DNA from: Actinomycetes bacterium
GTDB taxonomy: Bacteria > Actinomycetota > Acidimicrobiia > Acidimicrobiales > RAAP-2
Assembly (NCBI GenBank): GCA_021806045.1
Contig: JAJZDI010000023.1
Coordinates: forward strand, 1-43,708
DNA length: 43,708 nucleotides
Direction: 5' to 3'
Positions 1 through 43,708 of the stretch are shown in pieces (positions within the stretch are counted from its first letter, which is position 1; each line of letters starts with the position of its first letter). The notes below the pieces were generated by a model that saw nothing but the letters and a program-made list of their open reading frames with translations, was not told the DNA's origin and ran no database searches. Position numbers and translations under genes: made by a program.

Positions 1-27
1 GCGGCCACACCGCCTGAGATCGCAGGC

Positions 28-615
28 ATGGCCACCACCGTCGTGCGCGACGCCTTCGGTGTGCCCCTGCCCTCGTGGCTCGTCTACCAGGGCTTCACCC
101 GCGACGGCGCGGAGGTCGTCTTCGGCGGCCTGGGCCTCGAGCGCGTCCCCCTCCACCCCGTCGATCTGCCGCTCGCCAACCGGGTGGACGGCGTGCTGGC
201 GGAGCTCCTGCACGTCGACGAGCTGATCCACGACGAGGACGGAGACGTCCCCGTCCGCCGGGACACGGCGATGTACTACGTGCGGGCGAACGAGGCCCGG
301 CGCACGGTCACCGTCTTCTCGCCCATGCTCCGCGACGTGACCGTCAACGCCGCACTGGTGGGCCGGCTGAACGAGCTCAACGCCGAGGCCACCTACGCCC
401 GCACGTTCGTGAAGGGCACCACCGTGATGGTGGCGGCCGAGGTGGACGGGGGCGAGGCGCTGGCCCCCGGGCTGGAGCGGGCGTGCGACGCCGTCAGCTG
501 GCTGGCCGACCACTGGGGGCCGCGGCTCCAGCGCGAGTTCGGGGGCAGCACCTTCTTCGAGAGCGAGGACCCGTCACCGGGTGAGGCCGGACCACCCGTC
601 GGCCTGTACCTGTGA
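28..615 (+). CDS. YbjN-like / type III chaperone-like domain protein
   Basis: A 195-residue soluble protein with no signal peptide or membrane segment. The middle (about residues 30-165) looks like the YbjN / type III secretion chaperone-like fold that is common in actinobacteria: alternating strands and helices, a 'LNELN' helix, then a 'TYARTFVKGTTVMVAAEV' strand pair. Proteins of this family are thought to bind peptides or act as chaperones, but most have no proven substrate. The ATG at 28 is the first in frame; no strong ribosome binding site is visible and the window begins just upstream, so a longer protein is possible. The C-terminal 25 residues are acidic and proline-rich. The next gene starts 43 bases downstream on the same strand, so the two may be co-transcribed. 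The family call is by overall pattern only. Confidence 0.6.
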   Translation: MATTVVRDAFGVPLPSWLVYQGFTRDGAEVVFGGLGLERVPLHPVDLPLANRVDGVLAELLHVDELIHDEDGDVPVRRDTAMYYVRANEARRTVTVFSPMLRDVTVNAALVGRLNELNAEATYARTFVKGTTVMVAAEVDGGEALAPGLERACDAVSWLADHWGPRLQREFGGSTFFESEDPSPGEAGPPVGLYL

Positions 616-658
616 GCGTCCGCAGATCAGCCGACACCACCACGAGGGGAGCCACACC

Positions 659-2164
659 ATGACAGGACCATCCCGGGCACTCACGTCCATCCAACTCGAC
701 CGGGCGGCCGGCGTCCTCGTCGCATCGGCGGCGGGCGACGCGCTGGGTGCCGCCTACGAATTCGGTCCCCGGTGCGCGGCCGGCGACGTGGAGATGGGCC
801 GGGGCGCGCTGACCGGCCGGGCCGCGGGGTCGTGGACGGACGACACCGATCTGTCCGTGTGCGTGGCCCAAGCCGCTGCCGCCGGCCTGCCCCTCGACGC
901 CCGGGCCGGTCTCGACGCCGTCGCCGGCGATCTGCTGCGGTGGTACGGGAGCGGTCCACCCGACGTCGGCAACCAGACGAGGGGGGTGCTGTCGGCCGCC
1001 CGGGCTCCGGCCGACGTGCCCGCTGCCGCACTCGACTACCGGCGCGCCCACCCGCACGCCGCCGGCAACGGCAGCCTCATGCGCACCGGACCGGTGGCGC
1101 TCGCCCATCTGGGCGACGACGAGGCGCTCGCCACCGCGGCCCGGGCCGTCTCGTCGCTCACCCATCCCCACCCGCTGGCCGGTGACGCGTGCGTGCTGTG
1201 GTGCGCCGCCATCGACCGGGCCGTGCGCAGCGGCACCCTCGAGGGGCCCCGCGCCGGCATCCCCCTCCTGCCCCCGGACCGCCAGGCGTACTGGGCGGAC
1301 GTGATCGACGCCGCCGAACGGGTGCCGGTCGACGAACTGCGCGACAACGGCTTCGTGGTCACCGCGCTCCAGGCGGCATGGCGGTCGATCGTCGCCACCG
1401 CCACCGGGGCCGGGAACGGGGCCGGGAACGGGGCCGGGAACGGGGCCGGGAACGGGCCCGCCCATCTCGAGTCGGCCCTCAGGGCGGCGGTGGCCATCGG
1501 GGGCGACACCGACACGGTGGCGGCCATCGCCGGCGCCCTGCTCGGCGCCCGCTACGGCGCCTCTGCGGTGCCGTTCGCCTGGCGGTACCGGCTGGGCGGC
1601 TGGCCCGAGGGGCTGGGCCACGGTGACCTCGTCCGCCTCGGCGTCCTCGCCGCCCGTGGTGGCGTCCCCGACGGCATCGGCTGGCCGCTCGCCGCTGACC
1701 TCCTGCCCCATTACCTGGACAGCTGGCACCCGACGGGTGAGATCGTGGAGCTGGACGGCCACCCCGGCGTCCGGTGGGGGGACATGGCCGGCCTGGCCCG
1801 GGTCGACGCCGGCTCCTTCGTGTCGCTGTGCCGGATCGGACGTGACCAGCGCCGCGGCCCCACCCACCACGAGGTGTGGCTGATGGACGGCCCCGACAAC
1901 GCCGACACCGCGTTCAGCCTGGCGGACACCGCCGACGCGGTCGAGGCGCTGGCCCGCCGGCACGGGAGCGTCTTCGTCCACTGCGTGCGGGCCGAGAGCC
2001 GCACACCGTCGGTGGCCGCCGCGTGGCTGGTGCGCCACCGGGGGATGGGTCTCGACCAGGCGTGGGTGGCCGTCCGCGTCGCCATGCCCGCCGCCCGACC
2101 CCACCGGGCGTTGCGGGCGGCGCTCGAGGAGCTGGCACGCCTGCCGGTGGGCCGGGAGAGCTGA
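659..2164 (+). CDS. ADP-ribosylglycohydrolase fused to dual-specificity phosphatase-like domain
   Basis: A 501-residue two-domain protein. Residues 10-330 are an ADP-ribosylglycohydrolase (DraG/ARH family): 'AAGDALGAAYEFG' near residue 24, the first metal-binding cluster W-T-D-D-T-D at 59-64 and the second G-G-D-T-D at 281-285, which together hold two Mg ions and remove ADP-ribose from targets. Residues 390-500 end in a tyrosine/dual-specificity phosphatase signature, H-C-V-R-A-E-S-R at 441-448 (C-x5-R, with catalytic Cys442 and Arg448). The start at 659 was chosen because a GAGGGGAG ribosome binding site precedes it and the upstream in-frame codons read through the intergenic gap. Four perfect in-frame 12-base repeats (Gly-Ala-Gly-Asn) sit between the two domains' core segments at about residues 250-265. 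Both active sites look intact; the joint substrate is unknown. Confidence 0.85.
   Translation: MTGPSRALTSIQLDRAAGVLVASAAGDALGAAYEFGPRCAAGDVEMGRGALTGRAAGSWTDDTDLSVCVAQAAAAGLPLDARAGLDAVAGDLLRWYGSGPPDVGNQTRGVLSAARAPADVPAAALDYRRAHPHAAGNGSLMRTGPVALAHLGDDEALATAARAVSSLTHPHPLAGDACVLWCAAIDRAVRSGTLEGPRAGIPLLPPDRQAYWADVIDAAERVPVDELRDNGFVVTALQAAWRSIVATATGAGNGAGNGAGNGAGNGPAHLESALRAAVAIGGDTDTVAAIAGALLGARYGASAVPFAWRYRLGGWPEGLGHGDLVRLGVLAARGGVPDGIGWPLAADLLPHYLDSWHPTGEIVELDGHPGVRWGDMAGLARVDAGSFVSLCRIGRDQRRGPTHHEVWLMDGPDNADTAFSLADTADAVEALARRHGSVFVHCVRAESRTPSVAAAWLVRHRGMGLDQAWVAVRVAMPAARPHRALRAALEELARLPVGRES
1406..1453 (+). repeat. four perfect 12-bp in-frame repeats
   Basis: Four identical copies of GGGGCCGGGAAC lie end to end inside the ADP-ribosylglycohydrolase gene and encode Gly-Ala-Gly-Asn four times. 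They fall in a loop before the second metal cluster. Perfect identity suggests recent slippage. Confidence 0.95.
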
Positions 2165-2213
2165 CCCGGCCCTCGCGGCCGGCGCCGGGTGCGGTCGGTC
2201 CACCGGATGGCGG

Positions 2214-2225
2214 TGGTATAGACAA
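2214..2225 (+). promoter_or_regulatory. putative GntR operator upstream of its own gene
   Basis: TGGTATAGACAA matches 10 of 12 positions of the perfect palindrome found before the first sulfatase gene. It lies 46 bases before the GTG start of the GntR regulator, as expected for autoregulation. A TATAGA hexamer lies inside it, but no good -35 is visible at 17 bases, unlike the other three loci. Confidence 0.55.
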
Positions 2226-2271
2226 TGGCCATGCGGTCCTTCGTGCGGTCCTTCGTGGCGTCCCCCACCCG

Positions 2272-2985
2272 GTGAGTGATCCGGCAGCCGGCGCTGCCCG
2301 GCCGCAATGGCCGTCGCTCCAGATCGCCGGGAGCCTCACCGAGGAGTACGGGGCCGGGGTGGAACCCCATACGCCCCTCCCGTCCGAGCGCATCCTGGCT
2401 GAGCGGTTCGGCGTCCAGCGCCCGACGGTGCGCGTCGCGCTCGAGTACCTGGCCCAGCAGGGCCTCATCTACCGCCGTGAACGGCAGGGGTGGTTCGTGA
2501 GCCCGCCCCGGCTGGAGTACGACCCGCTCGGTCCCCGCGTGCCCCGGGAACGGCTGCACATCGAGTTGGTCACCACCGATCCGGCCGGCCAGCCCGCACC
2601 GCCCCAGCCCGGCCTCCGCTTCGCAGCGCTGCGCAAGTACTACTTCGACGGGCGCCTGGTCGTCGCCGCCCACACCTACCTGCGCGCCGACATGCGCGAG
2701 GCGCTGACTGACGCCGAGCTCACAGCCCCCCTCCGGGACTCGTTCGCCATGGCGAGCCAGCGGTGCGGTGTCGAGCTCACCCACAACCGGATCTCGGTCA
2801 CGGCGGCGGTGATCGGTCCCGAGCTGGCGCCCGTCCTCGAGGTCACCGCCCGCCAGCCGGTCCTCGACGTGACCCGGCTCCACTACAGCCACGACGACCT
2901 CGTCGGCGCCGACCTGGAGCACTGGCGTTCCGACGTGGTCACCCTCACCTTCGAGGACAGCCGCAACCAGCGCCTCGCCGACTGA
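2272..2985 (+). CDS. GntR/HutC-family transcriptional regulator
   Basis: A 237-residue regulator. Residues about 15-80 are a GntR winged helix-turn-helix with the family signature 'LPSERILAERFGVQRPTVRVALEYLAQQGL' split over helices 2 and 3, followed by the wing. Residues about 95-235 look like the UTRA ligand-binding domain of the HutC subfamily ('RFAALRKYYFDGRLV', 'PVLDVTRLHYSHDD'), which senses a small metabolite and usually releases DNA on binding it. The GTG at 2272 is the only start in frame between the upstream stop and the HTH. A palindrome-like site lies 46 bases upstream, and close relatives of that site precede the sulfatase and transporter genes downstream, so this protein is the likely repressor of the whole cluster. 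The inducer is not known; a sulfated or carboxylated substrate or intermediate is the natural guess. Confidence 0.85.
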   Translation: MSDPAAGAARPQWPSLQIAGSLTEEYGAGVEPHTPLPSERILAERFGVQRPTVRVALEYLAQQGLIYRRERQGWFVSPPRLEYDPLGPRVPRERLHIELVTTDPAGQPAPPQPGLRFAALRKYYFDGRLVVAAHTYLRADMREALTDAELTAPLRDSFAMASQRCGVELTHNRISVTAAVIGPELAPVLEVTARQPVLDVTRLHYSHDDLVGADLEHWRSDVVTLTFEDSRNQRLAD

Positions 2986-3020
2986 GGTCCGCCGGCACCG
3001 ACTGAGGTCCGCCGGCGCCG
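2981..3020 (+). repeat. 20-bp tandem duplication at the end of the regulator gene
   Basis: ACTGAGGTCCGCCGGCACCG is followed at once by a copy with one mismatch. The first copy contains the TGA stop of the regulator gene, so the duplication does not change the protein. Confidence 0.9.
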
Positions 3021-3117
3021 GGCGCACCTCTGCCCGCCTGCACCCGCCCGGGCGCTGGACTACTCCCCACCCTGGCCGCTCGCCGCGCCGCGCCGTAGAC
3101 GGCCGTTGACGGGGCCC

Positions 3118-3147
3118 TTGTCGTGGCCGGCACCGTGGTATATACCA
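3118..3147 (+). promoter_or_regulatory. promoter with overlapping 12-bp palindromic operator, first sulfatase gene
   Basis: A -35 TTGTCG (3118-3123), a 17-base spacer and a -10 TATACC (3141-3146) form a reasonable promoter. The perfect palindrome TGGTATATACCA (3136-3147) covers the -10, so a bound regulator would block transcription. Transcription should begin near 3153, giving a leader of about 45 bases before the ATG at 3198. Size and symmetry fit a GntR/HutC dimer site. Confidence 0.7.
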
Positions 3148-3197
3148 TTGGGAGAAGCTCGATCCCTGAGCCAGCCGACCGGGCACAGAGGAGTCAC

Positions 3198-4556
3198 ATG
3201 GCATCCAGCCGGCCCAACATCGTCTTCATGCTGCTCGACAACGTCGGGTACGGGGACCCCGGCTGCTACGGCGGCGGGATCACCCGCATGGCCCCCACCC
3301 CCCGCGTCGACGGCCTGGCCGCCCAGGGGCTGCGGCTGACCAACTTCAACGTGGAGGCCGAGTGCACCCCCACCCGGGCCGCCCTGCTGACCGGGCGCAT
3401 GCCGATCCGCACCGGGTGCGACCGGGTGCGCTTCGGCGAGAAGAACGGCCTGGCCCCCTGGGAGTACACCCTGGCCCAGCTCCTGGCCGACGTCGGCTAC
3501 GACACCGCCATCTACGGCAAGTGGCACCTCGGCAACGTGCCCGAACGCCACCCGACGGCGATGGGCTTCGGCGAGTGGTACGGGATCCAGGACAGCACCG
3601 ACCCCGTCTTCGACCACTTCAACGTGGGCAAGGGCATCCGCAAGCGCTCCACCCAGATCTGGGAGGGGACGGCCGGCGAGCCCGCCGTGCCCGTCGGCGA
3701 GTACACGCCGGAGGCCCGCCGGCTCATCGACGCCGAGGTCACCGACCGGGCCTGCCGGTTCATCGCCGACCACGCCGGCGGCGACCGACCCTTCTTCCTC
3801 TACGTGCCCTTCACCATGATCCACCACCCGTCGCTGCCACACCCCGACTTCGCCGGCCGCTCGGGGAACGGCGACTTCGCCGACTCGATGATGGAGGTCG
3901 ACCACTACTCCGGTCGCATCATCGACGCGGTGGACGCCGCCGGGATCGGCGGGGACACCATCGTCGTGTGGGCGAGCGACAACGGACCGCCCTCCCATGG
4001 GACCCTCGGGCCCCAGGGGGACCCCGGACCCTTCCGGGGGTGCCTGGGCACGGCCCTGGAGGGCCAGCTCCGCGTCCCCTGCGTGATCCGGTGGCCGGGG
4101 CACATCGAGCCGGGCCGGGTGTCCGACGACATCGTCTCCGTGCTCGACTTCTACGTCACGTTCGCCAACCTGACCGGGGGGCGGGTGCCCACCGACCGGG
4201 CCATCGACTCCCTCGACATCGGGCCGCTCCTCGACGGGTCGGGACCTTCGCCCCGCGAGCACCTGATCGCCTTCGTGCGCGACACGCTCGCCGCGGTGAA
4301 GTGGCACCAGTACAAGCTGCACCTGGTCGAGTTCACCACCGAGCCCGGCCGGCGCTACAAGCTCGAGCTCGAGTTCCCCCAGCTCTACAACGTGGCCGCC
4401 GATCCGAAGGAGCAGTGGGACATCCTCGGTACCAACCTGTGGATCGCCGAGGTGGCCCAGGAGATCGCCGCCGACTTCTTCTCCACGATGGTCGAGTTCC
4501 CGAACGTGCCGGCGGGTGCCGACGCGCCGCCGGGGGTGGAGCCCGTCGCCACCTGA
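3198..4556 (+). CDS. short Cys-type sulfatase (alkaline phosphatase superfamily)
   Basis: A 452-residue type I sulfatase that hydrolyses a sulfate ester. The N-terminal metal-binding segment P-N-I-V-F-M-L-L-D-N (residues 6-15) carries the first Asp and an Asn where many sulfatases have a second Asp. The formylglycine signature C-T-P-T-R is at residues 56-60, followed by 'AALLTGR', so Cys56 is expected to be converted to formylglycine. 'YGKWHLGN' and 'VWASDNGPPSHG' supply further active-site residues. There is no signal peptide, so it should act in the cytoplasm on imported substrate. The ATG at 3198 follows AGAGGAG; an earlier GTG in frame lies upstream of the predicted transcription start. 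It is shorter than the two sulfatases downstream and lacks their C-terminal domain. Its own promoter carries a perfect palindromic operator. Confidence 0.92.
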   Translation: MASSRPNIVFMLLDNVGYGDPGCYGGGITRMAPTPRVDGLAAQGLRLTNFNVEAECTPTRAALLTGRMPIRTGCDRVRFGEKNGLAPWEYTLAQLLADVGYDTAIYGKWHLGNVPERHPTAMGFGEWYGIQDSTDPVFDHFNVGKGIRKRSTQIWEGTAGEPAVPVGEYTPEARRLIDAEVTDRACRFIADHAGGDRPFFLYVPFTMIHHPSLPHPDFAGRSGNGDFADSMMEVDHYSGRIIDAVDAAGIGGDTIVVWASDNGPPSHGTLGPQGDPGPFRGCLGTALEGQLRVPCVIRWPGHIEPGRVSDDIVSVLDFYVTFANLTGGRVPTDRAIDSLDIGPLLDGSGPSPREHLIAFVRDTLAAVKWHQYKLHLVEFTTEPGRRYKLELEFPQLYNVAADPKEQWDILGTNLWIAEVAQEIAADFFSTMVEFPNVPAGADAPPGVEPVAT

Positions 4557-4698
4557 AGGCTTCGGGTCGGCGCGAGCAGGCCGGCCCGTGCGGCACCGCC
4601 CGTGCGGAACGGCCGATCGAGGGTCCCGGCCACCGCCCGGCCACCGCCCGGTTCCGTCCGTGCGGACCTGGACCTTGACGTGGACGGCCTGGGGATGG

Positions 4699-4747
4699 TG
4701 GACAAGATCGTGCCGCTGGGGTATACCAAGACCGCTGGCATATGCCA
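4699..4747 (+). promoter_or_regulatory. promoter and two operators before the tctCBA-sulfatase operon
   Basis: The 301-base gap 4557-4857 holds no credible gene. It contains a -35 TGGACA (4699-4704), a 17-base spacer and a -10 TATACC (4722-4727). The first operator, TGGGGTATACCA (4717-4728, 10 of 12 matches to the TGGTATATACCA palindrome), overlaps the -10. The second, TGGCATATGCCA (4736-4747), is a perfect palindrome, extended to 14 bases by flanking C and G, and differs from the first locus by one symmetric pair. Site centres are 19 bases apart. The leader to the ATG at 4858 would be about 125 bases. A short repeat of CCACCGCCCGG occurs near 4630. Confidence 0.7.
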
Positions 4748-4857
4748 GAAGGAGCATTCGGGGGGACGGCCGTGGGAGATGGCCAGGACCAGGGAGAACT
4801 GGTGCCTGGGCAGCTCGGGCGAGCGGATCGGGTAGCCACCGAGGGAGGGAGATCAGG

Positions 4858-5901
4858 ATGGTTGGCAGGACCCGGAGGTTCTCGGCACGCTCACTTCTGG
4901 CCGGTGCCGCCCTGGCCATGGTCCCGGTGATCGCCGCTGCGTGCAGCAGCTCGTCGACGGGGTCGACAGCGTCGACGGGGTCGTCGGGAAGCTCGGCCGG
5001 TTCGTCGAGCTACCCGGTGGGCGCGGTCACCCTCGTCTCGCCCGTCACGGCCGGGTCGAACGGTGACCTGATCGCCCGGGCGCTGGCCAAGGACATCACG
5101 CTCCCGCCGGCCACCGTCAGCGTGGTGGACCTCTCCGGCGGCGCGGGCATCACCGGCATGACGCACGTCGTCCAGTCCGCACCCGACGGGTCGACCATCG
5201 GGCTCATGCCCAACGGCGTCGCCATGCTCCAGCCCCAGCTCAAGCAGCTCCCCTACGGCGGCCCCTCCACCTACACCCCGATCGCCCAGGTGACCGAGGA
5301 GTTCGACGCACTGCTGGTGAGCTCCAGCGCCCAGTGGAAGACGTTCGCCCAGTTCATCTCCTACGCCAAGGCCAATCCGGGCAAGGTCACCGTCGAGGTC
5401 GCACCCGAGGGCTCCGTCCCCAACATCGACATCCGCCTCCTCGAGAAGGACGCCGGGGTGAAGTTCACGCTGGTCCCGGGGATCGGGGCGGCCAGCGCGG
5501 TGACCGACGTGGTCGGCGGCCACGTCGACGCGGTGGTGGGCACCATCAACAGCGCCCAGTCCTACATCACCGCCGGCAAGATGGCCGCCCTGGCCGTCAT
5601 GGCGCCGTCACGCCTGTCGCAGTACCCGTCGGTGCCGACCATGAAGGAGTCCGGCTACGACGTCGAGGTGGCGGTGTCGAACTTCGTCATGGGCCCGCCG
5701 CACCTGCCGGCGGCCATCGTCTCGCAGCTGGCGTCCGCCATCCACACCGCCGTCGACTCCTCCGGCTTCCAGCAGTTCGCCACCGGTTCCGGCGTGACCG
5801 TGTCGTTCGTGTCCGGCCCGGCCCTCGCCAGCCTGCTCAGCTCCCAGTACGCCAGCCTGGGCACCTACATCAAGCAGTTCTACGCCTCGAGCGCCTCGTG
5901 A
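4858..5901 (+). CDS. tctC: tripartite tricarboxylate transporter substrate-binding lipoprotein (TctC/Bug family)
   Basis: A 347-residue extracytoplasmic solute-binding protein. Residues 1-28 form a lipoprotein signal peptide (Arg-rich start, hydrophobic core, A-A-A before Cys29), followed by a Ser/Thr/Gly-rich tether. The rest is Bug-type: 'VTLVSPVTAGSNGDLIARAL', the 'SGGAGITGMTHVVQSAPDGSTIGL' segment, and the C-terminal 'VPTMKESGYDVEV' motif typical of the family. Such proteins bind carboxylates or aromatic and other organic anions and hand them to the TctBA membrane parts. The ATG at 4858 follows a strong GAGGGAGGGAGA. The stop codon overlaps the GTG of tctB. The operon is preceded by two palindromic operators, and ends in a sulfatase gene, so the transported compound is probably a sulfated organic anion; that is inference. 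Confidence 0.92.
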   Translation: MVGRTRRFSARSLLAGAALAMVPVIAAACSSSSTGSTASTGSSGSSAGSSSYPVGAVTLVSPVTAGSNGDLIARALAKDITLPPATVSVVDLSGGAGITGMTHVVQSAPDGSTIGLMPNGVAMLQPQLKQLPYGGPSTYTPIAQVTEEFDALLVSSSAQWKTFAQFISYAKANPGKVTVEVAPEGSVPNIDIRLLEKDAGVKFTLVPGIGAASAVTDVVGGHVDAVVGTINSAQSYITAGKMAALAVMAPSRLSQYPSVPTMKESGYDVEVAVSNFVMGPPHLPAAIVSQLASAIHTAVDSSGFQQFATGSGVTVSFVSGPALASLLSSQYASLGTYIKQFYASSAS

Positions 5902-6584
5902 CCGGATCCCGCCGCTCCACCCCGGGCGCGGCGGGGAACGCACCAGTGCCGGACGCACCGGCCGGCGTCCCGCCGGCTGAGCGTGCCGGCGAGGAGGTGG
6001 CGGCCGGGGCCACGCTCCCCGGCGAGCACGCCGCTCCTGGCGAGCACGGGGCCGGGGCCACGCCCGGTGCCGTGAGCCGCGGCCCCCTGCCCGGTGCCCG
6101 CCGGTGGGTGGTCGCGCACGGGTCGGCCCTGTTCGCCATCGCCGTCGCGTTGGTGGCCGTGGGCTACTTCGTCGAGGCCCTCCACTACCAGCGGGGCACC
6201 AGCGCCCAACCGGGGCCGGGCCTCTTCCCCCAGGTCGTGGCGGTGGCCATCTTCGTCGCCGCCGCTGGCACGGCCGTCACCACGTGGCGGACGCCGCCCC
6301 CGACCGACGGCGAGGCGGCCGACCACCACGCGTTCCGCCCGGTGACCGTGGTGGTGGGGGCGGTCCTCTTCGTGTCCACCATCCACCCCATCGGCTTCTT
6401 CTTCGCAGCCGGGCTCGCCCTCATCGTCGTGGAGGTGGGCATGGGGGTCCGCAACTTGTTCCGGGTGGCCCTGTACTCGCTCCTCCTCGCCTTCGTGGCC
6501 CAGCTCCTCTTCGTCGACGTGCTCAACCTCGACTTCTTCAGCAACGTCCACTTCCTCTCCCTCCCCTGTCCTCCAGCGTCATGA
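5898..6584 (+). CDS. tctB: tripartite tricarboxylate transporter small membrane subunit TctB
   Basis: A 228-residue membrane protein. Residues about 70-225 form the usual TctB body with four hydrophobic segments: 'SALFAIAVALVAVGYFV', 'GPGLFPQVVAVAIFVAAAG', 'VTVVVGAVLFVSTI' and 'ALYSLLLAFVAQLLFVDVL'. The G-P-G-L-F-P motif after the first segment is typical. TctB helps TctA move the substrate using an ion gradient. The GTG at 5898 overlaps the tctC stop (GTGA). This start gives an unusual 65-residue Pro/Ala/Gly-rich cytoplasmic extension with a repeated G-E-H-A/G motif, so a later GTG (for example at 5946) is possible. A 38-codon reading frame starting in an ATGA overlap at 6581 leads to the tctA start. 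Confidence 0.88.
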   Translation: MTGSRRSTPGAAGNAPVPDAPAGVPPAERAGEEVAAGATLPGEHAAPGEHGAGATPGAVSRGPLPGARRWVVAHGSALFAIAVALVAVGYFVEALHYQRGTSAQPGPGLFPQVVAVAIFVAAAGTAVTTWRTPPPTDGEAADHHAFRPVTVVVGAVLFVSTIHPIGFFFAAGLALIVVEVGMGVRNLFRVALYSLLLAFVAQLLFVDVLNLDFFSNVHFLSLPCPPAS

Positions 6585-6693
6585 GCGGTCGGCCCGTGCA
6601 CCGCTTCCCTCGGCATCCGAACGCACGCCACCGGCCCGGCGGTCGGAGCGGTCGGCCTGCCGTCGCCGGCACCACCGTGGAAGGGGGTGGGCG

Positions 6694-8217
6694 GTGAGCC
6701 TGGCCACCGGACTCCAACAGGGCTTCGACGTGGCCTTCACCTGGCGGAACGTGGGCGCCTCGGCGGCCGGCGTCACCATCGGGACGACGTTCGGGATCTT
6801 CCCGGGATTCGGCCCCACCACCCTGATCGCCATCCTCCTCGGGTTCACCGTGGGGCTGCCGCCCGACACCGGCATCATCATGCTGGTCGGCATCTACTTC
6901 GGCACCCAGTACGGCGACTCGATCTCCGCCATCCTCATGCGGGCGCCGAGCGAGCCCAACGCGGTCATGCTCGCCCTCGACGGGCACGAGATCGCCCGCC
7001 GGGGCCGGCCGGGGCCCGCGCTGGCCGTCGCCGCCATGGGGTCGTTCGTGGGCTCGCTGGTGGGTCTGGTCGGGCTGGGTCTGGCCGCACCCAGCCTGGG
7101 GCACGTCGCCACCTACCTGTCCTCCGCCGACTACACGTCCATCGCCGTCTTCGGCATCGTCGCCCTGTCGGTGGTGAGCCCGGGGGCCCGCTGGCGGAAC
7201 CTGACCGCCATGCTGCTCGGCGTGACGCTGTCGACGGTGGGACTCGACCCGGTGGCCGGGATCGACCGCTTCACCTTCGGCAACCTGCAGCTGGCCCAGG
7301 GCATCCCCATCGCCCCGGTGGCCATCGGCGTGTTCGGCTTCGCCGAGGTGCTGTCCATCGCGGCCGGCTCGGCGGCACGCGAGCGGGTGCGCTCCATCCG
7401 GTTCCGCGACATCTGGCCCAACCGTGCCGAGGTGAAGGAAGCGCTGCCGGCATCGGCCCGGGGGGCGGCCATCGGGTTCCCCCTCGGGGTCCCGCCGGGA
7501 CCGACCCTTGCGGTGGCCACCTACGCGTCCCACGCGCTGGAGCGGGCCAAGAGCCGCCGCAGGTACGGGGACGACCGTCCCGCCATCGCCGCCGTGGCGG
7601 GGCCGAAGGCGGCGGACGAGGCGGCCGTGGCCGGCCACCTGGTGACCATGGTCGCCCTCGGCCTGGCCTTCTCGCCGGTGACGGCCATGCTCCTGTCGGG
7701 GCTGGAGCTCCACGGGATCCAGCCGGGCCCGCTCTTCATCGCCCAGCACGCCTCCCTCTTCTGGGGGATCGTCATCAGCATCCTCATCGGCAGCGTCATC
7801 CTGCTCGTCATCAACGTCCCCCTCATCGGGGTGTGGGTCCAGCTGCTGCGCACGCCCACCCCCGAGCTGCTGGCCGGCCTCACCGTGTTCATGCTCACCG
7901 GCGCGTACGCCATCCGGAACTCGACGTTCGACATGTGGATCGTGGTGGTCATGGGCGCCATCGGCTACGTCATGCGCCGCTACCGGTTCCCCGCCGCCCT
8001 GCTCGTCATCGGCCTGGTGCTGGGCTCGGTCCTCGAGGTCAACCTGCGGGAGGCGCTGGCCACGTCGCGGGGTGACGTCGGCACCTTCGTCCAGCACCCG
8101 GTGAGCGCCACCCTGCTGGCGCTGTCGGTGGTGTTGGTGGCCACCGCGCCGCTGTGGAACCTGGCCGGCCGGTGGCGGGCGACCCGCGGGTCGGTGGGGA
8201 AGGGGGACGGAGCGTGA
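6694..8217 (+). CDS. tctA: tripartite tricarboxylate transporter large permease TctA
   Basis: A 507-residue multi-pass membrane protein, the transport pore of the tripartite tricarboxylate system. The family signature is clear near the N-terminus: 'GTTFGIFPGFGPTTLIAILL' followed by 'GIYFGTQYGDSISAILMRAPSEP', and a mirrored 'GFPLGVPPGPTLA' half-motif near residue 265, reflecting the internal duplication of the family. About 10-12 hydrophobic segments can be counted. The GTG at 6694 follows GGAAGGGGG. The gene is 109 bases after tctB, a larger gap than usual, with a small open frame bridging it. Its stop overlaps the start of the next sulfatase gene (GTGA), which ties transport and sulfate ester cleavage into one operon. 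Confidence 0.93.
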   Translation: MSLATGLQQGFDVAFTWRNVGASAAGVTIGTTFGIFPGFGPTTLIAILLGFTVGLPPDTGIIMLVGIYFGTQYGDSISAILMRAPSEPNAVMLALDGHEIARRGRPGPALAVAAMGSFVGSLVGLVGLGLAAPSLGHVATYLSSADYTSIAVFGIVALSVVSPGARWRNLTAMLLGVTLSTVGLDPVAGIDRFTFGNLQLAQGIPIAPVAIGVFGFAEVLSIAAGSAARERVRSIRFRDIWPNRAEVKEALPASARGAAIGFPLGVPPGPTLAVATYASHALERAKSRRRYGDDRPAIAAVAGPKAADEAAVAGHLVTMVALGLAFSPVTAMLLSGLELHGIQPGPLFIAQHASLFWGIVISILIGSVILLVINVPLIGVWVQLLRTPTPELLAGLTVFMLTGAYAIRNSTFDMWIVVVMGAIGYVMRRYRFPAALLVIGLVLGSVLEVNLREALATSRGDVGTFVQHPVSATLLALSVVLVATAPLWNLAGRWRATRGSVGKGDGA

Positions 8218-10562
8218 CCGGGCAGGTGCCGGCACCACGCGAGACCGGTCAGGTGCCGGCACCACCGCCGGGTGGGCCGGGCCACGACCGTGGTCCCGAC
8301 CCGGAGTTCGCCGGGCGGATCGCCACCACCATCAGGGACTCGGAGCCGTGGTGGCCGGCGCCCGCCCGCCCGCCGGCCGGCGCCCCCAACATCGTCGTCA
8401 TCCTCCTCGACGACCTCGGCTTCTCCGACCTCGGCTGCTTCGGGGCCGAGCTCCACACCCCGACCATCGACCGCCTGGCCGCCGGGGGCCTCCGCTTCAC
8501 CGGCTACACCACCGTCCCCATGTGCACGCCGGCCCGGGCCGCCTTGCTGACCGGGAAGAACCCGCACTCGGTGGGGGCCGGGTGGCTGACGGCCAACCTG
8601 CCCGGCTACCCGGGCTACCAGGCCGGCGAGATCTCCCACGACGTGCCCACCCTCGCCGAGATCCTGCAGGGCGCCGGCTACGGGACCATCGCGGTGGGCA
8701 AGTGGCACAACACCCCCACCCACCTGGTCTCCCACACGGCCAGCCGGGCGTCGTGGCCCACCCACCGGGGCTTCGACCGCTTCTACGGCGCGCTGGCCGC
8801 CGAGTTCAGCTACTTCGAGCCCGAGCACCTGGTCGAGGGGGACGAGTTCGTCGACATCGACGACTACCCGGAGGGCTTCTACTCGACCGAGGTGTGGACG
8901 GACCGGGCCATCAGCTACCTGAAGCAGCACCTGGCCGCCGACCCCGACCGGCCCTTCTTCCTCTACCTGGCCGAGAACGCACCCCACCAGCCCCTGCACG
9001 TCCGACCGGAGGACCGGGCCGCCGCCCGCGGCCGCTACGACGAGGGGTGGGACGCGGCCCGCCAGGCCCGCTTCGACCGGCAGCTCGAGCTGGGCATCGT
9101 CGACGACCGGCACCGGCTCCCACCCCACACGCCGGCCGTCCCCGACTGGGCGTCGATGACGGCCGACCAGAGGCGGCTGTGCGCCCGCTACATGGAGCTC
9201 TACGCCGGCGTGGTCGAGGCGGTCGACCGCAACGTGGGCCGCCTCGTCGATTTCCTCGAGTCGGTGGGGAAGCTCGACGACACCCTCATCCTCATCACCT
9301 CGGACAACGGGGCCAACGGGGTGGGCGGCCCCTACGGCAATCCCAACCGGACGGCCATGCGCTACGGGTTCGTGCTGGCCGACGACGACCCCCGGCTGCT
9401 GGCCATGGTGGACGAGGACCGCCTCGGCGGGCCGGAGTCGGCGCCCGCCTACCCGGTCGGCTGGACGGAGGTCAGCAACACGCCCTTCCGGCTCTTCAAG
9501 CGGTTCCCCATGAACGGCGGCATCCGGGTGCCGATGGTGGCCCACTGGCCGGCCGGGATCGCCACACCGGGCCAGATCCGCCACGAGTGGGTCCACGTCA
9601 CCGACGTGACGCCCACCCTGGTCGAGGTGGCCGGCATCCCCTACCCGGAGGCCTTCGGGGGGCAGGCGACACGCCCGGTGGACGGGACCAGCTTCGCCCC
9701 CGCACTGATCGGGACGGCCGCAGGCGACCGGCCCCACCCCCGCCAGCACTACGAGCTCCAGGGCAACCGGGCCATGATCGACGGCACCTGGAAGATCGTC
9801 TCCCTCCAGCCACCCGACGCCGGCATCGACCTCGACAACTGGATGCTCTTCGACCTGGCCGCCGACCCGTGCGAGACGGAGGACCTGGCCGGCCGGGAGC
9901 CCGAGGTCCTGGCCCGGCTGGCGGCCGCCTTCGACGAGGACGCCCGGGCCAACTGGGTCTACCCCCTGGACAACCGGGGTCCCCGGCGCATCGTGGCCGT
10001 GCCGCCGCCGCACGAGGACCTGGTGTCGCGGCCCCGCACCTTCTACCCGGGGACGCCGACCGTCCCCCAGGCGGTGGTGGCGGGGCTGGTGGCCGACCGG
10101 GACTACCTGATCCGGGCCCGCTTCACCCACGCGGCGGGGGACGAGGGCGTCATCTTCGCCCTGGGCGAGTCGCTGGCCGGCTTCGCCCTCTACGTGCTGG
10201 GCGGCCAGTTGCGCTTCGCCGTGGCCCGCTGGCCCGACCAGGCGTCGGTGGTGACGACCGGGCTGCCCGGCGGCGAGTTCGTCGTCGACGTGGACCACCG
10301 GGCCCTCGGCGGGCTGCGGGGCCGGGCCGTCCTGTCGGTGAACGGGGAGCGGTGGTGCGAGGTCGACATGTCCCCGACGATGGCCCGGGTGGGCATCGGC
10401 TTGGACGTCGGGTGCGACCGGGGCCACCAGGTGAGCCCCGAGTACCGGGGCTCGGGCTCCTTCCCCTACGGGGGGACCGTGACCAGCGTCGAGGTCGTCC
10501 CCGGCCCCCAGGCACCGGGGACCATCGTCAACCTGTCCGAGATCGTCTCCCAGCGGTCATGA
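8214..10562 (+). CDS. large cytoplasmic Cys-type arylsulfatase
   Basis: A 782-residue sulfatase of the long actinobacterial/mycobacterial arylsulfatase type. Metal-binding 'NIVVILLDDLGFSDLG' is at residues 59-74 and the signature C-T-P-A-R at 104-108, with Cys104 the predicted formylglycine. 'VGKWHNTP' and 'ITSDNGANG' are further active-site segments. Residues about 580-780 form an additional beta-rich C-terminal domain ('EGVIFALGESLAGFALYVLGG') found in this subgroup. No signal peptide is present; the first 45 residues are a Pro-rich tail with a duplicated T-G-Q-V-P-A-P (27-base direct repeat at 8217-8266). The GTG at 8214 overlaps the tctA stop, which fixes it as the last gene of the transporter operon. 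The substrate is not readable; use of imported sulfate esters is inferred from the operon. Confidence 0.93.
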   Translation: MTGQVPAPRETGQVPAPPPGGPGHDRGPDPEFAGRIATTIRDSEPWWPAPARPPAGAPNIVVILLDDLGFSDLGCFGAELHTPTIDRLAAGGLRFTGYTTVPMCTPARAALLTGKNPHSVGAGWLTANLPGYPGYQAGEISHDVPTLAEILQGAGYGTIAVGKWHNTPTHLVSHTASRASWPTHRGFDRFYGALAAEFSYFEPEHLVEGDEFVDIDDYPEGFYSTEVWTDRAISYLKQHLAADPDRPFFLYLAENAPHQPLHVRPEDRAAARGRYDEGWDAARQARFDRQLELGIVDDRHRLPPHTPAVPDWASMTADQRRLCARYMELYAGVVEAVDRNVGRLVDFLESVGKLDDTLILITSDNGANGVGGPYGNPNRTAMRYGFVLADDDPRLLAMVDEDRLGGPESAPAYPVGWTEVSNTPFRLFKRFPMNGGIRVPMVAHWPAGIATPGQIRHEWVHVTDVTPTLVEVAGIPYPEAFGGQATRPVDGTSFAPALIGTAAGDRPHPRQHYELQGNRAMIDGTWKIVSLQPPDAGIDLDNWMLFDLAADPCETEDLAGREPEVLARLAAAFDEDARANWVYPLDNRGPRRIVAVPPPHEDLVSRPRTFYPGTPTVPQAVVAGLVADRDYLIRARFTHAAGDEGVIFALGESLAGFALYVLGGQLRFAVARWPDQASVVTTGLPGGEFVVDVDHRALGGLRGRAVLSVNGERWCEVDMSPTMARVGIGLDVGCDRGHQVSPEYRGSGSFPYGGTVTSVEVVPGPQAPGTIVNLSEIVSQRS

Positions 10563-10607
10563 CGGCCACCCTGCCTTCTGACCCTGGTGCCCCTCCCGGC
10601 CGGCTCC

Positions 10608-10662
10608 TTGACCGGGACGGCCCTGCCGTCTATACCAAGGGGGCGCCGTCTGGAATAGACCA
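10608..10662 (+). promoter_or_regulatory. promoter and two operators before the third sulfatase operon
   Basis: A -35 TTGACC (10608-10613), a 17-base spacer and a -10 TATACC (10631-10636) form the best promoter of the cluster. CCGTCTATACCA (10626-10637) overlaps the -10 and keeps the conserved right half of the operator. TGGAATAGACCA (10651-10662) follows, with outer bases extending it to TCTGG...CCAGA. The predicted leader to the ATG at 10810 is about 165 bases and contains two sets of 18-bp repeats. Confidence 0.68.
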
Positions 10663-10701
10663 GAGGCCGAGGGGGGACCGGCGCCCGGTGGCTCCCTGCC
10701 G

Positions 10702-10813
10702 GCATGCCCGGTGCACCCGGCATGCACGGTGCACCCGGCGTGCCCGGTCCCCGGAGCGATTGGACGCGGTGGTGCGAAAGGACGCAGTGGCACGAATGGA
10801 TGCGGTGGCATGA
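10702..10813 (+). repeat. two neighbouring sets of 18-bp tandem repeats in a leader
   Basis: The first set (10702 to about 10748) has two full units of GCATGCCCGGTGCACCCG and a partial third. The second (10763-10813) has units starting GACGC(G/A)GTGG at 10763, 10781 and 10799, the last running into the ATG of the sulfatase gene. Both sets have the same 18-base period although the sequences differ. They lie between the promoter and the start codon. Confidence 0.85.
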
Positions 10814-13149
10814 CCCTCTCGACCTACCCGGACGGCACGCCCTTCAACGGGGTGATCGGCACCACGCCGGCCTCGTCGTCGCCGTCGTGGCCGGTGCCGC
10901 CGGCCCCGCCGGAGGGCGCGCCGAACGTCGTCGTCATCCTCCTCGACGACCTGGGGTTCGCCCAGCTGGGCTGCTACGGCGGCCTCGGGGGCCGCATCCG
11001 CACCCCCCACATCGACCGGCTCGCCGCCGAGGGGCTGCGCTACCAGAACTTCCACACCACCGCCCTGTGCTCGCCCACCCGGGCCGCCCTCCTCACCGGG
11101 CGCAACCACCACAGCGTGGGGGTGGCCGCGGTGATGGAGCGCTCGACCGGCTACCCCGGCTACAACGGCCGCATCCCCAAGGACTGCGCCATGCTCCCGG
11201 CCGTCCTGCGCGACGCCGGCTACAGCACCATGGCCGTCGGGAAGTGGCACCTCACCCCCGACGAACAGACCACCCCGGCCGGCCCGTTCGACCGGTGGCC
11301 GCTGGCCCAGGGGTTCGAGCGCTTCTACGGGTTCCTGGCCGGGCTCACCTCCCAGTGGCACCCCGAACTGGTGGAGGACAACCACGTCACCGACGCGCCG
11401 GCCACCCCCGAAGAGGGCTACCACCTGAGCGCCGACCTGGTCGACCACGCCATCCGGTGGATCGCCGAGCGCAAGGGGGTCCGCCCGAGCAAGCCCTTCT
11501 TCACCTACCTGGCCTTCGGCGCCCCCCACTCACCCCACCACGTGGCCACGGCGTACTCGGACGCCTACCGCGGGATGTTCGACGCCGGATGGGACGTCAT
11601 CCGTGCCGAGACGCTCGCCCGCCAGAAGGAGCTCGGGCTGATGCCGGCGTCGGTCACCGTGCCCCCCCGCAACCCCGGCGTCGAGGCGTGGGACGACCTG
11701 CCCGAGGAGAAGAAGCGGATCTTCGCCCGCCAGATGGAGGTCTTCGCCGGGTTCGTCACCCACACCGACGAGCAGATCGGCCGTCTCCTCACCTACCTGG
11801 ACGAGTCCGGCCTGCGCGACGACACCCTGGTGGTGTTCCTGAGCGACAACGGCGCCAGCTCGGAGGGCGGCCCCAACGGCTTCATCAACGAGATGTGGTT
11901 CCTGAACGGCGAGGCGGCCGCGGTGGACGACATGCTGCCCCACCTGGACGACTGGGGCCTTCCCGGCACCCACCCCCACTACGCCACCGGCTGGGCCATG
12001 GCCGGCAACACGCCCAACCGCATGTACAAGTCGTTCGTCCACGAGGGCGGCACCCGCGATCCGATGATCGTGTCGTGGCCGGGGCGGATCGCCGACCGGG
12101 GCGCCATCCGCACCCAGTTCCACCACGTCACCGACGTCACCCCGACCATCCTCGAGGCCATCGGCCTCGACTGGCCCGACCGGGTCGCCGGCCACGACCA
12201 GCGCCCGCTCGAGGGCACCAGCTTCGCCTACACCTTCGACCAGCCCGACGCACCCACGCGCAAGACCGAGCAGTACTTCGAGATGTTCGCCCACCGGGCC
12301 ATCTACGCGGGCGGGTGGAAGGCGGTGGCCCTCCACTGGTCGTCGGGCGTGCTGCGCAGGATCGGGTTCGTCGACACCGAGGTCCACGACGGCGACCCCG
12401 ACGCCGACCGCTGGGAGCTCTACCACCTCGACGAGGACCCGGCCGAGCAGCACGACCTGGCCGCCGACGAGCCCGAGCGGCTGGCCGCACTGGTCGACCT
12501 GTGGCACAGCCACGCCCACCGCTACCAGGTGTTCCCCCTGGACGACACCATGCTCGAGCGGGTGTTCGCCGAACGCCCCCGCATCGTCGAGTGGCGTGAC
12601 CACTACCGCTTCCACCACCGGGTGCGCCTGCCCCGGAGCGGATCGCCCGACGTGCGCAACCGCTCGTTCCGGCTCACCGCGTCGATCACCGTCCCCGACG
12701 GCGGGGCCGAGGGCGTCATCGCCGCCCAGGGCGGGGAGAGCGGGGGCTACTCGCTGTGCCTGGTCGACGGCCGGCTGCACTACGTGACCAACCACCTGGA
12801 GCGGGCTCACTACGTGGCCAGCTCGGCCGATCCGATCGCGCCCGGGCGCCACACCGTCGTGGTCGAGTTCGCCGGTGACGGCATGCTCGGGGGGGAGGCC
12901 CGCCTGGTCGTCGACGGCGAGGAGGCCGGCCGGGTGGCGGTGGCCGGGACCAACCCCATCACCTACGCCATCGCCGAAGGGTTCGAGGTGGGCTCCGACA
13001 GCGTCACCCCGGTGTGGCCCCGCTACCGGTCGCCCTTCACCTTCACCGGCACCATCCACCAGGTGGACCTGGAGGTGCTGAGCGAGGCGCCCCCCATGGA
13101 CACGAAGGACGCCGTCCTCCAGGTGCGGGCCGACCTGGCCATCCAGTGA
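10810..13149 (+). CDS. large cytoplasmic Cys-type arylsulfatase (second long copy)
   Basis: A 779-residue paralogue of the preceding long sulfatase. 'NVVVILLDDLGFAQLGCYGG' begins at residue 39 and the signature C-S-P-T-R is at 87-91, with Cys87 the predicted formylglycine. 'VGKWHLTP' and 'FLSDNGASSEGG' match other active-site positions, and a beta-rich C-terminal domain occupies about 590-779. No signal peptide is seen. The ATG at 10810 lines up with the N-terminus of the other long sulfatase, but its ribosome binding site is poor; upstream in-frame starts (GTG at 10711) would add a low-complexity tail made by 18-bp repeats. It begins a run of five genes to 19436. Having three different sulfatases in one regulon suggests several sulfate groups or several related substrates. 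Confidence 0.92.
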   Translation: MTLSTYPDGTPFNGVIGTTPASSSPSWPVPPAPPEGAPNVVVILLDDLGFAQLGCYGGLGGRIRTPHIDRLAAEGLRYQNFHTTALCSPTRAALLTGRNHHSVGVAAVMERSTGYPGYNGRIPKDCAMLPAVLRDAGYSTMAVGKWHLTPDEQTTPAGPFDRWPLAQGFERFYGFLAGLTSQWHPELVEDNHVTDAPATPEEGYHLSADLVDHAIRWIAERKGVRPSKPFFTYLAFGAPHSPHHVATAYSDAYRGMFDAGWDVIRAETLARQKELGLMPASVTVPPRNPGVEAWDDLPEEKKRIFARQMEVFAGFVTHTDEQIGRLLTYLDESGLRDDTLVVFLSDNGASSEGGPNGFINEMWFLNGEAAAVDDMLPHLDDWGLPGTHPHYATGWAMAGNTPNRMYKSFVHEGGTRDPMIVSWPGRIADRGAIRTQFHHVTDVTPTILEAIGLDWPDRVAGHDQRPLEGTSFAYTFDQPDAPTRKTEQYFEMFAHRAIYAGGWKAVALHWSSGVLRRIGFVDTEVHDGDPDADRWELYHLDEDPAEQHDLAADEPERLAALVDLWHSHAHRYQVFPLDDTMLERVFAERPRIVEWRDHYRFHHRVRLPRSGSPDVRNRSFRLTASITVPDGGAEGVIAAQGGESGGYSLCLVDGRLHYVTNHLERAHYVASSADPIAPGRHTVVVEFAGDGMLGGEARLVVDGEEAGRVAVAGTNPITYAIAEGFEVGSDSVTPVWPRYRSPFTFTGTIHQVDLEVLSEAPPMDTKDAVLQVRADLAIQ

Positions 13150-13230
13150 GGTGGGCGGTGAGGCGGCAGGCCCGGCACCGGCACCAGGAGTGAGGCGGAC
13201 CCAGATCGAGGAGCGGACGGAGGAGGAGCG

Positions 13231-14556
13231 ATGACGGGCGACAGCACACACGACACCGCAGGGGACAGCGACACCGCCGGCACGGGTGACGCCGCCGGCG
13301 CGGGTGACGCCCTGGACCGCATCGACCGGACGGACGACGCCCTGGCCGGCTCCAACGCCCTGGTCGACCTGGGACCGGGCATCTTCGGCCAGCAGCAGGC
13401 CGGCTGGCTGGTCACCATCGAGACGGCGCTGGGACTGGTCCAGATCGACACCGGCGACCAGGCGGAGGCGTCCCTGGCTGCCATCCGCAGCCGCACCGAC
13501 GCGCCGTTCACCGACATCGTCTTCAGCCACGGCCACCAGCGCTACAACCTGGCCTGCCGGGAGTGGGTCATCGACGCCGTCCGCACCTCGGGGCGCGTCC
13601 CCCGGGTCATCGGCCACGCCAACGTGGCCCGCCGCCAGCGCCGCTACCTGGAGAGCAACGGCCTCCAGAACCGGCTCATCGAGCGGCAGTTCCGCTACCC
13701 CAGGGGATCGCTCGACGGGAGGGTGTTCGCCTTCACCGAGCCCACCCACACCTTCACCGACCGGTTCGTCATCGACACGCCCGGTCGCACCGTCGAGGTG
13801 CTGGCCGCCCCGTCGGAGACCGACGACGCCATCGCCGCCTGGATCCCCGAGGACCGCGTCCTCTACGGCGGCCCCGCCTGCATCCCGTTCCTCCCGAACG
13901 TGGGCAGCCCGCAACGGCCGCTCCGTGACCCGGTGCGGTGGGCCGACACCCTCGACCGCCTGGCCACCCTGCCCGCTGCCATCCTCATCCGCGAGTTCGG
14001 CGACCCCCTCGAGGGCGCCGAGCTGATCGGCGACTACCTGGCCACCACGGCGGCCGCCCTGCGGTGGTGCCACCGCTCGGTGGTGGAACTGATGAACGAG
14101 GGCCACAACGTGGCCGAGATCGTGAACATGGTCACCCCCGACCCGGCCGTGTTCGACCGGCCGTGGCTCATCGAGGGGTACACGTCGATCGAGCACATCC
14201 TGCGCGACGTCTACCGCAGCCAGTTCGGCTGGTGGGAGGACCTCAACCCCACCTCGCTGCACCCGGCCCACCCCCGCGACGTGGCTCGGGAGATCCGGGG
14301 GGTGATCACCGACCCCGACGCCGTGCTGGCCCGCACCCGGGCCCTGCGCGACGAGGGGCGGATCACCCTCGCCCTCCACGTGGTCGACCTGCTGGCACTG
14401 GACGAGGGGACGGACCCGGTGACGGTCGAGGCCCGCACCCTCAAGGCCGAGCTGTGCCGGCTGGCCGCCCTGGCCAACCCGTCGTACGTGACCCAGAGCC
14501 TCTACCTGAACGGGGCCGACGAGCTGGAGCGGGCCAACGGGGGCGGCCAGCCGTGA
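13231..14556 (+). CDS. metallo-beta-lactamase-fold alkylsulfatase-like protein with lost metal ligands
   Basis: A 441-residue protein of the alkylsulfatase-like MBL group: MBL domain (about 40-260) followed by a helical dimerisation-type domain (about 265-400) with 'YRSQFGWWEDLNPTSLHP'. It aligns along its length with the MBL gene at 34449-35756. Where that protein has the canonical H-G-H-L-D-H, this one has H-G-H-Q-R-Y (residues 100-105). The first two His and the Glu of S-E-T-D-D (Glu196) remain, but the Asp and last His of the motif, the His after E-T-D-D, the Asp of S-G-D (now Y-G-G) and the His of P-A-H-G (now R-E-F-G) are all gone. It may bind one metal, or none, and have a binding rather than hydrolytic role. 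The N-terminal 30 residues are an acidic Gly/Asp/Ala repeat tail. The ATG follows GGAGGAGGAG and lies 81 bases after the sulfatase; its stop overlaps the next gene. Confidence 0.82.
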   Translation: MTGDSTHDTAGDSDTAGTGDAAGAGDALDRIDRTDDALAGSNALVDLGPGIFGQQQAGWLVTIETALGLVQIDTGDQAEASLAAIRSRTDAPFTDIVFSHGHQRYNLACREWVIDAVRTSGRVPRVIGHANVARRQRRYLESNGLQNRLIERQFRYPRGSLDGRVFAFTEPTHTFTDRFVIDTPGRTVEVLAAPSETDDAIAAWIPEDRVLYGGPACIPFLPNVGSPQRPLRDPVRWADTLDRLATLPAAILIREFGDPLEGAELIGDYLATTAAALRWCHRSVVELMNEGHNVAEIVNMVTPDPAVFDRPWLIEGYTSIEHILRDVYRSQFGWWEDLNPTSLHPAHPRDVAREIRGVITDPDAVLARTRALRDEGRITLALHVVDLLALDEGTDPVTVEARTLKAELCRLAALANPSYVTQSLYLNGADELERANGGGQP

Positions 14557-16862
14557 GCGGGCGCCGGGTGGCCTTCCGCACCTGCCCGCTGTGCGAGGCC
14601 ACGTGCGGGCTGCAGATCGAGCTCGACGGCGACGCCGTCACCCGCATCCGTGGGGACCGCGACGACGTCTTCTCCCGCGGCTACCTGTGCCCCAAGGGCT
14701 CGTCGCTGAAGGGGCTCCACGAGGACCCCGACCGGGTGCGCACCCCGCTCGTCCGGGCGGGGGGCCGCTTCGAGCCCACCACGTGGGACGCCGCCTTCGC
14801 ACTGCTGCATGAACGGCTGTACCCGATCGTGGCCGACCACGGACCGGACGCCGTCGGCTTCTACAGCGGCAACCCGTGGTCGCACAACTACGAGGCCATC
14901 CTCTACACGTCGTTCCTGGAGGGCGCCCTCGGGCACAACCGGTTCGCGGCGGCCAGCGTCGACCAGCGCCCCCGTGAGATCGTCTCCGGGATCCACTTCG
15001 GCGCCCGCACGTCGTTCCCCGTGCCCGACCTCGACCGCACCCACCTGCTGGTGCTGGTGGGGAGCGACCCGCTCGAGTCCAACGGCAGCCTGGCCACCGC
15101 GCCCGACTGGCCCGGGCGGCTGGCCGCCATCCGCGACCGGGGCGGCCGGGTGGTGGTGGTCGACCCCCGGAGGACGGCGACGGCCGAGGCGGCCGGCGAG
15201 CACCTGGCCATCGTGCCCGGCACCGACGCCGCCTTCCTGGCCGGCCTGGCCCACGTGCTCCTCACCGACCACCGGTGCGACCCCGGCCACGCCGGCGCCT
15301 ACCTCGACGGTCTCGACGCGGTGCGCGACGCCCTCGCCGACCTCACCCCCGAGGCGGTGGCACCGTGGTGCGGGATCCCCGCCGGCCAGATCCGCGCGCT
15401 GGCCGCCGACCTGGCCGCCGCGCCCGCCGCCGCCGTCCACGGGCGCCTGGGCACCTGCCTGTCCGACCTGGCCACCCTGACCGTGTGGCTCCTCGACGTG
15501 GTCAACGTGGCCAGCGGCAACCTGGACCGGCCCGGGGGGGTGATGTTCGCCAAGGGCGCCGCCTTCGGCCTCAACACGGCCGGGCGCCCCGGCACCGGCT
15601 CCGGCACCGACTACGCCACCTTCGCCAGCCGGGTGCGCGGCCTGCCCGGCGCCTTCGGGCAGCTGCCGGCGTCGTGCATGGTCGAGGAGATGGAGACGCC
15701 CGGGGACGGGCAGATCCGCGGCCTCGTCACCCTGGCCGGCAACCCGGTCCTCACCACCCCCGACAGCGACCGGTTGGTGCGGGCCCTCGAGATGCTCGAC
15801 TTCATGGTCTCCATCGACCTGTACGTGAACGAGACCACCCGGCACGCCGACCTCATCCTTCCGGCCCCCTCCCACCTCGAGCACGGCCACTACGACGTCT
15901 CCTACTACCAGTTCTCGCTGCGCAACATCGCCAACTACTCACCGGCGGTGCTGCCCGTGCCCGAGGGGATGGTCCCCGAGTGGCGCCTCCTGCTCGCCCT
16001 CACCGGCATCGTCCAGGGCCGCGGGCCGATCGTCGACGTGGACGCCATGGACGACGGCTTCGCCAGCCTCATGGTCCAGATCGCGGTGGGCGACGAGTTC
16101 GGTCCCGTCCACGGCCGCGACCCGGACGAGCTGCTGGCCGAGCTGGCGCCCCGCACGGGACCGGAGCGCCTGCTCGACCTGGCCCTGCGCACCGGCCCCT
16201 ACGGCGACGGCTTCGGTGCCCGCCCCGGTGGCCTGTCGCTGGCCGTGCTCGAGGACCACCCCCACGGGATCGACCTGGGGGCGCTCGAGCCCCGCATCCC
16301 CGAGATGCTGCGCACCCCGAGCGGCCGCATCGACCTGGCCACCCCGGCCATCCTGGCCGACCTGGCGCGCCTGCGGCGGGCCATGGCCGAGCCCCGCCCT
16401 CCCTACGTGCTCGTCGGCCGGCGGGACCTGCGCTCCAACAACTCCTGGCAGCACAACGTCCGCACCCTGTCCAAGGGGAAGGAGCGCTGCACCCTCCTCG
16501 TCCACCCGGACGACGCCGCCGCCCTGGGGCTGACCGACGGCGGTCGGGCCCGGGTGGCCACCGACCGGGGGTCGGTGGAGGCGCCGGTAGTGGTCACCGA
16601 TGCCATGCTGCCCGGGGTGGTGAGCCTCCCCCACGGGTGGGGGCATGACCTGGCGGGGGTGCAGCTCTCGGTGGCCAGCCAGCGCCCCGGGGTGAACGCC
16701 AACCGCCTGGCGTCCACCGAACGGGTCGACCCCCTGTCGGGCAACCCCCACCTGAACGGCTTCCCGGTGACCATCACGCCGGCCGGGGACGTGCCGACCG
16801 GTGGTGCCGATGCCGCCGGTGCAGAACCTGCGGGAGTGGAGGTGACCAGCCATGCCCGATGA
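14553..16862 (+). CDS. cytoplasmic molybdopterin oxidoreductase
   Basis: A 769-residue member of the DMSO reductase/formate dehydrogenase superfamily. An N-terminal [4Fe-4S] site is formed by C11-P-L-C14-E-A-T-C18 and C46 ('YLCPKG'). The Mo-bis-MGD domains follow, with 'GFYSGNPWSHNYE', 'LVGSDPLESNGSL', 'GRLGTCLSDLATLTVW' and 'VTLAGNPVLTTPDS'. The C-terminal molybdopterin-binding domain shows 'RSNNSWQHN' and 'SLPHGWGHD'. No Tat signal is present, so it is cytoplasmic. The electron partner is not encoded next to it. The GTG at 14553 overlaps the MBL-like stop (GTGA), and the stop overlaps the next gene by 11 bases, indicating translational coupling. In this operon it may oxidise the desulfated product or a sulfur compound; the reaction is unknown. 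Confidence 0.88.
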   Translation: MSGRRVAFRTCPLCEATCGLQIELDGDAVTRIRGDRDDVFSRGYLCPKGSSLKGLHEDPDRVRTPLVRAGGRFEPTTWDAAFALLHERLYPIVADHGPDAVGFYSGNPWSHNYEAILYTSFLEGALGHNRFAAASVDQRPREIVSGIHFGARTSFPVPDLDRTHLLVLVGSDPLESNGSLATAPDWPGRLAAIRDRGGRVVVVDPRRTATAEAAGEHLAIVPGTDAAFLAGLAHVLLTDHRCDPGHAGAYLDGLDAVRDALADLTPEAVAPWCGIPAGQIRALAADLAAAPAAAVHGRLGTCLSDLATLTVWLLDVVNVASGNLDRPGGVMFAKGAAFGLNTAGRPGTGSGTDYATFASRVRGLPGAFGQLPASCMVEEMETPGDGQIRGLVTLAGNPVLTTPDSDRLVRALEMLDFMVSIDLYVNETTRHADLILPAPSHLEHGHYDVSYYQFSLRNIANYSPAVLPVPEGMVPEWRLLLALTGIVQGRGPIVDVDAMDDGFASLMVQIAVGDEFGPVHGRDPDELLAELAPRTGPERLLDLALRTGPYGDGFGARPGGLSLAVLEDHPHGIDLGALEPRIPEMLRTPSGRIDLATPAILADLARLRRAMAEPRPPYVLVGRRDLRSNNSWQHNVRTLSKGKERCTLLVHPDDAAALGLTDGGRARVATDRGSVEAPVVVTDAMLPGVVSLPHGWGHDLAGVQLSVASQRPGVNANRLASTERVDPLSGNPHLNGFPVTITPAGDVPTGGADAAGAEPAGVEVTSHAR

Positions 16863-18093
16863 CGCCGCACCCGGCGCGGTGCCTGATGACGCCGCACCCG
16901 GCGCGGTGCCCGATGACGCCGCACCCGGGGCCGAACCAGCGGGGAGCTGGCCCCAGCACGACCGGGAGGGCTCCTGGCTGGTCGACGAGCGGGGCGGGCG
17001 GATGCTGGCCTGGCACGTGGCCGGCGGGGTGTTCAACCTCGGGTTCTCCGACCAGCGGATGGCGCGGGCCGTCGCCGACATCGTCCTCGACCACGACACC
17101 GGCCTGTGGTCGGATCCGTCCGAGCGCCGCCTGGCCGGGGAGCGGGCGTTCGTCGAGCTGTTCCCCGATCCGCTGGACCACGCCTTCTTCACCCCCAGCG
17201 CGTCGGAGGCGTTCGAGGTGGCGTGCAAGCTGGCCAAGCTGGCCACCCGCCGCCCGGGGCTGGTGTCGGTCACCGGCGGCTACTACGGCGCGGTGGGCTT
17301 CGCCCTGGCCATGGACAACCCGGTCCTCCAGCCGGAGGTCTTCACCCCCATGGCGGGGATGATCCCGAAGGCGGCGTTCGGATCGGTCGAGGCCATGGAC
17401 GCCCTGGTCGACGGGACGACCGCCGCGGTGTGCATCGAGACCATCCAGGTGCCGGCCGGCGTCTACGAGCAGCCGGACGGGTACCTGGCCGAGGTGCGTC
17501 GCATCTGTGACGAGCGGGGCGCCGTCCTCATCGTCGACGAGGTCCAGGGCGGCCTGCTGCGGTCGGGCGAACTGTGGGCCTTCGAGCGCCACGGGATGGT
17601 GCCGGACATCGTCGTCACCGGCAAGGGGCTGTCGGGGGGCTACTACCCCCTCGGGGCCCTCACCTACACCGGCGCGCTGCACGACCACGTCGACTCCTTC
17701 CCGCCCGTGCACCGGTCCAGCTTCAGCGGCGGCGAGATCGGGGCGCGCATCGCCGGCGAGACGGCCCGGCGTTACCTCGATCCGGCGCTGCGCTCGCACG
17801 TCGACGTGGTCGGTGCCCGGCTGGGTGCGGGCCTGGCCCGCATCAGCGCCGACCACCCGGGTGCGATCGCCGCCATCAGGGGCCGGGGGCTCGTCTACGG
17901 GGTGGAGCTGGCCACCGCGTTCGCCCACCAGATGGCCGAGGCGTGCGAGGCGCGGGGGCTCTACCTGCACGCCACCCTGGAGCCGCGGACGGTCCAGGTC
18001 ATGCCGGCCCTGGTCACCACGGCGGACGAGATCGACTGGGGCCTCGAGCGGTTCGAGGAGGCGCTCGTCTCCCTCGGGGCTGGCGGGACCTGA
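16852..18093 (+). CDS. class III pyridoxal-phosphate aminotransferase
   Basis: A 413-residue fold-type I, class III aminotransferase. 'DEVQGGLLRSGELWAFERHG' and 'VVTGKGLSGGYYPLGA' hold the PLP-binding Asp and the Schiff-base lysine, Lys258. The segment 'NLGFSDQRMARAV' and the 'TPSASEAFEVACKLAK' phosphate-binding region are also typical. The family moves amino groups between omega-amino compounds (for example taurine, beta-alanine, 4-aminobutyrate) and 2-oxo acids; the exact substrate cannot be read. The N-terminal 25 residues are three copies of a nine-residue unit (Asp-Asp-Ala-Ala-Pro-Gly-Ala-Val-Pro) made by 27-bp DNA repeats. The ATG at 16852 overlaps the oxidoreductase stop and the end overlaps the next ATG (TGATG). 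A role in processing an amino-bearing sulfated compound is possible. Confidence 0.9.
   Translation: MPDDAAPGAVPDDAAPGAVPDDAAPGAEPAGSWPQHDREGSWLVDERGGRMLAWHVAGGVFNLGFSDQRMARAVADIVLDHDTGLWSDPSERRLAGERAFVELFPDPLDHAFFTPSASEAFEVACKLAKLATRRPGLVSVTGGYYGAVGFALAMDNPVLQPEVFTPMAGMIPKAAFGSVEAMDALVDGTTAAVCIETIQVPAGVYEQPDGYLAEVRRICDERGAVLIVDEVQGGLLRSGELWAFERHGMVPDIVVTGKGLSGGYYPLGALTYTGALHDHVDSFPPVHRSSFSGGEIGARIAGETARRYLDPALRSHVDVVGARLGAGLARISADHPGAIAAIRGRGLVYGVELATAFAHQMAEACEARGLYLHATLEPRTVQVMPALVTTADEIDWGLERFEEALVSLGAGGT
16858..16932 (+). repeat. 27-bp in-frame tandem repeat, aminotransferase N-terminus
   Basis: Units begin at 16858, 16885 and 16912 with GATGACGCCGCACCCGG. Two are complete and nearly identical and the third is partial. 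They encode a nine-residue acidic/Ala/Pro unit not present in the catalytic fold. Confidence 0.93.
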
Positions 18094-19436
18094 TGGCACC
18101 CGCCCGACCGGCGGCGACCGGGCGGGCCGGGTCACGGCCACGGGCCGGTGGCCAGGAGATGCTGGTGGGGATGGCCGACGCCGCATCGGAGAGGGACGGG
18201 TCACCCGCGGACGGTCGGGGCCGGACACGCGGTCTGGCCGGCGCCGGGCTGATCGCCGGCGCCGCCGACGTCGACCCGACCACCATCGGCGTGCTGGTGG
18301 CCGTGGCCGTGGCCAGCGGGACCCGGATGGCGTGGGCGTGCCTGCTCGTCTTCCCCGTGCTCGGGGTGACGCAGGTCATCGCCACCCGAGTGGGTGCCGC
18401 CACCGGCACCGACCTGCAGACGGCGGCGGTGCGCCGCCACGGGCGGGCGTGGGCCGGGCTGCTGCTGGTGTCCGTGGTGGCGGTCAACGTCTTCACCATC
18501 GCCGCCGACGTGGACGCCGGCGCGTCCGCCCTCGGCAGCCTGCTGTCCGTCGACTCCCGGTGGCTGGTGGTCCTCCTGGCCCTCCTGCTCGGTGGGGTGC
18601 TGGTGGCCAGCTCGTTCCGGGCGCTCCACACCATCCTGGTGGGGCTGCTGGCCGCCCTGGCTGCGGCCGTCGCCGTGCTGGCCGCTCTCCACCCCCACTG
18701 GGCCACCGTGGCCCACGACTCGCTCGTCCCCGGGTTCGCACCGGGCGGCGGCGCGCTCGTCGCGCTGACCGCCCTGTTCGGCACGGCGGTCACCAGCTAC
18801 GTGTACGTGTGGCAGACGATGGACGCCTCCCGGGAGGGCGCCGGTCCCCGCCAGCTGCGGCGGTCACAGGCGAGGGCGATCGGGGGGGCGGCGGTCACCG
18901 CCGTCCTCATGTGGGCCTTCGTGGTGGCGGCCGGCCCCCTGCACGGCCGGGTGTCCGCCGCAGCGACCGGCTCGGCCGGCGGGGCGGCCCGTGCCTTCGA
19001 CCGGGTGGTCGGGTCCGCCGCCGGTGACGTGTTCAGCGCCGGCCTGGTCGTCTCGAGCATCCTCGCCCTGCTGGTGCTGGCGTCGACCACGGCGACCGTC
19101 CTCGGCGCCGAGCTGCCGTGGGGCGGGGGTTCGCTCCGCCGCATCGGGACGGCGCCCCGGGTGGCCGCCGCCCTCGGGTTGGCCGCCGTGCTCGGCGCGC
19201 TGCTGGTCGCCCTCGACGTCGGCGCGGTGCCGGCCCTGGTGGACGCCAGCATCGCCGGCGCCCTCGGTGCGCCCGTCAGCCTCGCCTTCCTCGTCCGGTT
19301 GGCCCGCGACCCGGCGGTGATGGGCGGACACGTCGTCCCCCGCTGGCTGGCGGCCGCCGGCGGGGCGGTGGTGGTCCTGGCCGTCGGGCTGGCCGTCGCC
19401 TACCTGGCCCACGGGGGCGGGGGCCTGGGCGGGTGA
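18093..19436 (+). CDS. divergent Nramp-like divalent metal transporter
   Basis: A 447-residue membrane protein with about 11 hydrophobic segments. After a 45-residue polar tail comes 'GAGLIAGAADVDPTTIGVLVAVA': this resembles the TM1 metal-binding segment of Nramp transporters, but the D-P-G-N motif is D-P-T-T (residues 61-64). The TM6 region 'LFGTAVTSYVYVWQTMDASREG' lacks the M-P-H motif. It therefore belongs to a divergent branch whose ion may not be Mn or Fe; a general APC-fold transporter is an alternative. The ATG overlaps the aminotransferase stop (TGATG), placing it at the end of the five-gene run. Supply of a metal (sulfatases use Ca or Mg) or export of a product are both possible. Confidence 0.7.
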   Translation: MAPARPAATGRAGSRPRAGGQEMLVGMADAASERDGSPADGRGRTRGLAGAGLIAGAADVDPTTIGVLVAVAVASGTRMAWACLLVFPVLGVTQVIATRVGAATGTDLQTAAVRRHGRAWAGLLLVSVVAVNVFTIAADVDAGASALGSLLSVDSRWLVVLLALLLGGVLVASSFRALHTILVGLLAALAAAVAVLAALHPHWATVAHDSLVPGFAPGGGALVALTALFGTAVTSYVYVWQTMDASREGAGPRQLRRSQARAIGGAAVTAVLMWAFVVAAGPLHGRVSAAATGSAGGAARAFDRVVGSAAGDVFSAGLVVSSILALLVLASTTATVLGAELPWGGGSLRRIGTAPRVAAALGLAAVLGALLVALDVGAVPALVDASIAGALGAPVSLAFLVRLARDPAVMGGHVVPRWLAAAGGAVVVLAVGLAVAYLAHGGGGLGG

Positions 19437-19489
19437 CGGGCGCCGGGGTCCGGGCGGCACCGGGGCCCGGGGTCCGGGGGCCGGCTCCG

Positions 19490-19505
19490 GCCCACTACGG
19501 TGGGC
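19490..19505 (+). promoter_or_regulatory. perfect inverted repeat before the acyl-CoA synthetase gene
   Basis: GCCCAC-TACG-GTGGGC forms a six-base stem with a four-base loop in the 132-base gap between the Nramp-like and acyl-CoA synthetase genes. There is no T tract, so it may be an operator or a weak hairpin end of the upstream operon. A TACGGT hexamer inside it could be a -10, but no matching -35 was seen. Confidence 0.35.
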
Positions 19506-19568
19506 ACCGGTCACGGATGCCGGGGCGGGCGGTGGGGACCGGGACCGTCGAGCGATCGAGGGGGATGC

Positions 19569-21290
19569 ATGACGTTGTCGTATGAGGAGGCGCTGGCCCA
19601 GGTGACCGCGCCCGGACAGCTCTTCGAGCTGACCGAGCAGGAGGTCCGGGGCGTGACCTACCGGCTCTTCGCCAACGCTCCCGCCAACCTCGGCCAGCTG
19701 TTCGCCGCCACCCGTGGCGACGAGTCCACCTTCGTCGTCTACGAGGAGGAGCGGTGGACGTTCGCCGAGACGATGGCCCACGTCGACGCGCTGGCCCACG
19801 CCCTCGTCCACACCTACGGCATCGCCAAGGGCGACCGGGTGGGGATCGCCATGCGCAACCTGCCCGAGTGGATCGTGGCCTTCGCCGCCGTCGTGTCGGT
19901 CGGCGCCGTGTCGGTGTCGCTCAACGCGTGGTGGACGGAGGCGGAGATGGACTACGCCATCGGCGACGCCGGGCTGTCGCTCCTCGTGGCCGATCCCGAA
20001 CGGGTGGAGCGGGCCCTCGCCCCGTCGGCCGCCCGCGGTGTCCCCATCCTCGAGGTCCGGGGCGACCGGTCGGCCCCCGACCGGGACGGCGTGCGCCGCT
20101 ACGAGGACGTGGTCCACCTGGGTGACGCCATGCCCGAGGTCGAGGTCGCACCGGACGACGACGCCACCATCCTCTACACCTCGGGCACCACCGGCTTCCC
20201 CAAGGGAGCGGTGTCCACCCACCGTGCCGTCGTCCAGGCCCTCATGGCCTTCTGGGCCAACAACACCATCCAGGGGGCGCGCAAGGGGACGGACCTGCTT
20301 TCCACCAGCACCCCGCCGTGCTTCATCCTCATCGTCCCCCTCTTCCACGTGACCGGGTGCGTCCCGGTCATGCTGACCAGCTTCGCCATGAAGATGAAGC
20401 TGGTGATGATGTACCGGTGGGACCCCGAGACCGCCCTGCGGCTCATCGAGGCCGAGCGCGTCACCGCCTTCGTCGGGGTGCCCACCCAGAGCTGGGACCT
20501 GATGGAGAGCCCGTCGTTCGCCAAGTACGACACGTCGTCGCTCGTCTCGGTGGGGGGCGGCGGTGCGCCGGCGCCGGCCACGCTGGTCGACCGGGTGGAG
20601 AAGGGCTTCCGCCGGGGGCGGCCCAACATCGGCTACGGCATGACGGAGACCAACGCGTACGGTCCCGGCAACAGCGGTGACGACTACGTCTCCCACCCCA
20701 CCTCGACGGGGCGGGCCCGCACCTCGATCATGGACGTCGAGATCCGCGACGAGATGGGAACGCCGGTGCCGGTGGGCGATCGGGGCCAGATCTGGCTGAA
20801 GGGACCGAACGTCATCCGCGGCTACTGGAACAAGCCGGAGGCCACCGCCGAGACCATCGTCGACGGGTGGCTGGCCACCGGCGACATCGGCCGCATCGAC
20901 GACGAGGGCTTCCTCTACATCGAGGACCGGGCGAAGGACATGGTCCTGCGCGCCGGGGAGAACGTCTACTGCGCCGAGGTGGAGAGTGCCATCTACGAGC
21001 ACCCCGCCGTCTACGAGGCCGCCGTCGTGGGCGTTCCCCACGAGCGCCTGGGCGAGGAGGTGGCCTGCGTCATCCAGGTGAAGGAGGGCGAGACCCTGAC
21101 CGAGGACGAGCTGCGCACGTTCCTGGCCCAGCGCCTGGCGTCCTTCAAGGTGCCGAGCCGCGTCGCCTTCGCCGCCGACCGCCTGCCCCGCAACCCGTCG
21201 GGCAAGATCCTGAAGCGCGAGCTGCGCACCAGCTACTTCGGGGACGACGGGGCGGACGGAGCCGGCGGGGCCGACGCCGGGCAGTCCTGA
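19569..21290 (+). CDS. acyl-CoA synthetase / AMP-forming ligase
   Basis: A 573-residue ANL-superfamily ligase that activates a carboxylic acid with ATP and joins it to CoA. The P-loop-like A3 motif Y-T-S-G-T-T-G-F-P-K-G is at residues 203-213, 'GYGMTETNAYG' and 'WLATGDIGRIDDEGFLYIEDRAKDMVLRAGENVY' (A5-A8 region) follow, and 'NPSGKILKREL' near the end contains the catalytic Lys546. No signal peptide is present. The ATG at 19569 follows GAGGGGG. The substrate acid is not defined by the sequence; it is of the medium/long-chain or aromatic acyl-CoA synthetase type. It is transcribed in the same direction as the sulfatase cluster, but the 132-base gap and lack of a clear operator leave its membership open. 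Confidence 0.9.
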   Translation: MTLSYEEALAQVTAPGQLFELTEQEVRGVTYRLFANAPANLGQLFAATRGDESTFVVYEEERWTFAETMAHVDALAHALVHTYGIAKGDRVGIAMRNLPEWIVAFAAVVSVGAVSVSLNAWWTEAEMDYAIGDAGLSLLVADPERVERALAPSAARGVPILEVRGDRSAPDRDGVRRYEDVVHLGDAMPEVEVAPDDDATILYTSGTTGFPKGAVSTHRAVVQALMAFWANNTIQGARKGTDLLSTSTPPCFILIVPLFHVTGCVPVMLTSFAMKMKLVMMYRWDPETALRLIEAERVTAFVGVPTQSWDLMESPSFAKYDTSSLVSVGGGGAPAPATLVDRVEKGFRRGRPNIGYGMTETNAYGPGNSGDDYVSHPTSTGRARTSIMDVEIRDEMGTPVPVGDRGQIWLKGPNVIRGYWNKPEATAETIVDGWLATGDIGRIDDEGFLYIEDRAKDMVLRAGENVYCAEVESAIYEHPAVYEAAVVGVPHERLGEEVACVIQVKEGETLTEDELRTFLAQRLASFKVPSRVAFAADRLPRNPSGKILKRELRTSYFGDDGADGAGGADAGQS

Positions 21291-21291
21291 G

Positions 21292-21319
21292 GGTCCGGCG
21301 CCCGACGGGTCATCGGACC
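21292..21319. terminator. possible bidirectional hairpin between convergent genes
   Basis: GGTCCG (21292-21297) and CGGACC (21314-21319) can pair around a 16-base GC-rich loop. The hairpin sits in the 46-base gap between the acyl-CoA synthetase gene and the convergent chaperone gene. No U tract is present on either strand, so termination here is only suggested by position. Confidence 0.35.
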
Positions 21320-21336
21320 GCCCCGGGTTGCCGGGT

Positions 21337-22311
21337 TCAGCCGGCCCGGTGGGCCAGCTGGGTGAGGACCAGCGCGCTCTGCGCCGCCCGTGCCGCCCAC
21401 CACGGCCCCGGGTCGAAGGCGACGGGGTGCCGGGCCCGGTGGAGGTCGACCCACGCGGCGGCGTGACCGGCCAGCCACGTGAGGGCGGCGCCCGCGTCCT
21501 GCTCCATGAGCGAGCGCAGGGCGAACCGGCGCTCCCCCCGCCGCAGCCCGGTGCCGGTCTCCGCCGCCGCTCGGGCCACGTCTGAGGCGGTGAGGACGAA
21601 CCCGGTGCGCGCCGGCACGGTGAGCCAGTCGAGGAGATCGTCAGCCGAGGCCCCCTGGTCGATGGGTGCCGGTGCGTCACGGAGGGCGGCGGGCAGCGCC
21701 CGTGCCGCCGTCGTGAGGCCCGCCTCGCGGACAAGCGCCCGGTCCACCAGGTCGGCCCACGCCCGTGCCGCCGGGTGGTGGCGCCGTACGGCGTCGAGGT
21801 AGCCGGGCACCCAGGACCACAGGTGCTCCCACAGCACGGTGGCCCGGGTGTGCTCCAGGCGCAGCCGCACCTGCTCGGTGCGGCTGGTGCCGGCGCCCTC
21901 GCCCAGCGCCGCGTAGAGGGCGAGCAGGGCGGCCAGATGGTCGGCGTCGGCGGGGGGATCGAGCCCGAGAGTGCGCCACACCCCGGCCACCCGGTCGGCG
22001 CCGTCGCCTCCCAGCTTCCCTTCCGGTCCCAGGTGGATGGCGGCGTAGGGGGGCAGCTCGAGGGCGAAGAGGCGGGTGTGGTCGGCCCGTGACATGGCCG
22101 GCATCCCCAGTGCCTCGAAGAGGTGATCGGTCTCCGGCGGGAGTGCGGCCGTCACCGCGCCGAGGGTGCGCAGCAGCTCCCACCGACCGGCGTCCGGGGG
22201 CGTGTCGTGCCGGCCGACCACCGGCTCGGCCACCGGATCGACCACGGGCTCGGCCACTGGGCCGACCACCGGATCGACCGCCGGGCCGGCAGCCACGGCC
22301 GCGCCGGTCAT
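21337..22311 (-). CDS. TorD/DmsD-like molybdoenzyme maturation chaperone
   Basis: A 324-residue, mainly helical cytoplasmic protein of the TorD/NarJ chaperone kind, which keeps molybdoenzyme subunits open for cofactor insertion. Recognisable features are 'HTRLFALELPPYAAIHLGPEGKLGG' and 'VLWEHLWSWVPGYLDAVRRHHPAA', the usual E-H-x5-P segment of the family. The ATG (complement 22309-22311) overlaps the stop of the upstream molybdoenzyme gene (ATGA), so the pair is translationally coupled and this chaperone should serve that enzyme. The first 30 residues are a Val/Pro/Glu/Asp repeat tail (about 22211-22290) outside the fold. At about 290 folded residues it is longer than typical TorD proteins (about 200), with an additional C-terminal helical segment. 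Confidence 0.75.
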   Translation of the reverse strand: MTGAAVAAGPAVDPVVGPVAEPVVDPVAEPVVGRHDTPPDAGRWELLRTLGAVTAALPPETDHLFEALGMPAMSRADHTRLFALELPPYAAIHLGPEGKLGGDGADRVAGVWRTLGLDPPADADHLAALLALYAALGEGAGTSRTEQVRLRLEHTRATVLWEHLWSWVPGYLDAVRRHHPAARAWADLVDRALVREAGLTTAARALPAALRDAPAPIDQGASADDLLDWLTVPARTGFVLTASDVARAAAETGTGLRRGERRFALRSLMEQDAGAALTWLAGHAAAWVDLHRARHPVAFDPGPWWAARAAQSALVLTQLAHRAG

Positions 22312-25300
22312 GACGAGCCGGCGGGCAGGTCGAAGGCGGCGCCCACCGGTCGCAGCGGGCGCATCAGCCACGCGGGCCGGCGGGTGCCGTCGGGGCTGAC
22401 CGAGCCGGCCGGCCGGGTCTGCTCCATCCATTCCCGGTAGACGGCGCGAGCCCGCTCGGTGTCCACCGCGATGTCCCCGTGGGCGTCGCCCGGCTGCGCG
22501 GGGCGGACCCGGACGGCCTGGTGCCAGCAGTGCATGCCGGAGATGGGGTCCGGGTGGACAGGGAAGGTGAGGTTCTGGTGGACCCCGGTGTCCGACCACC
22601 AGATGCGCTGGCTGTCCGGGTCGGACGAGGCGTGGGGACCGACACGCTCGACGGCCCGCATCGACCACCCGCCCTCACTTCGGCGGAGGTCGACGGTGGC
22701 CATCATCCCGCCTGGGCCCACCTGGTCGTGGCCGGTCAGCTTCCAGCGGCCCATGTGGTGCGAACAGGCCACCACCCCGGGACGGATGCCCTCGGTGATC
22801 CACGCCTTGGCCACGAAGTGGCCGATGTCGGTCTCCACCCGGACCAGGTCGCCGGTGGCGCCGATCCCCAGCCGCCGCGCGTCGCTCGGGTGGACCCACA
22901 CCGGGTTGGTGTGGGACAGCTCGTCCAGCCACTTGGCGTTGGCCGAGCGGGTGTGGATCTGGGTGGGGAGGCGGAAGGTGGAGAGGAGCACCATCTGGTC
23001 GGGCGCCAGGTTGGCCGGGTGGACGTGGCTGCGGATGTAGCCGGGCAGGGCGTGCTCGGGCCAGCCCCAGCCGTCGAGCGTCGACGAGTAGAACTCGAGC
23101 CGCCCCGACGGGGTGGGGAAGCCGCGGCGGACGTCGCCGTCCACCACGACCCCGACGGCCCGGCGACCGGCGTCGTCCGGCGGGGGGGCGCCCATGGGGA
23201 CGATGTTGGGGTCGGCGGGCTTGGGTGCCGCCGTGTACACCCGGCCGAGCGGCGAGGTGGCCACGTCGACCAGCTCCTCTTCGGGGACGGGCTCGTCGAA
23301 CACCGCCCCCCGGGTGGCGCTGATCTCGAACGCGCCGTAGCGGCGCATGTACTCCAGTGGCGTCAGCCCCTCGGCGGCGGCCGCCTCGGGGAGGCCGGGC
23401 ACCGAGTGCTCGAACATCCACCCGTAGTACTCGTCGATCGACAGCTTCTCGCCGGGGTGGGCCTTCGACTCGTGGTACTGGCGGATGCCCAGGCTCCCGT
23501 CGGGGTCGATGCGCCAGGAGAGCTCGATGTAGAACTCGTCCTCCTCCCACACCTCGCCCGGGTTGACCTGGCGGGTGTCGGTGATGGTCTCGCCCAGGCG
23601 CTGGCGGGCCGCCCGCAGCACCGGCTGGCGGAACCCGACCCACTGCCCGGCGTACTGCTCGTAGGAGTGGGTGTCGTGGCGCTCGGAGGCGTGCCCCATG
23701 GGCAGCACCCAGTCGGCGAAGTAGGCGGACTCGTTCCAGGTGGGGGTGAGGGCGACGTAGCAGCCGACGGTGTCCTCGTCGGTGAGGACCTCCATCCACG
23801 ACAGGCCGTCGGGGTTGGTCCACACCGGGTTGTAGACGCGGGAGAAGTAGGTGTCGAGCCGGCCCCGGCCGTCCTTCAGGAGGTGGGGCAGGAGGAAGCT
23901 CATCTCGTTCTGGGCCAGTGGGAACTCGGCCGGCCACGACAGGTCCTGCCACACCCCCGGGTGGGGCGGGGTGTGGATGGGCTTGGGCACGAACTTGGTG
24001 TAGGCGTTGGGGTAGGTACCGCCCTCGGTGGCCACCGCCCCGAGCAGGGCGGCCAGGAAGAACAGCGTCCGGCTGACCTGCCAGCCGCCCAGGTTGGCCG
24101 CGGCCGCCGACCGCCAGCTGTGGCAGGAGAAGCGGGTGCCGGCCCCGGCCACCACCTCGGCCACCTCGGCCAGGGTGGCGGCGTCGATGCCCGACTCGGC
24201 CGCGGCCAGCTCGAAGGTGAACCCGTCGTACTCCTCGGCCAGGGCGGCCTGGAAGGTCTCGAACGTGCGGGGCTGGCCGGGGCGGCGGGCGTCGAGGTAC
24301 TCCTCCCAGTTCCACCAGCGGCGGATGAACTCCCAGTTGGCCCGGCCGGTGGTGATGAGGTGGCGGGCGATGGCCAGGTTGATGGCCGCCTCGGAGCCCG
24401 GTTGGGGCGAGAGCCAGTAGTCGGCGTGGGTGGCCGTGTTGGACAGGCGGGTGTCGAGAACGATGAGCTTCGCCCCCCGGGCCCGGGCCTCGGTGATCCG
24501 CTGGGCGTGGGGGTTGAAGTAGTGGCCCGTCTCCAGGTGGGCGCTGATGAGGAAGATCACCTCGGCGTTGGCGTAGTCGGGGCTGGGGCGGTCGATGCCC
24601 GTCCAGAACTGGAACCCGGTCCGTCCCCCGCTGGAGCACACGTTGGTGTGGGAGTTGTGGCCGTCGATCCCCCACGAGGCCAGCACCCGCTCGGTGTAGC
24701 CGTCCTCGCCCGGGCGGCCGATGTGGATCATGACCTCGTTGCGGCGGTCCTCCACGATGGCGGCCCGGATGCGTGCGGCCAGGGCGTCGAGGGCCTCGTC
24801 CCAGGTGGCCCGCTCCCACCGGCCCTCGCCCCGTGCCCCGGCCCGCCGCAGGGGGTAGAGGATGCGGTCGGGGTCGGTGACCTGGTTGATCGTGGCCGGG
24901 CCCTTGGCGCAGTTGCGCCCCCGGGAGCCGGGGTGGGCCGGGTTGCCCTCGAACTTGCGGACCTGGAGGGTGGCGCGGTCGACATAGGCGAGCAGGCCGC
25001 AGGCCGACTCGCAGTTGAAGCAGGTGGTGGGCACCAGCATGCTGCGGTGCTCCACCCGCTCGGGCCACGCCCGGGAGTCGAGCTCCACCCAGTCGTCCCA
25101 CCGTTCCTTGGGCGGGAAGGCGGCCAGGTGGATGCCGCTGGCGCCCGGGTAGAAGGTCTCCCCCCGCCGCTCGACCTCGGACCGGGCGGCCGAGACGCGG
25201 GTGCCGAGGGCGTCGAGGAAGCCGGGCGCGCCCGGGTCACCGGTGCCGGGGTCGGTGCCGTCCCCGTGGTCGGTGCCCGGGGCGCCGGTGCTGGTGCCGC

Positions 25301-25331
25301 CTCGTCGTCGTGTGTCGCCGGTGTCTGTCAC
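22308..25331 (-). CDS. SoeA/PsrA-type molybdopterin oxidoreductase, catalytic subunit
   Basis: A 1007-residue Mo-bis-MGD enzyme. The [4Fe-4S] ligands are C104-F-N-C107-E-S-A-C111 and C141 ('NCAKG'). The segment 'HTNVCSSGGRTGFQFW' places Cys232 as the probable Mo ligand, as in polysulfide/tetrathionate reductases and sulfite dehydrogenase SoeA. 'LNLTF' type C-terminal molybdopterin domain residues are present ('RSANAKWLDELSHTNPVW'). No Tat signal is seen in the polar N-terminus, so the catalytic site should face the cytoplasm as in SoeABC. The partner gene upstream encodes a fused ferredoxin/membrane anchor and a chaperone follows. GTG start (complement 25329-25331) follows GGAGG. Sulfite oxidation to sulfate is the favoured guess given nearby sulfur genes; reduction of a sulfur or other oxyanion cannot be excluded. 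Confidence 0.8.
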   Translation of the reverse strand: MTDTGDTRRRGGTSTGAPGTDHGDGTDPGTGDPGAPGFLDALGTRVSAARSEVERRGETFYPGASGIHLAAFPPKERWDDWVELDSRAWPERVEHRSMLVPTTCFNCESACGLLAYVDRATLQVRKFEGNPAHPGSRGRNCAKGPATINQVTDPDRILYPLRRAGARGEGRWERATWDEALDALAARIRAAIVEDRRNEVMIHIGRPGEDGYTERVLASWGIDGHNSHTNVCSSGGRTGFQFWTGIDRPSPDYANAEVIFLISAHLETGHYFNPHAQRITEARARGAKLIVLDTRLSNTATHADYWLSPQPGSEAAINLAIARHLITTGRANWEFIRRWWNWEEYLDARRPGQPRTFETFQAALAEEYDGFTFELAAAESGIDAATLAEVAEVVAGAGTRFSCHSWRSAAAANLGGWQVSRTLFFLAALLGAVATEGGTYPNAYTKFVPKPIHTPPHPGVWQDLSWPAEFPLAQNEMSFLLPHLLKDGRGRLDTYFSRVYNPVWTNPDGLSWMEVLTDEDTVGCYVALTPTWNESAYFADWVLPMGHASERHDTHSYEQYAGQWVGFRQPVLRAARQRLGETITDTRQVNPGEVWEEDEFYIELSWRIDPDGSLGIRQYHESKAHPGEKLSIDEYYGWMFEHSVPGLPEAAAAEGLTPLEYMRRYGAFEISATRGAVFDEPVPEEELVDVATSPLGRVYTAAPKPADPNIVPMGAPPPDDAGRRAVGVVVDGDVRRGFPTPSGRLEFYSSTLDGWGWPEHALPGYIRSHVHPANLAPDQMVLLSTFRLPTQIHTRSANAKWLDELSHTNPVWVHPSDARRLGIGATGDLVRVETDIGHFVAKAWITEGIRPGVVACSHHMGRWKLTGHDQVGPGGMMATVDLRRSEGGWSMRAVERVGPHASSDPDSQRIWWSDTGVHQNLTFPVHPDPISGMHCWHQAVRVRPAQPGDAHGDIAVDTERARAVYREWMEQTRPAGSVSPDGTRRPAWLMRPLRPVGAAFDLPAGSS

Positions 25332-25340
25332 GGGACCTCC

Positions 25341-26888
25341 TCAGGCGAGCGGGACGGCCTGGCCGGCCTGGACGTAGGCGTGCTCGTGGGCCAGGAGCCC
25401 CACCAGGGCCAGGGGCGCCCCGACCACGCCCAGCCATGGCGAGGCCACCGCGGCCAGCACCAGCACCACGCCGGTCCAGAAGAAGGAGGCGAACCGGCCC
25501 CAGGTCATCTCGTCCACTGCCAGCTCGGCGTGGGCGGTGGCGTGGTGGGGGAGGGTCTCGCCGATGAGCATGGCCAGGTGGGCGCCGGCGGCGGTGGCGA
25601 GGGCCAGGCGCAGGTCGGCGAGGGCGCCGTGGTTCCCGTTGACCGTGGCCGCGATGAGCAGGGCGGCGGCACCGACCATGACCGCCTGGATGACCAGGTG
25701 GGGGGCGAGCAGCGGGTTCTGCCACAGGTCGCGGGCACGGGCCTGGGCGAACAGGAAGGCGGTGTAGGCGGCCGTGGCGATGGCGAGCGGGAGCCCGGCG
25801 GTGGCCAGTCCGATCTGGGCACCCGTGGATCCGGCGGCGCCGGCGGCCAGGGCGCCCACCAGCACGGCGCCGTAGGCGGCGATGATGACCCCGCCCCGGA
25901 CCAGCCAGCTCCGCCACTGGGGGCGGGCGAAGAGCATCCAGAAGCGCATCGGGTGCTTGAGGTCCCAGACGAGGAGGACGCCCGTCGCCGCCAGCATGGC
26001 CAGCGACACCGACGGTGCCACCCAGCGGACCAGCGGGCTCGACCACGGGACCGCGCCGGCCAGGGCCAGCATCAGTGCCACCAGGTAGGCGCCAGCGGCG
26101 AGCCCCTTCGTCCACGTGTAGAGGCTGACCCGCCAGCCCCACGGTGCCTGGTGGGGTACGTCGTAGGAGAGGAGGGTGGCCGCGCTGGAGTTGGCGTGGC
26201 CGGGGTGGCCCGAGGTGACCCGTTGCGAGAGGGCCCGCGGGGTGGTGCCGGTCCCCTGGGTGGCCCAGGCGAACAGGTCGCCGGTGGGGCGGCGGGCGGC
26301 CAGGGGGTCGAGGGTTGCCTGGTGGGCGCCCTTGTAGAACAGTCCGGGGCGGGTCTCCTTCTCCGGGCGCCGCACGGTGACCGGCTCACGCTGGGCGATG
26401 CGGGCCACCTTCGACGTGGGGTCGTTCAGGTCGCCGACCATGATCGCCTCGGTCGGGCACACGGTGACGCACGCCGGCTCGAGCCCCACCTCCAGGCGGT
26501 GGGCGCAGAAGTTGCACTTCTCGGCCGAGTGGTCCTCGGGGTTGATGAAGATGGCGTCGTAGGGGCAGGCGGCCATGCAGGCCTTGCAGCCGATGCAGCT
26601 GCGCTTGTCGAAGTCGACGATCCCGTCGGGGCGCTTGTACATGGCCGCCGTCGGGCAGGCGGCCACGCACGGTGCGTCGGTGCACTGGTTGCACCGGGTC
26701 ACCTGGAACGCCCGCCGCACCAGGGGGAAGGTGCCGATCTCGACCGACTTGACGTAGGTGCGGGTGACCCCCACCGGGACCTGGTTCTCCGACTTGCAGG
26801 CGGTGGTGCAGGCGTGGCACCCGATGCAGCGGGTCTGGTCGAGGACCTTGATCCAGCGGGGTGTCACCTCGGTGGCTACCGGTCCCAT
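25341..26888 (-). CDS. fusion of four-cluster ferredoxin subunit and NrfD/SoeC-like membrane anchor
   Basis: A 515-residue protein joining two subunits that are usually separate. Residues 1-190 are a DmsB/SoeB-type electron-transfer subunit with 16 cysteines in four [4Fe-4S] motifs: C-I-G-C-H-A-C, C-N-Q-C-T-D-A-P-C, C-I-G-C-K-A-C and C-N-F-C with a distal C-V-T-V-C. A linker of about 70 residues follows, then residues 255-515 form about eight hydrophobic segments resembling NrfD/DmsC/SoeC ('WTKGLAAGAYLVALMLALAG' start) that exchange electrons with quinone. The gene ends nine bases before the catalytic subunit gene, so transcription runs from this gene through the catalytic and chaperone genes. 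ATG start at complement 26886-26888. The 216-base divergent gap to the ERCC4 gene should hold its promoter, but no clear one was identified. Confidence 0.85.
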   Translation of the reverse strand: MGPVATEVTPRWIKVLDQTRCIGCHACTTACKSENQVPVGVTRTYVKSVEIGTFPLVRRAFQVTRCNQCTDAPCVAACPTAAMYKRPDGIVDFDKRSCIGCKACMAACPYDAIFINPEDHSAEKCNFCAHRLEVGLEPACVTVCPTEAIMVGDLNDPTSKVARIAQREPVTVRRPEKETRPGLFYKGAHQATLDPLAARRPTGDLFAWATQGTGTTPRALSQRVTSGHPGHANSSAATLLSYDVPHQAPWGWRVSLYTWTKGLAAGAYLVALMLALAGAVPWSSPLVRWVAPSVSLAMLAATGVLLVWDLKHPMRFWMLFARPQWRSWLVRGGVIIAAYGAVLVGALAAGAAGSTGAQIGLATAGLPLAIATAAYTAFLFAQARARDLWQNPLLAPHLVIQAVMVGAAALLIAATVNGNHGALADLRLALATAAGAHLAMLIGETLPHHATAHAELAVDEMTWGRFASFFWTGVVLVLAAVASPWLGVVGAPLALVGLLAHEHAYVQAGQAVPLA

Positions 26889-27104
26889 GGTCCGACCCTA
26901 CGGAGGGCGGGCGGCGGCGGGAACCCTGCCGTTGCCTGTGGGGTGACAGGTTCCGCCTATGACCCTCCGCCGGGGCGGCCCGCTCCCGCCGTGCCGCCGA
27001 GTGGGCGGCCGGGTCCTGCACACCGCCGGCGGACGGTACCCGGGCCCCGCCACCCCGCCGATGGAACCCGCCCGCCGCCGGGCGCTGTAAGACTGGGCGT
27101 CCGG

Positions 27105-28160
27105 ATGACCGAGCTGCTGATCGCCGCCAATCCCGATCCCGACTCGCGCCTCCCCTACCTGTTGTTCGTGCCCCTGGGGGACGGCATCGTCCTGCGGACG
27201 TCGGGGACGTGGCCGCGCACGAAGGCCCTGTACTGCTACCAGGTGCACCCGGACGAGTGGCCGGACGAGCCCGACGTCGTCGAGCGGGTGCCCCTGCGCT
27301 CGTGCGCGCGCCGGGGCGCAGCGGTGGAGATCGTGGCCGCACGTGCCCGGGAGAACCGCTCGCAGCTGGTCTTCACCACCGCCCGGGGCCGCGACGCCGT
27401 GTTCTGGCAGTCGCCCCGCACCCGCAAGCAGGCCAGGCCGTCGGTCCGGCTCCCGAGCGCCCGGGCCGCGGGGATCAGCGAGCTCGAGATCGTGGTCGAC
27501 AGCCACGAGCGGTACGCGTACCGCTTCGCCGGGCAGCAGGTGCGGGTGTCCCGGCAGGCCCTGCCGTGCGGCGACTACGGGATCACGCTCGACGGGTCGC
27601 TGGTCGCCGCGGTGGAGCGCAAGTCGTTCGCCGACTTCGTCTCCAGCCTGACGAGCGGCCGCCTGCGGTTCGCCCTGGGCGAGCTGGCCAGCCTCCCCCG
27701 AGCGGCCGTGGTGGTGGAGGACCGCTACTCCCTCGTCTTCAAGGAGAGCCGGGTCCGCCCGGCGGTGGTCGCCGACGGGATCGCCGAGTGCCAGGTCCAC
27801 TGGCCCACCGTCCCCATCGTCTTCTGCGAAACGAGGGGCCTGGCCGAAGAGTGGACCTACCGGTACCTGGCTGCCGCCCACGCCTGGGCCACGGCTGAGC
27901 CTGCCGCCATCGAGCGGATCGGTGCGCCGGTGCTGGCTGCACGCCCGGCCTCCGCCACTGCCACCCGGGCCGGGACGGGGACCGGGATCACCACCACCGG
28001 AACCGGGACCCGGAGCGGGACCGCGTCCACCACGGGTGAACCCGCACCGGCGGCGATCCGCGCCTGGGCGAGGGCGCAGGGACTCGAGGTGAGCGACCGG
28101 GGCAGGATCGCAGCTCCCATCCGCCAGGCATGGGAGCGTGCCACCGCACCCATGGAGTGA
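27105..28160 (+). CDS. ERCC4-type nuclease fused to Lsr2 C-terminal DNA-binding domain
   Basis: A 351-residue protein. Residues about 125-265 are an ERCC4 (XPF/Mus81-like) nuclease domain: G-D-Y at 156-158 and the catalytic V-E-R-K at 170-173 followed by 'SFADFVSSLTSGRLRFAL'. Residues about 315-348 ('IRAWARAQGLEVSDRGRIAAPI') match the C-terminal domain of the xenogeneic silencer Lsr2, with the R-G-R minor-groove motif, suggesting recruitment to AT-rich DNA. A 50-residue Ala/Thr/Gly linker with repeats lies between. Residues 1-110 are an unassigned domain. The ATG at 27105 is the most likely start; the long open frame continuing upstream on this strand is only the complement of the oxidoreductase genes. 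The last 405 bases are homologous to a truncated copy at 31879-32112. Confidence 0.82.
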   Translation: MTELLIAANPDPDSRLPYLLFVPLGDGIVLRTSGTWPRTKALYCYQVHPDEWPDEPDVVERVPLRSCARRGAAVEIVAARARENRSQLVFTTARGRDAVFWQSPRTRKQARPSVRLPSARAAGISELEIVVDSHERYAYRFAGQQVRVSRQALPCGDYGITLDGSLVAAVERKSFADFVSSLTSGRLRFALGELASLPRAAVVVEDRYSLVFKESRVRPAVVADGIAECQVHWPTVPIVFCETRGLAEEWTYRYLAAAHAWATAEPAAIERIGAPVLAARPASATATRAGTGTGITTTGTGTRSGTASTTGEPAPAAIRAWARAQGLEVSDRGRIAAPIRQAWERATAPME

Positions 28161-28165
28161 CGGGC
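27761..28165 (+). repeat. left direct repeat flanking the ectoine cluster
   Basis: The 3' part of the ERCC4-Lsr2 gene and five bases beyond its stop recur in the same orientation at 31879-32112. Relative to the right copy this one holds 180 additional bases between two CGCCTGGGC boxes (27881 and 28061), encoding the linker. Confidence 0.9.
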
Positions 28166-28189
28166 GGACTGGCAGGCGGCGCGCCCCGC

Positions 28190-28205
28190 TAGCGTCGCAC
28201 TGATG
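28190..28205 (+). promoter_or_regulatory. probable leaderless promoter of ectA
   Basis: TAGCGT (28190-28195) fits TANNNT and ends seven bases before the ATG of ectA, so transcription would start at or next to the start codon. No ribosome binding site is present in this 42-base gap. Confidence 0.45.
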
Positions 28206-28724
28206 GGACCGACCATCACGTGCCGCGCCCCGACACTGCAGGACGGTGCCGACATGTGGCGCATCGCCCAGGCGGCGGGCGTCGATCCCAACTCGCCCTA
28301 CAAGTACCTCGTGTTCTGCCGCGACTTCGCGGAGACGTCGGTCATCGCTCGTGCCGGCGACGAGGCGGCCGGGTTCGTCACCGGGTACCGCCGCCCCCAG
28401 GCGCCCGACACGCTGTTCGTGTGGCAGATCGCCGTGCTCGAGACGTTTCGCGGCGCGGGGGTGGCGGGGTCGATGCTGGCCCACCTGGTGGACTCGCTGG
28501 CGCCTCGCGGCATCGCCTACGTCGAGGCCACGGTCACGCCGGGGAACACCGCGTCGGCCCGCCTGTTCGACGGGCTGGCTACACGGCGCGGCGTGCCGTG
28601 CCGGCGCGAACCGCTCTTCGATGCATCGCTGTTCCCGGTCGGGCACGACGCGGAGATCCTCTTCCGCATCGGTCCGCTCGGTTCGTTCCGTGCGCCCGCC
28701 GGTGCGCCCGGCTCGTCGGCGTGA
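28203..28724 (+). CDS. ectA: L-2,4-diaminobutyrate acetyltransferase EctA
   Basis: A 173-residue GNAT enzyme that acetylates diaminobutyrate with acetyl-CoA, the second step of ectoine synthesis. Family-specific segments are 'VDPNSPYKYLVFCRDF', 'FVTGYRRPQAPDTLFVWQIAV' and the acetyl-CoA-binding 'FRGAGVAGSMLAHL', followed by 'ARLFDGLA'. The ATG at 28203 appears leaderless. The gene is followed by ectB after an unusually long gap of 363 bases, so ectA and ectBCD may be transcribed separately. The C-terminal 12 residues are Ala/Pro/Gly-rich and not part of the fold. Confidence 0.95.
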   Translation: MGPTITCRAPTLQDGADMWRIAQAAGVDPNSPYKYLVFCRDFAETSVIARAGDEAAGFVTGYRRPQAPDTLFVWQIAVLETFRGAGVAGSMLAHLVDSLAPRGIAYVEATVTPGNTASARLFDGLATRRGVPCRREPLFDASLFPVGHDAEILFRIGPLGSFRAPAGAPGSSA

Positions 28725-29087
28725 CGTCCTCACAGCGGCCAGACGGCGCGCCGGTGATGTGACACGTGCGACCAGAAGTCCCAGCGCATCTACGAAATTT
28801 CCCAACGAGTGCAACGAATTGTTGACGTGGGCTGACAAGTGGACAACAGTGGTGTGCACGACACACCACGCACCGGATGCCTTCGCGCGTCCGGTAGGCG
28901 CCGGGAGGTGCGGCCTGCGAGCCCGTCCCACGAGGCGCATGTCACGTGCCCGCCGACTTTCGTCCGTGGGCACGGTCATGCCCGTTGGGGTTGTGTGCGG
29001 CTGATGCCGCCCGGGGGATCGCTGGAGCTGTGCGCGGCCGTTGCCGCTGCGCTCCCGGCATCGACACCACGATGGGAGCAGAACGAC
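28725..29087 (+). promoter_or_regulatory. ectA-ectB intergenic region with inverted repeat
   Basis: This 363-base stretch has no convincing gene. It is locally less GC-rich (about 28780-28850) than the rest of the window. A near-perfect operator-like inverted repeat, GTGGTGTG (28849-28856) and CACACCAC (28862-28869), is separated by five bases. TTGACG at 28822 could be a -35, but no good -10 lies 16-18 bases further on. The region probably carries the promoter and osmotic control of ectBCD. The open frame continuing upstream of ectB through this stretch is Arg/Pro-rich and does not look like protein. Confidence 0.5.
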
Positions 29088-30350
29088 ATGGACGTGTTCG
29101 AGCACGTGGAATCCGAAGTGCGCAGCTACTCGCGGAGCTGGCCGGCCGTCTTCGACCGTGCCCGAGGTGCGCGCATCTGGGACGTCGACGGTCGGAGCTA
29201 CCTCGACTTCTTCAGCGGTGCGGGAGCGCTCAACTACGGGCACAACCACCCGGCCATCAAGGAGCGGCTCCTCGACTACCTGGCCGAGGACCGTGTCATC
29301 CACGGCCTCGACATGTCCACGCGGGCGAAGGGTGAGTTCCTGGAGCGCTTCAACGGGACGATCCTCGAACCGCGGGGACTCGACTACAAGGTCCAGTTCC
29401 CCGGTCCCACGGGGACGAACGCGGTCGAAGCCGCGCTCAAGCTTGCCCGCAAGGTCACGGGGCGCGAGCACGTGGTCAGCTTCACCAACGCCTTCCACGG
29501 GATGACACTCGGCTCGCTCTCGGTCACGGGGAATTCGATGAAGCGCAGCGGCGCAGGTGTCCCCCTCAACTACGGCACCGCCCTCCCCTACTGCGGCTTC
29601 CTCAAGGACGACGTCGACTCCATCGAGATCCTCGAGGCACTCCTCATCGGCAGCGGAAGCGGCCTCGACGAACCGGCGGCCGTGATCGTGGAGACGGTCC
29701 AGGGCGAGGGCGGCGTCAACGTGGCCAGCGTCGCCTGGTTGCAGCGCATGGCAGAACTGTGCCGGGAGCACGGGATCCTGCTCATCGTGGACGACGTCCA
29801 GATGGGGTGCGGGCGGACGGGACCCTTCTTCAGCTTCGAGCTGGCCGGGATCACGCCCGACATCGTGACCATGTCCAAGTCGCTCAGCGGGTCAGGCCTC
29901 CCTTTCGCCCTCACCCTCTTCCGGCGCGAGCTCGACGTGTGGGCTCCGGGTGAGCACAACGGGACCTTCCGGGGCAACAACCCCGCCTTCGTCACCGCCA
30001 CCGCCGCCCTGGAGTTCTGGGAGACGGACCAGCTGGCCAAGGAGACGGGCGTGAAGGGCGACATCGTGCGTGACGAGCTCACGGTGATCGCGGAGCGTGC
30101 CGGGTCCGCCGGCGCCGAGGTGCGTGGGCGCGGCCTCATCTGGGGTGTGGCGTTCGAGGAGCCGGCCGTCGCCGGCGAGGTGTGCGCGGAGGCGTTCCGT
30201 CGCGGCCTCCTCCTCGAGACCTCGGGTCCCGACGGCGAGGTCGTGAAGCTGATGCCGCCGCTGACGGCCGACGTCGACGACGAGTTGCTTCCCGGTCTGG
30301 AGATCCTCGGCGATGCCGTCACCCACGTGGTGCCGGCTGCGGCCGCCTGA
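29088..30350 (+). CDS. ectB: L-2,4-diaminobutyrate:2-oxoglutarate aminotransferase EctB
   Basis: A 420-residue class III aminotransferase that makes diaminobutyrate from aspartate semialdehyde, the first ectoine step. Typical EctB segments are 'FEHVESEVRSYSRSWPAVFDRA' at the start, 'GPTGTNAVEAALKLARKVTGRE', 'NAFHGMTLGSLSVTGN', 'DDVQMGCGRTGPFFSFE' and 'MSKSLSGSGLP', with Lys264 as the PLP lysine. The ATG at 29088 matches the conserved N-terminus and has GGGAG upstream. It is followed by ectC after 117 bases that contain short repeats. Confidence 0.96.
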   Translation: MDVFEHVESEVRSYSRSWPAVFDRARGARIWDVDGRSYLDFFSGAGALNYGHNHPAIKERLLDYLAEDRVIHGLDMSTRAKGEFLERFNGTILEPRGLDYKVQFPGPTGTNAVEAALKLARKVTGREHVVSFTNAFHGMTLGSLSVTGNSMKRSGAGVPLNYGTALPYCGFLKDDVDSIEILEALLIGSGSGLDEPAAVIVETVQGEGGVNVASVAWLQRMAELCREHGILLIVDDVQMGCGRTGPFFSFELAGITPDIVTMSKSLSGSGLPFALTLFRRELDVWAPGEHNGTFRGNNPAFVTATAALEFWETDQLAKETGVKGDIVRDELTVIAERAGSAGAEVRGRGLIWGVAFEEPAVAGEVCAEAFRRGLLLETSGPDGEVVKLMPPLTADVDDELLPGLEILGDAVTHVVPAAAA

Positions 30351-30412
30351 CACGCGGCTCCGGAGCCAGGGAGGACGGGCGCGGCCGGTCCGCCATGGGA
30401 CCACGTCCCGGC

Positions 30413-30453
30413 GAGACGAGCACGAGACGACGAGACGAGCACGAGACGAGCAC
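30413..30453 (+). repeat. 11-bp short repeats between ectB and ectC
   Basis: GAGACGAGCAC occurs at 30413, 30432 and 30443, with a shortened unit at 30424. The array sits just before the ectC ribosome binding site (GAGGAG) and may affect spacing or RNA structure. Confidence 0.85.
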
Positions 30454-30467
30454 GCGAGGAGACGACC

Positions 30468-30869
30468 ATGATCGTGCGCACGCTGGAGGGAATCGAGGGC
30501 ACTGACCGCGACGTCGGCGCACCCACGTGGAAGAGCCGGCGCTTCGTGCTGGCCGGTGACGGCGTGGGGTTCTCCCTCCACGACACCGTGATGGCCGCGG
30601 GGACGACGACCGAGATGTGGTACCGGAACCACATCGAGGCGGTGTACTGCATCGAGGGCGAAGGGTTGCTCGAAGACCGGGAGTCGGGTGAGACCCACCG
30701 GATCGCACCGGGCACCATGTACCTCCTCGACGGGAACGAACGGCACCGGGTGACCGCCACCACCGATCTGCGGATGGTGTGCGTGTTCAACCCGCCCTGC
30801 ACCGGCCGCGAGGTCCACGACGAGGACGGTGTCTACCCGCTGCTGTTGGATGCAGGGGAAGCGCGGTGA
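30468..30869 (+). CDS. ectC: L-ectoine synthase EctC
   Basis: A 133-residue cupin that cyclises N-gamma-acetyl-diaminobutyrate to ectoine. Characteristic segments are '[16 protein letters not shown]', 'SFSLHDT'-like '[33 protein letters not shown]' split across the cupin strands, '[12 protein letters not shown]' and '[22 protein letters not shown]'. Length and motifs are fully normal. The ATG follows GAGGAGACGACC. Its stop overlaps the ectD start (TGATG), showing translational coupling. Confidence 0.97.
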
Positions 30870-31774
30870 TGGGAGCGGCCACCGTGACCGCACGTGAGGC
30901 GACAGACCGCTACCCCACCCGGACCGGAACCGCGGCCACGACCATGCCGCGCCACGATCCCGTCGTCTACCCCTCGGACGGCGGGCCGCTGGACGGTGCG
31001 CAGATGCACGCCTTCGACGGCGACGGCTTCCTGGCCATCGAGTGCCTGATCACATCCGCGGAGGTGGAGCTCCTCCGTGACGAGGTCGAGCGCCTGGCCG
31101 CCGATCCCGGGCTGGCGGGCGACGAGCGCGTCATCCGGGAGCCCGACAGCGACGAGGTGCGGTCGGTGTTCGAGGTGCATCGCCTGAGCGAGGTGATGGC
31201 ACGCGTCATCGCCGACGAACGCGTGGCCGGCATGGCCCGCCAGATCCTCGGATCCGATGTCTACGTCCATCAGAGCCGGGTGAACCGCAAGCCTGGCTTC
31301 GTGGGCCGCGAGTTCTACTGGCACTCCGACTTCGAGACATGGCACGCGGAGGACGGCATGCCCGCGGCCCGTGCGGTGAGCGTGTCGATCGCGCTGACAC
31401 CGAACTACGACTGCAACGGGAGCCTCATGGTGATCCCTGGCTCGCACCGGACGTTCGTGGCGACCGTCGGCGAGACCCCGCCCGACCATTACCGCCACTC
31501 GCTGCGCCGCCAGGAGGTGGGCGTCCCCGACCACGGCGCGCTGACCCGTCTGACCGAGGACGCCGGGCGGATCGTCACCGTCACCGGCGGCGCCGGATCG
31601 GCCGTCATGTTCGACTGCAACCTCATGCACGGATCGGCAGGGAACATCTCCCCCTACCCGCGCACCAACCTGTTCGTCGTCTACAACTCGGTCGAGAACG
31701 AGCTGGTGGACCCGTTCGCAGCCGACCGGCCCCGACCTGACTTCGTCGCGAGCCGTCACGTCGTCTCCTTGTGA
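30869..31774 (+). CDS. ectD: ectoine 5-hydroxylase EctD
   Basis: A 301-residue Fe(II)/2-oxoglutarate dioxygenase that hydroxylates ectoine to 5-hydroxyectoine. The iron ligands are His152 and Asp154 in 'FYWHSDFETWHAEDGMP' (the EctD signature) and His254 in 'NLMHGSAGNISPYPR'. 'QSRVNRKPGF' is also family-specific. The ATG at 30869 overlaps the ectC stop. It is the last gene of the ectoine cluster; the following 100 bases lead into the truncated nuclease copy. Presence of EctD suggests tolerance of salt plus heat or drying. Confidence 0.96.
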   Translation: MGAATVTAREATDRYPTRTGTAATTMPRHDPVVYPSDGGPLDGAQMHAFDGDGFLAIECLITSAEVELLRDEVERLAADPGLAGDERVIREPDSDEVRSVFEVHRLSEVMARVIADERVAGMARQILGSDVYVHQSRVNRKPGFVGREFYWHSDFETWHAEDGMPAARAVSVSIALTPNYDCNGSLMVIPGSHRTFVATVGETPPDHYRHSLRRQEVGVPDHGALTRLTEDAGRIVTVTGGAGSAVMFDCNLMHGSAGNISPYPRTNLFVVYNSVENELVDPFAADRPRPDFVASRHVVSL

Positions 31775-31878
31775 CCGGTGCGCGAGCGTTCCGGCGCGCC
31801 GCCCGCCGCCGGTCCATGGTCCATCCACGGTCGGGCGGCTGACGTCTGGCTCCACTGAGGGCAGGGCGCTCCGGCCGT

Positions 31879-32107
31879 GGCGGTGGTCGCCGACGGGATC
31901 GCCGAGTGCCAGGCCCACTGGCCCACCGTCCCCATCGTCCCCATCGTCCTCTGCGGGACGAAGGGTCTGGCCGAGGGATGGACCTACCGGCACCTGGCCG
32001 CCGCCCGCGCCTGGGCCAGGGCGCAGGGACTCGAGGCGAGCGACCGGGGCAGGATCGCAGCTCCCATCCGCCAGGCATGGGAGCGTGCCACCGCGCCCTC
32101 GGAGTGA
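31879..32107 (+). pseudogene. truncated second copy of the ERCC4-Lsr2 nuclease gene
   Basis: The last part of the nuclease gene is repeated here with its frame intact: 'VVADGIAECQAHWPTVPIV', 'TYRHLAAARAWARAQGLEASDRGRIAAPIRQAWERA' and the stop. The whole N-terminal region and the catalytic E-R-K are missing, the linker is absent (180 bases fewer, joined at CGCCTGGGC), and CCCATCGTC is doubled. Similarity ends five bases after the stop (32112). It forms a direct repeat with 27761-28165 around ectABCD. An open frame of 76 codons could begin at a GTG at 31877, giving an Lsr2-like domain protein, but no ribosome binding site supports it. The remaining parts of the 31775-32230 gap hold no other gene. 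Confidence 0.88.
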
Positions 32108-32190
32108 CGGGCCGCGCCTCGGACACGCTCCCGCATCGGACCACGGATAGGGAGCGCTTCCCCGGCGCGCCCGGGCGCCCCAGATATGAA

Positions 32191-32231
32191 CGGATGTCCA
32201 GTCATCCGTACAACTTGCTATACTGGCGCCA
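32191..32231 (+). promoter_or_regulatory. leaderless promoter and operator-like inverted repeat before tauE-like gene
   Basis: TATACT (32219-32224) is a strong -10 ending six bases before the ATG at 32231, so the transcript should begin at the start codon. CGGATG (32191-32196) and CATCCG (32203-32208) form a perfect six-base inverted repeat with a six-base spacer, over the place where a -35 would be. It is a good candidate operator for the GntR protein encoded two genes downstream. Confidence 0.6.
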
Positions 32232-33070
32232 TGAGCCTCCTGGCCTTCTCACTGGTGTTGTTCGCCATCTGCCTGCTCGCCGGCCTCCTCGGCTCCCTGC
32301 TGGGGCTGGGCGGGGGCATCATCGTGGTGCCGGCCCTCACCCTCCTCTTCCACGTGGACATCCGCCTGGCCATCGGCGCGTCGATCATCTCGGTCATCGC
32401 CACGTCGTCGGGAGCGGCGGCCGCCTACGTCCGGGAGCGGATCACCAACCTCCGGGTGGGGATGTTCCTCGAGATCGGGACCACGCTGGGCGCGGTGACC
32501 GGTGCCTACGTGGCCGGGCTGGTGAGCGGCCGCGTCCTCTACATCATCTTCGCCGCCGTCCTCGGGTACTCGGCGTTGCGCATGTTCGCGGGCCGCACCC
32601 AGGGTGAGGGCCATCACGACGTCCCGCCGGACGCGTTGGCCGACCGGCTGCGGCTGCACTCCTCCTACTACGACCCCGCCGAAGCCCGGGAGATCTCCTA
32701 CCGGGTCACCCGCACACCGGTCGGCCTCGGCCTCATGTACGTGGCCGGCATGATGAGCGGCCTGCTCGGTATCGGTTCCGGTGCCCTGAAGGTTCCGGCA
32801 ATGGACCTGGCCATGCGGCTGCCGATGAAGGTCTCCACCGCCACGAGCAACTTCATGATCGGCGTCACCGCCGCGGCCAGCGCCGGTGTGTACTTCCTCC
32901 GGGGCGACGTCAATCCCTACATCGCCGCCCCCGTCGCCGCCGGCGTCCTCGTCGGTGCCACCGTCGGGTCCCGGTTGCTGCCCAAGCTCCATTCACAGGC
33001 CATCCGGGCGATCTTCGTGGCCGTGTTGCTGTTCATCGCTGTTGATATGTTCGTGAAGGGACTGGCATGA
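32231..33070 (+). CDS. TauE/SafE-family membrane exporter
   Basis: A 279-residue membrane protein with two inverted halves, each starting with a glycine-rich motif: 'GLLGSLLGLGGGIIVVPALTLL' near residue 15 and 'GMMSGLLGIGSGALKVPAMDLAM' near residue 170. About eight hydrophobic segments are present, with a polar middle loop (about 120-155). The family exports sulfite, sulfoacetate or related organosulfur anions, or other small anions. The ATG at 32231 is chosen because a -10 lies six bases upstream; an ATG at 32186 would start before the promoter. It overlaps the next gene (ATGA). Given sulfatases and a possible sulfite dehydrogenase nearby, sulfite or sulfonate export is plausible but not shown. 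Confidence 0.9.
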   Translation: MSLLAFSLVLFAICLLAGLLGSLLGLGGGIIVVPALTLLFHVDIRLAIGASIISVIATSSGAAAAYVRERITNLRVGMFLEIGTTLGAVTGAYVAGLVSGRVLYIIFAAVLGYSALRMFAGRTQGEGHHDVPPDALADRLRLHSSYYDPAEAREISYRVTRTPVGLGLMYVAGMMSGLLGIGSGALKVPAMDLAMRLPMKVSTATSNFMIGVTAAASAGVYFLRGDVNPYIAAPVAAGVLVGATVGSRLLPKLHSQAIRAIFVAVLLFIAVDMFVKGLA

Positions 33071-33546
33071 GCGAGCGTGACGAAGGTGGTCTGGTGACCG
33101 GAACGGAGATCAGCGCGGCGCTCGCCACCGTAGGGGCGCCAAGCCTGCCCGACGAGGACGAGCGGGTACGGCGGACGGAGGTGGCCATCTCCCTGGTCCT
33201 CCGGATCGGCGTGGTGGTGAGCCTCCTCGTGGTCGTGGCCGGCGTGATCGACGGCATGGTCCGCTCCCCGGCCGAGCGCACGTCGGCCACCCTCGGGCAC
33301 AGCCTGATCAGCCGGGGGGCCACGTTCCCCCACTCGTTCGGATCGCTCTTCACCGGTCTCGGGCACGGTGATCCTGCATCGATCGTGGCGGCCGGGCTCC
33401 TCCTCCTCGTCCTGACACCGGTCCTCCGGGTGGCGGTGTCGATCCTCACCTTCGCCTACCAGCGCGACGCCGTCTTCGTCGTCGTGACCGCGTTCGTGCT
33501 GGCCGTCCTGATCGCCTCGTTCTTCCTCGGGACGGCAGGGGGCTGA
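33067..33546 (+). CDS. DUF1634 membrane protein
   Basis: A 159-residue protein with three hydrophobic segments: 'ISLVLRIGVVVSLLVVVAGVI', 'ASIVAAGLLLLVLTPVLRVAVSIL' and 'AVFVVVTAFVLAVLIASFFL'. The L-T-P-V-L-R-V motif and the 'FAYQRDAVFV' loop are those of DUF1634, a family that often follows tauE-like genes and may form a complex with the exporter. The ATG overlaps the exporter stop. Function is unknown. Confidence 0.88.
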   Translation: MSERDEGGLVTGTEISAALATVGAPSLPDEDERVRRTEVAISLVLRIGVVVSLLVVVAGVIDGMVRSPAERTSATLGHSLISRGATFPHSFGSLFTGLGHGDPASIVAAGLLLLVLTPVLRVAVSILTFAYQRDAVFVVVTAFVLAVLIASFFLGTAGG

Positions 33547-33551
33547 CGGGC

Positions 33552-34340
33552 ATGAGCCCGGCACGGCGCAGCGCCGCCACTCCCGGTCACGCTGATCGGG
33601 GCGCGGCTGCCGGAGTGGCCCTATGGGCGTCGGTGGCCGACGACCTACGCCAGCGGATCATCGCCGGGGAGTTCGCCGAACGGTTCCCCACCGAGGCCGA
33701 CCTGGTCGAGTCGTACAGCGTCAGCCGGGCGACGGTCCGTGAGGCCATCCGCCAGCTGCGCGACGAAGGCCTGGTCGAGTCGCGCCAGGGCGCCGGCACG
33801 TTCGTCCTCCAACGGCAGCTCGACGAGCCGCTCCTCGGGCGGCTGGGGTTGGCACGGATGATCGAGGGCGCCGGCCTGGGCGAGCACAGCAAGGTCCTGC
33901 GGGCCGAGGCCGAACCGGCGGGCCGGGCGGCAGCAGCGGCTCTCGGCTGCGATGCGAACGACCCCGCCGTCCGGATCGACCGGCTCCGGTTCGCCGGCGA
34001 CGAGGCGATCGCGCTGGACCGCTCCGTGGTCCTCGTGGGCGGCGACGCCCGCCGGAAGCTGCTCGCCGCCCCCCTCGACTCGGGCTCCCTCTACGACCAC
34101 CTGGCCGAGCGGGCTGGCATCGTCGTCGACTGCGGCCGTGAGCAGATCCGGGCGGTGCGATGCCCGGCGGCCGACCGCCGGCTGCTCGGGTTGGGCGGGG
34201 ATGACGGGGTCCTGGAGCTCCAGCGGTTCGCCTATGCGGGGACGTCCCCGGCCGAATGGCGACGCAGCACCTTGAAGGGCGCCCACTATGTGTTCGGCAC
34301 GTCGTGGGGATCGCCGCCGCCGGCACGCCCGCCCCGGTAG
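33552..34340 (+). CDS. second GntR/HutC-family transcriptional regulator
   Basis: A 262-residue regulator. The GntR winged helix is at about residues 20-90 ('LRQRIIAGEF', 'LVESYSVSRATVREAIRQLRDEGLV', 'QGAGTFV') and a UTRA-type ligand domain follows ('LGRLGLARMIEGAG', 'VRIDRLRFAGDEAIALDRS', 'VLELQRFAY'). The Q-G-A-G-T-F-V wing is typical. It starts five bases after the DUF1634 gene, so it is the third gene of the exporter operon and is likely to control it through the inverted repeat at 32191-32208. It is not closely similar to the GntR protein at 2272, and its probable site has a different sequence. Confidence 0.88.
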   Translation: MSPARRSAATPGHADRGAAAGVALWASVADDLRQRIIAGEFAERFPTEADLVESYSVSRATVREAIRQLRDEGLVESRQGAGTFVLQRQLDEPLLGRLGLARMIEGAGLGEHSKVLRAEAEPAGRAAAAALGCDANDPAVRIDRLRFAGDEAIALDRSVVLVGGDARRKLLAAPLDSGSLYDHLAERAGIVVDCGREQIRAVRCPAADRRLLGLGGDDGVLELQRFAYAGTSPAEWRRSTLKGAHYVFGTSWGSPPPARPPR

Positions 34341-34448
34341 GGACCGGATCAGCGGGCGGCGGCCAGCCTGCAGGCGGGGTGACGACCTCCCACCGGTCGG
34401 CCTGATGGGGCCCGGCTGCGTGGGTCCCCCAGCCTCAGGTCCCCCGGC

Positions 34449-35756
34449 TCAGGTCCCCAGCCTCAGGTCCCCCCGGCTCTCCCCCCGGTGGGCGGCGCTG
34501 GCGTAGATGCCCTTGGCCATGAGGGACGCCTCGGCCTCGTGGCGGGCCTGGTAGATCTCGGCCATCGCCGTCCGCACCCCGGGATCGTCGGGGGCGGCCT
34601 CGAACGCCCACTCGGCCAGGTGGCAGGCCAGGTCCAGCCGGCCGGCGTCGGCCAGCTCCCGGGCCCGGCCGGCCAGGTCGGCGGCGCTCCCGGCCAGACC
34701 GGCCACCACGCCGGCCAGGTCGGCGTCGGGTGCGGGCTTGAGGCGGGCCGGGTTGCCGTCCCACCACCCGCCGTAGAGGCGCCAGATGTTCCGCACCACG
34801 AACCCGGGCTCGTCGTAGAGGGGCCGCAGGTACGGGAGGGCCAGGTCCTCGGGCGGCACCACCACCGTGTTGGCGATCTCGTCCAGGGTGGCGCCGCCGT
34901 TCATCATGGCCACCGTGTCGTCGACCAGGCGCTCAAGGGCGCCCGCCACCGTGGTGAGGACGGTCCCGATCCGCTCCCGGCCGGCGATGGGGAGGCCGTG
35001 GGCCGGCAGGAAGAGCTCCGGCTCCTTGGCGGCCATGGCCCGCAGGGCGGCGGCCCACTCGACCGGGTAGCGCTGGACCTTCTGCGGGTTGCCGGCGTTG
35101 GGGAAGTTCCAGATGAGGAAGTCCCCCGAGGTGATGGCCCGGTGCTCGGGGATCCACGTCCACGTGTGGTCGTCGGTCTCCCCCCGGGCGTGGTGGAGGT
35201 GGAGCTCCAGCCCGCCCACCTCGATCACGTCGTGGTCGGTGTAGGTGTGGTCGGGCTCGGCGACGTCGTCGGGGAGGAACGGGACCGGCTCGCCGTCCGG
35301 GCCCGTCTCGCCGATGCCCCACCCGCGGATCCATCCGAACTGCCGCTGGTTGATGGCCTGGTTCCAGCCGCTGGTGCGCCGGTAGCGGTCGAAGCGGGCC
35401 TGGACCGCCTCGTGTGCGACGACCCTCGGCACGGCCCGGTCGCGCCCCTGGGCCTCCTCCACGAAGGCCGGCGATCCCCCGACGTGGTCGAGGTGGCCGT
35501 GGGTGTAGACGATGGTGTCGACCCGGTCATCCGACCACGACCGCAGGGCACGCAGCGCGGCCCGTGCCGTGAGGGGGCTGGTGGCGTCGAACACCACCAG
35601 CCCGTCGTCGGTGGCGAACGCGACGACATGGCTGAACGACTCGACCATGGCGATGCCCGGTGCGAGCTCGGAGAGCTCCTGGGTGACGCGGTTGACCGGA
35701 AGGTCTGTCCGGGCGTTGTCGATGATGTCGGACGAAAGGCTGAGGAGATCTGGCAT
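34449..35756 (-). CDS. metallo-beta-lactamase-fold hydrolase, alkylsulfatase-like
   Basis: A 435-residue MBL-fold protein with an intact active site: H86-G-H88-L-D90-H91, Glu in 'ARGETDDH', the S-G-D after it and His in 'LPAHGLP'. After the MBL domain (about 30-265) comes a helical domain ('NIWRLYGGWWDGNPARLKPAPD', 'LACHLAEWAFEAAPDDPGVRTAMAEIY') like the alkylsulfatase dimerisation/C-terminal region. It probably hydrolyses a sulfate or other ester. No signal peptide is seen. It is the intact paralogue of the degenerate gene at 13231. ATG start is complement 35754-35756; no strong ribosome binding site. It is convergent with the GntR gene and divergent from the PAS-GGDEF-EAL gene. A CCGTATAGTCGG element lies just upstream but resembles the cluster operator only weakly. 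Confidence 0.87.
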   Translation of the reverse strand: MPDLLSLSSDIIDNARTDLPVNRVTQELSELAPGIAMVESFSHVVAFATDDGLVVFDATSPLTARAALRALRSWSDDRVDTIVYTHGHLDHVGGSPAFVEEAQGRDRAVPRVVAHEAVQARFDRYRRTSGWNQAINQRQFGWIRGWGIGETGPDGEPVPFLPDDVAEPDHTYTDHDVIEVGGLELHLHHARGETDDHTWTWIPEHRAITSGDFLIWNFPNAGNPQKVQRYPVEWAAALRAMAAKEPELFLPAHGLPIAGRERIGTVLTTVAGALERLVDDTVAMMNGGATLDEIANTVVVPPEDLALPYLRPLYDEPGFVVRNIWRLYGGWWDGNPARLKPAPDADLAGVVAGLAGSAADLAGRARELADAGRLDLACHLAEWAFEAAPDDPGVRTAMAEIYQARHEAEASLMAKGIYASAAHRGESRGDLRLGT

Positions 35757-35925
35757 GGCAGTTCCCGACTATACGGCTCCCCACGACGGTGGGGTCCGGG
35801 GCGAGGGACAGGGGAAGGGCCGCGGCTGCTCCCGCCCGGGGAGCGCGCGGTGTGCGGACCATTCGCAGCTTGTGCGCCGGGTCACATGCGGGCGTGCCGC
35901 CTGAGCGGCGCCTCCCTGCCAGGGC

Positions 35926-35943
35926 TACGCTTTCCCGGTAATG
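35926..35943 (+). promoter_or_regulatory. probable near-leaderless promoter of the GGDEF-EAL gene
   Basis: TACGCT (35926-35931) fits TANNNT and ends nine bases before the ATG at 35941. No ribosome binding site lies before the start, which agrees with a very short or absent leader. Confidence 0.4.
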
Positions 35944-38154
35944 AGGCCGGATTTTCGCTCGGCTTTCGATGCCAGCAGTACCGGCATGTTGTTGGTGTCG
36001 CTCGACGGCACCATCATGGAGGCGAACGCGGCCTACTGCGCCCTCCTGGGACGGGAACGCGACGACGTCGTCGGTCACGATGCACTCGCCTTCACCCATG
36101 CCGACGACCGCTGGCTCACCACCCGTGCCCGCCGCCAGACGCTCCACGCTGACGATCCGGTCGGTGGCGCGACCTTCGAGAAGCGCTACCAGCGCCCCGG
36201 CGGCGAGGTCATCTGGGTGGAGGTCTCCCAGGCCCTGGTGCGGTCGGACGGCGGCGAACCGGCCTACTACGTCGTGTCCGTGCGGGACACGACCCGCGTT
36301 CACCGCATGAACGAGGCGCTGTCCGAGGCCGAGATGCACTTCCGGCTGGCGTTCGAGAGCAACACGGCGCCGATGGCGATCCTGGACGATGGCCGGCACG
36401 TGGTGCGGGCCAATGCCGCCTGCTGCCGGATGGCGGGCCGCACGGCCGACGACCTCGTCGGTCGCGACGTCCTCGACCTCACCCACCCCGACGACCGCCC
36501 GGCGACCGTCCGCACCTACGAGATGCTCTCGTCCCGCCAGGTCGACCGCATCTTCTACACCAAGCGCTTCGAGCGGCCGGACGGGAGCCTCATCTGGGCG
36601 GAGGTGGCGGTGGACGCCCTGCGGAAGGGCCCCGACGCGCCCGAGCTCTACCTGGTCTCCATCAGGGACGTGACCGAGGAGCACCGGCTCCAGTCCAAGC
36701 TCTCCCACCAGAGCCTCCACGACCCGTTGACCGGGCTGGCCACCCGCCTCCTCTTCGAGGACCGCCTGGCCCAGGCGCTGTCACGGGCCCGCCGGTCGGG
36801 CGGGACGGTGGCCGTCATGCTGCTCGACGTGGACAACCTGGGCCAGGTGAACGGGACGTGGGGCCACCGGGCCGGCGACGAGCTGCTGCTGTCGATGGCG
36901 GCCCGCCTGGAGCGGGCCGTTCCCGACCCCACCGGCCTGGGGAGGTTCGGGGGCGACGAGTTCCTGTACCTGGCGGAGGACATCGACGGCGTCGCCGGCG
37001 CCGAGGAGATCGCCGGCATGATGCTCCACGCACTGGGCGACCCGTTCACCGTCGGCGACGCATCGCTCATCGTCGGGGGGAGCATCGGTATCGTCGTGTG
37101 CCGCGGCGGCGAGGTGGAGTCCCACGTCGACCTGGTGCGCGACGCGGACAGCGCCATGCACCATGCCAAGCGCTTGGGCAAGGGACGCTCTGTCGTGTTC
37201 AGCCGGGCCCTCCACGAGGTGCAACGCAGCCGCTTCACCCTGGAGCAGGACCTCCGCCACGCGCTCCAGCGGGACGAGCTGTCCATGCACTACCAACCGG
37301 TGGTGGACCTGGCCCGGGGCCTGGTGGTCGGCTTCGAGGCCCTGATGCGGTGGCAGCACCCCGAGCGCGGCTGGGTGTCGCCCGAGATCTTCATCCCCCT
37401 CGCCGAGCAGAGCGACCTCATCATCGACCTCGGTGCCTTCGCCATGGAGGCCGCCCTCGACGACCTGGCTGCGTGGTCCTCCGTACCGGGGTTGGCGGCG
37501 GGTCCGGGGGGGAACGGCCAGCTACCGGGGAGCAGCGGGGGCCCGGGGAGTGGCCGGGCCGGGCCGGGCCGTCCGGGCGCCCCGGGGCGGCGTGACCGGC
37601 CCGCGGAGCCGGCGTGGTCGTCCCAGCACCTGCGGGTGGCGTCGTCGCTGGGCGTGTCGGTCAACCTGTCAGCCCGCCAGATGCACGATCCCGGACTGAT
37701 CGGCATGGTCAAGTCGCTCCTGGCCGGTTCGGGCGTCGACGGTGGGCGCATGGTGCTGGAGGTGACCGAGACGGCCGCGTTGAGCAACGTCGAGTCGAGC
37801 CAGCGGACGGTCGAGGAGATGGCCGAGCTGGGCGTACGGTTCGCCCTCGACGACTTCGGCACCGGGTTCTCGTCCTTCTCCTACCTGGCGCTGCTGCGGC
37901 CCGACCTCATCAAGATCGACCGGTCGTTCGTCGGCGGTGTGGGTAGGAGCAGCTACGACGACGGCCTCCTCGAGGCCATGGTCGCCCTCGGCCACGGGCT
38001 CGGCATCACCGTCCTGGCCGAGGGGATCGAGACCGAGGAGCAGGCGGCGCGCCTGCGGGACCTGTGCTGCGAGCTGGCCCAGGGGTACCTGTTCGCCCGG
38101 CCCATGCCGCCGGCCGACATCCCGGCGTGGCTGGAGGCCGTGGCCACGGATTGA
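35941..38154 (+). CDS. PAS-PAS-GGDEF-EAL cyclic-di-GMP protein
   Basis: A 737-residue cytoplasmic signalling protein. Two PAS sensor domains occupy about 5-125 and 130-250 (each ending in a 'V-S-x-R-D-x-T' strand). The GGDEF domain (about 265-420) has an intact G-G-D-E-F at 337-341 but no R-x-x-D inhibitory site at the usual position. The EAL domain (about 435-735) has E-A-L at 466-468, 'VSVNLSARQ', 'LDDFGTGFSSFSYL' and 'EGIET', so both synthesis and breakdown of c-di-GMP are possible. A 45-residue Gly/Pro/Arg-rich insertion (about 517-562) interrupts the EAL domain between the second helix and the V-N-L-S strand. No membrane segment is present. Confidence 0.93.
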   Translation: MRPDFRSAFDASSTGMLLVSLDGTIMEANAAYCALLGRERDDVVGHDALAFTHADDRWLTTRARRQTLHADDPVGGATFEKRYQRPGGEVIWVEVSQALVRSDGGEPAYYVVSVRDTTRVHRMNEALSEAEMHFRLAFESNTAPMAILDDGRHVVRANAACCRMAGRTADDLVGRDVLDLTHPDDRPATVRTYEMLSSRQVDRIFYTKRFERPDGSLIWAEVAVDALRKGPDAPELYLVSIRDVTEEHRLQSKLSHQSLHDPLTGLATRLLFEDRLAQALSRARRSGGTVAVMLLDVDNLGQVNGTWGHRAGDELLLSMAARLERAVPDPTGLGRFGGDEFLYLAEDIDGVAGAEEIAGMMLHALGDPFTVGDASLIVGGSIGIVVCRGGEVESHVDLVRDADSAMHHAKRLGKGRSVVFSRALHEVQRSRFTLEQDLRHALQRDELSMHYQPVVDLARGLVVGFEALMRWQHPERGWVSPEIFIPLAEQSDLIIDLGAFAMEAALDDLAAWSSVPGLAAGPGGNGQLPGSSGGPGSGRAGPGRPGAPGRRDRPAEPAWSSQHLRVASSLGVSVNLSARQMHDPGLIGMVKSLLAGSGVDGGRMVLEVTETAALSNVESSQRTVEEMAELGVRFALDDFGTGFSSFSYLALLRPDLIKIDRSFVGGVGRSSYDDGLLEAMVALGHGLGITVLAEGIETEEQAARLRDLCCELAQGYLFARPMPPADIPAWLEAVATD

Positions 38155-38207
38155 ACGTCCGCCACCCGGCCGTGGGAGAGTGGGCACGAGCGCACCCGGG
38201 AGGTCCC

Positions 38208-39956
38208 ATGGCACAGGTGGTCGGGGGAGAGGTCGTATCGGCCATGCTGGCCGCCGAGGGCGTGGACACCGTCTTCGGCATCGTGGACGGCACCTACATG
38301 GGCCTGTTCTCGAGCTTCGAGAAGTACGGCATCACCCTGCGGTCGCCCCGGCACGAGACCACGGCCGCGCACATGGCCGGCGCCTACGCCCGCTCGACCG
38401 GAAGGCTCGGCGTGTGCATGGCCAGCAACGGACCGGGGGTGGCCAACATCCTCCCCGGCGTGGCGGTGGAGAACGGCGAGGGCAACCGGGTCCTGGTCAT
38501 CACCAGCAGCCGCCGCCAGGGCATCTCCTACCCGGACCGGGGCGGCACGTACCAGTACTTCGACCAGTGCGGGGTCATCCGGCCCATGGCGAAGTGGAGC
38601 GGTCACGCCGCCACCTTCGAGCGCATCCCGGAGATGGTGCGCCGGGCCCTCCGCATCGCCTGGCACGGCCGGCCCGGCGTGGTCCACGTAGACGTCCCCG
38701 AGAACGTGCTGAACGGGACGTTCGAGATCGAGGACGGGTGGGACCGGGCGCCGGCCTCCTACCGCTACACGGGGCCGGTGGTCCCCGATCCGGCGCTGGT
38801 CGAGCGGGCCGCCGACCTGCTGGCCGCCGCCGAGCGCCCCATGCTCCACGTGGGCAGCGGCGTGGTCCACGCCGGCGCCTTCGCCGAGGTCGTCGCTCTG
38901 GCCGAGCTGCTCCAGGCGCCGGTCACCACCAGTTGGGGGGCGCAGTCGGCCCTACCGGTCGACCATCCCCTGTCCATCCCCCTCAGCGCACTCGAGGTGG
39001 CGGGGACGGCCCGTGCCGACGCCGACCTCGTGCTCGTGCTGGGGTCGCGCCTCGGGGAGACGGACTGGTGGGGCCGGGGACGGCGCTGGGGCGCACCGGG
39101 CAGGACGGTGGTCCAGGTCGACGTGGACGACGAGATCCTGGGACTGAACAGGCCGGTGGACATGGCCGTGCTGGGGGACGTGGGGCTCTTCGCCCGGCAG
39201 GTGACGGACGCGCTGGGCGGCCGGAGCATCCCCGACGGCCGGCTCGAAGCGAGGCGGGCGTGGGCGGCGTCGCTCGAGTCCCGCAAGCACGAGTTGCGTG
39301 CGGAGCTCGACGTGGCCCTGCTGGCCGAGGGAACACCGGTCCACCCGGCCCACGTCCCCCACGCGGTGCGGCACGTCGTGGGGGACGACGCCCTGCTGGT
39401 GGTGGACGGGGGGAACACGGCCGTGTGGACCACCATGTACTACGCCCACGCCGCGCCGAACTCGGTGTTCTCCACCTTCAAGTTCGGCATGCTCGGCGCC
39501 GGCCTGGGCCAGGCCCTCGGGGTGAAGGCGGCCCACCCGGAGCGGACGGTGTGCTGCATCATCGGCGACGGCGCCATGGGCATGCACGTCCAGGAGGTCG
39601 AGACGGCCGTGCGTGAGGGCCTGCCGGTGTGCTTCGTCGTCCTGTGCGACCGGCAGTGGGGCATGGTCAAGCTCACCCAGCAGTTCGGGCTGGGCGATCT
39701 GCGCAAGGTCATGGGCGTCGACACCCAGGGCACCATCAACACCGACCTGGGCGAGGTCCGCTTCGACGAGGTGGCCCGGGCCATGGGGGCATACGGCGAG
39801 CGGGTCTCCGCGACGGCCGACCTGGAGCCGGCGCTGCAGCGGGCGCTGGCCTCCGGCCGGCCGGCGGTGGTGCACGTGGACGTCGACCCCGAGGCGCACC
39901 TGATGGCACCGGGGCTCCTCGACTTCAAGGAGATGCACCAGGAGCCGGTGGGGTGA
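38208..39956 (+). CDS. thiamine-diphosphate-dependent enzyme (acetolactate synthase-like)
   Basis: A 582-residue ThDP enzyme of the acetolactate synthase / sulfoacetaldehyde acetyltransferase / 2-hydroxyacyl-CoA lyase superfamily. Catalytic Glu50 lies in 'PRHETTAAHMAGAYAR', the central domain shows 'LVLVLGSRLGETDWW', and the ThDP-Mg motif starts at G453-D-G and continues to 'VVLCDRQWGMVK', where Cys-Asp replaces the more common Asn-Asn (Asp can serve as the Mg ligand). The ATG at 38208 follows GGGAGGTCCC. The stop overlaps the start of an epimerase gene (GTGA). The exact reaction is unknown; a biosynthetic acetolactate synthase is unlikely because no regulatory subunit gene is present. Confidence 0.85.
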   Translation: MAQVVGGEVVSAMLAAEGVDTVFGIVDGTYMGLFSSFEKYGITLRSPRHETTAAHMAGAYARSTGRLGVCMASNGPGVANILPGVAVENGEGNRVLVITSSRRQGISYPDRGGTYQYFDQCGVIRPMAKWSGHAATFERIPEMVRRALRIAWHGRPGVVHVDVPENVLNGTFEIEDGWDRAPASYRYTGPVVPDPALVERAADLLAAAERPMLHVGSGVVHAGAFAEVVALAELLQAPVTTSWGAQSALPVDHPLSIPLSALEVAGTARADADLVLVLGSRLGETDWWGRGRRWGAPGRTVVQVDVDDEILGLNRPVDMAVLGDVGLFARQVTDALGGRSIPDGRLEARRAWAASLESRKHELRAELDVALLAEGTPVHPAHVPHAVRHVVGDDALLVVDGGNTAVWTTMYYAHAAPNSVFSTFKFGMLGAGLGQALGVKAAHPERTVCCIIGDGAMGMHVQEVETAVREGLPVCFVVLCDRQWGMVKLTQQFGLGDLRKVMGVDTQGTINTDLGEVRFDEVARAMGAYGERVSATADLEPALQRALASGRPAVVHVDVDPEAHLMAPGLLDFKEMHQEPVG

Positions 39957-40927
39957 GCCGCCCGTCGGTGCTGGTGACGGGGGCGGCCGGCTACGTCGGC
40001 ACGCTCACCCTCGAGGCCCTCGCCGCACGCGGCGACGAGGTGGCGGGACTGGTCGGTCTGGACGTCGCCGAGGTGCCCGAGGAGCGGCGGGTGGCCGGTG
40101 TCACCTACGTCACCGCCGACGTCAGCACGGGTGATCTGGCCGGGATCATGCGTGACCACGCCGTCGACACGGTGGTGCACCTGGCGTCGATCCTGCGGGT
40201 GCCGCCGGGTGCGCCGGCGGACCTCGCGTACCGGGTGGACGTCGTCGGCACCCGCAACGTGCTCGAGGCGTGCGTGGCCACCGGCGTGGCGGAGCTGGTC
40301 GTCACCAGCAGCGGTGCCGCCTACGGCTACTACGCCGACAACCCGGCCGCCCTCGACGAGGACGACCCGCTGCGGGGCAACGAGGGGATCCCCTACGCCC
40401 ACCACAAGCGGTTGGTGGAGGCCATGCTGGCCGACTACCGCCGGGACCATCCGGAGCTGGCCCAGCTGGTGCTCCGGGCGGGGACGGTGGTGGGGGAGCA
40501 CACCAGCAGCCCGGTGACGGCCCTGTTCGAAGGGCCCGCCGTCCTCGGGGTGTGGGGGTCGGAGTCGCCGTTCGTGTTCATCTGGGACCACGACCTGGTC
40601 GAGGTGATCCTCCTCGGCGTGCTGGAGCGCCGGACGGGCATCTACAACCTGGCCGGTGACGGCGTCCTCAGCCCCCGCGAGATCGCCCGGCGCCTCCACA
40701 AGCGCTACGTGGCGGTCCCCGCCCCCGTCCTCGCCGGGGCGCTGTGGGCGCTCCACGCTCTGGGCAGGACGGCCAACGGCCCCGACCACGTCAACTTCCT
40801 CCGCTATCGCCCGGTGCTGTCGAACGAACGGCTGAAGCGGGAGCTCGGCTACCGCCCCATCGACTCCGCCGCCGCTTTCGAGCGCTGGCGCGCCGGCTAC
40901 CAGGCGCGGAGGCAGGCCGCCGGCTGA
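39953..40927 (+). CDS. NAD(P)-dependent epimerase/dehydratase (extended SDR)
   Basis: A 324-residue extended short-chain dehydrogenase. The nucleotide-binding motif G-A-A-G-Y-V-G is near residue 10, 'VDTVVHLAS' follows, the catalytic Ser lies in 'VTSSGAAYG' and Tyr148-x3-Lys152 in 'PYAHHK'. The C-terminal part has 'YNLAGDGVLSPREIAR' and 'LKRELGYRPIDSAAAF', usual for sugar-nucleotide epimerases and related reductases. It has no signal peptide. The GTG at 39953 overlaps the stop of the ThDP enzyme gene, so the two probably act in one pathway, for example carbon-carbon bond chemistry followed by reduction or epimerisation. Confidence 0.9.
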   Translation: MSRPSVLVTGAAGYVGTLTLEALAARGDEVAGLVGLDVAEVPEERRVAGVTYVTADVSTGDLAGIMRDHAVDTVVHLASILRVPPGAPADLAYRVDVVGTRNVLEACVATGVAELVVTSSGAAYGYYADNPAALDEDDPLRGNEGIPYAHHKRLVEAMLADYRRDHPELAQLVLRAGTVVGEHTSSPVTALFEGPAVLGVWGSESPFVFIWDHDLVEVILLGVLERRTGIYNLAGDGVLSPREIARRLHKRYVAVPAPVLAGALWALHALGRTANGPDHVNFLRYRPVLSNERLKRELGYRPIDSAAAFERWRAGYQARRQAAG

Positions 40928-41196
40928 CCGGCCGGGACCGCACCCGCCGACGTCCTGACCGTACGTCCCCGCCGGGTCCACGGGTCCCGAACGGAGCTGC
41001 CGGCCCTGTAGGGAGCGTCCCCTCCTCTCCCGTTCCGCGGTTGCAAACGGTGATGCGCCGGGGACGGTCCCGACAATTTGGTGTGTTTCCGTTGTGGTAG
41101 AACACGTTGCTCCCGTGCCGTCGACGTGACAGGAACGTCGCCTCCAGCGTCGGCCGCACCGCTCGCGAATCGGAACATGGAAGGGCAGGACTGGAA
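40928..41196 (+). other. intergenic region before the repeat protein gene
   Basis: This 269-base region has no gene beyond a seven-codon frame (ATG at 41177 to TGA at 41198-41200) whose stop overlaps the GTG of the repeat protein. The stretch 41070-41110 is less GC-rich and likely holds the promoter, but no clear -35/-10 pair was found. Confidence 0.5.
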
Positions 41197-43708
41197 GTGA
41201 ACAGGTCGCATCGTCCGGGGCCGTGGAACGTTTCGAGGGTGATCGGGCGGGTGTTCGGTGCGGGGTTCCTCCTGGTCGGAGTGGCGGCCGCCGGCGTGGC
41301 CTCGGGCCAGGCTGACGCATTGGGCACCGTGACCTTCGCCACCCAGGGGTGCACCACGTGGACGGTCCCGTCCGGGTTCTCCGGAGCGGTGACGGTCAAC
41401 GCGGTCGGGTCGGCGGGGCAGTCGGTCGGCGGCTGGGCTGCGGGCACCGGGGACGGGGTGAGCGAGACCATCTCTGTCACCGCTGGGCAGGCGTACGAGG
41501 TGTGCGTGGACGTCAACGGTGGAGCCGGTGGCGCCGGCGGGTCTGCGAACGGGAACGGAGGTGCGGGCGGCGGCGCTTCTTCGTTCAGCCTGGGCAGTTC
41601 GTTCGTCATCGTGGCCGGCGGCGGCGGCGGGGCCTCGAACAACGATCCCGATGCGGCAGGGAGTGCTGGCAACCCGGCAGGGAGCGCCGGCAGCCCAAGC
41701 CACTTCAGCGGTGGAGGGGGAACCCAGAGCGCCGGTGGCGTGGGGGGAACGGACACCACGGCAGGAGTGACCGTCCCTCCCGGCGCGCCGGGGACGGGTC
41801 CAGCCGTCAACATCAACACGGGGGCCATCATCCTGGGTTCGGGCGGTGCCGGAGGCAACATCTCGTCGACCGGCAATGCCTACAGCGGTGGTGCCGGCGG
41901 TGGAGGTGCCGGGCTCTACGGCGGCGGCGGTGGGGCGGCCGGAGCTGTGAGCGGTGGCGGAGAAATCGTCGCGGGCAACGGCGGTGGTGGATCGGACTAC
42001 TGCAGCGCCACCTGCACCGTGGCATCGGGCGCGGGTACGCAATTCGGCGCGGGGACGGCGCCGGGGGACGCCGAGGTGACCATCACCCCGGTAGCCGTCT
42101 CGCCGACCCTCGCCGCCACCGCTCCGGCCACAGGCACCTACGGCATCACCATCGGCGCGACGTCCGTGAACGCCACGGTGTCGGCGGGCAACAGTCCGGG
42201 CGGATCGCTCACCTTCGATGTCTTCGGCCCCGGGGCCGCACCGACGACCTGTGCGGGTGGTACCGCCGTCGGTACCAGCGTGCCGGTGACGGGCAACGGG
42301 GCCTACCACCCGACCGCCGGCTTCACGCCCACCGCGCCCGGCGACTACTGGTGGTACGTGTCGTACTCGGGTGACGGGTCCAACAACCCGGCAACGACCC
42401 CCTGCGGGGCGAGCATGCCCGAGACGGTCGTGGGCCAGGGCACCCAGGCCACCCTCACCATCACCACCACCAACGCCACCTACGGCCAGGCCCTCACCCT
42501 CGCCACGTCGGGCGGCACGACCGGCGGGACCGTCACCTACCAGGTGACCTCCACCGGCACGGCCGCCTGTTCCGTGATCGGCGCCAGCCTCTCCGCCGCG
42601 AGTGTGGGCACCTGCACCGTCGTGGCCACCATGGCCGGCAACGCGAACTACCAGGCGGTCTCCTCGTCGCCCACCACCATTACCGTGGGCCAGGGCACCC
42701 AGGCCACCCTCACCATCACCACCACCAACGCCACCTACGGCCAGGCCCTCACCCTCGCCACCAGCGGGGGCTCTACGGGCGGGACCGTCACCTACCAGGT
42801 GACCTCGGCTGGCAGCGCCAACTGCAGTGTGACCGGTGCCAGCCTCACCTTCACCAGTGCCGGCACCTGCACCGTCACCGCCACCATGCCCGGGAACACG
42901 AACTACCTGTCGGTCTCGTCTGCGCCCACCACCATCACCGTGGCCCAGGCCACTCAGGCCGCCCTCACCATCACCACCACGTCCGCCACCTACGGCCAGT
43001 CCCTCACCCTGGCCACCAGCGGGGGCACGACCGGCGGGACCGTCACCTACCAGGTGACCTCCACCGGCAGCGCCAACTGCAGTGTGACCGGTGCCAGCCT
43101 CACCTTCACCAGTGCGGGCACCTGCACCGTCACCGCCACCATGCCCGGGAACACGAACTACCAGGCGGTCTCCTCGTCGCCCACCGTCATCACCGTGGCC
43201 CAGGCCACTCAGGCCGCCCTCACCATCACCACCACGTCCGCCACCTACGGACAGGCCCTCACCCTCGCCACCACCGGCGGCACGACCGGCGGGACCGTCA
43301 CCTACCAGGTGACCGACCCCGGCAGTGCCAACTGCAGTGTGACCGGATCGACCCTCACCACCACCGGTGCCGGCACCTGCACCGTCACCGCCACCATGCC
43401 CGGGAACACGAACTACCTGTCGGTTTCCTCGGTGCCCACCGTCATCACCGTGGGCCAGGGCACCCAGGCCCCCCTCATCATCACCAGCACGAACGCCACC
43501 TACGGCACCGCCCTCACCCTCGCCACCAGCGGGGGCACGACCGGCGGGACCGTCACCTACCAGGTGACCGACCCCGGCAGTGCCAACTGCAGTGTGACCG
43601 GATCGACCCTCACCACCACCGGTGCCGGCACCTGCACCGTCACCGCCACCATGGCCGGGAACACGAACTACCTGTCGGTCTCGTCTGCGCCCACCACCAT
43701 CACCGTGG
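41197..43708 (+). CDS. secreted repeat protein, 3' end outside the window (partial)
   Basis: The frame is open from 41197 to the window end (837 codons so far). Residues 1-42 form a signal peptide (Arg-rich start, 'VFGAGFLLVGVAAAGVA' core, cleavage near A-D-A). Residues about 45-110 resemble a beta domain, about 108-290 are extremely Gly-rich (G-G-A-G-G type), about 295-410 look like an Ig-like domain, and from about 412 there are 85-residue repeats, each with two Cys (in 'NCSVTGA' and 'GTCTVTATM') and an 'ATYGQALTLAT' start. Such Ig-like/MBG-type repeats build stalks of surface proteins in high-GC Gram-positives. The GTG start follows GGAAGGGCAGGA. It probably extends by several more repeats and an anchor domain. 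Adhesion or surface layer function is inference. Confidence 0.88.
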   Translation, partial: MNRSHRPGPWNVSRVIGRVFGAGFLLVGVAAAGVASGQADALGTVTFATQGCTTWTVPSGFSGAVTVNAVGSAGQSVGGWAAGTGDGVSETISVTAGQAYEVCVDVNGGAGGAGGSANGNGGAGGGASSFSLGSSFVIVAGGGGGASNNDPDAAGSAGNPAGSAGSPSHFSGGGGTQSAGGVGGTDTTAGVTVPPGAPGTGPAVNINTGAIILGSGGAGGNISSTGNAYSGGAGGGGAGLYGGGGGAAGAVSGGGEIVAGNGGGGSDYCSATCTVASGAGTQFGAGTAPGDAEVTITPVAVSPTLAATAPATGTYGITIGATSVNATVSAGNSPGGSLTFDVFGPGAAPTTCAGGTAVGTSVPVTGNGAYHPTAGFTPTAPGDYWWYVSYSGDGSNNPATTPCGASMPETVVGQGTQATLTITTTNATYGQALTLATSGGTTGGTVTYQVTSTGTAACSVIGASLSAASVGTCTVVATMAGNANYQAVSSSPTTITVGQGTQATLTITTTNATYGQALTLATSGGSTGGTVTYQVTSAGSANCSVTGASLTFTSAGTCTVTATMPGNTNYLSVSSAPTTITVAQATQAALTITTTSATYGQSLTLATSGGTTGGTVTYQVTSTGSANCSVTGASLTFTSAGTCTVTATMPGNTNYQAVSSSPTVITVAQATQAALTITTTSATYGQALTLATTGGTTGGTVTYQVTDPGSANCSVTGSTLTTTGAGTCTVTATMPGNTNYLSVSSVPTVITVGQGTQAPLIITSTNATYGTALTLATSGGTTGGTVTYQVTDPGSANCSVTGSTLTTTGAGTCTVTATMAGNTNYLSVSSAPTTITV
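42430..43708 (+). repeat. 255-bp tandem repeats, five complete units
   Basis: Units start with GTGG(G/C)CCAGG at 42430, 42685, 42940, 43195 and 43450, with a sixth beginning at 43705. Each is exactly 255 bases (85 codons). Similarity is high throughout; the third and fourth units share GTGGCCCAGGCCACTCAGGC starts, while the others have GTGGGCCAGGGCACCCAGGC. This mosaic indicates duplication and exchange between units. Confidence 0.97.

Follow-up and report, generated by a model that had tools for sequence, protein, structure and literature searches.

The locus described here, located on the contig JAJZDI010000023.1 of an Acidimicrobiales genome, probably directs the import of a sulfate-bearing compound, its desulfation and the oxidation of the remainder under an apparent single repressor. 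We regard it as a substrate-inducible regulon for organosulfate uptake and catabolism which is partly assembled in this genome, and we give this reading a probability of about one half. The window, i.e. the whole stretch of DNA that was analyzed, has a length of 43,708 nucleotides. A first-pass annotation of the window had stated that no described pathway with this gene set is known to it, and no paper on such a set was found in the literature searched.

Organization of the locus

The named genes encode three sulfatases, a tripartite tricarboxylate transporter (TTT), the alkylsulfatase-type MBL protein MBL1, a Mo enzyme, a class III aminotransferase and an Nramp-type protein. All of them are located on the + strand. 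The features of the locus are as follows.

2214..2225, + strand, operator-like site TGGTATAGACAA, 58 nt before the GntR start codon
2272..2985, + strand, GntR-family regulator of the HutC type with UTRA domain (PF00392 E=7e-14, PF07702 E=8e-11)
3136..3147, no strand assigned, perfect palindrome TGGTATATACCA, 62 nt before sulfatase 1
3198..4556, + strand, sulfatase 1, FGly motif CTPTRAALLTGR (PF00884 E=3e-42)
4717..4747, no strand assigned, two operator-like sites before tctC (4717-4728 with one mismatch, 4736-4747 with two)
4858..5901, + strand, TctC solute-binding protein (PF03401 E=9e-42, profile search run from 4732)
5898..6584, + strand, TctB (PF07331 E=3e-16)
6694..8217, + strand, TctA permease (PF01970 E=5e-119)
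8214..10562, + strand, sulfatase 2, long form, FGly motif CTPARAALLTGK (PF00884 E=9e-60)
10626..10662, no strand assigned, two operator-like sites before sulfatase 3 (10626-10637 with two mismatches, - strand; 10651-10662 with one)
10810..13149, + strand, sulfatase 3, FGly motif CSPTRAALLTGR (PF00884 E=9e-69)
13231..14556, + strand, MBL1 (PF14863 E=7e-24 at residues 294-433, no PF00753)
14553..16862, + strand, Mo oxidoreductase of the DMSO reductase superfamily (PF00384, PF01568, PF04879)
16852..18093, + strand, class III aminotransferase (PF00202 E=6e-57; TGKG motif with the PLP lysine)
18093..19436, + strand, Nramp-family membrane protein (PF01566 E=6e-35)

The gene families, the catalytic motifs, the gene overlaps, the distribution of the operator-like sites and the recurrence of MBL1, Mo enzyme and sulfatase are read from the DNA itself. 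All gene overlaps claimed by the first-pass annotation are present. The sequence GTGA is shared by tctC and tctB (5898-5901), by tctA and the sulfatase 2 gene (8214-8217), and by the MBL1 and Mo enzyme genes (14553-14556). The Mo enzyme and aminotransferase genes overlap by 11 bases (16852-16862), and the aminotransferase and Nramp genes join at TGATG (18091-18095). No sigma-70-type promoter and no intrinsic terminator were found between 2000 and 21500, and no RNA families or tRNAs were found in the window.

Regulator and operator-like sites

The regulator carries both the HTH_GntR and the UTRA domain, which assigns it to the HutC type. The palindrome expected for such a regulator, TGGTATAnACCA, precedes its own gene, the sulfatase 1 gene, tctC and the sulfatase 3 gene. 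Matches with at most one mismatch occur at five places in the 3.1-Mb genome; four of the five are in this locus, each upstream of a gene or operon start. With the perfect site taken as the seed, the chance that three of the other four fall within this 17 kb is about 7e-7. As the operator-like sites precede these four genes and occur almost nowhere else in the genome, one regulon with putative binding sites for one GntR regulator is supported. On the basis of their distribution, we reject the view that the genes are chance neighbors. The single regulator had previously only been asserted, within the coordinates 3198-19436. Its existence is now backed by the adjacent HutC-type gene and the palindromes before four genes; its position at 2272-2985 is outside that interval.

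The consensus site of HutC is GTMTAKAC (PMC4494728). This core is present exactly in three of the six operator-like sites, at 2214, 3136 (the perfect site) and 10626, and the other three differ from it by one or more bases. The locus thus resembles the HutC-type regulons of the GntR family (PhnF, NagR, DasR) in the HTH and UTRA domains and in the core of three sites. The effectors of described members that are named in the available text of PMC4494728 are histidine, fatty acids, sugars and alkylphosphonates. Sulfatases, a TTT system and a Mo enzyme, as found here, correspond to none of these.

Sulfatases and transporter

The products of the three sulfatase genes each contain a PF00884 domain with the C-x-P-x-R formylglycine motif, and all three retain this motif together with GKWH and DNG. 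Sulfatase 1 reads LLDN where sulfatases 2 and 3 read LLDD. PF00884 is found at eight places in the whole genome, three of them within this 10 kb, and one gene (PF03781) belongs to the same family as the activating enzyme FGE. The nearest solved relatives of sulfatase 1 are 7aj0 (E=7e-67) and arylsulfatase A. The enzymes share the domain, the formylglycine motif and further motifs with class I sulfatases such as 1hdh and arylsulfatase A, and differ from them by the LLDN of sulfatase 1 and by the lack of a visible signal peptide. No signal peptide was seen by eye in any of the three, as the first-pass annotation had noted, and from their sequences the formylglycine sulfatases look cytosolic. Class I sulfatases of this appearance next to an import system are a part of the first-pass reading that is supported.

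A role in the catabolism of phosphate or phosphonate esters, with promiscuous enzymes of the alkaline phosphatase superfamily under a PhnF/PhnR-like regulator, is very improbable. Among the NCBIfam models, PhnR does fit the regulator best, but with 101.5 bits, far under the cut-off of 296.75. PehA, a model for phosphoric/sulfuric ester hydrolases, is matched by the sulfatases too, but only with 39.2, 74.8 and 94.6 against a cut-off of 900. Sulfatase 3 is far nearer to the arylsulfatase 1hdh (E=1e-84) than to the phosphonate monoester hydrolase 2w8s (E=2.8e-17).

TctA, TctB and TctC are encoded together in the order C-B-A. This set has the same three subunits as known tripartite tricarboxylate transporters (TctABC), and the operon here runs on into a sulfatase gene. 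A lipobox was seen by eye in TctC with the start at 4858, and the solved structures that match it best are those of TTT binding proteins, one of them for terephthalate. The TctA of the locus is the only TctA match in its own genome. This putative TTT system probably imports a small organic anion with one or more sulfate esters.

Mo enzyme, aminotransferase and Nramp-type protein

The Mo enzyme has 769 residues and contains the Fe4S4, molybdopterin and dinucleotide-binding domains found in formate dehydrogenases and thiosulfate/polysulfide reductases of the DMSO reductase superfamily. It differs from these in its length, in the absence of a partner subunit gene from the operon and in an Asp in place of Sec/Cys. 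This residue, Asp137, occupies the Sec/Cys ligand position of formate dehydrogenase, and Asp is found there in 96 of 96 rows. Two of three alignments place the Asp at the ligand position; thiosulfate reductase has its Cys two columns away. The enzyme is under the cut-off of all 25 NCBIfam models listed, including formate dehydrogenase (195.4 of 666.25 bits) and thiosulfate reductase (185.8 of 694 bits).

The aminotransferase belongs to class III according to its PF00202 domain and PLP lysine. It has no relative at E<=1e-75 in the 295 other genomes of the order. An amino- or oxo-bearing substrate is suggested only by this protein, which stays under the cut-off of every one of the 25 NCBIfam models listed. 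The classical metal-binding motifs of Nramp proteins are DPGN and MPH; neither string is present in the Nramp-family protein, which reads DPTT at residue 61.

MBL1 and its clade

The label 'MBL-like' given to MBL1 holds for the family, through the match to the alkylsulfatase dimerization domain (PF14863; PF00753 is not matched). In the motif, however, HGHQRYN replaces the usual HxHxDH. The protein ends at residue 441, directly after the dimerization domain, and has no other Pfam match. Its alignment with Pisa1 covers residues 60-433 (E=2e-19), dimerization domain included. The predicted structure (mean pLDDT 55.1, pTM 0.44) is too weak for ligand placement; a Foldseek search with this low-confidence model, a weak check, ranked alkylsulfatases first.

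MBL1 falls into an alkylsulfatase-type clade of 19 rows (support 98/99), which was aligned with 18 canonical rows from the fetched loci; the canonical locus L036 (393 of 400 residues as in L029) was dropped on removal of near-copies. In 19 of 19 clade rows, one zinc site has none of its four ligands left, and the His-His-Glu of the other site is kept. The residues lost in MBL1 are the Asp, the second His, the bridging Glu/Asp and the last His. The last is replaced by Phe or Tyr in the clade, and in most rows this residue is directly preceded by a Glu. The retained metal residues of MBL1 are His100, His102 and Glu196. These, together with Tyr105 and Asn106, are conserved in 19 of 19 rows (14 of 14 in another alignment). 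MBL1 shares the MBL fold family and the dimerization domain with the type III alkylsulfatases SdsA1, Pisa1, SdsAP and YjcS, and differs from them in having no SCP-2-like C-terminal domain. In terms of SdsAP, the equivalents of Asp196, His197, Glu322 and His367 are lost, whereas those of His192, His194 and Glu303 remain. Judged by these alignments, the clade is an alkylsulfatase-type branch of the MBL proteins that has lost one whole zinc site, and it is new here. In a search of the phylum, nine of 396 genomes matched MBL1 at E<=1e-90, and the six from outside the order have the canonical HxHxDH. No match was found in viral contigs.

The persulfide dioxygenase ETHE1 is an MBL-fold enzyme with a mononuclear mono-iron site formed by a facial triad, according to the available text of PMC4383860, and the remaining ligands of MBL1 could give a similar site. 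It is conceivable, though rather doubtful, that MBL1 represents a new catalytic type in the MBL superfamily, with a mononuclear His-His-Glu site, alkylsulfatase ancestry, a single origin and a new invariant Tyr-Asn. Such an enzyme would act together with the Asp-ligated Mo enzyme, on substrates that have lost their sulfate or still carry it, and would be either a hydrolase with one zinc or, like ETHE1, an oxygenase with one iron. The loss of all four ligands of one site in 19 of 19 members and the overlap of the MBL1 and Mo enzyme genes would also fit a pseudoenzyme that is catalytically inactive and supports the Mo enzyme structurally. This is unlikely, as His100, His102, Tyr105, Asn106 and Glu196 are invariant and the fetched flanks contain no Mo gene at 11 of 13 clade-A loci. 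Both findings speak for a working site in MBL1 itself.

Recurrence in other genomes

The MBL1–Mo pair recurs at 67-76% identity in G005, OFTM10 (locus L065) and DTUCFX13 (locus L096), one of which belongs to another phylum. A sulfatase gene directly adjoins the pair in all three, and in L096 the two genes of the pair again share a GTGA stop-start overlap. The Mo enzymes of L065 and L096 are present by selection, since both loci were fetched with the Mo query. In the Mo search of named genomes, MBL1 was next to the Mo enzyme in two of the best 80 of 568 relatives. Within fetched flanks of up to 1.5 kb, a sulfatase or Mo enzyme was found at four of 13 clade-A MBL loci and at none of 16 canonical relatives (one-sided Fisher P=0.03, which is optimistic because the 13 loci are related to each other); the MBL1-led search gave a Mo enzyme in the flanks of only two of the 13.

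The order-wide queries, for which the best candidates per genome were scored, were MBL1, the Mo enzyme, sulfatase 2 and the aminotransferase. Sulfatase 2 has no relative above 44% identity among the matches listed for the 295 other genomes; sulfatase 3 has a relative at 65% in G005. No TctA match at E<=1e-3 was found in G005, OFTM10 or DTUCFX13, with completeness stated for only one of the three. The order-wide and named-genome searches returned only MBL1–Mo with the adjoining sulfatase, and a conserved full gene set was rejected. A reading of all the genes as a single conserved pathway is not supported, as this part alone was refound, in three genomes and without a TctA match. Occurrence of the genes in relatives without co-localization, which the annotation had named as evidence against itself, is partly observed, since TctA was not found with the core and no close aminotransferase or sulfatase 2 was found in the 295 other genomes of the order.

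No operator-like site within one mismatch was found in L065, L096 or L038, nor in the G005 contig over its first 20 kb. In OFTM10, the palindrome pattern does not outnumber the reversed control (7 and 6 versus 8 and 7). Elsewhere in OFTM10, a palindrome pair lies on both sides of an MgtC-like gene adjoining an aminotransferase gene.

The recurrence bears on two further readings. The locus might consist of two modules, an older MBL1–Mo–sulfatase for one compound and a TTT–sulfatase with the aminotransferase for another, sharing the repressor because the substrates co-occur. That MBL1–Mo with a sulfatase is the only part refound, the missing TctA in genomes with this core, and the isolation of sulfatase 2 and the aminotransferase in the order speak for it. 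However, operator-like sites precede all blocks and the aminotransferase gene overlaps the Mo gene, and we consider this arrangement possible but less than likely. Sulfur scavenging, in which sulfate is freed from assorted esters as a sulfur source and the other enzymes are incidental, is improbable. Three sulfatases of two types do suggest broad ester use, but HutC-type regulators, to which this one belongs, are described as binding small effectors (available text of PMC4494728), the annotated genes of the regulon include none for sulfate assimilation, and what recurs is a Mo enzyme together with MBL1.

Proposed pathway

For the organosulfate regulon, we infer binding and repression, the direction of transport, the order of reactions and the substrate as follows. 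The HutC-type repressor would bind the palindromes at its own gene, at sulfatase 1, at tctCBA–sulfatase 2 and at sulfatase 3–MBL1–Mo–aminotransferase–Nramp, and would be released upon ligand binding. The TTT system would take in a small organic anion with one or more sulfate esters, and the three formylglycine sulfatases would strip the sulfate from the imported compound and from related ones. The freed carbon skeleton may then be hydrolyzed and oxidized (or reduced) by MBL1 and the Mo enzyme. The aminotransferase would have been added in this genome to convert a product that bears an amine or a carbonyl. Several findings weigh against this reading, namely the lack of a TctA match and of operator-like sites with the core in the other three genomes, the lack of a close aminotransferase among the genomes searched in the order, the three sites that deviate from the HutC core, and the promoter and terminator search without a hit.

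If this is right, the locus is a defined regulon whose operator can be tested, and with its three sulfatases and its transporter it would offer a route to identifying an environmental organosulfate. The MBL1 clade would likewise be a natural experiment on the MBL fold, in which one metal site was given up and the other was kept with new conserved neighbors.

Gene organization of the locus

The window (C41:1-43708) belongs to a draft genome of 3.1 Mb in 43 contigs with a completeness of 97.46%, and its G+C content is 69-76% in 2-kb steps. The genes considered here are the following:

2272-2985, +, GntR/UTRA regulator
3198-4556, +, sulfatase 1
4858-8217, +, TctC, TctB and TctA, in that order
8214-10562, +, sulfatase 2
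10810-13149, +, sulfatase 3
13231-14556, +, MBL1, alkylsulfatase-type MBL protein
14553-16862, +, Mo oxidoreductase
16852-18093, +, class III aminotransferase
18093-19436, +, Nramp-family protein
19569-21290, acyl-CoA ligase

The gene overlaps named in the first-pass annotation were borne out by the sequence. The acyl-CoA ligase gene begins 132 bases after the Nramp gene without an operator-like site and was left out of the regulon. Its top NCBIfam model, that of the steroid-24-oyl-CoA synthetase CasG, gives 452.9 bits against a cut-off of 750.

Operator-like palindrome

Reading of the intergenic sequence by eye revealed a common short palindrome in the gaps before several genes of the locus. 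With up to three mismatches, TGGTATAnACCA has 55 matches in the window, palindromes being counted on both strands, against a shuffle mean of 20.39; none of 100 shuffles reached 55. With at most one mismatch it occurs at five places genome-wide. Four of these are in the locus, where they precede the GntR gene, sulfatase 1, tctC and sulfatase 3. The reversed pattern, used as a control, matched once on each strand. If the perfect site serves as the seed, the probability that three of the four other places fall in the 17 kb of the locus is about 7e-7. Weaker second copies are located at 4736 and 10626. The core of the published HutC consensus, GTMTAKAC (PMC4494728), is exact in three of the six operator-like sites, and the other three deviate from it. 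We infer that the GntR/UTRA regulator binds these palindromes.

MBL1 and its clade

The nearest solved relatives of MBL1 are alkylsulfatases. Only the alkylsulfatase dimerisation domain of MBL1 was matched by Pfam; unlike MBL1, its paralogue at 34449-35756 (-) matched the lactamase domain. This paralogue is canonical (HGHLDH) and lies near a second GntR/UTRA regulator gene, 33552-34340 (+). The search of the order with MBL1 gave some match in 207 of 298 genomes. Above a wide E gap (6e-74 vs 2.6e-50) there are, MBL1 itself apart, 16 places in 13 genomes of the order. These places, MBL1 and its relatives at L065 (genome OFTM10) and L096 (genome DTUCFX13) make up the 19 clade rows, which were compared with 18 canonical relatives taken from fetched loci.

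In all 19 clade rows HxHxDH has lost its Asp and its second His and reads xYN at its end. Likewise in all of them, Pro, Ala or Asn replaces the bridging acidic residue and Phe or Tyr the last His of the zinc sites, and the His, His and Glu are retained. The complete ligand set is present in 18/18 canonical rows, and no intermediate between the two sets was found among the 37 aligned rows. By the description of the SdsAP structure in PMC5426288, the clade has lost every one of the four ligands of one zinc, including the one that bridges both zincs, and the retained residues are the other three ligands of the second zinc. His100, His102, Tyr105, Asn106 and Glu196 are invariant in the 14 aligned members and in the 19 rows. 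In the maximum-likelihood tree the clade rows form one side of a branch with a support of 98/99, with four long end branches. The mono-iron ETHE1, as presented in PMC4383860, may offer a comparison for MBL1; the AlphaFold model of MBL1 was of too low quality for use.

Among 396 genomes of the phylum, three matches fall in the clade, namely MBL1 and two members from the order. Six further matches (E<=1e-90) were rejected as members, all being canonical. At a locus of G292, another genome of the order, two clade genes are separated by a TetR-like gene (named by eye), and a Mo relative (45%) adjoins at the contig end.

Mo enzyme and sulfatases

The Mo enzyme belongs to a large family, with relatives in 107 of 296 genomes of the order at E<=1e-120, its own genome counted; the best 80 named loci include many from Burkholderiales and actinobacteria. 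Asp137 aligns with the Sec/Cys ligand position of formate dehydrogenase H and HDCR FdhF; in the thiosulfate reductase alignment the Cys is two columns off. Asp occupies this position in 96/96 rows, some of which come from the same genome. Asp137 is therefore likely to be a ligand of the Mo, as judged from the alignments. A second Mo oxidoreductase, encoded at 22308-26888 (-) beside a fused FeS-NrfD protein, has thiosulfate and DMSO/selenate reductase as its nearest models, below cut-off.

The FGly motif, GKWH and DNG are present in all three sulfatases. Sulfatases 2 and 3 are of the long kind; the nearest relative of sulfatase 3 is the arylsulfatase 1hdh, and those of sulfatase 1 are 7aj0 and arylsulfatase A. 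Three of the eight sulfatase-domain places in the genome are in the locus. The single PF03781 gene of the genome is on contig 36; this is the family of FGE, with EgtB-like proteins also among its members.

Other genes in the window

EctA, EctB and an ectoine hydroxylase, all above NCBIfam cut-offs, are encoded at 28203-31774; these ectoine biosynthesis genes hint at a saline habitat. A TauE/SafE-family exporter (sulfite exporter family) is encoded at 32186-33070, and no operator-like match within three mismatches precedes it.

Recurrence in other genomes

The first-pass annotation had treated the transporter, sulfatases, MBL-like protein, molybdoenzyme and aminotransferase as one possible catabolic system. 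Elsewhere this set recurs in part: the MBL1-Mo-sulfatase portion is found in G005, a genome of the order, and at L065 and L096, but no TctA match was obtained in G005, OFTM10 or DTUCFX13. In these three, which hold the Mo relatives with at least 67% identity, an MBL1 relative (68-76%) lies directly upstream and a sulfatase gene adjoins the pair. The latter is sulfatase 3-like and oriented back towards the Mo gene in G005 (65%) and L096 (43%); at L065 a more distant sulfatase (27%) is encoded just upstream of MBL1. L065 is from Acidimicrobiales and L096 from Dehalococcoidia, another phylum, and since L096 shows the same identity as L065, horizontal transfer is suggested.

MBL1 stands beside the Mo gene in two (L065, L096) of the best 80 loci of the Mo search. 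In the search led by MBL1, a sulfatase or Mo gene was present in the fetched flanks of 4/13 clade loci (two each) and of 0/16 canonical loci. The genus g38 of the order (G150, G201, G263) has a Mo relative (46-47%) and a sulfatase relative (43%) with 2-4 kb between them in another gene setting; around them lie genes judged by eye to be CoA-transferase-like and amidohydrolase-like (L173, L174, L175). At another OFTM10 locus (L171), HutC-type palindromes at 8566 and 9302 flank an MgtC-like gene with an adjoining aminotransferase gene, both named by eye; these sites seem to belong to a separate regulon.

Proposed function

TctC has TTT binding proteins as its solved relatives, including a terephthalate-binding one, and a sulfated carboxylate is therefore our first guess for the substrate. 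DPGN and MPH are the usual Nramp motifs; because the Nramp-family protein has DPTT at the DPGN place and no MPH, the role of a metal importer should not be assumed. In a library of open full-text papers (PMC), no paper was found that brings TTT and sulfatase together with either molybdopterin or both aminotransferase and GntR; the looser combination of TTT, arylsulfatase and gene cluster does occur there. We read the locus as an induced regulon for organosulfate uptake and catabolism, in which MBL1, the Mo enzyme and a sulfatase would be the older core and the other genes would have been added later.
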